DNA from: a virus
Length of the DNA: 40,607 nt
Virus record (IMG/VR): IMGVR_UViG_3300042301_001646
Span: 1-40,607 of that record
Strand: one strand, 5' to 3'
Within the stretch, counting starts at the first letter, position 1; each line of letters begins with the position of its first letter. Positions 1-40,607 of this stretch are shown one piece after another. The notes beneath the pieces are model-generated. The model ran no database searches and was not told where the DNA came from. It worked only from the letters and a program-made list of their open reading frames with translations. Made by a program: the position numbers and the translations under genes.

Positions 1-1960
1 TTCCAGTTGTAGGTTTGAAAGGAGCTTCCAGTATGGATGGTTTATAACCACCAGCCATTACCTTCTCTACATTACCAAATCTTGCTAGGGACTGAATACC
101 ACCAGCCTGGCGAGTCATATTTCTATTAAATACAGCGTCCTTTCCTGTATTTGCAAAATTGCGTATGATATGCTCATCTGTATTAACAACAACAGGGGTC
201 GAACCGCCAGCCATATTTATATTAGCGATAACTGGTCTAGCTGTTTTTCTAGCTCCACCGACACCATTGTAAATGCTATTCTGTTCTTTCGCTACTGCTG
301 GTATAATTCCATTAGCTGCGTTTTTACGAATTGTTTTCAATACCTGTTTTCTAGTATCGGTATTTACTAAACTAGCTAGAGAGGAAGTTGGCTGTGCAGA
401 TTTACTCCCAGTAAGATAAGATTCCCTTAGTAGAGCATTTATTTCTCTCTGCTTATCTTCTAAAGTTGTAGCAAGATTAATAGCTTTAACTCTTTCTGCA
501 TTACCATTTTTTAAAGCATTATTTATAGCTTCATCAAGCTTTAAATTTTGCTGAGTTCTACTATTAAGACCACCGACCGATTTAACAGCGTCAGTTAATT
601 CAAAAACTATTCTTTTTGTAAGTTTTGCTAAGGCCACACCAGCAAGGATTATACCAGGTCCTTTTAAGGCGGATACTATCCCACCTGTTATAAAATCTCC
701 TATTGGATTATCTTTAAATACTCCAGTAAGAACTTCAAGACCTTGGTTAGCAGCCTTGGTTAATGTATCAACTAATGGCTTGCCAACTTTATCTCCAAAT
801 GAAGCCCCTAAAGCTGTTATTGAGTTATTTAATTGATTTAATGTAGATAATGTAGTTTTGTTTAATAACTCATTACGTCTTATAGCTTCGTCTTGAGATC
901 CCTTAGCTGTTTGCAAAGCCTGGTCGAAAAGACTTGTGTCCTTACCGCCAAAAGATTGAATTAAAGCCTTAAAAGTATTGATCTGATATTTACCAGCAAC
1001 CTTTTGACCTAAATCTGCTCTTTGACTATCATTTAGATTTTGGAATGCGGCAGCTAACTGATCTATAACACTAATCAATGGTAAAAATTCACCTGTAGAC
1101 TTTTGTGTTTGTATTCCTAGTTTAGCTAATTCTTGTTGAACCTTTTCAGTTTGTAGATTTGTAAAAATAGTTTTTAATCCGTTACCAATAACAGACTCAC
1201 TACGACCAGTGATTTGTCTAATAGCAGCAATAGAGCTACTCAATTCTTCAAATGAAACTCCAGCATCAGAAGCGACACTACCTACACGCTTAATACCCTC
1301 AACTAAACCTGCGGCAGATGTAGAAAACTTAGCATCAATACTCGCTAATGTATTTACAACTCTGCCATAATCTAATAATTCATTACTAAACGAACTTACC
1401 GTCGCAACTAAACCATTCATTGCATCTTGTAAATTAGTTCCAGACAACCTTGTTAGTATCAAAGCAGACTCTGTAGCTTTTAATGTTTGCTGTAATGACA
1501 AACCCTGTCTAGCGAATTCTTCAGCGGCCTTTGCTGCGTCGTAAAAGCCCTGTCCTGTGTTGTTTGCTAATTTGAATATACTATCGGTAAAAGATGCTAG
1601 ATCCTTGTCAGACGCCTTTAGAATACCCTGGATTCTTGCTACAGCAGCTTCAACTTGAATAGCGTCAGATGTTAATCTTTTAAACGCATTTCCTAATCCA
1701 TATATCAACCCTGTAGTAGCTGTGAACGCAACGACACGAGCCGTAGCGGCATCCAAGCTCTTTTCAAACTCCTTGAAATTGGAAGAAAATTTACCTAAAG
1801 GTTGTAAGCTTTTATTTAAAGCATTTGTATCAACATTAGGTTTTAATGGCTTAGAAAATACTTTTTCTATTCTCTGTGCGATACCATGAGTTCTTTCAAG
1901 CGCGCTATTTGCACCTGAAGTATTTGCAATTACATAAAAATTAATATCGTTGTTTGCCAT
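1..1960 (-). CDS. Tail tape measure protein, C-terminus off the window
   Basis: Tape measure proteins fill the tail tube lumen during assembly and set tail length. The reading frame opens at an ATG at 1958-1960 and stays open to base 1, giving about 653 residues with no stop, so the gene is cut by the window edge. The N-terminus (MANNDINFYVIANTSGA) leads into a TP901-like core with runs such as GQGFYDAAKAAEEFARQG and the characteristic ITGRSESVIGNGLKTIFTNL. Around residues 420-450 (DFITGGIVSALKGPGIILAG) there is a hydrophobic stretch typical of tape measures. A purine-rich AAGG/AGGGA leader precedes the ATG, and an AGTGTAA element lies 21 bases upstream. It follows two chaperone-position genes, the usual order in siphophages and myophages. 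Confidence 0.93.
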   Translation of the reverse strand, partial: MANNDINFYVIANTSGANSALERTHGIAQRIEKVFSKPLKPNVDTNALNKSLQPLGKFSSNFKEFEKSLDAATARVVAFTATTGLIYGLGNAFKRLTSDAIQVEAAVARIQGILKASDKDLASFTDSIFKLANNTGQGFYDAAKAAEEFARQGLSLQQTLKATESALILTRLSGTNLQDAMNGLVATVSSFSNELLDYGRVVNTLASIDAKFSTSAAGLVEGIKRVGSVASDAGVSFEELSSSIAAIRQITGRSESVIGNGLKTIFTNLQTEKVQQELAKLGIQTQKSTGEFLPLISVIDQLAAAFQNLNDSQRADLGQKVAGKYQINTFKALIQSFGGKDTSLFDQALQTAKGSQDEAIRRNELLNKTTLSTLNQLNNSITALGASFGDKVGKPLVDTLTKAANQGLEVLTGVFKDNPIGDFITGGIVSALKGPGIILAGVALAKLTKRIVFELTDAVKSVGGLNSRTQQNLKLDEAINNALKNGNAERVKAINLATTLEDKQREINALLRESYLTGSKSAQPTSSLASLVNTDTRKQVLKTIRKNAANGIIPAVAKEQNSIYNGVGGARKTARPVIANINMAGGSTPVVVNTDEHIIRNFANTGKDAVFNRNMTRQAGGIQSLARFGNVEKVMAGGYKPSILEAPFKPTTG

Positions 1961-1981
1961 TCCCTTTTACCTTAAAAATAA

Positions 1982-1988
1982 TTACACT
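1982..1988 (-). promoter_or_regulatory. AGTGTAA element before tape measure gene
   Basis: On the minus strand GAAAAAGTGTAATTA includes the stop codon of the upstream gene and ends 21 bases before the tape measure ATG. It matches the repeated AGTGTAA core found upstream of several other late genes. The promoter role is inferred from recurrence and position only. Confidence 0.45.
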
Positions 1989-2842
1989 TTTTCAACCAAT
2001 GTTCTCCACTTATCTTCAGTAACCTTCATTTCCTTTTCTTCATTTTCGTGTCCTGACTTTTTAATGAAGTACCATTCCTCTATCTTATCTGGATTTTCTA
2101 AAATATCGTCCGGTGGTGATCCATAATTGGCGTAGATACTTTTAAAATAATTTCCGTATTTCAATAATTTTATTTGATAGTAAGTTAAATTATATACCGG
2201 TTTATTAAAGAAGTCCTTTGGATGTTCAACTAAAGAAAAAGCGTCCTGAAAGAAGAATCCGCAGGCAATAGTTTTTATATTATTTAAATTAAAATTTTCT
2301 AAATTATTCTTACATAATAATAGTATATCAAAATACTCTTCAGAATCTAAGTAATCGAAATCATCTTTAGAATAAGCTTTATTCAATAAATTTTCATCAG
2401 TATAAAGTGAATGAAATATCTGATATTGATTCGACGTATTTTCCGCAAAGTCTTCCGCGCATCCGCGAGTTATATTAAATCTTTCAATAGCTATTTCGTT
2501 ATATGAATTTTGCATTAACTCTATCTCTTCATTTAAAGATTTGAGATGCTTCTTATTTTGCAAACTGTGTTTAGCTTCATGTAATTTTGTTATATCATTT
2601 TGATATGATAGTAAAGATTTTTCTTTGATACTATCCCATATACCTTTAGATGTAGCTATATCTAATTTCTCTTGTCTTGTTTCTAATCCATTGGATTTAG
2701 CTCTTAAAAAAGCCTCTTCGTAAATCTCATCTATAATCGCCGAGTCAAATGGCGACAGATGCTTTACAAAGAGGCTAGTATTTTTAATTACCAACGCAGA
2801 ATATCCAAGACATATATCTCTATAAGTCTTTTTAGTATTCAA
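1982..2842 (-). CDS. Tail assembly chaperone-position protein (286 aa)
   Basis: I do not recognise this protein by motif. It is a soluble, acidic, mostly helical protein of 286 residues with a likely coiled-coil stretch around residues 75-120 (repeated Glu, Lys and Leu spacing) and no membrane segment. It lies immediately upstream of the tape measure gene, where siphophages and myophages encode the one or two tail assembly chaperones that bind the tape measure. It starts 2 bases after the stop of the 263-residue gene, so the two are translationally linked. No slippery frameshift site was confirmed. The chaperone role is inferred from position and could be wrong; a minor tail protein is the alternative. 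Confidence 0.6.
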   Translation of the reverse strand: MNTKKTYRDICLGYSALVIKNTSLFVKHLSPFDSAIIDEIYEEAFLRAKSNGLETRQEKLDIATSKGIWDSIKEKSLLSYQNDITKLHEAKHSLQNKKHLKSLNEEIELMQNSYNEIAIERFNITRGCAEDFAENTSNQYQIFHSLYTDENLLNKAYSKDDFDYLDSEEYFDILLLCKNNLENFNLNNIKTIACGFFFQDAFSLVEHPKDFFNKPVYNLTYYQIKLLKYGNYFKSIYANYGSPPDDILENPDKIEEWYFIKKSGHENEEKEMKVTEDKWRTLVEKV

Positions 2843-2844
2843 GA

Positions 2845-3636
2845 TTATTTAGCTGTTTTCTTTCTTGTTGCCTTCTTTGCTTCAGTTATTATTTCTTTAG
2901 CTGTTTCGATTTTCTCTTCTTCCAATTCATCTAAATTAGCTTCAACAGCCGCGAAATCTTCTTTATCCTTGGCCGCACCAGTTAGATACCCATGATATAT
3001 TACATAAGCCTTATCAAAAGTCTTTAGCTCGAAGTCATACTTATCCTCTTCTTCACAGTAATCATAATAATTATTTAACTTAGAATCAAAGGTCGGACCC
3101 CTAAATACATCTGAATAGCTATTACCTTCTTGTATATAAGATAGATTTAATACAGACCATATAACAGTTTTCTTCTGAGCATAAGATTCGGCACTGCGAG
3201 AAAAATGCTGAAACTGAGTTTGCTCGATAGTATTATATCTTTCGATTAGTTTTGATAATTCAGATTCGATCTCAGTGACTTTACCTTCCTCAGCTTTATC
3301 TAGCTTTAATTTTTGATAAACATTATTCTTTTCTTGAATCTCTTTTAATAGAGAATCCATTTCCTCTAAATCTAAATTAGATAAAGAGCCGCCGCCATCA
3401 ATCAAAGCCCTGCGAATCAAGTCGCTTGTTAAAATACCCCTTGCAACGCATTTCTGTAGTTCGGCAGTATAAACCATGTCCATTTCTTCCCTATCTCTTC
3501 GACTAGGTTGTTTTAGAAAAACTTTTACTGGTGTTAGTTTATCTTCATATTTTAATGTGAAACTCCCATCTTCGTTTTGAGTTTTATTTTCGACTTTTTC
3601 CTTTTTGTTTATAGTAATTGTATATAGTTCTTTCAT
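2845..3636 (-). CDS. Tail assembly chaperone-like protein (263 aa)
   Basis: The protein begins with a short beta-rich segment (MKELYTITINKKEKVENKTQ, then KLTPVKVFLKQPSRRDREEM), followed by helices and a lysine-rich tail ending KKATRKKTAK. The N-terminal KVFLKQPSRRDREEMD pattern resembles phage proteins lying between tail tube and tape measure genes that are usually annotated as tail assembly chaperones. It is the upstream member of a two-gene pair preceding the tape measure, spaced 2 bases from the next gene and 5 bases after the 95-residue gene. Role inferred from gene order and weak resemblance. Confidence 0.6.
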   Translation of the reverse strand: MKELYTITINKKEKVENKTQNEDGSFTLKYEDKLTPVKVFLKQPSRRDREEMDMVYTAELQKCVARGILTSDLIRRALIDGGGSLSNLDLEEMDSLLKEIQEKNNVYQKLKLDKAEEGKVTEIESELSKLIERYNTIEQTQFQHFSRSAESYAQKKTVIWSVLNLSYIQEGNSYSDVFRGPTFDSKLNNYYDYCEEEDKYDFELKTFDKAYVIYHGYLTGAAKDKEDFAAVEANLDELEEEKIETAKEIITEAKKATRKKTAK

Positions 3637-3641
3637 AGTCC

Positions 3642-3929
3642 TTATTCCATTTCTCTTCTTAAATTATTCCCATAGTCTAATATCTGCTTGCGTATAGTGT
3701 TCATTTTAGTTTCATTTAAAAAATCAACATGATTCGCTAAATGCAATAACTCAACATCTATATTATACTTTTCCTTTAAAAACACCTCGTAATCTATTAA
3801 AGATTTTTGAATATTTTCTAAATTAAGATCATGTTCTTTTTTTAAGTCTTCTAATATATTTAGACTATACTTAAACATCAGTATAAGACGCCTTATGGCG
3901 CTAAATCTCAGCACGTCACCTTCTTCCAT
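3642..3929 (-). CDS. Small helical protein between tail tube and chaperones (95 aa)
   Basis: A 95-residue hypothetical protein, predicted largely helical (MFKYSLNILEDLKKEHDLNL and further amphipathic runs), with no recognised motif, signal peptide or membrane segment. An AAGGAAAGG purine block lies upstream of the ATG. It is the first gene after the tail tube terminator at 3961-3990 and heads the chaperone-tape measure unit, so it is probably expressed at lower level than the tail tube. A role in tail assembly is inferred only from location. Confidence 0.6.
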   Translation of the reverse strand: MEEGDVLRFSAIRRLILMFKYSLNILEDLKKEHDLNLENIQKSLIDYEVFLKEKYNIDVELLHLANHVDFLNETKMNTIRKQILDYGNNLRREME

Positions 3930-3954
3930 TTTTTTTACCTTTCCTTATATTAAG

Positions 3955-3960
3955 GTACAC
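3955..3960 (-). promoter_or_regulatory. GTGTAC variant of late element
   Basis: On the minus strand GTGTACCTTAATATAAGG follows the tail tube terminator directly and precedes the 95-residue gene by about 25 bases. It differs from the AGTGTAA core by one base in the 3' half, and a TTAATATAA stretch could serve as an ordinary -10. It is listed because each late terminator seems to be followed by such an element; on its own it is weak. Confidence 0.25.
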
Positions 3961-3990
3961 AAAAAAAGAGGGGCTGTGAAGCCCCTCTTT
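3961..3990 (-). terminator. Intrinsic terminator after tail tube gene
   Basis: On the minus strand the stem GAGGGGC / GCCCCTC (3981-3987 with 3968-3974) has a six-base loop and is followed by a run of seven T. The stem extends by two A-T pairs. It lies 24 bases past the tail tube stop codon and separates that highly expressed gene from the chaperone and tape measure genes. Confidence 0.9.
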
Positions 3991-4013
3991 AGTTATTCTA
4001 TTTTGTTAATTTA

Positions 4014-5099
4014 TTAGAGATCAAGACCAGAGATAAACAAACCATTGGATGTATCACCAGACGCACCAATTTGAGTTAGGAATGAAAGACTCATAGTTTG
4101 CGAGGCAGATCCAGCAGTTGTTGACCAATTTTGGCTCTCTAGGCTTAGATTCCTTAGTGTAAAGCCAGCCCCAACAGTGCCAAGACCAGAACAGTTAGGT
4201 AGTCTCATATTAACACTAGCTGTATAACCACCTGTAGTACATAGGAAATCGGCAAGATTGCTATTAATGAAATCACCAGCAAGAACTTCAACCTGTAGGG
4301 TTACGTCGATTGGGAATGTCATATTCTTCACTCTGTCAAAGCGACTACCAAGAGCTTGCTGACCTTCGAGATTTAAGTCGAAATTCATTGACACAGATTG
4401 AACAGCAGCAGAAGGAATATCATTAACTAGACCCGTGATGTTAGCAAGAGATACAGAGATATCTCCAGGACGTATAACTGCTACACCACTACCAGCAGGG
4501 GCTGGGATAGCTGGAATGGAGAATGTATTACCAGCACCGGTTATATTAAGACCTGTAGTTGGATCGACAGCAGGAATTGGTTGAGAAGTTGTAGATGAGT
4601 AGCTTCTTAGGTTTAATCCTTGAACCTGAACAGAAGCTGTTGGGAACGCACCGACAGCAGCTTCAAAAGAATAAGAAGATATATAAGCATTACCTATACC
4701 AACAACATTACCAGTAGGACCGGCTGTTTTACCGTCGGCATCGTCACCTTCAGGGGCAATATAGACGAAATAATTCTTTTCATCTTTAACGCGACCTATA
4801 ATTGAAGCTAGAGCAGGAGTTGTACCATTAGTATCAAATCCTAGATTGGATTCATTTAACTTACCTAATAGGTAGTACGAAAAACTTAAACTTACTGTAG
4901 GTGGTGTAGCGGTGTCTCTTAATAGAGATGCTGTTTTACCATAAACAGTAATATTCTCCTTTGGATTCTCGAAAGAATAATCAAGAGATGTAAGACGATT
5001 TAATCTCAATAGACCACCTGTAATGGCATGGCCTGTTTGAGCTGCCCCGCTACTAACGAATAGGGCCATAGATGGTGATATAATACGATTACGTGGCAT
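4014..5099 (-). CDS. Major tail tube protein
   Basis: A 361-residue beta-rich, Ser/Thr/Gly-rich protein located between the neck genes and the chaperone-tape measure genes, the standard place for the tail tube protein whose hexameric rings form the DNA conduit. The N-terminus (MPRNRIISPSMALFVSSGAA then LNRLTSLDYSFENPKENITV) has the alternating pattern of tube proteins. The protein is longer than most siphophage tube proteins, with a Pro/Ala-rich linker around residues 175-205 (PAVDPTTGLNITGAG, IPAIPAPAGSG), suggesting an added domain. Its own terminator follows, consistent with high expression. No sheath gene is adjacent. Confidence 0.75.
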   Translation of the reverse strand: MPRNRIISPSMALFVSSGAAQTGHAITGGLLRLNRLTSLDYSFENPKENITVYGKTASLLRDTATPPTVSLSFSYYLLGKLNESNLGFDTNGTTPALASIIGRVKDEKNYFVYIAPEGDDADGKTAGPTGNVVGIGNAYISSYSFEAAVGAFPTASVQVQGLNLRSYSSTTSQPIPAVDPTTGLNITGAGNTFSIPAIPAPAGSGVAVIRPGDISVSLANITGLVNDIPSAAVQSVSMNFDLNLEGQQALGSRFDRVKNMTFPIDVTLQVEVLAGDFINSNLADFLCTTGGYTASVNMRLPNCSGLGTVGAGFTLRNLSLESQNWSTTAGSASQTMSLSFLTQIGASGDTSNGLFISGLDL

Positions 5100-5122
5100 A
5101 AATTAAAAATAGTTATCTTTTT

Positions 5123-5129
5123 TTACAGT
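5123..5129 (-). promoter_or_regulatory. ACTGTAA variant before tail tube gene
   Basis: On the minus strand ACTGTAAAAAAAG lies 23 bases before the tail tube ATG and differs by one base from the AGTGTAA core. It lies in the 50-base gap after the 272-residue gene. It is a weak candidate promoter, plausible because the tail tube gene otherwise depends on readthrough from several upstream genes. Confidence 0.25.
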
Positions 5130-5149
5130 TGTAGTATAATTTTGTGAAA

Positions 5150-5968
5150 TTATTGTCGGGGCTGTCTAACAACTCCAACTTTTAATAATCCCATACCTAT
5201 TTGAGTATTAGGATTCTTTTGAGCGAACTCGTCATTCTCTATTATTTGAAAGCTAGAATCTAAAATATAAAAATTATTTGTAGAGGAATTTAGTATGTTT
5301 TCGTAATTCCAAGGACCAGACTTCACATCATTATATTCATTTAGTGGGGTGTTTGATAATAACGGAACCATTCGTTCCTTTAAATCTCTTATAACGTGCT
5401 GAAGCCCGATTATTTGATTATTATCACTTGTTAAACATAAAACTCTTATATTATAAATAGTCCAATCAGTACCACCAAATGAATAAGGCTCATTATTAGT
5501 TGTGAATGATCTTATAATTAAAGCTGGAAATACTATATCATCTGGTTGGAGTGGCTTATTAGCTGGGGCTAAATCGGGCAATCTTAGAAAGTTACTTTCA
5601 TTTATGACTTGCATTTCAGATTTAGTAGTAACATAGATATGGAAATCACTGACCGGAATATTTATAGATCCAGTTCCAATAGAAACACCTGTATTAACTA
5701 TAACTCTCCCATTTTTAAAATCCAAAGCCAAACCGCTCACCCCTCTATTCAAAGATCCTATACCACTTGGTATTCCTGATGTTATTGATTCATCATAAAC
5801 CCAAAATGGATAACTCGAACCATATACATTCTTATTATATAAACGACTATCAGAATATTTTGTAAAATTTAAGGATACTGTTTTGTATGCCTGTAAATCT
5901 TTTAATAATCTGTAATTTATATACTCTTTTAATGAGGAGAGTATTCTATGGTCCAAAATCTGTATCAT
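5150..5968 (-). CDS. Tail completion/neck-region structural protein (272 aa)
   Basis: A 272-residue protein with no firmly recognised motif. It is helical at the start (HRILSSLKEYINYRLLKDLQ) and then beta-rich, with several Gly/Ser/Asn-rich segments as in virion structural proteins. It lies in the neck module directly before the tail tube gene, where tail terminator or tail completion proteins are encoded. Its start overlaps the previous gene by 23 bases, showing tight coupling. An AGTGTAA core inside the preceding gene (6002-6008) lies 33 bases upstream of this ATG. The exact neck function cannot be assigned. Confidence 0.6.
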   Translation of the reverse strand: MIQILDHRILSSLKEYINYRLLKDLQAYKTVSLNFTKYSDSRLYNKNVYGSSYPFWVYDESITSGIPSGIGSLNRGVSGLALDFKNGRVIVNTGVSIGTGSINIPVSDFHIYVTTKSEMQVINESNFLRLPDLAPANKPLQPDDIVFPALIIRSFTTNNEPYSFGGTDWTIYNIRVLCLTSDNNQIIGLQHVIRDLKERMVPLLSNTPLNEYNDVKSGPWNYENILNSSTNNFYILDSSFQIIENDEFAQKNPNTQIGMGLLKVGVVRQPRQ

Positions 5969-6530
5969 TTTTATAAATATCTTTTAAATAATTAGTTTGT
6001 ATTACACTATTATCTCTTATCTGGTTTTTAACCTGGATACCTTGATTAGATCTACCTAATGGTCTTTTATAAGACGCCATGAAGTGTCCAAATCCATCAA
6101 TACCAACTTCCAGAGCTTCTGGCCAGGACATACCATTACCCCATTGCAATAGTAAACTAGAATGAAGTCTCATTTCTTGATAAGTTGGAACTTTAATTAC
6201 AACTTTTAATGATAATCTATCAGGAGATTGAATATAAATTGGCTGGATATTTTCCTCGAGATAAGTATATAAAGAAGACACTGGATCAGGTTGAGCAGCT
6301 GAATCGAAACCTAAAAATCCGTATAGAGTACCGTAACCATTTAAATAAGAAGATTGAGCAGTTCTATTGCTAATCTCTATGCTTATTGGATGTTTTAATA
6401 ATCTATTTAATATCTTGGTTTTTTTAGACTTGTAAATAGTCTGAGCTTTAACTGCTAAAACCTTGGATACGAATCTACCTAAATTATCTTTGAAATAAGT
6501 TCTTAATTTCTTAAAATCATTCTTCTTCAT
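5946..6530 (-). CDS. Neck/tail completion protein (194 aa)
   Basis: A 194-residue basic protein (MKKNDFKKLRTYFKDNLGRF) with a mixed alpha/beta pattern (RLSLKVVIKVPTYQEMRLHS) and the motif WGNGMSWPEALEVGIDGFGH. It fits the size and order of tail completion or minor capsid-like proteins between head closure and tail tube genes. Its ATG overlaps the TGA of the preceding gene (ATGA), and it overlaps the next gene by 23 bases. Assignment rests on synteny; no family is recognised with confidence. Confidence 0.6.
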   Translation of the reverse strand: MKKNDFKKLRTYFKDNLGRFVSKVLAVKAQTIYKSKKTKILNRLLKHPISIEISNRTAQSSYLNGYGTLYGFLGFDSAAQPDPVSSLYTYLEENIQPIYIQSPDRLSLKVVIKVPTYQEMRLHSSLLLQWGNGMSWPEALEVGIDGFGHFMASYKRPLGRSNQGIQVKNQIRDNSVIQTNYLKDIYKNDTDFGP

Positions 6531-6985
6531 AGGATTCGTATTAAAGTAATTTCGTAGAACTGAAATTCATCGAAAATACCTATACGTCTCCATGAAGATT
6601 GCATTACATACTTCTCGGAATCAAATTCAAACTTTTCAGTTCCTTTAAGATACTCGTAAGCGTCAGCTTCCATTTGAATCTTTATACGATTATATGCCTG
6701 GCCAGCCTTTATATTCAGATCATTACCTCCCTGTATAAATGGAGAGTATTCTTGTAAATCTAAATACCAGACTCTTACAGAAAAATCTTTATATGTTGAT
6801 GTAGATAGAACAGATGATGCCTGATTCATTTCCATGAAGTCAGCATTATAATTAGGGTCAAAAAATACAACCTCTTCTTTCTGAGTTTTATAAAAGCGTA
6901 ACGGCTTCGATCTTTTGAAAGTATCAAAGATATCTTTCATGGCATTTCTAGCCTCTAATTTCATTTGTTCATTTAAAACATTCAT
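6527..6985 (-). CDS. Head closure/tail terminator-like neck protein
   Basis: The start is taken as the ATG at 6985, which overlaps the previous TGA by four bases (ATGA); an upstream TTG at 7000 is possible but would lengthen the overlap. The product is about 152 residues (MNVLNEQMKLEARNAMKDIF) with an N-terminal helix followed by beta-rich segments (FSVRVWYLDLQEYSPFIQGG, FYEITLIRIL at the end). It follows a connector-like gene, the position of head closure proteins that plug the capsid after packaging. Function inferred from order and size. Confidence 0.55.
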   Translation of the reverse strand: MNVLNEQMKLEARNAMKDIFDTFKRSKPLRFYKTQKEEVVFFDPNYNADFMEMNQASSVLSTSTYKDFSVRVWYLDLQEYSPFIQGGNDLNIKAGQAYNRIKIQMEADAYEYLKGTEKFEFDSEKYVMQSSWRRIGIFDEFQFYEITLIRIL

Positions 6986-7521
6986 ATACAATTGCACCAA
7001 ACGGTGTTATTAGTTGAGTATAAATAATCTGGAGGAATAAAACACTGTAATCCAGCTTCTGAATTACTAAATCTATCATTGTATAGAACTTGATCTGCCA
7101 TAGGATATTGTAAGTAAGTATCTTCATACCAAGTTACCAATTCCTTGATTTTCTTTTCAGCATCCTGTGCTAAAAGCCTCCAAGTCTTAGCCTGTTCGTT
7201 TTTAGATACCCTCCTTACTGTACCCTGATCTTCACCGTTAAACTCAACCCAGTCGTATGCAGCGGCCCCTAAACATAATCTAGCTTTACGAGCCATATAA
7301 TCATAATAATACATCTCCTCGTAAATCCCAGAAACGGCCTGTGACATTTCTGGGACTATACTGTCACCAGATAAGACAAAATCTTCGGTTACAGGTAGGC
7401 TTGTATTTATTTTAAATAAATTATTTTGCATCCAACTCACAATCATACCAACGCTAACAGTAGCGTCTTCTAAATTGCCGTGGATTCTATAAGCCCATCC
7501 TGAAACCTGTGCTGATGTCAT
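6982..7521 (-). CDS. Head-tail connector (adaptor-like) protein
   Basis: A 179-residue, mostly helical protein (MTSAQVSGWAYRIHGNLEDA; SGIYEEMYYYDYMARKARLC; NEQAKTWRLLAQDAEKKIKE). The helical bundle, aromatic-rich content and position two genes after the major capsid gene fit the adaptor proteins that dock on the portal ring (gp6/gp15-like). It ends with a Cys-rich tail (VWCNCI). It starts 2 bases after the 112-residue gene and overlaps the next gene by four bases. Adaptor assignment is inferred. Confidence 0.6.
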   Translation of the reverse strand: MTSAQVSGWAYRIHGNLEDATVSVGMIVSWMQNNLFKINTSLPVTEDFVLSGDSIVPEMSQAVSGIYEEMYYYDYMARKARLCLGAAAYDWVEFNGEDQGTVRRVSKNEQAKTWRLLAQDAEKKIKELVTWYEDTYLQYPMADQVLYNDRFSNSEAGLQCFIPPDYLYSTNNTVWCNCI

Positions 7522-7523
7522 TT

Positions 7524-7862
7524 TTATTTAGTTGAATTCAAGATCTCCAGAGCCCTCTGTCTTTTTTCTAGTTGTTCAGGAGTTTCTATAATATCTTTCC
7601 TTTGATTACACGCAGCTAGGTGATTTGACTTAGCTCTGGTGAATTCTTGGAATAAAAGTCTTTCCATTCTTCGACGATCAGAGTGCGGCTTTATACCTAA
7701 TTGAATTGCATGATAATGAAGATCACTTAGATTCATTGCCCTTATCTTCTTTGTGTATTCATCTATATCCTCAACACGATAACTAGCGAATTTGCTTGTT
7801 GCTAACATATCTTTTAGTGTCGGATTTTTCCCATTTTGCCCATCAGCCTTGTGTTTATACAT
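7524..7862 (-). CDS. Small basic protein with HeH/SAP-like helix pair (112 aa)
   Basis: A 112-residue basic protein. Residues about 43-75 (RAMNLSDLHYHAIQLGIKPH then SDRRRMERLLFQEF) form a helix-extended-loop-helix pattern of the LEM/SAP/Rho-N kind often found in phage head proteins, where it may bind DNA or other proteins. It is the first gene after the capsid terminator and heads the connector group. An AGTGTAA-related element (TGTGTAA) lies 20 bases before its ATG and an AAAAGG purine block sits between. Specific function unknown. Confidence 0.6.
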   Translation of the reverse strand: MYKHKADGQNGKNPTLKDMLATSKFASYRVEDIDEYTKKIRAMNLSDLHYHAIQLGIKPHSDRRRMERLLFQEFTRAKSNHLAACNQRKDIIETPEQLEKRQRALEILNSTK

Positions 7863-7882
7863 AATTTTAACCTTTTCGCCAA

Positions 7883-7889
7883 TTACACA
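7883..7889 (-). promoter_or_regulatory. TGTGTAA element before connector genes
   Basis: On the minus strand CATTGTGTAATTGGCGAAAA lies between the capsid terminator and the 112-residue gene, 20 bases before the ATG. It shares GTGTAA and the downstream CGAAA with elements before the protease and sigma-operon genes. Because a strong terminator lies just upstream, the connector genes need either readthrough or a new start here. Confidence 0.45.
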
Positions 7890-7910
7890 ATGTACCTAAA
7901 AATGAGAACA

Positions 7911-7936
7911 AAAAAAGACAGGGCTTTCGCCCTGTC
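7911..7936 (-). terminator. Strong intrinsic terminator after capsid gene
   Basis: On the minus strand GACAGGGC-GAAA-GCCCTGTC is a perfect 8-bp stem with a GNRA-type GAAA tetraloop (7917-7936), followed by a T run broken only at its end. It lies 25 bases past the capsid stop codon and should end most transcripts carrying the protease, decoration and capsid genes. Confidence 0.95.
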
Positions 7937-7961
7937 TTCGTTATTATTTTTGTATTATTGA

Positions 7962-9083
7962 TTACCAAAGGATACCAACAACAGCCTTTGTATCGGCGCA
8001 GAGACGACCTTCTTCAACAGAGCCGTACCAACCAATCTTTTCTTGACGACGTGTGAATTGGTCATCAGGTTCGAGAGTGAATGTTGAGCCTGTATCAGAG
8101 TCGGTTGCAACGACGCGAATGAAGGAGTCAACACTTAGGTCGAAACCGATGGCAACTTCGTTTGTACCACCAGCGAATGTAGGATCACTACCAGCAGCAG
8201 TATAATAGTTGTCAAAGAGAGTGTTGTATGGTTGACCAACACCTAGTTCTAAGAGTTGGTGAACATTAACACCGAAGATTGAACCCATACCAGCGTTGTT
8301 ATAGATAGCTTCACGCATCGAGTCTGGAAGACCAAGAGCAGTTGATTCGTTAGTATCAGGAATAGCAGTAGTATTAACTGGATTATAAGCCATAGCGCGT
8401 ATCTTTTCAATACCTTCTGGGCTTAGGAAGATGTCAGTTAGACCACGACCAGGAGTTGCTGTTGGTGTACCACCAGCCCAGCTTCTACGAAGGCGTGTAA
8501 CTTTAGTCCATAGGGTGTTTAAGTCAGCGAGTGTGAAGTTACGAGCAAGTGAACCTGCTTTAGCAACTGAGTTTACAACGTGAGCTTCACCGTTTGTACG
8601 AGACTCACCTAGAGCAGAGCAGATGATGTTCCAAGCTTGATATTCTTGTTTGACAAGAATTTCTTGAGCTAAACGCTCCATAGCTTTAGCAACAACACCA
8701 AGACGAGACTTTTCAGCATAACTCTTAGCGAATGAGATAGCACTATCTAGGCGATAAGTGCGGAAACGGTATTCATCCATCCCCCAAACTTCGTTAGTAG
8801 CAAGACCACCAGCAACAGCTTGGCTCCAAATAGTGAATAGACCTTCGGTATTATCCACAAATAGATCCAATGGAATTGATGGGATATCACCTATTGAATA
8901 ATTTTCGGTACGATAAACTGAATTTGATGTGGCTGTCTGCATTAACACTTGGCTAATAACAGGACCAACAAAAGCAGCGAGAGCTTCTTGAGCTTTAATA
9001 GACTCATCTTTATTCTTACTAGCGATAGCCTTTAGAATTTTGATGGCTTCTTCTTGTTTGTCTTTCTTAAAAGATAATTTCAT
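7962..9083 (-). CDS. HK97-fold major capsid protein
   Basis: A 373-residue protein in the protease-decoration-capsid-connector order expected for the HK97-fold major capsid protein. A charged helical N-terminus (MKLSFKKDKQEEAIKILKAI) is followed by P- and A-domain-like segments, including EYRFRTYRLDSAISFAKSYA and the late TRRQEKIGWYGSVEEGRLCA, which resembles the C-terminal part of the fold in several phage capsid families. G+C and codon choice (more C-ending and G-ending codons) look richer than in neighbouring genes, as is common for the most abundant virion protein. An AAGGAAAA ribosome site precedes the ATG and a strong terminator follows. Confidence 0.88.
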   Translation of the reverse strand: MKLSFKKDKQEEAIKILKAIASKNKDESIKAQEALAAFVGPVISQVLMQTATSNSVYRTENYSIGDIPSIPLDLFVDNTEGLFTIWSQAVAGGLATNEVWGMDEYRFRTYRLDSAISFAKSYAEKSRLGVVAKAMERLAQEILVKQEYQAWNIICSALGESRTNGEAHVVNSVAKAGSLARNFTLADLNTLWTKVTRLRRSWAGGTPTATPGRGLTDIFLSPEGIEKIRAMAYNPVNTTAIPDTNESTALGLPDSMREAIYNNAGMGSIFGVNVHQLLELGVGQPYNTLFDNYYTAAGSDPTFAGGTNEVAIGFDLSVDSFIRVVATDSDTGSTFTLEPDDQFTRRQEKIGWYGSVEEGRLCADTKAVVGILW

Positions 9084-9107
9084 ATATTAGTTTTCCTTGT
9101 GTTAAGA

Positions 9108-9686
9108 TTAGCACTCCACTTTGAAAAGGGCATAGCCGTCAGCGTCAACAGTAGTAAGGAATTTACCTACACTTGTAGCTGAATAAGCGGAAACCATCAA
9201 CATACCACCTGATACTGTAGCACCAGAACCTGGAACTGGAACACCAGAGAAGTTGTTTGTGCTTATTAGACCGCGAGTAAGAATAGGAACTGACTCACCG
9301 CTATTAACGACTTGCTGTTCGTTCTTCTCGTATCGTGGACGATAAACGTAAGATTCCCCAAATTTATTTACTTCAGCGACGTCTTTTACGATAACCCCTA
9401 GAACTACTTCTCCAGGATTAGCTGCACGAACGCGCCAATTTAGTGACCAACGCTTGCTGATAGCATAGCTAGGGGCACCTCCAAAATTACTAGCAACACC
9501 AAGATGAGGAGCAGCAGGAGCAAGAGTTCCTGTTTGCATAACATTTGTATTACCAGACGCCTGAGTGATAGTTACAAATGTGCCCTTATTAAGGACAGCA
9601 GTTGTAGCCGCGAAAAGACCATTGATGATCTCAGATTCATCCCAACTACGGAAGGGCTTTAGGTTAGGTTTAGATGTAATATCCAT
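9108..9686 (-). CDS. Capsid decoration/stabilisation protein
   Basis: A 192-residue beta-rich, Gly/Ala/Val-rich protein (GTFVTITQASGNTNVMQTGT; GEVVLGVIVKDVAEVNKFGE) immediately upstream of the capsid gene, 24 bases away. Small beta-rich proteins at this place are usually decoration proteins that bind the expanded capsid surface. The content is similar to the capsid gene in codon choice, suggesting high expression. Identity is inferred from order and composition; no diagnostic motif is known to me. Confidence 0.65.
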   Translation of the reverse strand: MDITSKPNLKPFRSWDESEIINGLFAATTAVLNKGTFVTITQASGNTNVMQTGTLAPAAPHLGVASNFGGAPSYAISKRWSLNWRVRAANPGEVVLGVIVKDVAEVNKFGESYVYRPRYEKNEQQVVNSGESVPILTRGLISTNNFSGVPVPGSGATVSGGMLMVSAYSATSVGKFLTTVDADGYALFKVEC

Positions 9687-9696
9687 ATTTTATAAA

Positions 9697-11805
9697 TTAT
9701 TTAAGTTCAAACATTTCTTTTAGATTCCATGGCTTTAGTGTTTCTACTTTCTCACTTGAGTCACTACCGGCATTTGGAATTATTTCTACAGAAGCCTTTG
9801 CTTCTTTTAAACCCTCTGTAATATCAGATACGACTGGGGTATTTTGTTTTTCGCGACTAGCTAGGATGACAGAGCCATCTTCTTCTAACCATGCGTTATA
9901 AGATTCTTCGTCTAAATCACGAATTTGTTTTGCTATGATTTTTGTTACCTTTTCGTCTAAATCATATTTATTAGAAAGTGATAACATACGAGAATCAAAA
10001 AGTCTTTGTTTAGATTCTTGTTCAACTGTCTGCTTCATTTCAGCTAGTTCAGTTTGAAGTTTTTCTAATTGATTTTGTGTGTCAGTGGCTTTAGAAATAG
10101 CATCAGAAAGCTCTTTCTCTTTACTGTCTTTTTCTTTTACCATTGCTTCATAGCTATCATTTGCTATTTTGATCTGGTCTGAGAAAAATTCACGAATAGC
10201 TTGTGGAGTAATCCCCTCTGGAAGAGAGGCGTTGCTCAAGCTAGTATATAGTTCGTCAATATTCTTAAATTTCATAATGTTAGTAGTTTTTACAATTTGT
10301 TTATATTCTTGTGAAATTATATCATCATTTTCACTAGAAAAAGATTCATCATAATCTTCATCTACTTCATTTACTGATGATAAACTTGGGTCTAATTCTA
10401 AAATCTCATTTTGTGAAGCCATTGACGAAACTGGACTTTTATCCCAAAACCTACAACTCCAGTATCTAGCTTTCCATTTCGGACCTGGGTTTGTATCGCA
10501 TTGGTGTCTAGCTCTAAAGCTTTTTCTTGCCTCAGGATTGTCGCGGCGGATTTCCATATTTGGATCACCAAATTTAACCATTACGATATTTCCTTTATCG
10601 TTTTTAACATAAACACCAAATTTCTTTTTAGAGCCTGATGGTAGTCTAAATGGTTTATTTAATGTTTTATCTTCATTTTTCTTAGCTTCAGAAACTTTCT
10701 TAACTAAACCATCTGGAATAACTGCAAATCTACAATTTCCGCCTGGTTCTATAGATTGTTTCAATACCTTACATCCATTCTCACAGCACATTAATGCGCA
10801 GTTACCACAATTAACTCCTATAGAGTAATTTGGATTATCTTTTTCATTGACATAACCAACCCAAATACCTTTAGCTTCATCAAGTGGCCCAACCTCATCA
10901 CTAAGTTCAATTAATGAATCAGCTAATTTTTTTTCATCTTCTGACAATGAATCATAAATGGGTTTATTTACCCATTCCTCATCTTCAGATTCCATATCGT
11001 CTCCCTCTTCTTCCTTTTCAGAAAATTCGACTTCTAATTCTATCTTAACTGTTTTTTGTTCACTAGCTATAGCGACTCCTTGAACAGCAGCGGCTGGATT
11101 TGATGTAAATGCGCAGCCTAATGGTCTAGCCTCCCCTACTATAACTCTATAAACTTCTTCACCTGTTTTAGTAAAACCTGTTCCACCATTAGATATTAGA
11201 TACCCATCTAATTTTTTAATTTCAGCTTTATCTGTTATTAATTTAGCTTTACTTAAATTCTTAGAACCAACAGCTATAACATAGTCATTAAATCCTATTT
11301 CCCAGCTAGTTGACATATCTCCATAAGGGAAATTTTCGTCACTATTCATTTCTTCCAGGAAATTAGCTAAACTAGGATCGACATGTTTCCAAACAATGGC
11401 AGCAAGAGCTATATTAAAAGGTTCGTTTAAATTAGCAACTTCACTTTCTGAAAGTAATTTACTATCTTCAAAAGTAGAAAATCCAACATTTGTAATATAT
11501 CCAACAACATTATTTCTAAGATGCTCGATATTCATTGGCTTGTTTTTGAAATATTTAGCCATTGATAGAGCAGTTTCTGTTTGTATCCCGTCGCCATTTA
11601 AATTAATTAAATTAACAACTGCTGCATTGAAATAAGTATATAGAAGATCAGGATTCTCCTTAATGTCAGCTTCTGGTGGGAGAAGCTGCTTTAAATCTTC
11701 TAATTTCTTTAATACTTCTTTTTTAGAAGCTACACTTTTGAATGTTAAATCTTGCTTTGCAAAGGAAGTTTTTAAGCAAAATGTACTTTTATATCGAAAA
11801 TTCAT
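9697..11805 (-). CDS. Prohead maturation protease fused to scaffold, with Cys-cluster insert
   Basis: A 702-residue multidomain head assembly protein. Residues 1-235 resemble phage prohead proteases (KNKPMNIEHLRNNVVGYITN with a candidate catalytic His, and GDMSTSWEIGF). An acidic linker follows. Residues about 330-365 carry CGNC-x3-CC-x3-C and a later GGNC, a four-or-more-Cys metal-binding-like module. Residues 394-453 form a basic module (FGVYVKNDKGNIVMVKFGDP, then RRDNPEARKSFRARHQCD) seen in prohead core proteins of other environmental phages. Residues 511-702 are a coiled-coil scaffold. An internal ATG at 10275 (MKFKNIDELYTS) could start a separate scaffold, but no clear ribosome site is seen. 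Protease plus scaffold in one chain is known in several phages. Confidence 0.8.
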   Translation of the reverse strand: MNFRYKSTFCLKTSFAKQDLTFKSVASKKEVLKKLEDLKQLLPPEADIKENPDLLYTYFNAAVVNLINLNGDGIQTETALSMAKYFKNKPMNIEHLRNNVVGYITNVGFSTFEDSKLLSESEVANLNEPFNIALAAIVWKHVDPSLANFLEEMNSDENFPYGDMSTSWEIGFNDYVIAVGSKNLSKAKLITDKAEIKKLDGYLISNGGTGFTKTGEEVYRVIVGEARPLGCAFTSNPAAAVQGVAIASEQKTVKIELEVEFSEKEEEGDDMESEDEEWVNKPIYDSLSEDEKKLADSLIELSDEVGPLDEAKGIWVGYVNEKDNPNYSIGVNCGNCALMCCENGCKVLKQSIEPGGNCRFAVIPDGLVKKVSEAKKNEDKTLNKPFRLPSGSKKKFGVYVKNDKGNIVMVKFGDPNMEIRRDNPEARKSFRARHQCDTNPGPKWKARYWSCRFWDKSPVSSMASQNEILELDPSLSSVNEVDEDYDESFSSENDDIISQEYKQIVKTTNIMKFKNIDELYTSLSNASLPEGITPQAIREFFSDQIKIANDSYEAMVKEKDSKEKELSDAISKATDTQNQLEKLQTELAEMKQTVEQESKQRLFDSRMLSLSNKYDLDEKVTKIIAKQIRDLDEESYNAWLEEDGSVILASREKQNTPVVSDITEGLKEAKASVEIIPNAGSDSSEKVETLKPWNLKEMFELK

Positions 11806-11814
11806 CGTTTCGTT

Positions 11815-11821
11815 TTACACT
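11815..11821 (-). promoter_or_regulatory. AGTGTAA element before protease-capsid operon
   Basis: On the minus strand TTAACTAGTGTAAAACGAAA lies between the endolysin stop and the protease start, ending 9 bases before the ATG. It is one of the best copies of the repeated element and would drive protease, decoration and capsid genes up to the terminator at 7911-7936. A short leader without a Shine-Dalgarno site would result if transcription starts just downstream. Confidence 0.55.
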
Positions 11822-11841
11822 AGTTAATTATTAATAGTGAA

Positions 11842-12618
11842 TTAAAGGATTTTATATACCTCAAAGTGCATACCATCCTTACGAGAGAAATGTCCGCCCC
11901 AAAAGAAGCCCCATTTATACATAGATTCGACAAGATCATAAACACAACCTTTGCTGCCTTTTTTGGCCGGAGTTCTGCCAAGCATATTCCACTCAGCATT
12001 TATATCCTGGGCGGTTCCAAACGCATGATTAGATAATGATGATTTACTACCTCTTATTAATCTTGGATTATAACTACCATCGTATGTTAGTATATATTTT
12101 AAGAAACCTTTATCATCCCATTCTTTCCAAAGTCCAAGCATCTGTTTAATACATTTTTTATTAAAAGACACATTTCCAGTTTTACTTAAACCAAGTTTAA
12201 TTAACTGTGGAACGGAAACCATATCTATATTTTTATCGTCCCAGCCATTAGTTATGATAATATTTTCTTTATTACCTGGTAATGGTCTTGCTTTCCATGA
12301 TATCTTACCGAACATAGATACTTTTTGAGATTCACTTAAAGCTGAAACTCCAGAAGGTTTAGCTGGGTATTTAGAAACTATAGTAGGTGGTTTCGGTTCT
12401 GATTCTACATTCAATCCATCTTGGATCATTTTAGATATAGTATCTTGACCAACTATACCATCAGCAGAAAGTAATTTAGATACTTGATATTTTTTTACAG
12501 CATCTCTTGTATTTCTACCATAAATACCATCAGCACCATTATTTAAAAAACCCTTTTTTATTAAAAAAGATTGTATTAGTTTAACTAAATATCCCCTTGA
12601 ACCAATTTTTAAAATCAT
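11842..12618 (-). CDS. Endolysin: PG-binding domain plus M15 peptidase
   Basis: The enzyme should cleave peptide cross-links in the cell wall (L-Ala-D-Glu or D-Ala-D-Ala type) at lysis. Residues 1-70 are a peptidoglycan-binding domain (LIQSFLIKKGFLNNGADGIY then RNTRDAVKKYQ). Residues about 100-258 are an M15/VanY-like peptidase: SNHAFGTAQDI gives the first Zn ligands (H198, D205) and the C-terminal DGMHFEVYKI gives H251. The substrate-binding domain order (binding domain first) is common in Gram-negative phages. It has no signal peptide, so it depends on the holin for release. Its ATG overlaps the TAA-side of the preceding lipoprotein gene by four bases. Confidence 0.9.
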   Translation of the reverse strand: MILKIGSRGYLVKLIQSFLIKKGFLNNGADGIYGRNTRDAVKKYQVSKLLSADGIVGQDTISKMIQDGLNVESEPKPPTIVSKYPAKPSGVSALSESQKVSMFGKISWKARPLPGNKENIIITNGWDDKNIDMVSVPQLIKLGLSKTGNVSFNKKCIKQMLGLWKEWDDKGFLKYILTYDGSYNPRLIRGSKSSLSNHAFGTAQDINAEWNMLGRTPAKKGSKGCVYDLVESMYKWGFFWGGHFSRKDGMHFEVYKIL

Positions 12619-12992
12619 TTTATTATTTTTCTATATTTATCATTCATAACAATAAATTCGACCATATATTGATTAGTCATGTATATTTTATTGTCTTCGT
12701 AAATTAAACCTTCCCCAACTTTTAAATTTGGTAAATAATCTTTACCATATATCTTAGTTAATTCTATATAACGGTTCGCGGCATTTTCTGTTATTTCAAA
12801 CCCCTTGTCTGTATAGTCTATTATCCCTCCATTTTGCTCGTTTCCATCAAAATGAGATTGTTTTTGCTCTGGTATAACTATAGTAATTTGCTCTGGCTTT
12901 TTATCTTTTAATAAAGAGCAGCTTGAAGTAAATAGTAAAAAATTAGCGAGAAGTCCTACGGCGAATCTCTTCCAAAAGAATTTTCTTTTCAT
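12615..12992 (-). CDS. Lipoprotein, candidate outer-membrane spanin
   Basis: A 125-residue protein with a lipoprotein signal: basic start (MKRKFFWKRFAVG), hydrophobic core (LLANFLLF) and lipobox TSSC around residue 25. The mature part is short and hydrophilic. It overlaps the upstream 82-residue gene by 50 bases in a different frame and lies directly before the endolysin. A lipoprotein overlapping the end of a preceding gene is the arrangement of Rz/Rz1 spanins, which fuse the inner and outer membranes at the last step of lysis in Gram-negative hosts. The spanin call is inferred from arrangement. Confidence 0.65.
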   Translation of the reverse strand: MKRKFFWKRFAVGLLANFLLFTSSCSLLKDKKPEQITIVIPEQKQSHFDGNEQNGGIIDYTDKGFEITENAANRYIELTKIYGKDYLPNLKVGEGLIYEDNKIYMTNQYMVEFIVMNDKYRKIIK

Positions 12993-13191
12993 CTATTGAT
13001 TTAGTATTTTTAATTTTATTTAGTAATTCTTCTGTTTCGTCTCGAAACTGAACTTCCTCAGACTTTTCAGTTTTCTTTATATTTTCTTCTGAATTTATTA
13101 TCTCAAACTCCTTGTTCTTTTGAGTTTCCTTTATAGATAGAAAAGAAAATAATGTTTGTAGAAATTTTAATATAGAATCTAATATACTCAT
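12943..13191 (-). CDS. Candidate inner-membrane spanin partner (82 aa)
   Basis: An 82-residue protein with a hydrophobic N-terminus (ILDSILKFLQTLFSFLSI) and a highly charged helical remainder (KNKEFEIINSEENIKKTEK) with coiled-coil character. This architecture, plus the 50-base overlap with a downstream lipoprotein gene, is compatible with an i-spanin. The N-terminal segment is amphipathic rather than strongly hydrophobic, so membrane anchoring is uncertain. It is spaced 1 base from the upstream lipoprotein gene. Confidence 0.55.
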   Translation of the reverse strand: MSILDSILKFLQTLFSFLSIKETQKNKEFEIINSEENIKKTEKSEEVQFRDETEELLNKIKNTKSIDEKKILLEEIRRRTSR

Positions 13192-13192
13192 A

Positions 13193-13630
13193 TTACATAG
13201 AGGCAGCCTCGTCTAAAGCTCTTGCGGTTTCAGAAAAGAATAGAGATACAGTTTCAACTGTTATTTTTGAATTCTTATCTAGGAATAGTTCATAATTTTG
13301 AGCTATTGTATATAGTAATAATTCCCAGGTTTTCTTATCACTTAATAACTCTGAATCTTCATATATAGATCCTGGAGTTGGATGAGTTGGAAGTGTAAAT
13401 GATTTAATTTTTCCAGCTATAAATAATAAATCTTTCTTTTTGTTATTTCTTTCTTCTGTAGTCTTACTAGAATTTAAAATGCCCAAAGCAATCAATTTAG
13501 TGCTTGGATAAGCATATTGAGTAGCATTTTGTAAATTTACATTGTGCTTTTCTACAAAACTATCAATACTAGCGCAGCTACATATAAAAATAGCAGATGC
13601 AAGTAAAAAACCTTTTGATATTAATTTCAT
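13193..13630 (-). CDS. Lipoprotein in lysis cassette (145 aa)
   Basis: A 145-residue protein with a clear lipoprotein signal (MKLISKGFLLASAIFICSCA, lipobox ICSC near residue 19). The mature part is mostly helical and shows no motif known to me. It overlaps the holin gene by four bases and sits in the lysis cassette, so a role in lysis, in exclusion of other phages or as an additional spanin component is possible. It is the first of two lipoprotein genes in the cassette. Confidence 0.6.
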   Translation of the reverse strand: MKLISKGFLLASAIFICSCASIDSFVEKHNVNLQNATQYAYPSTKLIALGILNSSKTTEERNNKKKDLLFIAGKIKSFTLPTHPTPGSIYEDSELLSDKKTWELLLYTIAQNYELFLDKNSKITVETVSLFFSETARALDEAASM

Positions 13631-13941
13631 ATTTTTTTACCTTTCTTTTTCTTTGGTGCTAGAGTATTTTCACGTACAACCTTAGCTTTTGGTATTTTAT
13701 GACTATCAGATCCAGTAACATTATAATCCTTACTAAATGTAAAGCCAAGAGCTATTAAAACAGCAACGCTTACTTTAGATATTCCCAAGATATAATTTTC
13801 AAACCCATCTGGTAGAAAAGATATAAAATCAGGATTTTCATGAATCGTAAATATAGTTGCGGCTAATATACCACAAACAGAACTTTTCCAACTTTTGCCA
13901 AGGTATTTTTCAATTAAAAGTTTCATATTATTCTTTATCAT
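13627..13941 (-). CDS. Holin
   Basis: A 104-residue small membrane protein. Two hydrophobic segments (SSVCGILAATIFTI near residues 20-33 and ILGISKVSVAVLIALGFTFS near 52-71) flank a short polar loop and are followed by KDYNVTGS and a lysine-rich tail (KKKKGKK). The segment before the tail resembles the (A/S)KDxNVTG ending common in small phage holins. Holins form the inner-membrane lesions that release the endolysin. The start overlaps the portal stop by 14 bases; a second Met at residue 6 gives the possibility of two starts, as in dual-start holins. Confidence 0.78.
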   Translation of the reverse strand: MIKNNMKLLIEKYLGKSWKSSVCGILAATIFTIHENPDFISFLPDGFENYILGISKVSVAVLIALGFTFSKDYNVTGSDSHKIPKAKVVRENTLAPKKKKGKKI

Positions 13942-15817
13942 TGTTTACACTTTTATATTCTCTTGAGTGTAGCAATATCGACGCGAGCTTATTTGACAAT
14001 TGGTGCTCTGACGCAAGTGAATAAACTTCATCTGTTTGCTCGTTATTCTTTAACAAGAATGGATTTGAAATATACTCTTCTATAGACTTATTCCAATCAC
14101 CTTTATTCTCTTGAATAAAAATAGATTCCGCTATAGCATTACATATATCTTTAGTCTTCTTGGTTAGTCTTTTTATATCATTTTTCTTTTTATACTGTTC
14201 TTCTATAGAGTCTCTTAATGAAAAATATTCTTTTAAAGTTTCTCCTATAGATGATACTGAGAAATTTTCAGTTTCAGAAGCTTCACTAACTGATGCTCCA
14301 ATCGGGCCTACATTAACTTTCTTAGGGGCTTTCGTTCCTGTTGGTCTTCCACCCGCGTCAGTAGTCTTTTTCATTAGAGGTTCATATAAACCCTTATCTT
14401 TAAATGATTTATACATTTTTTGAGACTCAACTGAATTTTCGTTAAGTGGTAGTTCGTGAGAATTAATAGCATCAAATAATTCCTCTGGAGTTAATATTCC
14501 AAGTTCAGCTAAACGAGTATATATCTTCATATACTCAATTTCCTCTTTGAGATTTATCTGTTCAAATGTTACTTCTGGTATTTCCTGGAGCCCCAATGTC
14601 TCAGCAATCCTCTTCATTTCAGGTTTTAAGAAATAATTAAGATAAGCTTCTCTAGCTTGATTTAATCTTTCTAGGAAGACCTGGATTTTAACCATTGAGT
14701 TTGCAAACTTCTCATCACCCCAGAAGATATTCATCAAACCATTCGCTATATCTTCATTAACTACTTTATATTTCTCGGAACCGAAAATCTTAGCTAAATC
14801 AGGAATAATAAACTCTCCTTTAGTAGTATAGTCCGAGACTAAAACTCGACCAACACTCTCAGAAGAGAATAGTTCTGTTAATAGTCCTATTAATTCGTTA
14901 TTCTTAGCTGCGCTTCTAGTTTCATCACCGGCAGTTATAAGTAAAACAGAGTAATCAACAGTTCTAGCTATAACCTGTTCAGCTTTCTTGAATTCTAATT
15001 TTAGATTAATATCTGGAAGCACAGCGTAATACATAGGAACAGCCATAGATTCATAATCTTGTTTTCCACAGAATATAGCTGTTAGTTTTTCTTGATCTAA
15101 GTCAATCACTACATCACTTCCACTCTTTACATTTCTTTTAGTTTCCTCTGGTAATGAATTAAAAAACTCTATCTCCTCTGCTGTCTTAGGATTCTTGAGC
15201 CTTTCTCTTTCATAACTATTAAGAACCTTTTGATATTTAGCGTTTACAAAAGATGCCGCACCCTGGCATTTAACATCGCCTGGGTTTAAGATAATATACC
15301 TTAGTGGTATAGTTTTAGATGATTTAGATACTACTATCTTCTCTTCTTTTGCTCTTGTTATTTTCCTATAATCATTAACGGTTAAATCGCCATCAAATCT
15401 AAATAGAAAGACGTTGCCAGACCTAAACCATTCGCGGAAGAATCTTTCCCCTAGTGACCATCCATTTATTTTCTCGTACCAAGCTCTAAAGAAATTAGCT
15501 GATCTTTTATTAGCACTTTTAAAATGTAGTTTTGAATTAGAGAATTCAGATTGTATATCAATTGTTGATCTAAATATAGCAACATTCCAATAAGCCTTTT
15601 GACATAACTCTATAGCATCTTTTATAGATACTCCATAGGGATTATCTTCAAAAGGTGAGACTCCTTTTCCTATATTATTTAATTCACCATTAACAGGAGA
15701 CTTTATACTTGTATTATAAGTTCTTGATCCTTTAACATCTTTAGTAAAGAGTGAATTCTCTGATCGTGAAGCCATTGCGGCTAAATAAAAATCTTCTTGT
15801 TGGCTGTCACTATTCAT
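13928..15817 (-). CDS. Portal protein
   Basis: A 629-residue protein next to the large terminase gene, in the position of the portal, the dodecameric ring through which DNA is packaged. Typical features are the early GVSIKDAIELCQKAYWNVAI, the WYEKINGWSLGERFFREWFR stretch, a wing/stem region with FWGDEKFANSMVKIQVFLER and EAYLNYFLKPEMKRIAETLG, and a polar C-terminus. This fits large SPP1/T4-like portals. It follows the terminase after a 91-base gap holding a tandem repeat and an AGTGTAA element, and its 3' end overlaps the holin gene. Confidence 0.88.
   Translation of the reverse strand: MNSDSQQEDFYLAAMASRSENSLFTKDVKGSRTYNTSIKSPVNGELNNIGKGVSPFEDNPYGVSIKDAIELCQKAYWNVAIFRSTIDIQSEFSNSKLHFKSANKRSANFFRAWYEKINGWSLGERFFREWFRSGNVFLFRFDGDLTVNDYRKITRAKEEKIVVSKSSKTIPLRYIILNPGDVKCQGAASFVNAKYQKVLNSYERERLKNPKTAEEIEFFNSLPEETKRNVKSGSDVVIDLDQEKLTAIFCGKQDYESMAVPMYYAVLPDINLKLEFKKAEQVIARTVDYSVLLITAGDETRSAAKNNELIGLLTELFSSESVGRVLVSDYTTKGEFIIPDLAKIFGSEKYKVVNEDIANGLMNIFWGDEKFANSMVKIQVFLERLNQAREAYLNYFLKPEMKRIAETLGLQEIPEVTFEQINLKEEIEYMKIYTRLAELGILTPEELFDAINSHELPLNENSVESQKMYKSFKDKGLYEPLMKKTTDAGGRPTGTKAPKKVNVGPIGASVSEASETENFSVSSIGETLKEYFSLRDSIEEQYKKKNDIKRLTKKTKDICNAIAESIFIQENKGDWNKSIEEYISNPFLLKNNEQTDEVYSLASEHQLSNKLASILLHSREYKSVNNDKE
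13945..13951 (-). promoter_or_regulatory. AGTGTAA element at end of portal, before holin
   Basis: On the minus strand ATATAAAAGTGTAAACAATG ends only three bases before the holin ATG and lies inside the last codons of the portal gene. The close placement would give a nearly leaderless holin mRNA. Because part of the sequence is coding (KSVN), chance cannot be excluded. Confidence 0.35.
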
Positions 15818-15842
15818 ATTTTATAGTTAATTATACGAAATT

Positions 15843-15849
15843 TTACACT
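15843..15849 (-). promoter_or_regulatory. AGTGTAA element before portal gene
   Basis: On the minus strand TTAATTAGTGTAAAATTTCG lies in the terminase-portal gap, 25 bases before the portal ATG, followed by TATAAT and AT-rich sequence. It is one of the closest matches to the shared TTAAnTAGTGTAA pattern. Confidence 0.5.
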
Positions 15850-15934
15850 AATTAACAATTTAAGACGATAAATCGCATTAACTAATCTATTTAAGGCGGA
15901 AAATCGAATTAACCGATCCATTTAGGGCGGAAAA
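15847..15934 (-). repeat. Degenerate 31-base tandem repeat at terL 3' end
   Basis: Two imperfect 31-base copies (15904-15934 and 15873-15903) and a third more decayed copy (about 15847-15872) follow each other. On the minus strand each begins near TTTTCCGCC and continues to GTTAATNCGA. The first copy holds the last codons of the terminase (PKWIG and stop), so the gene end was duplicated into the gap. It could be a simple slippage product or a site of use, such as a packaging site. Confidence 0.7.
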
Positions 15935-17756
15935 GCTCATACTCTTCTTCTTCCTTTTCGTCTTGAAGGATATAGTAACAGTGCATAGCCCAATTACCTA
16001 ATAATAAGGCTGTATAAGAGTCTCTTCTAGCTCTTGTCGGGCCTGTATTCATCTTAACATTTCTGGGTAAGTCGAAAGTTTGGTGCCCCGCAGAATTAGT
16101 AGATACTTCTATCATTGTTAATTCTTTTTTAGTTTGTTCCATCATGACATTTAAATGGTCAGCGAAATCTTCTTTCAATCCCTTTTCACTTAACTTAAAT
16201 TCTATGTTATCTCTATAATAAATATCTTTAATATTTAAAGGATCATGTATTATTTTTTGGAAATCTTTATCAAGGAATATTCGTGAACCAAAGGTTAATC
16301 TTTTATGTTCAATATTAGCTTGTAATGTTTCATTTGCTAATCTCAACCAACCAATAGCATTAAAGACCTGGGTATGAACAATTTTCTTAGAAGAGTAGCT
16401 GTAATTATTCTTTGTTTCTCTTATACCCTCCTCACCATTTAGATAATCATGTTCAAATAACTGAACTAAAGGTATATCTCTTAATATAGTTTGGGAATCT
16501 GATATAAATTTAGGTCCACCAGCATTATCAACAATAATATAATGGAAATCAAAACTCTTTAGTAAGTATCTCAAGTATAAAGCGTTCTTCTCTGTATTAT
16601 TATTGCAAACAGCATAAGAATGAACTAATGTCCCGCCTTTTACGGATTCATTAAGTTCTATAACTGCCATTGCAAAGTTATCCGAAGTTTCTGATGCGTT
16701 ATAGTTAGGGTCAATAGCTAATATATACTTCTTCCCAGGCTCTCCTCTTACTTTTATAACGGGATCTTCTCCAACAGGTATAGTCGCCGCTTCAACAGCT
16801 TTTAAATCATAATAACCACCAGAATCATCAACAAATAAAGCTCTATATTCTCTATCAAATTGTTGTTTAGATGATGTTCTTTCCGCTTCTTTAATACTCT
16901 TTAAATCTAATAGCCATGACGGAGCAGCCTCGTAAGATAATCTATATACCACATGGTTTACTTGTTCTACCTTAGGATTACTTATCATAGTAATATAAGG
17001 TTCATAGTTTTCTTTATAAAGAGCTTCAAATTTATAACTAGCAGAAGATAATCCTATTATTTTGTTATTGGGCATTTTAACCCTCTCTTCTTCTGTCATT
17101 CTTCCAGCAGCTATAAGTTTATCCTCTGCCTTTGAAAGCATTTCAGCCTCTGGCCCGCCTTGCTTAACAGTTAAGAACGGTCTAATAACAGTATTGATAA
17201 TTTCAGACGGAACTAATAACAACTCATCAATAATCATCACATTGAAACGCTGACCACGAATCTTTTCTGTTAAGGGTAGTGCAGTTATAATTGAATGTCC
17301 CAGATTCATCTCGAAAGCATCTGTACTATGACTAACTCGTCCAGTTAGACACTGTCTTAGAAATTGACCTGTTCTCGGCGCGGTAATAAATTTTTCAACT
17401 TGCTTGAATATAAGTTTGCTTTGTCGAAAAGTACCGGAACATATACCTATCTTGCAGCCTGGATTAAAAATAGCATAAAGGATAATAAATAAAGAAACTG
17501 TAAAGCTCTTACTAAAACCACGGCCAGCGATCATAAGACAAGAATCTCTTATAAAGAAAGATCTGATAATAATATCCTGAATAGGAGCCAATGCGACTCC
17601 TGTTAATAATTTGACTGCAAAAGATGGGTTAGCTTTACAGAAAGTAGCAAACCACATCTGAGCTTCTTTCATAGGTATTTTACCCTCAACCTCAGCCAAA
17701 GCTTCGAGAGTTCCTTTTTTAACTTCCTTACAGTGTTCCCCTGGAATCCATGCCAT
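15909..17756 (-). CDS. terL: Terminase large subunit
   Basis: A 615-residue ATPase-nuclease that drives DNA into the prohead. The ATPase half shows a Walker A-type loop with AGRGFSKS (residues about 77-84), SGT at the adenine-binding region and Walker B MIIDE (174-178). The nuclease half begins with ILAIDPNYN (Asp near 349), followed by IIVDNAGG (near 408) and EDFADHL (near 545) that supply acidic metal ligands of the RNase H-like fold. The length is normal for the family. It starts one base after the C2H2-ERCC4 nuclease gene and is followed by the portal. Confidence 0.95.
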   Translation of the reverse strand: MAWIPGEHCKEVKKGTLEALAEVEGKIPMKEAQMWFATFCKANPSFAVKLLTGVALAPIQDIIIRSFFIRDSCLMIAGRGFSKSFTVSLFIILYAIFNPGCKIGICSGTFRQSKLIFKQVEKFITAPRTGQFLRQCLTGRVSHSTDAFEMNLGHSIITALPLTEKIRGQRFNVMIIDELLLVPSEIINTVIRPFLTVKQGGPEAEMLSKAEDKLIAAGRMTEEERVKMPNNKIIGLSSASYKFEALYKENYEPYITMISNPKVEQVNHVVYRLSYEAAPSWLLDLKSIKEAERTSSKQQFDREYRALFVDDSGGYYDLKAVEAATIPVGEDPVIKVRGEPGKKYILAIDPNYNASETSDNFAMAVIELNESVKGGTLVHSYAVCNNNTEKNALYLRYLLKSFDFHYIIVDNAGGPKFISDSQTILRDIPLVQLFEHDYLNGEEGIRETKNNYSYSSKKIVHTQVFNAIGWLRLANETLQANIEHKRLTFGSRIFLDKDFQKIIHDPLNIKDIYYRDNIEFKLSEKGLKEDFADHLNVMMEQTKKELTMIEVSTNSAGHQTFDLPRNVKMNTGPTRARRDSYTALLLGNWAMHCYYILQDEKEEEEYELFRPKWIG

Positions 17757-17757
17757 A

Positions 17758-18681
17758 TTAAATTAACTTTCTATCTTTTAAATATTCTAAATCTAAATCC
17801 TTTACTTGATCTTTTAATCTAAAAATCTTCTCAATTATTTGAGATGCTCTAAGTCTATTACCAGCAAATATAAATTGAATGTTGTCATATTTTGACATGA
17901 TTTCTCTTATTTCATGAAATATATGAGCAGCATTTATTTTAGTTTTTATTTTAGTTCTAGGAGTATATTCAAGGGCTTCTATATAACTACCATCAATAAC
18001 AACAACTAAATAAAAACCAAGTTCTACAGCTTTATCAATTTCATTTCTAAATCTGTCTATACCTTGACTTAATGTACCAAATAAATCTGGTATAGATTTT
18101 CTCTCAACAAATACGTTTGAAAAGAAGTCTTTAGATGGGCAGTAGTCTCCAGTAGGAAGCTTCATCGTTTCGTTTTTTAAAGTAAACATTAATGGCAACT
18201 GCTCTCTTGAATCTATAAATATCTTCATATCTCCAGGATGATAAACTGGAGTTAAAGAATAATTATATCTAGGTTTATATCCTATATTTTCAGCTTTATT
18301 GAAAAACAAATCTAAATTACCAAATAGTTTTTCTATACCTATATAAGAAGGTATTATTAAACTTTTTAATTCAACCTGGGAAGGTAGATATGAGGAATCT
18401 TTCCTTTCCCTTCTTTTTGATAAGAATTCGAGACAATACTCAGCGGCTTCGTCTTTATTACCTGGGTCTGAAGCCCAGAACGTAAAAGTTTCTCTATTAT
18501 TAAAATCAGATGAAAAATACTGTTCGTAATTTTTATAAACAATAATATCCCCTGGAGAACCTTTGTCATATCTAGGATAATACTGGTAGTAGTAATCCTT
18601 TATAGACATATCATGAGCTTTTAAGTGTCTATGTAATCCAGCGACACCTGCAAAGCTTTTACTGCAAAATTTACATTCCAT
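17758..18681 (-). CDS. C2H2 zinc finger plus ERCC4-type nuclease
   Basis: A 307-residue protein in two parts. The N-terminus is a classical C2H2 finger, C-x2-C-x12-H-x3-H at residues 3, 6, 19 and 23. Residues about 152-285 form an ERCC4/XPF-type nuclease: DSRE (157-160), GDY (178-180) and ERKSIPD (193-199), the ERKx3D metal-binding signature. The middle region (SIKDYYYQYYPRYDKGSPGD) is of a type found in zinc-finger proteins of other phages. ERCC4 nucleases cut branched or flapped DNA. It lies between the small-terminase candidate and TerL, overlapping the former by one base, which suggests a role in DNA processing before packaging. That role is inferred. Confidence 0.85.
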   Translation of the reverse strand: MECKFCSKSFAGVAGLHRHLKAHDMSIKDYYYQYYPRYDKGSPGDIIVYKNYEQYFSSDFNNRETFTFWASDPGNKDEAAEYCLEFLSKRRERKDSSYLPSQVELKSLIIPSYIGIEKLFGNLDLFFNKAENIGYKPRYNYSLTPVYHPGDMKIFIDSREQLPLMFTLKNETMKLPTGDYCPSKDFFSNVFVERKSIPDLFGTLSQGIDRFRNEIDKAVELGFYLVVVIDGSYIEALEYTPRTKIKTKINAAHIFHEIREIMSKYDNIQFIFAGNRLRASQIIEKIFRLKDQVKDLDLEYLKDRKLI

Positions 18682-19790
18682 TAGAATTTAATTATTTCTT
18701 CTATACTCATTCCCCAAACTTCAGCTATCAATTCATCGAAGTTATCAATTCTCTTGATCTCTTCTTGGATTTCTAAATTTTTAGCTTCAGCTAATCTAAG
18801 TAGTTTCTTTCTTCCATTTTCTTCTTGAACAAGTTCAACGAATTTAGTTAAAGATTCATTTAAATTAGCTATATCTTTTAATCTTTCTGATCTTGAACCA
18901 CTTAGACTTTGTTGTAATTGAGTGATTCTTCTTTTACATTCATTTGACTCTTTTGTTTTAGCAGATAAAGAGTTTGAAAGCGACATTGTGAATGTCCTAC
19001 TATCTTCATCTTCTACAGTAGATTCACAGAGACGGTCATTTAATAAATTTATCTGTTCTGTAATGGTAACGTCTAATACATACTCATTACATAATGTAAT
19101 ATACATATTTGTTTCTTCTGCATTTAGATCTGGCTTATCATAAGTAGCTTTTACGAATTCACTTTCATACAAATCTCTTAATTTCTTTCGTCTTATAGAA
19201 TTTGCTATTGCCAAAAAGCGAGGAGAGTGCATATTACGTTTCAAAGCCGCAATCCACTCACGTTTCCTAGAATCTAATTTAGTAACGTGTAGTTTTAAAT
19301 TGATATCAGCCTTATTCATCTTTTCTATAACCTGGAAGTCTGTTTTTGGAGGTTCATAGTCACTCTCAACCTCCTCTGCTGTTATAGAATCCCCTTCCCA
19401 TGGAACCCCTAAAGCTTTGGCAACCGCCGCAATTGTTTGAGATTCTTTTGCTAAATTGCTATCTGAGTTTGGATAGAATTGCCTGGCTATATCTATAGCT
19501 CTAATAACTGCCCCGTTATTTTGAATAAATTCTATCTGTTCTTCAGTAAGATCAGTAGCCTTTATTCCCTTTTTATATTTGACTAAAAAGTTCTTAACAC
19601 TCTTAAATTGATCTGAATGTTCATCTAATGATATATCTTGGAAACAGTCCTGTGTTAATTTTAATAAATCAGTTCTTGTCGCATTCTTTTCAACAAATAA
19701 TTGTTGATCTAAAGAAAGACCGTACCTATATTCATTTAAAATTCTATCTGCTCTATTTTCCTTGACATCAGTTTTTTTTCTACGACTCAT
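18681..19790 (-). CDS. Terminase small subunit candidate (369 aa)
   Basis: The start is set at the ATG at 19790 (MSRRKKTDVKENRADRILNE); an upstream TTG at 19802 is possible. The 369-residue protein is helical, with a long coiled coil (SNECKRRITQLQQSLSGSRS and KKLLRLAEAKNLEIQEEIKR) and a central basic region (LDSRKREWIAALKRNMHSPR). Small terminase subunits often combine a DNA-binding start with a coiled coil and lie before TerL, which fits, but this protein is longer than most and no helix-turn-helix is certain. Its start overlaps the sigma-like gene by 11 bases. Confidence 0.5.
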   Translation of the reverse strand: MSRRKKTDVKENRADRILNEYRYGLSLDQQLFVEKNATRTDLLKLTQDCFQDISLDEHSDQFKSVKNFLVKYKKGIKATDLTEEQIEFIQNNGAVIRAIDIARQFYPNSDSNLAKESQTIAAVAKALGVPWEGDSITAEEVESDYEPPKTDFQVIEKMNKADINLKLHVTKLDSRKREWIAALKRNMHSPRFLAIANSIRRKKLRDLYESEFVKATYDKPDLNAEETNMYITLCNEYVLDVTITEQINLLNDRLCESTVEDEDSRTFTMSLSNSLSAKTKESNECKRRITQLQQSLSGSRSERLKDIANLNESLTKFVELVQEENGRKKLLRLAEAKNLEIQEEIKRIDNFDELIAEVWGMSIEEIIKF

Positions 19791-20484
19791 AAACAATATC
19801 AAATTCAGTTACAGCTTCTTTAGCAATCTTTAGTATTTCGCTTTTTATATTAAATATCTGTTTGTATCCGGCAACTCTTTTTTTACCATTATATCCAGCT
19901 TCGTTATTTTTAAATTTCATAATGTCGGATACTTCTTCGTCTGTCTTACATTCTATATAAATTAGTTCATAAAAACGATACAATCTTGGAGATAATCTTG
20001 ACTTCATTTCTAAGTGAAATCTATTTGTTGCGCGCTCTAAATCAAAAGATTGTTCTATTGGAAGATCTATTGTCTTATCATTAAAGTCAGACCTCTCTAA
20101 AGAAAGAGCTAGTTTTATATTATAACCATTCTTCCTACTCTTCTCCCATCTACCATATAATTTACATGTATTATCCTTTACCCCGGTATTGGTAAAGCTA
20201 CATAAATTATTTCCATTATTAAATGGACAATCATTACATGGTGGAGCTAATTTACCGTAATTATTTCTTATTAAATTTCTTATTTGGTGGTTGATAACAC
20301 CACTCAACCAATTTTCTAATGGTCTTGACTGATCCCATAGATGCCACTTTTTATATATATGAGTTCTTATAATTTGACTTATATCATCATAGTCTAAGTC
20401 AGCTAAAGTATTTAACTGCCAATGCCCCTTTTTCTTACTGAGCATACTATCTATAGTATCTATTTTATCTTCAAATTTAAACAT
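19780..20484 (-). CDS. Sigma-70-family-like factor with zinc-binding insert
   Basis: A 234-residue protein that looks like a divergent, phage-encoded RNA polymerase sigma factor. Residues about 30-76 (THIYKKWHLWDQSRPLENWL followed by INHQIRNLIRNNYG) resemble sigma region 2, which contacts the core enzyme and the -10 element. Four cysteines follow (C83, C86, C95, C107), a likely zinc-binding insert. Residues about 164-195 (SPRLYRFYELIYIECKTDEE then VSDIM) have a region 4-like helix pattern. It lies in the operon leading to TerL. Phages such as T4 use a small encoded sigma (gp55) for late genes; a similar use here is inferred and could explain the AGTGTAA elements. Confidence 0.7.
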   Translation of the reverse strand: MFKFEDKIDTIDSMLSKKKGHWQLNTLADLDYDDISQIIRTHIYKKWHLWDQSRPLENWLSGVINHQIRNLIRNNYGKLAPPCNDCPFNNGNNLCSFTNTGVKDNTCKLYGRWEKSRKNGYNIKLALSLERSDFNDKTIDLPIEQSFDLERATNRFHLEMKSRLSPRLYRFYELIYIECKTDEEVSDIMKFKNNEAGYNGKKRVAGYKQIFNIKSEILKIAKEAVTEFDIVYES

Positions 20485-20849
20485 TAATCTAAATCAATTG
20501 ATTTTACTTGGCGAACTCTTTCTCGTAGATTTTCTAAGTTCTTTTTAGCATTTTTAGGAGCTACTCTTTCTGCCCCTTGAATACTAGACGGATTTTTATA
20601 AATATCTGCTATTGTAACAGATTTAGAGCCTCCGACATTTATATCAAATTCAAACATATTGGATAAATCAAATGATTGTATCTCATCTTCCTCTTCTTCA
20701 TCTTCTTCTGGCTCCGGTTCAATAACCTTTGGTTTTGATGCTACAGATTTATTCCATGGAAAAGAAGATCCGCACGATGTGCAGAAATTTGGCTTTTTAG
20801 ATACATATTCATTAGGCCCACCACATTGTTGACAAAAAATTTTAAGCAT
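20484..20849 (-). CDS. Zinc-ribbon protein with acidic linker (121 aa)
   Basis: A 121-residue protein starting with a zinc ribbon, CQQC and CTSC separated by 14 residues (FCQQCGGPNEYVSKKPNF, then CTSCGSSFPW). A Pro/Glu-rich acidic linker (EPEPEEDEEEEDE) and a hydrophobic patch (SFDLSNMFEFDINV) follow. It overlaps the sigma-like gene by one base and the 56-residue gene by eight. Similar ribbons occur in transcription-associated phage proteins, and its acidic middle could contact polymerase, but function is not established. Confidence 0.65.
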   Translation of the reverse strand: MLKIFCQQCGGPNEYVSKKPNFCTSCGSSFPWNKSVASKPKVIEPEPEEDEEEEDEIQSFDLSNMFEFDINVGGSKSVTIADIYKNPSSIQGAERVAPKNAKKNLENLRERVRQVKSIDLD

Positions 20850-21012
20850 TTTCTTTTTCCTTTTCTATTTTTTTTAGTGCATTTTGATATTTTCTTTCCT
20901 CGCCAACTTCATAACATGTAGCGATATTATTCTTATCTACTAAAAAACCTATAAAAGATTTTCTAGTTTCCTTTGGTAGTTTTAAAAAATCAAACCATTT
21001 TATCTTTCTCAT
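20842..21012 (-). CDS. Small basic protein leading the sigma-terminase operon (56 aa)
   Basis: A 56-residue ORF (MRKIKWFDFLKLPKETRKSF through the Lys/Glu-rich end KKIEKEKENA), below the usual length cutoff. It is supported by its place between a good AGTGTAA element and the zinc-ribbon gene, whose start it overlaps by eight bases, and by the absence of any other coding choice in the gap. No motif recognised; a small helical accessory protein is likely. Confidence 0.6.
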   Translation of the reverse strand: MRKIKWFDFLKLPKETRKSFIGFLVDKNNIATCYEVGEERKYQNALKKIEKEKENA

Positions 21013-21024
21013 AGTCTTTTCGCG

Positions 21025-21031
21025 TTACACT
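21025..21031 (-). promoter_or_regulatory. AGTGTAA element before sigma-terminase operon
   Basis: On the minus strand TATTAAAAGTGTAACGCGAA lies between the glycosyltransferase stop and the 56-residue gene, ending 12 bases before its ATG. It would drive the 56-residue, zinc-ribbon, sigma-like, small-terminase candidate, nuclease and TerL genes. If the sigma-like factor reads this element, its own gene is autoregulated. Confidence 0.55.
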
Positions 21032-21051
21032 TTTAATAAGTAAGTGTGTAG

Positions 21052-22035
21052 TTAATTATACTTTAATAAGTTATTATTATAATATTGCTCTATAGATTGG
21101 ATAACTTCTAAAGAATTTATATCATCCATACATTTAGGAATGTAGAAATTAGAGAAACTATCTTTATATTCATCCGGTGGATTATAAGAAACTTTATTTA
21201 AACATTGTTTCTGTTCTTCTATAATAGCATCTTTTGGTTCGGCACAATATTTTCTCCAACAGCCGCCTTTATCACAACAAGGCATAGTACCTGCCCTTGT
21301 TATATACTTATGAGTAGAGTATTTTTCCCATGATGGGGGTTCCATACCAGTAGCTACAACAACGCACGGCCTGTTTCTTAAACCATGTTTAGATGGAACG
21401 GCTGCGGCGAAGTGCATCGCGCAGGTTATAGTTGATAAGACACCAATACTATGATAAAATAATCTTATATACTGCCTTAAATTAGTTTTCCCGCGTAAAT
21501 CAATAACATTAGATAATTTAGGATGAAAATGATTCAGCGTTCCGGTCTGAACAAAAGTTATCTTACCTTTAAAATGATCTACAACTTCCTGCCACTTATT
21601 AGGATTCCAGTATTTAGATGTGAAGTCGAATTTGCCGCCAGCGCAGATAATCCAGAACTTATCCTTTATATCCATCTCCTCTATTTGACTCATCCATCTC
21701 ATCTCATCTTTAGATAAATGAATATCCCCTCTAGCGTCGGTTAATGGTATTTTAATATCTAATTTTTCTTCAAGATCTTTGTGAAAACCATGAATAAAAT
21801 GATAACCACCTTGATTACTTTTATTAATTAGTTTGTATTCAGCATCTATTACTAAATCAGCTTCATTTTCATCAAAATTTACTATATATGGATTATGTCT
21901 CCATATATCCATTGCAGATGTTCTTACATTAGTTATATATTTGCCTGGATGAGCTAAATGTAAATCCCTAATAGCTGCTGTTAGCATTAGTACATCACCA
22001 GGAGATTTAGTATGCTTTAACAATAATTTAATCAC
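21052..22035 (-). CDS. GT9-family (heptosyltransferase-like) glycosyltransferase
   Basis: A 327-residue protein with the GT-B pattern of the ADP-heptose:LPS heptosyltransferase family (GT9): N-terminal KSPGDVLMLTAAIRDLHLAH, matching the G-D-x-L-x-x-T-x-A-I-x-x-L motif; the C-terminal half has KYWNPNKWQEVVDHFKGKIT and LSTITCAMHFAAAV, the family nucleotide-sugar region. A Cys-rich tail (MPCCDKGGCWRKYC) is an addition. The start is GTG at 22033-22035, with no better ATG. It lies in the late tail-spike region, which suggests modification of virion or host surface glycans; sugar and acceptor cannot be told. Confidence 0.8.
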   Translation of the reverse strand: MIKLLLKHTKSPGDVLMLTAAIRDLHLAHPGKYITNVRTSAMDIWRHNPYIVNFDENEADLVIDAEYKLINKSNQGGYHFIHGFHKDLEEKLDIKIPLTDARGDIHLSKDEMRWMSQIEEMDIKDKFWIICAGGKFDFTSKYWNPNKWQEVVDHFKGKITFVQTGTLNHFHPKLSNVIDLRGKTNLRQYIRLFYHSIGVLSTITCAMHFAAAVPSKHGLRNRPCVVVATGMEPPSWEKYSTHKYITRAGTMPCCDKGGCWRKYCAEPKDAIIEEQKQCLNKVSYNPPDEYKDSFSNFYIPKCMDDINSLEVIQSIEQYYNNNLLKYN

Positions 22036-22059
22036 ATCTTATTTTACCTTAACTTAAAG

Positions 22060-22986
22060 TTAAAGTAAAAAAGATCCTATGTAACCAACTGTAGCTTCGG
22101 TACTTACAGAACTTGAAGCTGGTGGTGGAACCCATTCAGGTCCGCTGCCAGTACCTCTAGTTTCTAATACATATCCACTTGTACCTGGAGACAATTTCTC
22201 CCATTGAGTAGCTCCTTTAAATATAATTTCGCCTCGTGCGGAAGTTCCAAGAAAATCTAATATTTGATGTATTGTTGCGTCCTGTGGCGCTCCGCTAGTT
22301 CCTACTCTAGCTTTGATTGTATTCGCGGCCATTCCGGCCAACTTAACATTAGTAACACCACTATCAGTTAAAAATACACCCGTCCCATTTATAGAAATGC
22401 CACTTAAAGGTTCTAGGAATGTTAATTTATTTGCAGATTGATCCCAAAAAATTAAACTATCTTTGGGTGCTGGTTTACCGCTAATTAACTGTGCCGATAT
22501 ATTAAAGATATCTGTAACACTAGAATTTAATGAGACATCACCAAAATTAGATCCGCTCAAAAAAATATTATCACCAAAAAGACTCAAATCTACATTGCCA
22601 TCATTAACATTAAACGTCAGATATCTATTATCTGTCAGACTACTACTAGAATTTAAATGTAGATTCTCCGATAAGTCTTGTAATTTAAGTGCATCTTGCG
22701 CAAATACAAAACCAGTATTAAGGGTGATTCCCTCTATTACCCCACCACCTCCACCAGCAACACTGCTAGAATTTATAGTATTACCAGACATTGATAATCC
22801 AGAGCCAAGTATTATTGGTTCTGCATATCCAGACGCTCCAACACCTCTACCTAATAAAGTTGAAGGTGGGATTACATTTGACGTAGTGTATGGAACCCAT
22901 GCTATTCCATTATATATCCAAACTCTACCATTTGCAGAGTAAGTTTGGTTGACTGAAGGTGAACTTGGAAAATTTAGATTAGCCAT
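22060..22986 (-). CDS. Tail fibre-like structural protein (308 aa)
   Basis: A 308-residue protein rich in Ser, Gly, Asn and Thr. The N-terminus (MANLNFPSSPSVNQTYSANG then RVWIYNGIAWVPYTTS) is a motif commonly found at the start of phage tail fibre or receptor-binding proteins. Later sequence has repeating beta-strand-like units (SSSVAGGGGGVIEG; LHLNSSSSLTDNRYLTFNVN). It follows the tailspike gene after 6 bases and precedes the glycosyltransferase. Receptor binding is inferred. Confidence 0.7.
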   Translation of the reverse strand: MANLNFPSSPSVNQTYSANGRVWIYNGIAWVPYTTSNVIPPSTLLGRGVGASGYAEPIILGSGLSMSGNTINSSSVAGGGGGVIEGITLNTGFVFAQDALKLQDLSENLHLNSSSSLTDNRYLTFNVNDGNVDLSLFGDNIFLSGSNFGDVSLNSSVTDIFNISAQLISGKPAPKDSLIFWDQSANKLTFLEPLSGISINGTGVFLTDSGVTNVKLAGMAANTIKARVGTSGAPQDATIHQILDFLGTSARGEIIFKGATQWEKLSPGTSGYVLETRGTGSGPEWVPPPASSSVSTEATVGYIGSFLL

Positions 22987-22992
22987 AATATA

Positions 22993-25461
22993 TTAAATCC
23001 CTACGGTAAGCATTATATGACCACTTGTTGTATATACAACTCCACCCGTAGAATTGACATTATGATATATACCACCATTACCAACCTGTAGATCAAAAGT
23101 TCCGTTTACTGTGTCGTAATTATTTAAATAAACACCCACAGACTGACCAAGATTATTTATAGAATTACTTATTTGTCTCGGGTCGGTTCTCAAGGCAACA
23201 GAGGTTACGAGCCCAATACATTTATAAGATATCCCTGGTGAGTGTCCGTTAACACCACGTCCCATTTTTAATCCCGTAACTCTTGTTGGCTGCGCTCCGG
23301 TACTAGTAACCATTAACCACTGAGAATCGTAACCACCAATTACAGTTCCATTTGTTATTGAAATTCCCGATTCTGTCCATTTTACAACCCTAGCATCATT
23401 TGTCCCATCTGTAATAGTACCCCCGAAATAATAGTGCAAAGCTCCAGCCCTAGGTGCATTTGGGATTGTTGTATTATCAGATAAAAATGAATTTGCTATT
23501 TTCAAAGATTCATTTCCATTATTTGCATTGGAAAATATATAATAATTAAATCCACTTGCGTTATCTTCAACTATATTTGATTTTATAATAGAATTAGGTC
23601 CAACAACACTTATAGACGATTCTGATGACATATCGTTGTCGGCGTATATTCCAAACATCTGAACTGCAAATGGTCCCATTCCACCATAATTTCTTATAAC
23701 ATTACCCTCTATATTACTATTTAAATCCTTAGCAGTTCTTATTGCGGTTGATACACTAGATCCTAGCACACCAGATTGAAATGTACCTGTCATTAATAAT
23801 AAGTTGTTTTCTATATTTACATTTTTATTCATGAAAGTATAGACTAGATTAAAATCAGTTCCAGCGACAAACGAACTCTTATCAAATACAAAGGTATTGT
23901 TATTGATTTTTATATTTTGGCGTCTATCATGTTCTGTATAATTGGATGTATCTCCACCAAAAACAACAAAATTCCTAGAAGGTCCTGTGCAGAAATTATT
24001 CTCAAATATAATATCTTCAAATAAAACCCCGCTTACTCTTGGACTCTCATTAACAAATAAACATGCGCTGTGAGTTGAATTCATATAAAATCTATTATTT
24101 CTTATAATAAATCTCTTAACTGAAGATCCCCCTAACCCACCAGAAGGATTGAACACATGTCGCGAGGCTGTCCCACTCTCTCTTGATTCAAATACACAGC
24201 CTTCAAATAAAATATCACTCACCTCATGGTTATTCGCATGAGTCATATCAATATCCTTACCATCATCACTATTAGGGCGTTTAGCAAAATAACAATTTCT
24301 TATTGTTATTCTTCTAACCGGCATATTAGCGATTATTTTACTTTTTGGCCCAGCGTCACCCGAGTCAAATTGAACAATAGCTGTATGCCCACCATAAAGA
24401 TAGCAATTTTCAATCAACATATCTGTACATTGATTAATCTCTAAAGAATGATAGCGAGACTCCCCTATTGTAACATTTTTAATATAAATAAATTTACCAT
24501 GAACTAAATTAAATATATTGCCAGATGATTTATCTTTATCATTAGCCGCGTTTTCAACATAAGGATGAGTTAAAGGACATTCTACTTTAAAATCCTCAAA
24601 ACGCACATTACTTGCAGCGCCGTAGGCAGTTGATGTAGTTTGAAAACCCTTTAAATTTATCAATCCGCCAGTACCTCTAAATGAAGCGGAAGTACCCTTT
24701 AAAACAGAATTGTTACCAAAACCTTTAAATACTGTGTTTGAACCGACTTCAATACCAATACATCCTGGACTTTGCGTAGGGGTGTCTGTAGCCTGTGTTT
24801 GAATACATTCAATTCTATAAGTCTTTGGTCCCAGCATTACAGTACCACCTCCAGCAGCTTCCGCTGCGTCACAGCAAGCCTGTATAGCGGCTCTATCATC
24901 TGTTGTTCCATCACCTACTGCACCATAATCATCTACATAAAATATCCCCATCTTTAATAGCCCATTATCAGAACTAGCAGCTACAGGAGCTATCCATTGG
25001 CTAGACGAACCGTCATTATAATAAGCATACAAAGATCCATACTCAGAGTTTAGCCACAATGTGCCATTACTAGGTGTAGAAGGCGCTGAGGAGCCTATAT
25101 ACAACGTACTATTAGAATCACCTTGATCCCCCTTAGGCCCCACCAGAGAGACGCCTGAGCCCCAACTCACAGCATCCCCTGATTTCGGACCATATAACAT
25201 TGGTGCCGAACCATATTTTATGTAATAATCGCCAGATAATCCTTGACTTGAAGCTGGGGTTCCAGTACCGTCTAGTATAGTTGTAGTATTTGTACTAAAT
25301 AGTGGAACCGATGATCCATCATGATATCTTAAAAAAGCATCTAATTGTGCATCTGTACCAGTGCTAGGGGTTAGATATAAAAAAGCGTCAGCTTCGACCA
25401 CACCTAAATGTAATCCTAAAACTCCTAGTCCAGATGGGATACTTCCTGTTGGGGTTGGCAT
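22993..25461 (-). CDS. Tailspike with pectate-lyase-like beta-helix
   Basis: An 822-residue tailspike. Residues 1-165 form a particle-binding-like region with a GPKGDQGD collagen-like piece and a repeated W/Y pattern (NGTLWLNSEYGSLYAYYNDG). Residues about 174-640 form a right-handed parallel beta-helix that begins with the Pectate_lyase_3 signature (YVDDYGAVGDGTTDDRAAIQ) and continues through recurrent asparagine-rich turns (IRNCYF, FIIRNNRFY, FENNFC, INNNTF, IENNLL). Such spikes bind and often cleave surface polysaccharide. The catalytic residues cannot be assigned by eye. It is preceded by an AGTGTAA element and followed directly by a fibre gene. Confidence 0.9.
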   Translation of the reverse strand: MPTPTGSIPSGLGVLGLHLGVVEADAFLYLTPSTGTDAQLDAFLRYHDGSSVPLFSTNTTTILDGTGTPASSQGLSGDYYIKYGSAPMLYGPKSGDAVSWGSGVSLVGPKGDQGDSNSTLYIGSSAPSTPSNGTLWLNSEYGSLYAYYNDGSSSQWIAPVAASSDNGLLKMGIFYVDDYGAVGDGTTDDRAAIQACCDAAEAAGGGTVMLGPKTYRIECIQTQATDTPTQSPGCIGIEVGSNTVFKGFGNNSVLKGTSASFRGTGGLINLKGFQTTSTAYGAASNVRFEDFKVECPLTHPYVENAANDKDKSSGNIFNLVHGKFIYIKNVTIGESRYHSLEINQCTDMLIENCYLYGGHTAIVQFDSGDAGPKSKIIANMPVRRITIRNCYFAKRPNSDDGKDIDMTHANNHEVSDILFEGCVFESRESGTASRHVFNPSGGLGGSSVKRFIIRNNRFYMNSTHSACLFVNESPRVSGVLFEDIIFENNFCTGPSRNFVVFGGDTSNYTEHDRRQNIKINNNTFVFDKSSFVAGTDFNLVYTFMNKNVNIENNLLLMTGTFQSGVLGSSVSTAIRTAKDLNSNIEGNVIRNYGGMGPFAVQMFGIYADNDMSSESSISVVGPNSIIKSNIVEDNASGFNYYIFSNANNGNESLKIANSFLSDNTTIPNAPRAGALHYYFGGTITDGTNDARVVKWTESGISITNGTVIGGYDSQWLMVTSTGAQPTRVTGLKMGRGVNGHSPGISYKCIGLVTSVALRTDPRQISNSINNLGQSVGVYLNNYDTVNGTFDLQVGNGGIYHNVNSTGGVVYTTSGHIMLTVGI

Positions 25462-25470
25462 AATTAACTA

Positions 25471-25477
25471 TTACACT
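25471..25477 (-). promoter_or_regulatory. AGTGTAA element before tailspike gene
   Basis: On the minus strand TTAAATAGTGTAATAGTTAA lies between the phoH stop and the tailspike ATG, ending 9 bases before the ATG. The same spacing is seen at the protease and fibre-operon elements. Confidence 0.55.
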
Positions 25478-25479
25478 AT

Positions 25480-26205
25480 TTAACTAATTCTTTCAAATTT
25501 AGATATGACGTATTTCAATACTTCGTTACGCATAATGTCGTCGATCCCAAATTGGAATGTTCCGATACCATTTGCTCTTGATTCATCATCATTAAATAAA
25601 TTATATACTTGTGCAAAACCGCCGTTTTTAACGTGGCATTGAGCTAAATCTCCTATTAGGAAGATTTTAGAATCTTTACCAATACGAGTTAAGCAAAGTA
25701 ATAATTCTTGAACACTTAAATCCGCAATTTCATCAACAATCATGATTGTTCTTATATTACTTGTGCCTTTTAGGTATCCAAGTGGAACCCCTTGAATTAT
25801 TTCATCTTTTAAGATCTGATCTAATTCATACTTATTGAGAAGTTGTGTTAATTGATCCATTAGTGGTTGGATAACCCAGGACATCTTGTCTTTTAATTCA
25901 CCTGGTAAGAAACCTAGACCTTTAGAGGCGCTTTCAACTGGATTTCTAACATATATAATCTTATCTGCTTTACCTTCTTTAATTAGTTTTAATGCAGCAT
26001 AAGCGGAGCATAGTGTTTTGCCAACACCTGCGGGCGCTTTACATAATACAATTTTATTTCTATGGTTTAATAAGGCTCTTATAAAGTTTTGTTGTTTATC
26101 TGTCCAATCAAATTCTTTTAAATTAAATGATGGACCGACATTGTAATTTTTAGGAAAAAACTCTTCAGTTACATCAACCCTACGATTTCTTTTTTTTGTA
26201 CTCAT
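25480..26205 (-). CDS. phoH: PhoH-family P-loop ATPase
   Basis: A 241-residue PhoH-like ATPase. It has Walker A APAGVGKT (57-64), the family YVRNPVESASKGLGFLPGEL segment (about 84-103), Walker B MIVDEIADLS (154-163) and the GDLAQCHVKNGG sensor region. PhoH homologues are widespread in phages; suggested roles are in RNA or nucleotide metabolism, but the phage function remains undefined. The gene lies between the moron-like plus-strand gene and the tailspike gene. Upstream, a hairpin (26236-26276) and a GTGTAA match could attenuate it; an alternative -10 (TATAAT at about 26214) lies close to the ATG. Confidence 0.92.
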   Translation of the reverse strand: MSTKKRNRRVDVTEEFFPKNYNVGPSFNLKEFDWTDKQQNFIRALLNHRNKIVLCKAPAGVGKTLCSAYAALKLIKEGKADKIIYVRNPVESASKGLGFLPGELKDKMSWVIQPLMDQLTQLLNKYELDQILKDEIIQGVPLGYLKGTSNIRTIMIVDEIADLSVQELLLCLTRIGKDSKIFLIGDLAQCHVKNGGFAQVYNLFNDDESRANGIGTFQFGIDDIMRNEVLKYVISKFERIS

Positions 26206-26235
26206 TTATTTATTATATTGTCCTGATTTATAAAG

Positions 26236-26276
26236 AAAAAAGAGCCATAGAAAGTAATTTCCGGCTCTTAATTTTT
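26236..26276. terminator. Bidirectional hairpin upstream of phoH
   Basis: AGAGCC (26241-26246) pairs with GGCTCT (26263-26268) across a 16-base loop. On the minus strand it is followed by TTTTTTC; on the plus strand by TTAATTTTT. It lies between phoH and the orphan plus-strand gene. No plus-strand gene ends here, so the minus-strand reading, a short attenuated leader before phoH, is the more meaningful one. Confidence 0.6.
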
Positions 26277-26294
26277 GCGAATCATTAAGTGAAA

Positions 26295-26300
26295 TTACAC
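26295..26300 (-). promoter_or_regulatory. GTGTAA match upstream of phoH hairpin
   Basis: On the minus strand GATAGGTGTAATTTCACTTA precedes a five-codon ORF (MIRKN) and then the hairpin at 26236-26276. It has G instead of A before the core. If active it would make a very short RNA or an attenuated phoH transcript. Confidence 0.3.
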
Positions 26301-26320
26301 CTATCAATTGTACAACAAGA

Positions 26321-26326
26321 TATAAT
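26321..26326 (+). promoter_or_regulatory. -10 box of orphan plus-strand gene, leaderless
   Basis: TATAAT lies five bases before the ATG at 26332, so the transcript would start at or next to the start codon. No good -35 is seen at the usual distance. Confidence 0.5.
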
Positions 26327-26331
26327 AAGAT

Positions 26332-26646
26332 ATGGATAGATTAAAAAAATTAGAATTTTGGATAGAAAAAGGGGCCTTGTTTGAAAAGATAGATGGAGTC
26401 TGGAATGCCTTTTTAGAAGATGAATTTATAAGAGATTTAGGAACCGGAAACTCTTTTGAAGAGATGGTCGATAATATGGAATCTCCAATATTAGACAATA
26501 ATGTAAAATGCGAATTCAAAGATATTCAAGTAAATGATAGATTTATTTACTTAGACGAGGAATGGTTAAAAATAACAAAAAGTAAAGCCATCAGATCTAA
26601 TGACGGCTTTACTTTTACATTTTACGATACTACTATTGTTAATTAA
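26332..26646 (+). CDS. Orphan plus-strand (moron-like) protein, 104 aa
   Basis: A 104-residue acidic hypothetical protein (MDRLKKLEFWIEKGALFEKI; FEEMVDNMESPILDNNVKC; FKDIQVNDRFIYLDEEWLKI). It is encoded against the surrounding late genes, with its own TATAAT five bases before the ATG and a terminator hairpin inside its last codons. This is the structure of a moron: an independent transcription unit inserted between late operons, often active when late genes are off. The second half looks like a small beta-barrel-type domain (KDIQVNDRFIYLDEEW). No family recognised. Confidence 0.75.
   Translation: MDRLKKLEFWIEKGALFEKIDGVWNAFLEDEFIRDLGTGNSFEEMVDNMESPILDNNVKCEFKDIQVNDRFIYLDEEWLKITKSKAIRSNDGFTFTFYDTTIVN
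26581..26613. terminator. Bidirectional terminator inside end of orphan gene
   Basis: AGTAAAGCC (26581-26589) pairs perfectly with GGCTTTACT (26605-26613). On the plus strand it is followed by TTTACATTTT; on the minus strand by TTTTGTTATTTTT. It lies in the last 22 codons of the orphan gene and 26 bases past the stop of the converging lipoprotein gene, so it can end both transcripts. Confidence 0.8.
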
Positions 26647-26827
26647 GATATTTTAATACATCCATTCTAGTTGCATGATTTATATCTGGCTGCATGTTTA
26701 GATATAAAATCTTTTGATCTTTTGTTAGGGAATTGTATTCTTCGTGCATTCTTTCTCTTTTAGCTCTGTCTATAATAGAACACGAAGAGGTTGAAAGAAT
26801 CAAAAATGCTACAAAAAATCTTTTCAT
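26639..26827 (-). CDS. Small lipoprotein (62 aa)
   Basis: A 62-residue protein with lipoprotein signal MKRFFVAFLILSTSSCSIID (lipobox TSSC, Cys near residue 16). The mature part is short, hydrophilic and helical. It is the last gene of the fibre operon, overlaps the previous gene by one base, and converges with the orphan gene. Small phage lipoproteins often act at the outer membrane to block receptors or superinfection; this is a possibility only. Confidence 0.65.
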   Translation of the reverse strand: MKRFFVAFLILSTSSCSIIDRAKRERMHEEYNSLTKDQKILYLNMQPDINHATRMDVLKYLN

Positions 26828-27144
26828 TACTCTGGTTCTGGTGGAGCATTCTGTGCGTCAACCCAGGCTTTCAAAGGTAATATACAGTTTAAGACAGCGG
26901 TAAATGCTGTTTGAACCTCAGGAACCTGAGCTACAGCAGCGAATAAATCATTTGTAGTAATTGTAAAACCGAGATTAGAGGGTCCTATCTCTCCTGTTTG
27001 ACTATTAAATGGTAGAACTTCTAAAGTAGCACCTCCCATAGTTATTGTTGGGCATGTAGCAACTAAATTGTATAACCAAACAGCATCATATACTTTAGAT
27101 GGAACTGCTGGCTTTTCTATAGGCTGATCTAATAGTATTGGCAT
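26827..27144 (-). CDS. Fibre-operon protein, 105 aa
   Basis: A 105-residue hypothetical protein (MPILLDQPIEKPAVPSKVYD; TITMGGATLEVLPFNSQTGE). It has alternating hydrophobic patterns consistent with a small beta-sandwich or virion-associated protein. It lies between the 297-residue fibre-type protein and the small lipoprotein. No family is recognised with confidence; a tail-associated or chaperone role is suggested by context. Confidence 0.55.
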   Translation of the reverse strand: MPILLDQPIEKPAVPSKVYDAVWLYNLVATCPTITMGGATLEVLPFNSQTGEIGPSNLGFTITTNDLFAAVAQVPEVQTAFTAVLNCILPLKAWVDAQNAPPEPE

Positions 27145-27157
27145 ATTTTATTTAATG

Positions 27158-28051
27158 TTAAGATATTAATCCGATTTCTTGTAGTTTTGTTATCAAATCA
27201 CTTAAAGATGCCCTACACTCAGAATCGACTGTAGCGCCTCCTGCCGGAGTAGTTACTGCGGCGGGTCTTACTATAGGAGTTGCTCCCCAAAAAGCTATCT
27301 TTTGACTTGAGGTTGTAGCTAATTGAGTTCCAGACGTTGTGCCGAAATTTATTGATAAACCATCTGCCACTGAAATAGCTCCATTACTCGCTATAGTAAT
27401 TCTACCAATATTATTTGTAGCTAAAACTAAACCTCTCGCAGATCCCGTACCACCAGAAACTGTTCTTAATACAGCCTCAAGATTTCCAGTAGTATTCCAA
27501 GTCAATTCCAATCTTTCAAAATTAGTTGGAGTTGTTGTAAACGATGTTGAATCTGTAGATCTATAAACCCTAAATGTTTGAGGATTCGTGGGTCCTATAA
27601 GATTCCTAATAGCCAAGGTATTTTGAGTTGAATCTGATAATATAGATGTAGATAAAGTGCTATTCTCTGTGCCAAGTCCAATTTTTATATCTCTATGGGT
27701 TGTTATAGCCCCACCCGAACTTATTCCACCCCATTGACCAGTAGTACCAAAAGATATACTTTGACTACTTCCAATAAATATTCCACCAGTGCCTTCAAAA
27801 TTTACACGACCAGTTATACCAGCAAGTAATGAACTTACACTACTAGCTAATGAAATAGCGCCTGTAAAGGTCGCTGTCCCATTTATAGTATGAGTTGTTC
27901 CCGAACTTCCAAACGAAAGCCCACCGCTAATAGATACATTAAAAATTCTTTTAAAGATAGGACTATTAAACGCAACCCCTCCACCTGAATTAACAAATGT
28001 TTGCGTTTTTATTGCCGAGGCGGTTATACCAGAAATCATTCCTTTGTGCAT
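27158..28051 (-). CDS. Tail fibre/virion protein with common C-terminal module
   Basis: A 297-residue Gly/Ser/Thr-rich beta-structural protein with no signal peptide. The C-terminal part (GTQLATTSSQKIAFWGATPI then VRPAAVTTPAGGATV) matches a module found at the end of many phage tail or fibre proteins, with a closing helix (SLSDLITKLQEIGLIS). The N-terminal part is a series of short repeats (GGLSFGSSGTTHTINGTATF). It is likely to be a tail fibre or a virion decoration protein. Spaced 3 bases after the third paralogue. Confidence 0.7.
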   Translation of the reverse strand: MHKGMISGITASAIKTQTFVNSGGGVAFNSPIFKRIFNVSISGGLSFGSSGTTHTINGTATFTGAISLASSVSSLLAGITGRVNFEGTGGIFIGSSQSISFGTTGQWGGISSGGAITTHRDIKIGLGTENSTLSTSILSDSTQNTLAIRNLIGPTNPQTFRVYRSTDSTSFTTTPTNFERLELTWNTTGNLEAVLRTVSGGTGSARGLVLATNNIGRITIASNGAISVADGLSINFGTTSGTQLATTSSQKIAFWGATPIVRPAAVTTPAGGATVDSECRASLSDLITKLQEIGLIS

Positions 28052-28054
28052 AAA

Positions 28055-28522
28055 TTAAAAATCTTCTATTTGTGCATTGATATATATATTTTTATTTGGA
28101 GATATTGCACTTGTTAATTCCACATTAACCCCAACATAAAGTTGAGTACCGCTAGGCATAGGCAATACACGTTTACCCGAATTGTCGAATGGTAGTCCTG
28201 GAATTGAATTTAATATATCTTTTGTAGCGGTTGTTCCATTGAATCCTCCACTAGCGGTAACTCTAAAAGTTCCAAGTAAGTAATCAGTAGATCCTCCATC
28301 ATTTGATATAAAAAATGAAATATCATCTGATGTGCTATCATTTGACGATACAGATATATTCTTAACTATACTTCCATCTGGAGCTCCAGAAGTTAATAAA
28401 ATAACATTAGTAGGAGATAATCCTATAGTTGCAATATCTGGTATAAAACCATCTCCACTAGATAATGCTATAAAATCATTTCTTATACTTTGCGTAAATG
28501 GTGTTGTTGTTAATTTCGCCAT
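28055..28522 (-). CDS. Tandem fibre-operon paralogue 3 (155 aa)
   Basis: A 155-residue beta-structural protein, third of three adjacent paralogues. It has the shared N-terminus MAKLTTTPFTQSIRN, the middle GSIVKNISVSSNDSTSDDIS, the next FFISNDGGSTDYLLGT and the C-terminus KNIYINAQIEDF. The family is unknown to me; the pattern of beta strands suggests a small virion protein or a receptor-binding module. It starts 1 base after the stop of the second paralogue. Divergence among the copies suggests old duplication with selection for variety. Confidence 0.75.
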   Translation of the reverse strand: MAKLTTTPFTQSIRNDFIALSSGDGFIPDIATIGLSPTNVILLTSGAPDGSIVKNISVSSNDSTSDDISFFISNDGGSTDYLLGTFRVTASGGFNGTTATKDILNSIPGLPFDNSGKRVLPMPSGTQLYVGVNVELTSAISPNKNIYINAQIEDF

Positions 28523-28523
28523 A

Positions 28524-28988
28524 TTAAAAATCTTCTAACTGAGCTATTAAATATATATTTTTACTAGCTGTCACTGTACTTGTTACACCAATATATATTT
28601 CTGTATTTGGAGATAAAGTTAAAACTTGATCACCAACCTGATCCACTAGAGATTGAAACAAAAGATTAGAGGTTGTAAGAGGTACTATATTAAGAGTTGA
28701 TCCACTTGCCGTGAAGCCGGACGTAATCGGAATACTTATAGAAAATAATAAATGTTTATTTGCTCCAAAATCTTTCGACATATAAAAAGATACAACTCTA
28801 GCAGATGTGTCTGTTGATGATATACTTATACTCTTGACTATACTGCCTTCAGACAAACCGCTTAAAAATAATATGGTATTATTAGGTGATAATCCAGCGT
28901 CACTTTGAATACTACCTGTAGCTGTATTTATAGTAGCTACAACAGTTCTTATATTCTGTGTAAATGGTGTTGTTGTTGATTTTGCCAT
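28524..28988 (-). CDS. Tandem fibre-operon paralogue 2 (154 aa)
   Basis: A 154-residue paralogue with MAKSTTTPFTQNIRT at the start, GLSEGSIVKSISISSTDTSA in the middle and ASKNIYLIAQLEDF at the end. Compared with copies 1 and 3, the outer segments are conserved and the region after residue 90 varies most, as expected for an exposed loop region. It starts 1 base after the stop of copy 1. Confidence 0.75.
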   Translation of the reverse strand: MAKSTTTPFTQNIRTVVATINTATGSIQSDAGLSPNNTILFLSGLSEGSIVKSISISSTDTSARVVSFYMSKDFGANKHLLFSISIPITSGFTASGSTLNIVPLTTSNLLFQSLVDQVGDQVLTLSPNTEIYIGVTSTVTASKNIYLIAQLEDF

Positions 28989-28989
28989 A

Positions 28990-29454
28990 TTAAAAATCTT
29001 CTATAATAGTTACAATATAAATATTTCTTCCAGATGTAACTGAACTAGATAATAAACCAACATATAAGCTATCTCCAGCTTCTAGGTACATAACTTGAGA
29101 TCCTGTTTGGTCCGATGGCATACCTTGTATTCCAGAAATAGAAGAAAGTCCTAAGGGAGTGAAAGGTAGGAGCGACGATATGGAACCAATATTTGTTGCT
29201 GCTGGTACTGTAGATATCAAATATTTAGTTGCTCCAGAATCTTTAGATAAAAAGAAACATAAATTTTTAGTTGCATCATTTGAACATATATTTATACCCT
29301 TAACGATACTACCCTCTAATCCCGCCTGAACTAATAATTTAGTTCCAGTTGGTGTTATGCCAGGATTAGCAGCTACATTCCCATCTGATGATGTTAAAGA
29401 TGTTAATGCTATTCTATGACTCTGGGTGAATGGTGCTGTATTTATCTTTGGCAT
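28990..29454 (-). CDS. Tandem fibre-operon paralogue 1 (154 aa)
   Basis: The start is set at the ATG at 29454 (MPKINTAPFTQSHRI), which aligns with the starts of the other two paralogues; an upstream TTG at 29478 would overlap the fibre gene. It ends SGRNIYIVTIIEDF and shows the common middle GLEGSIVKGINICSNDATKN. It follows the 498-residue fibre gene by 7 bases. The three copies together encode a set of about 155-residue structural modules that may be assembled in the same tail-fibre complex. Confidence 0.75.
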   Translation of the reverse strand: MPKINTAPFTQSHRIALTSLTSSDGNVAANPGITPTGTKLLVQAGLEGSIVKGINICSNDATKNLCFFLSKDSGATKYLISTVPAATNIGSISSLLPFTPLGLSSISGIQGMPSDQTGSQVMYLEAGDSLYVGLLSSSVTSGRNIYIVTIIEDF

Positions 29455-29461
29455 ACAATTA

Positions 29462-30958
29462 TTAAGAAAATAAACCAACTATAGCTATATTACTTATAGT
29501 ATTTAAGTTTGTTATATCTGGCTTATTTAAGATTACACTAGATCCACTTGTAGAATTCCAATCTGCGTTAATATTTTTTTCAGCACCAGATTCTATGCTA
29601 TTAAATTTCAATCTATCAGTAGATGACATTAAACCAGCATCCCCTGTTGTAGAGATATTTATAGAAAAACCGCTTCCATTACTATTACTTATAGACGCAC
29701 CTGTTGATGAATAACTTATAGACAAATTAGACTGTGAGGATGGAGTGCTGTAAACTAAATTGCCGGATGAATCTATTGACTGTACAAATTGACCTGCGGA
29801 GCCAGAATTTCTCTTGACACCACCTATAACTGTGGGGGTCGCGACTGGTAACGTATAGTTATTGGCATTGACAGCGATGCCGTCTAATTTAGTGGCATAA
29901 GCTGGCGACATTAAACCATCCTGTGATGCTGTAGCTAGTCTTATAGAGTCGCTGCCGCCACTTGTATGAGAAGATGAGTGTGATAGTGGTGTTCTACTAT
30001 CTGTGAATCTAGGGTCATTTCCGACCGCTACTGTATTTGATAAATTACCTGTATTTAAAGCCGCTGCTGAACCTAGAGATGGTTTATTTAAAATAACAGC
30101 ATCACCAGTTGTAGCGTTCCAATCAGAATTAACATTTACCTCCGCGCCGTCTTGGATAGTATTTAATTTAGTTTTGTCAGCGGCTGAAAAAGATCCAGCA
30201 AGAGATGGGGTCGCTTCATTTATTATAGCGTCAGTACCAGTATCGCTATTGATAGTAACTCCCGTTGAAGAATACGATGTAGTTAAATTAGTAGATCCGT
30301 TTGATACAGCAGCGTAAACTAAATTGCCCGAAATATCTATAGATTGAACAAATTCTCCAGAAGCGCCGGCATTTCTTTTAACCCCACCTAAAGTTGTAGG
30401 TGTTGGAGTTGGTAATATATAATTATTGGCATTTTCAGCTATCCCGTCTAATTTGGAGGCATAAGCCTGGGTCATTAAACCATCTTGAGACGAATTAGCA
30501 TCCCTAATTTTATCTAAACCACCAGTAACGTGATCGGAAGCATGTATAGATACAGCAAAATCACCTGAATTACTTAAAGCGGCGGTCCCCAAACCTAAAT
30601 CAACTCTAGTATCTGCGGGAGTTTTATCTTCCCATATATTAGACCCAGAGTTTCTAACTAAAAACGCTGTAGAACCTGATGTTGATATATTTACATCTGT
30701 AAGATCATTTATACTAGAAGAGCTTCCAGAAACTGATGAGAAACCACCGGTTCCATTTAAAAATAAACTTGAATTATTTGGTAGGAGAACAAGATCCCCA
30801 ATAGTTAATGGATCGCTACCATTATAGCGATGTGTAACCGCATGATTAGACGGTATAACTGCATCTGTATATGTGCAGTCAACAGACTCTCCAGAATTAT
30901 CTACAGTTAAGTTATAATTATCTGGATTATCAGCAACTATTAAAATAACATTACTCAT
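29462..30958 (-). CDS. Tail fibre with internal duplication (498 aa)
   Basis: A 498-residue Ser/Asn/Gly-rich fibre. Residues about 165-300 and 340-480 are duplicated: DGLM-x-YA-x-KLDGIA-x-NANNY, the TLGGVKRN / VIGGVKRN block, FVQSID-x-SGNLVY, then AE-x-N-x-DWN and VILNKP are found in each. The N-terminal region (MSNVILIVADNPDNYNLTVD) includes an NHAVTHRYNGSDPLTIG segment found in other fibres. A phage-tail adhesin or tail tip fibre is likely. Its ATG overlaps the stop of the upstream gene (ATGA). Confidence 0.82.
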   Translation of the reverse strand: MSNVILIVADNPDNYNLTVDNSGESVDCTYTDAVIPSNHAVTHRYNGSDPLTIGDLVLLPNNSSLFLNGTGGFSSVSGSSSSINDLTDVNISTSGSTAFLVRNSGSNIWEDKTPADTRVDLGLGTAALSNSGDFAVSIHASDHVTGGLDKIRDANSSQDGLMTQAYASKLDGIAENANNYILPTPTPTTLGGVKRNAGASGEFVQSIDISGNLVYAAVSNGSTNLTTSYSSTGVTINSDTGTDAIINEATPSLAGSFSAADKTKLNTIQDGAEVNVNSDWNATTGDAVILNKPSLGSAAALNTGNLSNTVAVGNDPRFTDSRTPLSHSSSHTSGGSDSIRLATASQDGLMSPAYATKLDGIAVNANNYTLPVATPTVIGGVKRNSGSAGQFVQSIDSSGNLVYSTPSSQSNLSISYSSTGASISNSNGSGFSINISTTGDAGLMSSTDRLKFNSIESGAEKNINADWNSTSGSSVILNKPDITNLNTISNIAIVGLFS

Positions 30959-31287
30959 TTTGTATTTGCTCTAATTATTGTTGCTGCGCCTTTAATTAGT
31001 TTTAAAGAATCTCCAGCAGGAGTTGTTAAAAATAAATCCCACGAGGCGGGGGAGTCGTCTAAATTGATTGTCTGTTCATCAGTTAAGGATAACTTTATAG
31101 AACCTATAGCCGCATTTAAAACTTCGATAGTCATTGCTGTTAAAAAAGAGAAATCAAAATTTCTTCTTATATGGGCTCTTAATGTACAGTCGGTTAAATC
31201 ATAGCTACCGACACATGTATTTATTTTTAAAGACATGTTCCATGTAGCTCCCTGTTCAATAGTTATATCTAAATTTGCCGCAGCCAT
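30955..31287 (-). CDS. Small beta-sandwich tail protein (BppU N-term-like), 110 aa
   Basis: A 110-residue protein with N-terminal LDITIEQGATWNMSLKIN, then LTDCTLRAHIRRNF and ASWDLFLTTPAGDSLKLIKG. The pattern matches a small Ig-like family found before tail fibres in many phages, related to the N-terminal domain of baseplate upper protein. It is the first gene of the fibre operon, with the AGTGTAA element 9 bases before its ATG. It probably anchors the fibres to the tail tip. Confidence 0.7.
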   Translation of the reverse strand: MAAANLDITIEQGATWNMSLKINTCVGSYDLTDCTLRAHIRRNFDFSFLTAMTIEVLNAAIGSIKLSLTDEQTINLDDSPASWDLFLTTPAGDSLKLIKGAATIIRANTK

Positions 31288-31294
31288 TAACTTT

Positions 31295-31327
31295 AATTAC
31301 ACTTTTAGAGGCTAAATAGTGTAAATT
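31295..31327. promoter_or_regulatory. Divergent AGTGTAA pair in an inverted repeat
   Basis: Two AGTGTAA cores face outward: minus strand 31303 to 31297 and plus strand 31318-31324, around a TTTAG-AGG-CTAAA centre. The whole block is a near-palindrome. The minus element lies 9 bases before the fibre-operon ATG and the plus element 8 bases before the ATG at 31333. It is either a divergent promoter or an operator for a dimeric regulator. Confidence 0.6.
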
Positions 31328-31332
31328 TGTTT

Positions 31333-31530
31333 ATGATAACTAAACTATTGAGTTTGATGAATTTCTTTAATGCAGAGTTATCACTTCCAAGTGGATTTGC
31401 TCATTCACGCAGCCCTAAAATTTATAAAAAAGTATTCCATGAAGAACATGGTAAGTATAAATGGGTTGAATATGACACTAAAAATATATTTATTGATAGA
31501 GATAAAAGAACTACAAGACTTCCTTCTTAG
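31333..31530 (+). CDS. Small protein at the early/late divide (65 aa)
   Basis: A 65-residue protein from the ATG at 31333 (MITKLLSLMNFFNAELSLPS then KIYKKVFHEEHGKYKWVEYD). An upstream TTG at 31327 is possible. No motif is known to me. It overlaps the converging zinc-motif gene on the minus strand by 20 bases. It is the first plus-strand gene after the divergent element, and its position next to AGTGTAA suggests it is a late rather than early gene, unlike the genes to its right. Confidence 0.55.
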   Translation: MITKLLSLMNFFNAELSLPSGFAHSRSPKIYKKVFHEEHGKYKWVEYDTKNIFIDRDKRTTRLPS

Positions 31531-31708
31531 ATTCTCTCCATTTCTTTACCTTATTTTTTATTCTTTCTTTTCTTTTTTCGTAGTAAGATTTATAATATAA
31601 AGCTTGGCAAGTTTTGCATAAAGATTGTAAATTATCTTTATGGCCCGAGCATGAATTAAATTCATTAAAACTTTTTTCTATTAAACATCTAGTGCATTGC
31701 TTACCCAT
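31511..31708 (-). CDS. Zinc-binding HNH-associated small protein (65 aa)
   Basis: A 65-residue protein with CTRC at residues 5-8 and CKTC at about 31-34 (MGKQCTRCLIEKSFNEFNSC), followed by a basic helix (YYEKRKERIKNKVKKW). The CxxC-EKSFNEF-CKxC pattern is common at the start of endonuclease VII-like and other HNH proteins, but no catalytic His-Asn-His follows, so it is a stand-alone zinc module or a remnant. It lies opposite the surrounding plus-strand genes and overlaps the 65-residue plus gene. Confidence 0.6.
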   Translation of the reverse strand: MGKQCTRCLIEKSFNEFNSCSGHKDNLQSLCKTCQALYYKSYYEKRKERIKNKVKKWRESKKEVL

Positions 31709-31710
31709 AA

Positions 31711-31878
31711 GTGGAATTTATTGATTTGTTAATTGAGGATTTTGAGGAATTGAAAATTTTGACAGATTTTGAAAAAAAATACTTGAAATTGTTAATTTCG
31801 GATGCTATTGTCTCTTCATTGACCGACCCAAGTCTGGTTGACGAAGCTCAAAATAATCTAAAAAATGTTAATAACTAA
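31711..31878 (+). CDS. Small acidic ORF before GMP reductase gene (55 aa)
   Basis: A GTG-started ORF of 55 residues (VEFIDLLIEDFEELKILTDF then LVDEAQNNLKNVNN) that overlaps the start of the next gene by 14 bases. It is acidic and helical with no motif. It fills a gap that otherwise has no coding sequence, and the overlap suggests translational coupling. The start codon is uncertain, since no ribosome site is clear. Confidence 0.45.
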   Translation: MEFIDLLIEDFEELKILTDFEKKYLKLLISDAIVSSLTDPSLVDEAQNNLKNVNN

Positions 31879-32854
31879 AAGTAAAAGTTTTTATTATAAC
31901 GATGTTAATTTACTAGCATCAAAGCCCACCATAGTACGTAGTAGATCTGAAGTACCTATAGATCGCTCGAAAATAATCATATCACCAATGGCAAGTATTG
32001 TGGGAAGTAAGTTTGCGCAAACTGCCACTGATAATGGCCTCACTGTATGCTTACACCGTTTCTGTACACCAGAAAAACAGGTAGAAATTTATAATTCATT
32101 AAATAATAAATCAAATGTGTTTCTATCTGTCGGTTTAAATGATATAGATAGAATTAAATTTTTACAAAAAGAAAAAGTAACTAATTGGTTATTAGATATA
32201 GCTAATGGAACCGTTCCTCAGATTAAGGATTTTCTTTTACAGTTAAAAGATTTAACTGAAATAGAGAGAATAATGGTAGGGAATGTTCATCATGAAAAAA
32301 CATTCGATTGGTTAAAAGAATTAGTTAAGGAAACTATCAAACCAAGAGAATGTTTAATTAGAGTCGGAATAGCTGGGGGAAGCGCCTGCGCAACATCAGA
32401 CATGACCGGAATAAATAGAGGTCAGATAACTGAAATTGATTCATGTGCTCACTTAACTAACAATAGGACCAAACTAATAGCAGATGGTGGCATATCTAAA
32501 CCATCTTTCGCGGCTAAAGCTTTTGCGGCTGGAGCCACACACATTATGCTTGGTGGATATTTTGCCAGCGCAGATATAGCCGAAACCAATCTAATTGGAG
32601 ATGGTACATATTGGGGTGGGGCAAGTCATAAACAGCAAGAATTATTTAATGTAAACGGAGTGAAGAAACCTTCAGAGGGTAAAGTTTATAAAATCCAAGA
32701 AATTAAATCATTCCAAGAGTTATTAGATAATTTAATTGGTGGTTTACAATCAGCTATATCTTACTGTGGTTATTCTTCATTAGAAGACTTTATAGGTAAC
32801 GGTGTTTTTGAAGAAAAAGCGAATTCGCTTCCTCCGAAAAATCGTTTTGAATAA
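31865..32854 (+). CDS. IMP dehydrogenase/GMP reductase family enzyme
   Basis: A 329-residue TIM-barrel enzyme. Catalytic loop GGSACATSDMTG (Cys near 175) corresponds to the family GPGSxCTT active site; ADGGI (207-211) and MLGGYFASAD (228 on) match the phosphate-binding loops. The length is close to GMP reductase (about 345) and too short for IMP dehydrogenase with CBS domains. GMP reductase converts GMP to IMP with release of ammonia and oxidation of NADPH. Residues that tell reductase from dehydrogenase were not resolved by eye. It is uncommon in phages and could tune the purine pool, or supply a base-modification pathway. Confidence 0.85.
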   Translation: MLITKSKSFYYNDVNLLASKPTIVRSRSEVPIDRSKIIISPMASIVGSKFAQTATDNGLTVCLHRFCTPEKQVEIYNSLNNKSNVFLSVGLNDIDRIKFLQKEKVTNWLLDIANGTVPQIKDFLLQLKDLTEIERIMVGNVHHEKTFDWLKELVKETIKPRECLIRVGIAGGSACATSDMTGINRGQITEIDSCAHLTNNRTKLIADGGISKPSFAAKAFAAGATHIMLGGYFASADIAETNLIGDGTYWGGASHKQQELFNVNGVKKPSEGKVYKIQEIKSFQELLDNLIGGLQSAISYCGYSSLEDFIGNGVFEEKANSLPPKNRFE

Positions 32855-32858
32855 ACAC

Positions 32859-32886
32859 TTGACAAACCAAAAATATGACATATAAT
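32859..32886 (+). promoter_or_regulatory. Consensus sigma-70 promoter, leaderless
   Basis: TTGACA (32859-32864) and TATAAT (32881-32886) are both perfect, with a 16-base spacer. The ATG at 32893 lies six bases past the -10, so transcription is expected to start at or near the start codon. Confidence 0.85.
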
Positions 32887-32892
32887 AGTGAC

Positions 32893-33069
32893 ATGAGGGA
32901 TATTACAAATACAGATCCAAATTTTTGGTTGGAAGATGCAGTAAGCACAACATTTGATATGTTGAATATAGAAGATGAAGAAGAAAGATTAAATTTACTA
33001 GAAGAGTTTATTTTATTAAAAAAAGTAAACTTATATATTAAACAATACGAAAAACAATGCCATGAGTAA
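32893..33069 (+). CDS. Small early protein (58 aa)
   Basis: A 58-residue acidic protein (MRDITNTDPNFWLEDAVSTT then DMLNIEDEEERLNLLEEFIL). The start is set at the ATG at 32893 rather than the in-frame ATG at 32875, because the latter lies within the promoter spacer and would not be transcribed. A helical protein of unknown function, first in the early gene run that leads to the methyltransferases. Confidence 0.6.
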   Translation: MRDITNTDPNFWLEDAVSTTFDMLNIEDEEERLNLLEEFILLKKVNLYIKQYEKQCHE

Positions 33070-33388
33070 AATAAATTTAGTAACTAGCCAGATAATTTCA
33101 AAAGATAAGAACTATGATGAGTTAATTGAATCTATATACGAGACAAGAATAACTCCAGAACAATTATTCTATAGTATAGAAGGAGAAACTCCTGAGGAAA
33201 TACTTAAACAAGTATTGGACTATACATTAGACGCTTTAGTTGGCGCTGGATGTGGAGATAGAAAAGAAATAGTAAAGAAATTTGTTAAGGATCATTTTGT
33301 TTGGGACGAAGACGGATCACAATATTCATTTCAGCCAGTTCCAAGAGAAGTTGCCTTTATAGATCTAAAAGAAAATGCAAAATTATGA
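33062..33388 (+). CDS. Early hypothetical protein (108 aa)
   Basis: A 108-residue acidic protein (MSKINLVTSQIISKDKNYDE; DALVGAGCGDRKEIVKKFVK; SQYSFQPVPREVAFIDLKEN). Overlaps the previous gene by eight bases and the next by four (ATGA). A mixed alpha/beta pattern with no known motif. Small early proteins of this type often act on host functions, but nothing specific can be said. Confidence 0.6.
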   Translation: MSKINLVTSQIISKDKNYDELIESIYETRITPEQLFYSIEGETPEEILKQVLDYTLDALVGAGCGDRKEIVKKFVKDHFVWDEDGSQYSFQPVPREVAFIDLKENAKL

Positions 33389-33825
33389 CATTAGTAATAA
33401 ATCAAGAATTAAAGAAATTAGAAAATATACTATCCGCGGCTAATAAAGATAATTGGAATGAGGATGGGTATAAAAAAATTGAAGATAGTGTGGGTAATAA
33501 AGCCCGCGAGATAATATCTAATTTAAATCCAAATCTACCAATGCCAATTATAACTCCGAGCAAGAATGGTGAGTTGAGTATAGCCTGGAGTAATCAAGTT
33601 GATAGGGCTGTTGAATTAATAATAGATAATACAGATTTAGTTACATTACTTACTCATGATTTTAAGAATGATATTTTCAAAGAATATATTTATCCAGATA
33701 ATTTCATAGATGTATTCGTAAGCGTACCAAATTTGATATTTGGAGAATATACTAATTCTTATATAGTATCTATACTACCTTCATTTGGTCCTGATTGTTT
33801 AGAATTTTATTTTATAGGAGTGTGA
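33385..33825 (+). CDS. Early hypothetical protein (146 aa)
   Basis: The start is the ATG at 33385, overlapping the previous TGA (ATGA), giving 146 residues (MTLVINQELKKLENILSAAN; KNGELSIAWSNQVDRAVELI; PDCLEFYFIGV). It has an N-terminal helical part and a C-terminal beta-rich part with alternate hydrophobic residues, resembling unknown phage and mobile-element proteins of similar size. It precedes the C5-methyltransferase with a GTGA overlap. No function assigned. Confidence 0.6.
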   Translation: MTLVINQELKKLENILSAANKDNWNEDGYKKIEDSVGNKAREIISNLNPNLPMPIITPSKNGELSIAWSNQVDRAVELIIDNTDLVTLLTHDFKNDIFKEYIYPDNFIDVFVSVPNLIFGEYTNSYIVSILPSFGPDCLEFYFIGV

Positions 33826-34700
33826 ATATACTTTCTCTTTATGATGGTATTTCCTGCGGGCAATTAGCCTTAAACAGAGCCGGAATACCAATAACTAAAT
33901 ACTATGCGAGTGAAGTTGATCCACATGCAATAAAAGTAACTCAGAATCATTGGCCCGATACTATACAACTTGGTGATATTAAAAATATAACCAAAGATAT
34001 AGTTGCAGATATAGATATGATAATTGGGGGTTCGCCCTGTCAAGATTTATCATCTGCTGGTAGGTTAAATGGAATGTCAACCAAAGATAATCAAGATATA
34101 ACTTCTTTAAATCAGTATTTAGAGCTAAAGAATAAGAATTTTGAGTTCAAAGGGCAGTCTTATTTATTTTGGGAATTTGTTCGCTTGTTAAAGGAAATTA
34201 AACCAAAATATTTTCTTTTAGAGAATGTAAAGATGAAGAAGTATTGGCAAGATATAATAACCCAAACTTTAGGGGTCGAGCCAATAGAAATAAATTCAGC
34301 CCTGGTCGTTCCTCAAAATAGAAAAAGATTATACTGGACAAATATACCCTTCAATGGTATAGAGAAGATAGATTATAAAGTCGAAGATTATATAGACGGA
34401 GAAGGATTCCCATCGCAATGCGATAGAAAAAGATTCTTTTCCCAAAAAGCTATATTTCCTACATTGGTTGCAAGTTATAATAAGGGTATTCGCGGCTGTA
34501 GACCCGCAGTAAGTACGAAGGAAGGTTTTTATGACGAAGATAGGTCTTTCCATAGAAAATTATCTATAGAAGAATTTGAAAGATTACAAACATTACCAAT
34601 AGGATATACAAAAGGGATTTCAGAAACTCAAAGATATAGATGTGTTGGTAATGGATGGACCGTAGATATATTGAAAAATATATTTAAAAATTTAAAATAA
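33822..34700 (+). CDS. C5-cytosine DNA methyltransferase
   Basis: A 292-residue DNA cytosine-C5 methyltransferase that starts at the GTG at 33822 and overlaps the previous stop (GTGA). Motifs in order: I LSLYDGISCG (4-13, AdoMet site), IV GGSPCQDLS (69-77, catalytic Cys), VI ENV (134-136), VIII QNRKRLYW (about 165-172) and X CVGNGWTVDIL near the end. The LYDGISCG opening resembles the compact DNMT3-like phage enzymes. It probably protects phage DNA from host restriction, or marks it. No cognate endonuclease is adjacent. Confidence 0.93.
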   Translation: MNILSLYDGISCGQLALNRAGIPITKYYASEVDPHAIKVTQNHWPDTIQLGDIKNITKDIVADIDMIIGGSPCQDLSSAGRLNGMSTKDNQDITSLNQYLELKNKNFEFKGQSYLFWEFVRLLKEIKPKYFLLENVKMKKYWQDIITQTLGVEPIEINSALVVPQNRKRLYWTNIPFNGIEKIDYKVEDYIDGEGFPSQCDRKRFFSQKAIFPTLVASYNKGIRGCRPAVSTKEGFYDEDRSFHRKLSIEEFERLQTLPIGYTKGISETQRYRCVGNGWTVDILKNIFKNLK

Positions 34701-34707
34701 ATATACC

Positions 34708-34911
34708 ATGGAAGAAATAAAAGAACAAGTAATTGGCGGGATGAATAGCGAATTAAACAAGCTTATAGATATAAGTAAAGGTATAGGTAGAGAAGACATA
34801 ACCCAAGCCTGTGATGAGTTAATTCACGCGATATATAGTGTTCAGGATTGGAGTGGTACTTATGTTGGTGAATGTATAGAGAGGTTGGAGGCGATTTTAT
34901 ATCAAAGATGA
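34708..34911 (+). CDS. Small protein between methyltransferases (67 aa)
   Basis: A 67-residue helical acidic protein (MEEIKEQVIGGMNSELNKLI then ITQACDELIHAIYSVQDWSG). It lies 7 bases after the C5-methyltransferase and overlaps the next methyltransferase by four bases (ATGA), so it belongs to the same operon. No motif recognised. Confidence 0.6.
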   Translation: MEEIKEQVIGGMNSELNKLIDISKGIGREDITQACDELIHAIYSVQDWSGTYVGECIERLEAILYQR

Positions 34912-35636
34912 GAAGAGAAATATGGTTCGGAGATTGTTTGGAATTAATGAGTAATATTCCAGATAATAGTATTGATTGTGTTATTTGCGACCTTCCATTT
35001 GGAACTATATCTTGCGCCTGGGATATTATAATTCCATTTGATAAATTATGGGAGCAGTACAATAGAATTTGCAAGAATAATGCTGCGGTAGTATTATTTG
35101 GAAGTCAGCCATTTACAACTGATCTAATACTTTCTAATAGAAAGAATTTTAAATATCCTTTAATTTGGAGTAAAAATGTACCAACTGGTATGTCTTATGC
35201 TAAATATAGGCCAATGAAATACCATGAAGATATACTTATATTTTATAGAGAGCAACCAACATACAATCCAATAATGAAAGAAAGAGTTGGGGTAGGTAAA
35301 GCCTGCTATAACTACGATCATTATTGTGGTAAATCGAATCATATAAAACTAGATAAAGTAAAAAAGAAATACGATCCCAATTATGTGCAGCCAAGTTCAG
35401 TATTAGATTTTAAAGTAGTGCCAAATAGGAATGGTAAATTACATCCAACACAGAAACCAGTAGAGTTATTAGAATATCTTATTAAAACATATACAAATGA
35501 AGGTGATTTAATTTTAGATAATTGTGCTGGAAGTGGCTCAACTTTAGTAGCAGCTAGAAATCTAAATCGTCAGTTTATTGGAATTGAAAAAGAAAAAGAA
35601 TACTACGATATTTGTGTAGAAAGATTAAATATATGA
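34908..35636 (+). CDS. N6-adenine/N4-cytosine DNA methyltransferase
   Basis: A 242-residue beta-group-type amino-methyltransferase (start ATG 34908). Catalytic motif DLPFGT (28-33), variant of DPPY, lies at the N-terminus; AdoMet-binding motif NCAGSGSTLVAARNLNRQFI is near the C-terminus. This order (catalytic before AdoMet motif) fits N6-adenine/N4-cytosine methyltransferases of the type found in many phages. FGSQPFTTDLILSNRKNFKY and the TQKPVELLEYLI segment are family features. Substrate base and target site cannot be told by eye. It forms a module with the C5-methyltransferase and HNH nuclease. Confidence 0.92.
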   Translation: MRREIWFGDCLELMSNIPDNSIDCVICDLPFGTISCAWDIIIPFDKLWEQYNRICKNNAAVVLFGSQPFTTDLILSNRKNFKYPLIWSKNVPTGMSYAKYRPMKYHEDILIFYREQPTYNPIMKERVGVGKACYNYDHYCGKSNHIKLDKVKKKYDPNYVQPSSVLDFKVVPNRNGKLHPTQKPVELLEYLIKTYTNEGDLILDNCAGSGSTLVAARNLNRQFIGIEKEKEYYDICVERLNI

Positions 35637-37369
35637 AACAGCAAATTCTCAAACTTAACGCAAATTACTTTCCAATAGGAATAGTAAATTGGAAGGAGGC
35701 TATGGTTGATATAGTAAGTGGCGCAAGCTACCCAATAGATATCCATTATGAAAAGGATAATTCCGGGATAGATAAGGCCAAGATATCATATATGAATGTT
35801 ATCAAAGACTTTAAAGAATGGAGCGAACTTCCTATAAGAGAATATGATGATTATGTACTCGGCGCGAAAAGTGTTTACAGATTACCCTCGGTTATAATAT
35901 GTAGCCGCTATGATAAGATCATACATAAGAAAGTTGTATTTCCTACTAAGAATAATATCTGGCGCAGGGATAAATTCACATGCTTTGCCCGTGACACTCA
36001 AGTAATAACTAATTTAGGTTGTAAAAATATACAAGATATTAAAGAAGGTGACATGGTATTAAATTCCAAAGGATTTGGCAGAGTTAATAAAATATTTACA
36101 AAATATATAGATGAAGAGATTTTTGAGATTAAATCTATGGGTAATTATCCAATATATGTGACAGGAGAACATGAGATACTAATTCACCCCGAAATCAAAG
36201 AAAAGATAAAAGCAAATTATTTTGATAATTTTGATGAGACTAAATTTATTTATAAGAAATCTAATTCTCTGAAAAAAGGTGATCTAGTTATAACTCCAAA
36301 TATCAATACATTGAATTTTTCATTTAATAGTTTAGATAAATTTGATCTATTTGAATCACTAAATAATAGAAGTTTTTATACTTGCAACGACACACAAATA
36401 ATAAATTATCATAAAAAAACTTTTGATCGTTATGTTGAAATTGAACCAAACATATTATTTCTATTAGGTCTATATGCTGCTGAAGGTTCAGATTCTAAAA
36501 ATTATTTAGTATTCTCATTACATAAAAAAGAACAATACTTGATTGATAAGATCACTGAATATTTCATGAAGTTAGGAATCCCAACTCAAATTTTCACTAG
36601 AAAAGACTCTGATGGCATCCAAGTTAATGTATATAATTCTATTTGGCGAGATTTTTTTGTATTTCATACTGGAAAGGGGTGCCAAAATAAATTTATTCAT
36701 AAAAAACTATTTGGATTAAATCAAGAATTAATGATTAACTATATGTATGGGGTATTTTACGGAGATTCGCATATTAATCATAAAAATAATAAAACAGTAT
36801 TGCAAATTACCTCGAAACAACTTATTAATGATATTAAATTTCTTTTAAATAAATGGGATATATATCCATCTTACCAAGAATTTCAAGTGGTAAATAAAAG
36901 AGATATTTATTCTTTAATTTTACAAGGTGAGGATAATTATAAATTTTGGAAATTAGATACTTTAAAATATAAAAAATCTAATAAAAGATATTCTTTGATT
37001 TATAATGATTTAAAATGTCAGTCTACCAGGATAACATCTATTAAAAAAATTCCATACAAGGGATTTGTATATGATTTAAATATCGAAGATTTACCACAAT
37101 ATACTGCTGGAGGAATATTTGTACATAATTGCGGTTATACAGGCAAGAAGTTGACAAAAGATCAATTATCCATAGATCATATAATTCCTTCAAGTAAAGG
37201 CGGCCAGAATACCTGGGAAAATCTAATAACCTGCGAGAAAAGCTTAAATACTTGGAAAGGTAACAAAAGCTTAAAAGAGTGTGGATTAAAATTATTATTT
37301 AAACCCGAGAAACCCAAGAACGGTTTAGTATTCTTAATGTCGCGAGAAGAGTGGGAAGTTTTCCTATAA
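35633..37369 (+). CDS. HNH endonuclease interrupted by an intein
   Basis: The precursor is 578 residues from the ATG at 35633, which overlaps the previous TGA. Residues 1-116 and 500-578 are the extein parts: LNANYFPIGIVNWKEAM, then RRDKFT, which joins CGYTGKKLTKDQLSIDHIIP and SKGGQNTWENLITC, an HNH endonuclease (DH, N, and closing residues). Residues 117-499 form the intein, so the splice product is about 195 residues. The nuclease is therefore inactive until splicing, since the insertion splits its HNH module at the first metal-site cysteine. It closes the methyltransferase operon, so it may be a nicking or homing enzyme. Confidence 0.9.
   Translation: MKQQILKLNANYFPIGIVNWKEAMVDIVSGASYPIDIHYEKDNSGIDKAKISYMNVIKDFKEWSELPIREYDDYVLGAKSVYRLPSVIICSRYDKIIHKKVVFPTKNNIWRRDKFTCFARDTQVITNLGCKNIQDIKEGDMVLNSKGFGRVNKIFTKYIDEEIFEIKSMGNYPIYVTGEHEILIHPEIKEKIKANYFDNFDETKFIYKKSNSLKKGDLVITPNINTLNFSFNSLDKFDLFESLNNRSFYTCNDTQIINYHKKTFDRYVEIEPNILFLLGLYAAEGSDSKNYLVFSLHKKEQYLIDKITEYFMKLGIPTQIFTRKDSDGIQVNVYNSIWRDFFVFHTGKGCQNKFIHKKLFGLNQELMINYMYGVFYGDSHINHKNNKTVLQITSKQLINDIKFLLNKWDIYPSYQEFQVVNKRDIYSLILQGEDNYKFWKLDTLKYKKSNKRYSLIYNDLKCQSTRITSIKKIPYKGFVYDLNIEDLPQYTAGGIFVHNCGYTGKKLTKDQLSIDHIIPSSKGGQNTWENLITCEKSLNTWKGNKSLKECGLKLLFKPEKPKNGLVFLMSREEWEVFL
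35981..37129 (+). mobile_element. LAGLIDADG intein (383 aa)
   Basis: An in-frame intein. It begins with Cys (CFARDTQVITNLG, block A), contains a block B region with VTGEHEI, and ends with block F (GFVYDLNIEDLPQYTAGG) and block G FVHN, with Cys as the +1 residue of the extein. A homing endonuclease is inserted: LAGLIDADG motif 1 FLLGLYAAEGSD and motif 2 NYMYGVFYGDSHI, the second somewhat divergent. The key splicing residues (Cys1, His-Asn, Cys+1) are intact. Base composition is more AT-rich than the flanking extein, indicating separate history. It can in principle home into intein-less alleles of the same HNH gene. Confidence 0.92.
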
Positions 37370-37375
37370 AAACTG

Positions 37376-37403
37376 TTGACATGTTCTAAAAATGTGGTAG
37401 AAT
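37376..37403 (+). promoter_or_regulatory. Consensus-like sigma-70 promoter, leaderless
   Basis: TTGACA (37376-37381) and TAGAAT (37398-37403) with a 16-base spacer. The ATG at 37409 lies five bases past the -10. The geometry matches the promoter at 32859 and the -10 at 26321. Confidence 0.8.
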
Positions 37404-37408
37404 GTACT

Positions 37409-37801
37409 ATGGAAACTAAATATAAAGTTAAATTAATTAAAGCGTATAATACTTATGTCGGTTATAAAATGGAGGGAGAGAGATATTATGAAGATGTTCT
37501 AAGATGTGCTGTGTCAAAATTTTCAGATTGGGAGGAAGTAACCGGAGAAGAATTAGGAAAGCTTCGTGAATTTGTAAGTAAAAATAAGGATTACTTATTA
37601 TTAACTTATTCAGATGAAAATATCACCCAAATGGCTATAAAGGAAATGACTCTTGAGCGAGAAAAGGAAATAGAAAAATATAATAAAATAAGAGAAGAAC
37701 AAGAGAATCTTAAAAAAATAAGAAAACAAAAGGCCGAAGAAAGGAAGATCGAAAAGGCCAGACGTCTCTTAGCGGAATTAGAGAAAAATGAAAACAGATA
37801 A
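37409..37801 (+). CDS. Coiled-coil early protein (130 aa)
   Basis: Set to start at the ATG at 37409 because the upstream TTG lies in the promoter. The 130-residue product has a globular start (METKYKVKLIKAYNTYVGYK) and a highly charged coiled-coil tail (EREKEIEKYNKIREEQENLK and KKIRKQKAEERKIEKARRLL). It heads the second early operon, which leads through the paralogue cluster to the SLOG gene, and overlaps the next gene by 14 bases. No motif recognised. Confidence 0.6.
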   Translation: METKYKVKLIKAYNTYVGYKMEGERYYEDVLRCAVSKFSDWEEVTGEELGKLREFVSKNKDYLLLTYSDENITQMAIKEMTLEREKEIEKYNKIREEQENLKKIRKQKAEERKIEKARRLLAELEKNENR

Positions 37802-38066
37802 ATTCTTCCAAAATAAAGAAACCTTAGAAAAGGCCTTTATTGCTAATAACTTAGAGCCGGAATATACATCCGAAGATTATGGCTGGGATGAAGATGATCG
37901 CCTTTCCCTTATGTATCCTGGCGACCATGATATAATTATCTATCTTTACTTTAATGGGATAATCTCAATAAAAGAGTCTTGCTCTATACCTATAGATTTT
38001 CTTGGAACAGATACAGATATAGGTATAATAATTAGTTTTATAAAAGCAAGGAGAAAAAGAAAATGA
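37788..38066 (+). CDS. Small acidic protein, possible diverged paralogue (92 aa)
   Basis: A 92-residue protein (MKTDKFFQNKETLEKAFIAN; LMYPGDHDIIIYLYFNGIIS; TDIGIIISFIKARRKRK). Its shape, N-terminal helix, central beta strands with PGDHDI and C-terminal basic helix, resembles the three 96-residue proteins that follow (GGYNADI at the same place), but identity is too low to be sure of common descent. The start overlaps the preceding gene by 14 bases and the stop overlaps the next start. Confidence 0.55.
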   Translation: MKTDKFFQNKETLEKAFIANNLEPEYTSEDYGWDEDDRLSLMYPGDHDIIIYLYFNGIISIKESCSIPIDFLGTDTDIGIIISFIKARRKRK

Positions 38067-38356
38067 ATCCAAAATTAATTGAATTCCAAGAATATTTATC
38101 TAATCTATTAGATGAGTATAACTTTACAGCAAGACAAATAATAAGATATGAGTATCGAGCTGGGGCATATAAATTTTTATATATTGGTGGGTACAATGCT
38201 GATATAGTTCTACTTCCTGATAAAATCAGATATTTCATAGAAACCATGGAGTATAGGACATCTCGCGGCGAAGTTCCTATTAAAAACAAAGACGATATAC
38301 GTAGAGAGCTTCCTAGGATAATAGAAAAAATTAAAAAAGCAGATAAAGTATTATGA
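38063..38356 (+). CDS. Tandem early paralogue A (97 aa)
   Basis: A 97-residue protein with the family plan: start MNPKLIEFQEYLSNLLDEYN, centre YIGGYNADIVLL, then VPIKNKDDI and a basic C-terminal helix IEKIKKADKVL. It overlaps its neighbours by four bases on each side (ATGA). Family unknown. The three copies share the first helix and the GGYNADI-like centre, which points to one fold repeated in three separate chains. Confidence 0.7.
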   Translation: MNPKLIEFQEYLSNLLDEYNFTARQIIRYEYRAGAYKFLYIGGYNADIVLLPDKIRYFIETMEYRTSRGEVPIKNKDDIRRELPRIIEKIKKADKVL

Positions 38357-38643
38357 GTCCAGAATTAAATAAATTTAAAGAATACCTAGATGACTTATTA
38401 GATGAATATGATCTTTCAGTAGAAAGTATAGTAAGAGATGAGACTGAAACATGTTATATATTTATGAATCCGGGGAATTATGATTCTTATATAGCTTTAG
38501 ACTCCAGTAGCGTACAATACCATATTCAAATGGGTAATTCGGGGCTGTATGGAGGATTCGACTACGAAAATGAAAATGACATTTTTCTGAAAATAAGTGA
38601 AGTAATTGAAAATATAAAAAAGGGAGATAAGAGGAAAGAATGA
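38353..38643 (+). CDS. Tandem early paralogue B (96 aa)
   Basis: A 96-residue copy with MSPELNKFKEYLDDLLDEYD at the start, FMNPGNYDSYIAL in the centre and VIENIKKGDKRKE at the end. It is the most diverged of the three: the GGYNADI centre is changed to PGNYDSY and the VPIKNK loop is replaced by YENENDI. Four-base overlaps on both sides. Confidence 0.7.
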   Translation: MSPELNKFKEYLDDLLDEYDLSVESIVRDETETCYIFMNPGNYDSYIALDSSSVQYHIQMGNSGLYGGFDYENENDIFLKISEVIENIKKGDKRKE

Positions 38644-38930
38644 GTTCAGAATTATACCAGCTTAAAGAACATTTATTTAAACTATTAGAAGATAGTAATT
38701 TGGGGCCGAGGTATATAATAAACACCTCAGATGAAGACGGGGAGTGTTATAGTTTCTTTTTCCTTGGGGGTTACAATGCCGATATAGATCTATTTATAGA
38801 TATGATCGTGCCATCTATTAAGAAATGTCATACAACATATCTCGCCGACATACCAATAAAGAATAAAGAGGATATAGATGAGATTATAGAAAAGATCGTA
38901 GAATTTATAAAAGGAGCAGATAAGATATGA
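38640..38930 (+). CDS. Tandem early paralogue C (96 aa)
   Basis: A 96-residue copy with MSSELYQLKEHLFKLLEDSN, FFLGGYNADIDLF and IPIKNKEDIDEIIEKI. It is closer to copy A than to copy B through the GGYNADI and PIKNKxDI blocks. The end overlaps the SLOG gene by four bases. The role is unknown; acidic, small and duplicated early proteins might be decoys or inhibitors. Confidence 0.7.
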   Translation: MSSELYQLKEHLFKLLEDSNLGPRYIINTSDEDGECYSFFFLGGYNADIDLFIDMIVPSIKKCHTTYLADIPIKNKEDIDEIIEKIVEFIKGADKI

Positions 38931-39421
38931 GTATATACTATGCGGGTATTGGGGCGCGAAGTGTCTGCCCGGAGGTGGAAAGATTCTTTAAAGGTCTTGG
39001 TAAGTTCTATGCCCAACAAGGATATATATTAAGATCGGGCGGGGCGAGAGGCTCGGACCAGAGTTTTGAATATGGCTGCGATTTAGCCGGGGGAAAGAAA
39101 GAGATCTATTTGCCATACAAAGGGTTTAATGGTAATTCTTCGGAATTATATCATGTTTCACAGGAGGCGATGAGTATTGCCCGGGAGGTGTGTCCCCATT
39201 GGGATTACCTGAATGAAGTTTCAAGGAGGTTATTGGGGCGCAATGTGTATCAGATCCTTGGCCCTGATTTGTGTGACCCGGTTAAGTTTGTCGCGTGTTA
39301 TACAGAAGGTGGGGAGAAGAAGGGCGGCACGAGAGTTGGGATCATGTTGGCGGAAAAGTATGAAGTGCCTGTGTTTAATTATGGCTTGGTGTTTTCTGTG
39401 GGTGTTACAAAACAGCTATAA
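38927..39421 (+). CDS. SLOG/DprA-like Rossmann-fold protein (164 aa)
   Basis: A 164-residue protein with a SLOG-type nucleotide-binding pattern: YYAGIGARSVCPEVERFF at the start, ILRSGGARGSDQSFEYG (the GGA-x-G-D loop) near residues 34-50, KEIYLPYKGFNG and late GGTRVGIMLAEKYEVPVFN. Phage proteins of this kind are common and of unknown function; relatives act on nucleotides or bind DNA. It is more GC-rich than the genes before it and marks a change in composition that continues to the right edge. The first TTACAAAAC repeat lies inside its last codons. Confidence 0.78.
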   Translation: MSIYYAGIGARSVCPEVERFFKGLGKFYAQQGYILRSGGARGSDQSFEYGCDLAGGKKEIYLPYKGFNGNSSELYHVSQEAMSIAREVCPHWDYLNEVSRRLLGRNVYQILGPDLCDPVKFVACYTEGGEKKGGTRVGIMLAEKYEVPVFNYGLVFSVGVTKQL

Positions 39422-39710
39422 TTCAGCATAACCTTCCCCGTTTTTTTTATTTTCCATTGCGAGGGTGTGTTGGGCGGTGGTGTATTATAGCCTTTTGTTA
39501 CAAAACTGTTGTAAGGGGGTTATAGCCCTCTAGTTTTGGGGCTTTAGCGTGTTACAAAACGGTTCTGGTGTTTTTTTTATTATTGCTTTTTTTCATTTGC
39601 CCTTCGGGCTGGTGATATAGCGTGTTACAAAACGGTTGGATTGGGTATTTTATTATTGCTTTTTTCATCTGCCCTTCGGGCTGATGGTCTAAACGTGTTA
39701 CAAAACGGTT
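39404..39710 (+). repeat. Five GTTACAAAACNGYT iteron-like repeats
   Basis: Copies at 39404-39417, 39497-39510, 39551-39564, 39624-39637 and 39697-39710 share GTTACAAAAC followed by (A/T/G)G(C/T)T. The second extends to a palindrome, TTACAAAACTGTTGTAA. Three of them are embedded in 73-base direct repeats. Regular short repeats in a non-coding stretch are typical of replication origins, partition sites or regulator arrays; which one cannot be told. Confidence 0.75.
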
Positions 39711-39731
39711 CTGGTGTTTTTTTTATTATTG
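39549..39731 (+). repeat. 73-base direct repeats with UUCG hairpin
   Basis: A unit of about 73 bases starting GTGTTACAAAACGGTT is present at 39549-39621 and 39622-39694, and half a copy at 39695-39731. Each full unit holds a T-rich tract, TTATTATTGC, then GCCC-TTCG-GGC, a hairpin with the extra-stable UUCG loop. The T tract lies before rather than after the hairpin, so it is not a normal plus-strand terminator. Confidence 0.75.
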
Positions 39732-39762
39732 AGGGGGTGAGTGTCCCCGGCCGCGCCGGGCG

Positions 39763-39816
39763 ATTTTAATGTTAGCTTAATTTTCATTAACCCCCCCATT
39801 TTAATGTTAGCTTAAT
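39763..39816 (+). repeat. Exact 19-base direct repeat
   Basis: ATTTTAATGTTAGCTTAAT occurs at 39763-39781 and again at 39798-39816, 35 bases apart start to start. The spacer holds a run of seven C. The unit includes the near-palindrome TTAGCTTAA. Confidence 0.85.
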
Positions 39817-39857
39817 GTGGACCGCCTGACACATCCTGACGTATTTCATCCTGACGC

Positions 39858-39887
39858 AAAAAAAAATTGACAGGAAAACCCTGCCAA
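39858..39887 (-). terminator. Second minus-strand terminator
   Basis: On the minus strand TTGGCAGG pairs with CCTGTCAA (one G-U pair) across a six-base loop, followed by nine T. It lies after the stronger hairpin at 39903-39934 and forms a tandem stop for the poly-Ser gene transcript. Confidence 0.75.
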
Positions 39888-39902
39888 TTCCGACCCTCAC
39901 AT

Positions 39903-39934
39903 AAAAAAAAAGAGCGGGGGCTTGCGCCCCCGCC
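39903..39934 (-). terminator. Strong GC-rich terminator after poly-Ser gene
   Basis: On the minus strand GCGGGGGC-GCAA-GCCCCCGC (39914-39933) is a perfect 8-bp stem with a GNRA-type GCAA loop, followed by TCTTTTTTTTT. It lies 14 bases past the stop of the minus-strand gene at 39948 and supports that gene as real. Confidence 0.92.
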
Positions 39935-39947
39935 CTATCACATCCTA

Positions 39948-40358
39948 TCACTCTTCCGATTCCCTGGAAAGGTCTGCCAGGTATTTAAGCGCCCTCTCTT
40001 TTGCCAAGTCGTAAAAGTTACTGATATCGACTCGAGCTATTTCGACCTTGGCATCTCCGGGCATTTCACCAATTACATCTCGCAAGCTCATTCCTCCTTC
40101 CAATCTTTCCACCGTAAGACTCGCCATAAAAGCGGCATCCGTAAGGCGGTGAGGATTAGCTTTGATGATTTCCATGATTTCGTCAGGCGTCCGTTGGCGT
40201 TCATTGACGATTGTCATGCGGGCCGAGCCTGGCAAAATCCGTTGACTAATGCCATCGTTGATTTGAGCCGGCGTCAGAGCGTATTTCAGTCTGAAGCCCG
40301 TGGGCCGTCCTGGACGGTTTTGAGAAGAAGAAGAAGAAGAAGAAGAAGAAGAATTCAT
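39948..40358 (-). CDS. Poly-Ser protein of unknown function (136 aa)
   Basis: A 136-residue protein that begins MN followed by ten Ser, then QNRPGRPTGFRLKYALTPAQ, a basic piece with an AT-hook-like core (PGRPTG). The rest is helical (TPDEIMEIIKANPHRLTDAA; KVEIARVDISNFYDLAKERA). It is more GC-rich than the rest of the phage and has its own tandem terminators. DNA binding, for example as a regulator or a small terminase-like protein, is possible but not shown. The Ser run is encoded by a TCT/TTC triplet repeat that may vary in length without changing the frame. Confidence 0.6.
   Translation of the reverse strand: MNSSSSSSSSSSQNRPGRPTGFRLKYALTPAQINDGISQRILPGSARMTIVNERQRTPDEIMEIIKANPHRLTDAAFMASLTVERLEGGMSLRDVIGEMPGDAKVEIARVDISNFYDLAKERALKYLADLSRESEE
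40323..40353 (+). repeat. (GAA)10 microsatellite within CDS
   Basis: Ten GAA triplets on the plus strand encode the Ser run of the minus-strand gene. Triplet repeats of this length are uncommon in phages and could expand or contract by slippage. Confidence 0.85.
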
Positions 40359-40494
40359 GATGGTTTTTTTTCTATGGTTTAGTTAAGACGGCTTTTTCGC
40401 CGTGGGATACCTTTACCATAAGGCTCGAGTATTGCAAGTAGTAAAAAGGGTTTTCTGCAAATTCTTTTCTTAATCGGATTTTAATCTTCCCCAG
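40359..40494. other. Upstream region of poly-Ser gene
   Basis: It holds a hairpin (ACGGC-TTTTTC-GCCGT around 40388-40404) that would sit in the 5' leader of the poly-Ser mRNA, and TTGCAA/TATGGT sequences on the minus strand at poor spacing. No clear promoter or gene is seen. Confidence 0.4.
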
Positions 40495-40607
40495 GCGTCA
40501 CGCTCCACCAGCGTCACGCTCCACCAGCGTCACGCTCCACCAGCGTCACGCTCCACCAGCGTCACGCTCCACCAGCGTCACGCTCCACCAGCGTCACGCT
40601 CCACCAG
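40495..40607 (+). repeat. 16-base minisatellite running off the window
   Basis: GCGTCACGCTCCACCA is repeated head to tail seven times (40495-40606) without a mismatch and continues past the window edge. Each unit contains the palindrome GCGTCACGC. An exact repeat at the end of the sequence may be where assembly stopped. Confidence 0.95.

Follow-up and report, generated by a model that had tools for sequence, protein, structure and literature searches.

The hexamer GTGTAA is very probably (we put it at roughly 0.82) a single-element promoter for the non-early genes of an uncultured phage, used by host RNA polymerase carrying a phage sigma factor and starting transcription about 9 nt downstream. 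It was studied in the window, meaning the whole stretch of 40,607 nt that was analysed, and in uncultured relatives of the window phage. In both, GTGTAA would form the core of a -10-like promoter, recognised by host core enzyme loaded with the sigma70-family factor encoded at 19780-20484; the recognised sequence would be GTGTAA followed usually by T/A and A, with A/T just upstream. As far as statistics on sequences can demonstrate them, the existence of the element, the rules for its strand and spacing, the avoidance of Shine-Dalgarno (SD) motifs, the separation of gene classes and the co-occurrence with the sigma gene are established. A readable promoter code of this kind would make it possible to map the late operons in a large group of phages.

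GTGTAA sites in the window

The first-pass annotation had proposed the 7-mer AGTGTAA as a promoter element, and the 13 positions that it gave are all correct, 10 on the minus and 3 on the plus strand. Raw counting of this 7-mer is poor evidence, because 6.3 copies are expected and 13 were reached in 3 of 100 shuffles; what counts is placement before genes. Of the 22 window copies of GTGTAA, 9 have a gene start no more than 45 nt downstream (0.56 expected, p = 2e-9). Within the 30 nt preceding genes, where 0.35 copies would be expected, 7 of the 22 occur (p = 4e-8), which makes GTGTAA the most enriched hexamer there. The annotated element is thus real, but its conserved core is one letter shorter, and for this reason a ninth site, at 7883-7888, had been overlooked. 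The seven sites placed at gene junctions (1982, 11815, 13945, 15843, 21025, 25471 and 31297) were confirmed, and so were the site at 6002 in front of its gene and the spacing of exactly 9 nt to ATG at 31297, 25471 and 11815. The upstream bases described as shared (TTAANT) did not hold up, since in the relatives they are merely general A/T-richness. A longer consensus, TTAANTAGTGTAA, was rejected, having just three exact copies in the window and an upstream part without conservation. The sites and associated features are the following:

31319..31324, plus strand: GTGTAA at a divergent junction, 45 nt from the ATG of ORF 31370-31600, which is uncertain as a gene
31297..31302, minus strand: GTGTAA, 9 nt before the ATG of gene 30955-31287; inverted partner of 31319-31324
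25471..25476, minus strand: GTGTAA, 9 nt before the ATG of gene 22993-25461, which is tailspike-like and has a pectate-lyase fold
21025..21030, minus strand: GTGTAA, 12 nt before the ATG of a 56-aa ORF, the first of the sigma-gene operon
15843..15848, minus strand: GTGTAA, 25 nt upstream of the portal-position gene 13928-15817, with TATAAT 7 nt downstream
13945..13950, minus strand: GTGTAA upstream of gene 13627-13941, whose first two in-frame ATGs follow at 3 and 18 nt
11815..11820, minus strand: GTGTAA, 9 nt before the ATG of gene 9697-11805; kept in 12 of 52 orthologues
7883..7888, minus strand: GTGTAA within TTGTGTAA, with T instead of A before the core; 20 nt from gene 7524-7862
6002..6007, minus strand: GTGTAA, 33 nt upstream of gene 5150-5968
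1982..1987, minus strand: GTGTAA, 21 nt upstream of the tape measure gene, with an SD-like AAGG in between
19780..20484, minus strand: sigma70-family factor gene, with region 2, a Cys-rich insert and a C-terminal helical domain
20484..20849, minus strand: Cys-rich (zinc-ribbon-like) protein, conserved neighbour immediately upstream of the sigma gene
3965..3990, minus strand: terminator-like hairpin separating late operons
7914..7939, minus strand: terminator-like hairpin directly upstream of the GTGTAA at 7883-7888
31865..39421, plus strand: rightward gene block, putatively early or of another class; none of its genes is preceded by GTGTAA

The AGTGTAA copies at 31318 (plus) and 31297 (minus) form an inverted pair at the divergent junction, and a gene similar to 30955-31287 in G010, a large relative, matches phrog_1084. 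The site at 7883-7888 lies between its hairpin and gene 7524-7862, accompanied by an SD-like AAAAGG. Two of the irregularly spaced sites have counterparts at the usual spacing: the orthologue of gene 13627-13941 in relative L007 has GTGTAA at 8 nt, and 4 of 16 orthologues of gene 5150-5968 have it at 8-10 nt. Four copies of the 7-mer resemble chance occurrences, those at 27835 and 29533 (minus strand) being within ORFs, with no start at 45 nt or less, and those at 4156 and 13392 (plus strand) lying antisense inside late genes.

At 15843..15848 GTGTAA and TATAAT make up a composite promoter. This junction offers support for regarding GTGTAA as an activator box for host sigma70 RNA polymerase, MotA-like or replacing the -35 rather than -10-like: TATAAT follows GTGTAA by 6-8 nt there, and the palindrome AAAGTNACTTT often precedes it. 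No other element at a fixed distance was found, however, and in most sites the ATG stands at 8-12 nt, so that a -10 at the standard distance would fall within the coding sequence and transcripts would miss the start codon; we regard the activator box as highly improbable.

Conservation and spacing in uncultured relatives

Relatives were collected as IMG/VR records with terminase, capsid or sigma homology, and gene starts were taken from a simple longest-ORF caller. Upstream of their genes GTGTAA ranks first among the 4096 hexamers (215 occurrences against about 5 expected, 43-fold), and in held-out relatives it again ranked first (62 against 1.8), with GTGTAT enriched as well. It precedes genes of 69 unrelated protein families, and its core is almost invariant, the variants GTGTAT, GTATAA and GTGTAC showing a slight rise only. 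The merely marginal raw count in the window had left room for an artefact of chance or composition in an A/T-rich genome, or of V-stop codons beside start codons. This is already refuted by the relatives, with their enrichment, its replication and the number of families, and no comparable enrichment is seen for other NNNTAA hexamers; we give it practically no credence.

The element is also kept at orthologous junctions, before the portal-position gene in 51 of 69 relatives and before the tape measure gene in 5 of 5. Two of the checks proposed with the first-pass annotation, enrichment before genes and conservation in related phages, came out in its favour. No -35 or second element at a fixed distance was found around GTGTAA in the relatives. 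There, GTGTAA also stands before ribonucleotide reductase genes and a DnaB operon, and it is absent before terminase (0/75), sigma (0/54) and capsid (0/27) genes. Many non-early genes, such as capsid and terminase, lack the element and need read-through, an observation that counts against the promoter model.

The group has no sigma or capsid relative in the published phage collection: none was found in INPHARED for either gene, and named terminase matches reach only about 25% identity. The host is not settled by binning, since the MAG bins of terminase relatives are spread over Flavobacteriaceae, Flavobacteriales, Halobacteriovorax, Verrucomicrobiales and one unclassified bacterium.

Among 261 sites, the spacing from GTGTAA to ATG is 8 nt in 88, 9 nt in 38, 10 nt in 26 and below 8 nt in only 7, a distribution that breaks off abruptly below 8 nt but has a long tail on the far side. 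SD-like motifs occur in 8 of 176 sites at 8-12 nt against 14 of 30 at 19-25 nt, and in 22% of genes without GTGTAA. In far sites without TATAAT the ninth downstream base is a purine in 74%, no 5' ends having been mapped. In the window, four sites lie at 9-12 nt and the remaining ones at 3, 20, 21, 25 and 33 nt; this spacing is looser than in the family, which counts against the preferred model.

The mRNAs driven by GTGTAA are probably leaderless or near-leaderless and begin at the start codon, a start site that is inferred without transcript data. If transcription began at a purine about 9 bases after GTGTAA, an ATG 8 nt past the hexamer would give a leaderless mRNA starting at AUG, an ATG at 9-12 nt a leader of 1-4 nt, and an ATG at about 19 nt or farther a leader often containing an SD. 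Systematic leaderless translation of virion genes, as predicted here, would bear on how phages choose their mode of translation during infection.

The tight 8-10 nt to ATG resembles the geometry of a ribosome-binding site, and together with the missing SD at close sites it could suggest that GTGTAA acts in the mRNA, as a translation-initiation or RNA-regulatory signal replacing the SD, with the ribosome or an RNA-binding protein of the phage as its reader. The one-sided cut-off at 8 nt with its tail does not fit such a signal, nor does the SD that far sites often have of their own. Moreover, GTGTAA precedes only 3.3% of the genes packed tightly behind a co-directional gene, which need translation equally, against 28% of those at 10-39-nt gaps and 28% at divergent junctions, and it is almost mutually exclusive with blocks of sigma70 promoters. 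We consider a translational role quite improbable.

Gene classes and the sigma factor

Class separation was evaluated in the two large relatives G008 and G010, where 'early' is a label deduced from how large the genes are and from their sigma70 promoters, with no measured timing. In the early-type block of G008, GTGTAA precedes 1 of 103 genes against 18 of 114 elsewhere (p = 6e-5), and in that of G010 0 of 17 against 19 of 82. Sigma70 matches of at least 10/12 were found in these blocks for 29% (G008) and 53% (G010), compared with 3% and 0% in shuffled sequence; early genes would thus be served by host sigma70 promoters. The genes served by GTGTAA are best described as non-early, 'strictly late' being too narrow, and their timing is inferred. 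Of the late promoter originally proposed, the phage-specific single element is supported, by enrichment, conservation, absence from the early-type blocks and the lack of a -35, whereas the restriction to late genes is not.

The relatives carry a divergent sigma70-family gene 5' of the terminase, present in essentially every one long enough to show the region. All 52 members of the family match Pfam Sigma70_r2 (best E 4.6e-7), the window protein at E 4.7e-4, under the Pfam gathering score, and 7 of 52 match Sigma70_r4_2, with C-terminal helices in the predicted model. That model has a pTM of 0.43, and none of its Foldseek matches reaches an E below 0.001; those listed from the PDB are sigma factors. 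Against sequences of solved structures, the family profile gave nothing convincing, with one sigma factor at E 0.18. A region-4-like domain seems to be present, yet no -35 was seen, which counts against the proposed mechanism.

The product of 19780..20484 is our candidate for the factor recognising GTGTAA, a role that is inferred. A genuine promoter might still be read by something else, be it an alternative sigma of the host or another conserved protein of the phage, acting perhaps alongside the sigma-like one. The modest Sigma70_r2 similarity of the window protein leaves room for this, as do neighbours conserved about equally (the 373-aa protein at 18681-19802 and the Cys-rich one), and near-universal co-occurrence cannot separate the sigma gene from other conserved proteins. 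Even so, the sigma-like protein is the only one recognised in the conserved block, all family members match region 2 and the predicted fold resembles that of sigma factors, so that another reader appears unlikely, although it cannot be dismissed.

No multisubunit RNA polymerase (RNA_pol_Rpb2_6) was found in nine phage records, possibly fragments, the control being positive in cellular genomes; a search for T7-type RNA polymerase gave no match and is uninformative because its controls were equally silent. A new sigma lineage is here paired with a predicted recognition sequence, which is testable with purified proteins. Whether this widespread lineage, which has no cultured member, switches both promoter class and translation mode at the early-late transition, with an orphan sigma reading GTGTAA and most late operons leaderless and SD-independent, we judge to be evenly balanced.

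Comparison with known phage promoters

T4 late promoters consist of a single -10-like element, TATAAATA, without a -35, used by host RNA polymerase with gp55, gp33 and gp45. The analogy with T4 drawn in the first-pass annotation is valid in function only, a -10-like single element read by a phage sigma on host polymerase being proposed here as well. The element sequence differs (TATAAATA is barely enriched in matched windows, 16 against 6) and phiEco32 gp36 is a closer precedent. Homology to gp55 was not detected (hhalign probability 0.2, 52 sigmas against 9 gp55 proteins).

In phiEco32, the ECF-like sigma gp36 directs middle and late promoters of consensus tAATGTAtA, a single element without -35 from which transcription starts 6-8 bp downstream, early genes being left to host sigma70 (PMC8948821). 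The phage sigma70-family factor, the single element lacking a -35, the host sigma70 promoters of early-type genes and the shared TGTA are similar; the GTGTAA consensus, the probably leaderless geometry and the C-terminal region-4-like domain and Cys-rich insert of the window sigma are different, in an unrelated, larger and uncultured group. Homology to gp36 was likewise undetected (hhalign probability 0.1, one gp36 sequence only).

The late promoters of the phiKZ-related phage AR9 (AACA-6N-TA/G) depend on a multisubunit RNA polymerase encoded by the phage and give leaders of 26-491 nt (PMC5312081). Here too a large phage has a short specific late element at many genes, but such a polymerase was not found in the window group, and the leaderless layout inferred for it is the opposite of the AR9 leaders. 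We did not find GTGTAA reported as a phage late promoter, in a literature search partly swamped by unrelated matches.

Phage 7-11 also employs a phage sigma, gp47, for its late genes, at bipartite promoters (GTAAtg-(16)-aCTA), unlike the window group, in which no second element is present; its sigma gene lies behind its own late promoter, giving positive feedback (PMC8948821). A comparable arrangement in the window, with GTGTAA ahead of the operon that includes the sigma gene, suggests such feedback here as well.

GTGTAA in the window and in its relatives

The hexamer GTGTAA is confirmed, from sequence statistics, as a phage-specific, single-element, non-early promoter of a large group of uncultured phages; it is probably sigma-dependent, and its output is probably predominantly leaderless. 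Promoters of this kind are known; to the extent that our tools show, its sigma lineage, its consensus and its leaderless layout are new. The first-pass annotation had proposed a phage-specific single-element promoter built on the 7-mer AGTGTAA, and this reading is now strengthened. Its AGTGTAA coordinates were all correct, but the core proved to be GTGTAA without the leading A, so that one T-preceded site had been overlooked:

7883-7888, GTGTAA preceded by T, directly 3' of a terminator-like hairpin

The number of AGTGTAA copies, taken alone, makes a thin case (13 in the window versus 6.3 expected, with at least 13 in 3 of 100 shuffles). Placement before genes makes a strong one: 9 of the 22 GTGTAA copies lie within 45 nt before one of the 52 gene starts of the window, versus 0.56 expected (p=2e-9), and GTGTAA is the top hexamer of all in the 30-nt upstream regions (7 copies, p=4e-8). 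The copies correctly located at 27835 and 29533 on the minus strand and at 4156 and 13392 on the plus strand are intragenic and look like chance occurrences. At the divergent junction 31297-31324 an inverted GTGTAA pair is present, and G010, an uncultured IMG/VR relative, has a similar back-to-back pair at 29824/29831.

The window derives from an IMG/VR record, which is probably a fragment, as its left end cuts through the tape measure gene. Relatives (roughly 36-83% identity) were gathered by terminase, capsid and sigma searches, that is, by protein homology and without use of the motif. More than 500 contigs match the terminase profile, the largest relative being 200 kb; neither the sigma nor the capsid protein matched named phages in INPHARED. 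In 1275 gene upstreams of the first set, GTGTAA ranked first of 4096 hexamers (215 versus about 5 expected, a count including a few overlapping loci), and it ranked first again (62 versus 1.8 expected) in a second set, collected later with a different query and de-duplicated against the first. The claim of a promoter element is supported by enrichment in the window and in both sets. Where GTGTAA lies 8-12 nt before ATG, the genes concerned (223 unique ones) belong to 69 unrelated protein families, so common descent of a few genes does not account for the enrichment.

Spacing and the predicted start site

GTGTAA is most likely a promoter and not a ribosome site. It stands before only 3.3% of genes that lie less than 10 nt behind a co-directional neighbour. 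The share is 28% where the gap measures 10-39 nt, 20% where it is wider, and again 28% where neighbouring genes diverge. Base composition upstream of the hexamer revealed no -35 element, only an A/T preference adjoining it, and the core scarcely varies (slight rise of GTGTAT, GTATAA and GTGTAC only).

Among 261 de-duplicated sites of the first set within 45 nt of ATG, 88 are at 8 nt, 38 at 9, 26 at 10, 16 at 11 and 8 at 12, with only 7 below 8 nt; the pattern holds with one vote per family (32, 20, 8, 6 and 3 at 8 to 12 nt). A Shine-Dalgarno-like motif is seen in 22% of genes that lack GTGTAA; for sites 8-12 nt from ATG the figure is 8 of 176, and for those at 19-25 nt it is 14 of 30. This one-sided wall, with Shine-Dalgarno motifs only past it, is the pattern expected if transcription starts about 9 nt past GTGTAA. 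In that case, nearer start codons would be untranscribed, adjoining ones would give leaderless mRNA, and far ones would require a ribosome site. Of the far sites that have no TATAAT nearby, 74% carry a purine as the ninth base. In the window, 11815, 25471 and 31297, each 9 nt from ATG, fit the pattern of near sites, and the copies before the tape measure gene (21 nt, with AAGG) and gene 7524-7862 (20 nt, with AAAAGG) fit that of far sites. At 13945 the first ATG is too close (3 nt); a second in-frame ATG lies at 18 nt, and the orthologue in the related locus L007 at 8 nt.

Gene classes and junctions

In the 200-kb relative, GTGTAA precedes 1 of 103 genes in small-gene blocks versus 18 of 114 in the rest (p=6e-5); in these blocks sigma70-type promoters (at least 10/12) precede 29% of genes versus 3% in shuffled sequence, and TTGACA is the top hexamer. 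The corresponding values in G010 are 0/17 versus 19/82 for GTGTAA and 53% versus 0% for sigma70 promoters. Among the genes that follow the hexamer are those for tape measure, tail assembly and minor tail proteins, for phrog_1084 and for the ribonucleotide reductase small subunit; another such gene has, by eye, an N-terminus like the large subunit, and a further one is a small gene ahead of DnaB helicase. Since ribonucleotide reductase and pre-DnaB genes are included, the class is better called non-early than purely late.

Conservation in relatives, when checked, was found at the portal-position (51/69) and tape measure (5/5) junctions, and also at PhoH (17/38); orthologous junctions of terminase (0/75), sigma (0/54) and capsid (0/27) lacked GTGTAA.

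At portal-position junctions of relatives (e.g. L028:11002, L039:5711, L044:10955) the palindrome AAAGTNACTTT stands a short way upstream of GTGTAA, and TATAAT often follows the hexamer by 6-8 nt. Of the palindrome's 47 copies in about 2 Mb, those inspected lie mostly at this junction; judged from sequence, the arrangement resembles an operator combined with a composite promoter. Just 5' of the portal-position promoter of the window lies an imperfect 31-bp tandem repeat (15858-15934).

Candidate sigma factor and other genes

19780-20484, minus strand, sigma70-family candidate, of a family sitting just upstream of terminase in relatives

The family comprises 73 open frames in the gathered loci, some of them duplicates. 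All 52 members tested matched Sigma70_r2, and 7 of the 52 matched Sigma70_r4_2. The AlphaFold2 model of the window protein (pLDDT 81, pTM 0.43) retrieved only sigma factors among the 50 Foldseek matches listed, although their E-values are weak (best 0.011). Profile comparison detected no similarity to T4 gp55 or phiEco32 gp36, and nine phage records yielded no phage multisubunit RNA polymerase, the control being positive in cellular genomes. The role of this sigma as reader of GTGTAA is an inference, drawn from co-conservation, from the lack of any second sigma-like protein in the block and from the phiEco32 precedent. In phiEco32 a phage sigma reads one element, tAATGTAtA, and transcription begins 6-8 bp downstream of it (PMC8948821). 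In the window the sigma operon is preceded by its own GTGTAA (21025-21030), as the 7-11 gp47 operon lies behind its own promoter, which suggests positive feedback.

Upstream of this operon, a glycosyltransferase family 9 gene, heptosyltransferase-like (21052-22035, minus strand), hints at a Gram-negative host or a surface-glycan change. The plus strand carries an auxiliary metabolic gene homologous to IMP dehydrogenase/GMP reductase (31865-32854), two DNA methyltransferases close to each other, of C5-cytosine and N6/N4 type (33795-35636), and an HNH endonuclease gene split by an intein with a LAGLIDADG domain (35612-37369). Composition shifts from about 39.5 kb, ahead of 7 copies of the perfect 16-bp repeat GCGTCACGCTCCACCA at the contig end (40495-40607), a region that is possibly an assembly artefact or a contig junction.

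Follow-up and report, generated by a model that had tools for sequence, protein, structure and literature searches.

The locus analyzed here raises the question of how an HNH nuclease gene of a phage came to carry a long in-frame insert at the edge of its catalytic motif, and whether this arrangement is a single accident or recurs in other phages. The window, i.e. the whole stretch of DNA that was analyzed, is a single virus record of 40,607 bases. Judged from its sequence, the insert is best read as a class 1 intein that carries a LAGLIDADG homing endonuclease and has invaded the HNH gene at a conserved residue, and we assign this reading a probability of roughly 90%.

Anatomy of the interrupted gene

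The features of the gene and of its upstream neighbors are listed in Table 1. The start proposed by the ORF finder was a TTG at position 35612; the ATG at 35633 was used instead. This ATG forms a four-base overlap (ATGA) with the stop codon of the N6/N4 methylase gene, and translational coupling of the two genes is possible. As originally predicted, a LAGLIDADG intein of 383 residues lies exactly between RDKFT and CGYTG. Removal of its 1,149 bases joins the exteins into an HNH protein of 195 residues.

Table 1 Coordinates of the HNH gene, its intein, and the adjacent methylase genes in the window
Feature	Position	Strand	Evidence
C5-cytosine DNA methylase, before the N6/N4 methylase	33795..34700	+	Pfam DNA_methylase (E = 2 × 10−36)
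N6/N4 DNA methylase, upstream of the HNH gene	34872..35636	+	Pfam N6_N4_Mtase (E = 4.3 × 10−31)
HNH gene with intein	35633-37369	+	ATG start, open frame over 578 codons
N-extein, HNH protein residues 1-116 (N-terminal domain and conserved RD motif)	35633..35980	+	Alignment with intein-less L160 and L002
Intein, class 1, 383 aa, precursor residues 117-499	35981..37129	+	Pfam/NCBIfam, splicing residues, composition
First LAGLIDADG motif FLLGLYAAEGS, acid E168 (intein numbering)	36458..36490	+	Invariant E168; fold match to PI-SceI and I-DmoI
Second LAGLIDADG motif YMYGVFYGDSH, acid D262 (intein numbering)	36740..36772	+	Invariant D262; fold match
C-extein, 79 codons and stop: entire HNH motif (CGYTG, D515-H516, N530, N539, precursor numbering) and C-terminal tail	37130..37369	+	Pfam, invariant columns

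All residues expected of a splicing-competent element were present, in agreement with the original prediction. The intein starts with CFARDTQV, whose Cys1 is the nucleophile, and block B reads TGEH; Cys1, T61, and H64 are invariant among the inteins found at this site. The C-terminal block F/G (VYDLNIEDLPQYTAGGIFVHN) ends with the penultimate His and terminal Asn (HN), which are followed by the +1 Cys. A nucleophile at residue 1 (Cys or Ser), a TxxH block B, a penultimate His and terminal Asn followed by Cys, Ser, or Thr, and an empty extein allele are expected of a class 1 intein, and each of these features is present here. Among the profile matches to the precursor, Intein_splicing (E = 2.1 × 10−12) and LAGLIDADG_3 (E = 7 × 10−12, covering the intein in two stretches) exceeded their curated Pfam cut-offs. 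The profile for the intein C-terminus (TIGR01443) also exceeded its cut-off, whereas that for the N-terminus (TIGR01445) stayed below it (19.7 vs 24.5 bits).

The LAGLIDADG region matched PI-SceI and I-DmoI at a probability of 1.00 in a Foldseek search with an AlphaFold model of the precursor, in which confidence was weak overall (pLDDT 54), about 70-80 across most of the LAGLIDADG region, and low for the Hint part. Motifs, acidic residues, and modeled fold thus point to a two-motif LAGLIDADG endonuclease.

The base composition shifts sharply at the boundaries of the insert. With a G+C content of 24.7%, the intein was the lowest among 34 ORF segments in the window, and its third-position G+C was 16%, compared with 36% in the exteins (p = 1.3 × 10−7). 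The extein value in turn exceeds that of most window genes, from which we infer that the HNH gene and its insert are both relatively recent arrivals.

Elsewhere in the window, an IMP dehydrogenase/GMP reductase-like gene was found at 31865-32854 (Pfam, E = 2.1 × 10−30). The ORFs at the right end (38927-40382) have a G+C content of 46-49%, compared with 34% in the window as a whole; none of them has a Pfam match. For positions 1-25000, no close isolate phage was found at the DNA level.

Empty alleles and recurrent occupation of the site

The original prediction called for intein-less alleles in related phages, and these were found. Over residues 2-195, the joined exteins showed 70% identity to the uninterrupted protein L160; end-to-end identities to further uninterrupted genes were 58% (L002), 55% (L132), 52% (L143), 49% (L113), and 46% (L003). 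At the DNA level, the joined flanks matched L160 at 70% across 538 columns spanning the junction. Such agreement is far beyond chance, and the boundaries of the intein are certain because the intein-less alleles are continuous across the junction. Failure of the two extein halves to align with HNH proteins, the outcome named beforehand as speaking against the prediction, was not observed: once joined, they aligned end to end. For the host gene compared with L160 and L002, synonymous changes were saturated and no dN/dS value was obtained. No near-identical (>85%) empty allele was found, which counts against the explanation by a homing intein as far as recent homing is concerned.

Occupied sites were searched for with DNA patterns joining an intein end to CxY(C/T)G. 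Three additional phage HNH genes from IMG/VR carried an intein at the identical residue: (i) L020 (3300035698_028977), with a LAGLIDADG intein of 361 aa in an intact ORF; (ii) L012 (3300033153_013781), with a LAGLIDADG intein of 367 aa that is frameshifted once, at a stretch of eight A; and (iii) L034 (3300050010_000571), with a mini-intein of 180 aa, unlike the full-length intein of the window. The frameshift (L012:2360-2414) may be genuine or may have arisen in sequencing, possibly the latter. All three share with the window the HNH family, the insertion residue, Cys1, the terminal HN, and the +1 Cys. The inteins of L020 and L012 align with that of the window over their full length at 23-24% identity (23-28% among all full-length inteins at this site), and both have the acids E168 and D262. 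The original view that an endonuclease within an endonuclease is unusual is weakened by these three phages, in which an HNH gene is interrupted at the identical position.

Occupied sites are nevertheless few. At least 120 contigs contained the uninterrupted motif, and all those listed were in-frame, intein-less HNH genes. This places an upper limit of about 3% on occupancy at this motif, with about 97% of the sites found being empty. The site is thus a rare yet recurrent intein target, not a one-off. A candidate empty paralogue in the contig of L034 (L045) was rejected, as it is the same gene.

The pattern VHNCxYCG gave 22 matches, of which two (L012 and L020) are HNH inteins; the others were chance matches, one short recurring element (VHNCVYCGHKVIA), or inteins of other genes (L025 and L031). 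Both viral matches to HNCxYTGK (L009 and L010) were due to chance, and the HN-CxY(C/T)G-DH pattern with DH one residue nearer gave no match. Close relatives of the window intein were found neither in viral contigs nor in plasmids. No occupied HNH site was detected in 84,980 prokaryote genomes (species) with one exact DNA pattern, which other spacings and intein ends would escape; its nine matches contained no HNH intein, and four of them were a natural HNCQYCG in HNH genes of Opitutae.

Some of these contigs hold inteins in other genes. The phage inteins at L025:5670-5692 and L031:10128-10150 have a VHN end before CxYCG in non-HNH genes, with ORFs of 1103 and 682 codons, respectively; that of L031 is short and mini-intein-like. 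About 1.1 kb downstream of the HNH gene of L012, a ribonucleotide reductase gene (L012:3940-8412) apparently contains two more inteins, and this phage thus appears to have three inteins within about 7 kb. In addition, L048 (Mannheimia phage vB_MhS_587AP2) has an intein-bearing C5 methylase gene with an annotated HNH homing endonuclease gene immediately after it.

The four genes with an intein took four separate positions in a phylogeny built from 70 HNH proteins, and well-supported branches forced four changes in the presence of the intein. Because of these separate positions, the site was probably invaded more than once. Repeated arrival is the simpler reading compared with an old intein followed by many losses. 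In the intein tree, the inteins of the HNH site formed no supported clade, although constraining them to a single clade was not rejected (AU test, p = 0.09).

The host nuclease and alternative explanations

The HNH identity of the extein, also part of the original prediction, was borne out by Pfam matches to HNH_4 (E = 3.8 × 10−9), HNH_5 (E = 8.8 × 10−9), and HNH, all above their curated cut-offs. These matches begin at precursor residues 499-500, i.e. at the +1 Cys. The motif residues D515, H516, N530, and N539 are invariant over 10 relatives, and all lie downstream of the intein, which leaves the motif uncut and sits on the boundary of the HNH core.

The insertion residue had been described as the first metal-site Cys. 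It is indeed the first Cys of the motif, but the metal site is missing, as the second to fourth zinc Cys positions are occupied by T, E, and L. By sequence, the window protein is not a zinc-type HNH nuclease with four Cys ligands (CxxC...CxxC), and the +1 Cys does not belong to a zinc site, its three partner ligands being absent. The hosts in L020 and L012, unlike that of the window, retain all four Cys, as do 101 of the 120 listed empty relatives. In the remaining 19, the second Cys position holds T or S, and the second CxxC pair is missing from all 19. The window protein can thus be placed in a real subgroup without a zinc site, marked by CxYTG and the lack of a second CxxC. In this phage subgroup, CxY(T/S)G (19/120 of L052-L171), the three zinc Cys appear to have been lost together, with D-H, N, and the first Cys kept.

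The best reading of these observations is an ordinary homing intein at a recurrent insertion site, in a class of exteins that has been under-recorded. After translation of the precursor, the intein would excise itself and join RDKFT to CGYTG, giving the HNH protein. The LAGLIDADG domain would cut intein-less copies of the gene in co-infecting phages, and repair would copy the intein into them. The insertion residue is the Cys that opens CxY(C/T)G; it is conserved in the family and could double as the +1 nucleophile in splicing, and this would account for the presence of inteins at one spot in unrelated phages.

Many phage HNH genes are homing enzymes. The HNH host could accordingly be a free-standing homing endonuclease parasitized by the intein, an extension of the homing-intein explanation that we regard as possible but tentative. 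L002, a close empty relative, sits among other nuclease-like ORFs, and the HNH copies of the window, L160, and L002 have no common neighbor genes in the stretches compared. On the other hand, the HNH gene has the same conserved setting in L003, L113, and L159, with QueE/FolE-like genes on one side and a kinase-like gene on the other (gene names assigned from sequence), which would be expected of a resident gene, and members of the family also occur in bacterial contigs (L038, L039, L040, and L044). Between L003 and L113, the neighboring genes are 88-91% identical, compared with just 57% for the adjoining HNH gene, and this suggests that the HNH gene was replaced or changes fast. A stronger version, in which the intein repeatedly targets the catalytic-motif edge of phage HNH homing endonucleases as a single hot spot and splicing arms the host nuclease, seems rather unlikely.

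Somewhat less probable still is a pairing of the HNH protein, as nuclease, with the upstream methylases in a phage restriction or host-DNA-degrading module to which the intein is incidental. The overlap with the N6/N4 methylase gene and the C5 methylase gene just upstream would fit such a module, but no relatives of the window methylases were found within 5-12 kb at L160, L002, L132, L143, L113, L159, and L162. These are the seven closest HNH loci (>46% identity), and the pairing is thus not conserved among them.

It is plausible that HNH activity depends on splicing, as originally proposed, although the intein leaves the HNH motif uncut. A further step would be for splicing to act as a switch by which the onset of HNH activity is regulated and delayed in the infected cell, and we consider this improbable. 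Conditional splicing is known in other inteins (PMC6195587, PMC7360933), and attenuation of a homing-endonuclease ORF by a group II intron nested within it has been described (PMC4801052). However, the precursor might already be active because the HNH motif residues all follow the intein, and the large share of empty sites indicates that the HNH gene normally works without a splicing switch. Least probable of all is a dead intein in a decaying gene, with splicing or endonuclease function lost: Ser replaces Gly after the second LAGLIDADG acid and the G+C content of the insert is very low, but the frame is fully open, and the splicing residues and both LAGLIDADG acids are retained.

Relation to known systems and implications

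Many phage genes of DNA metabolism are known to harbor inteins. The best score of the window intein was obtained not with its site-mates (87 and 73 bits) but with the ribonucleotide reductase intein of Enterococcus phage vB_Efa29212_3e (OP559178.1, L008; 111 bits, 26-27% identity over the whole length). Both are class 1 inteins with LAGLIDADG, but the exteins differ. PI-SceI (the VMA intein) and I-DmoI have the same two-motif LAGLIDADG fold in a different extein or intron context, with 13-18% sequence identity.

The nearest parallel in terms of the host protein is provided by the RecB-like nucleases of mycobacteriophages, in which inteins are found in the conserved catalytic PD-(D/E)XK motif (Kelley et al. 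2016, PMC5050341). As a rule, mycobacteriophage inteins occupy conserved motifs of genes for DNA metabolism (PMC5050341). A phage nuclease as host and insertion at a catalytic motif are common to both cases, but the nuclease type is PD-(D/E)XK rather than HNH; the RecB-like genes were formerly labeled HNH, and the authors detected no HNH motif (PMC5050341). A self-splicing element in an endonuclease gene is also represented by the group II intron that interrupts a homing-endonuclease ORF in mS1247 of Chaetomium thermophilum and acts as an attenuator (PMC4801052), which differs from the window in that it operates at the RNA level and in a mitochondrial group I intron endonuclease. No description of an intein in a true HNH nuclease was found in a search limited to open-access literature, where the single reported set of intein-bearing phage nucleases was of the PD-(D/E)XK type.

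Four cases at one residue, dispersed across the HNH tree and set against at least 120 empty sites, constitute a natural data set on how inteins find and retain a site, and the same set bears on whether another nuclease gene can accommodate a homing element. Ready substrates for cleavage are available in the empty alleles. Should the HNH host turn out to be a homing enzyme, the locus would clearly exemplify one selfish gene residing within another.
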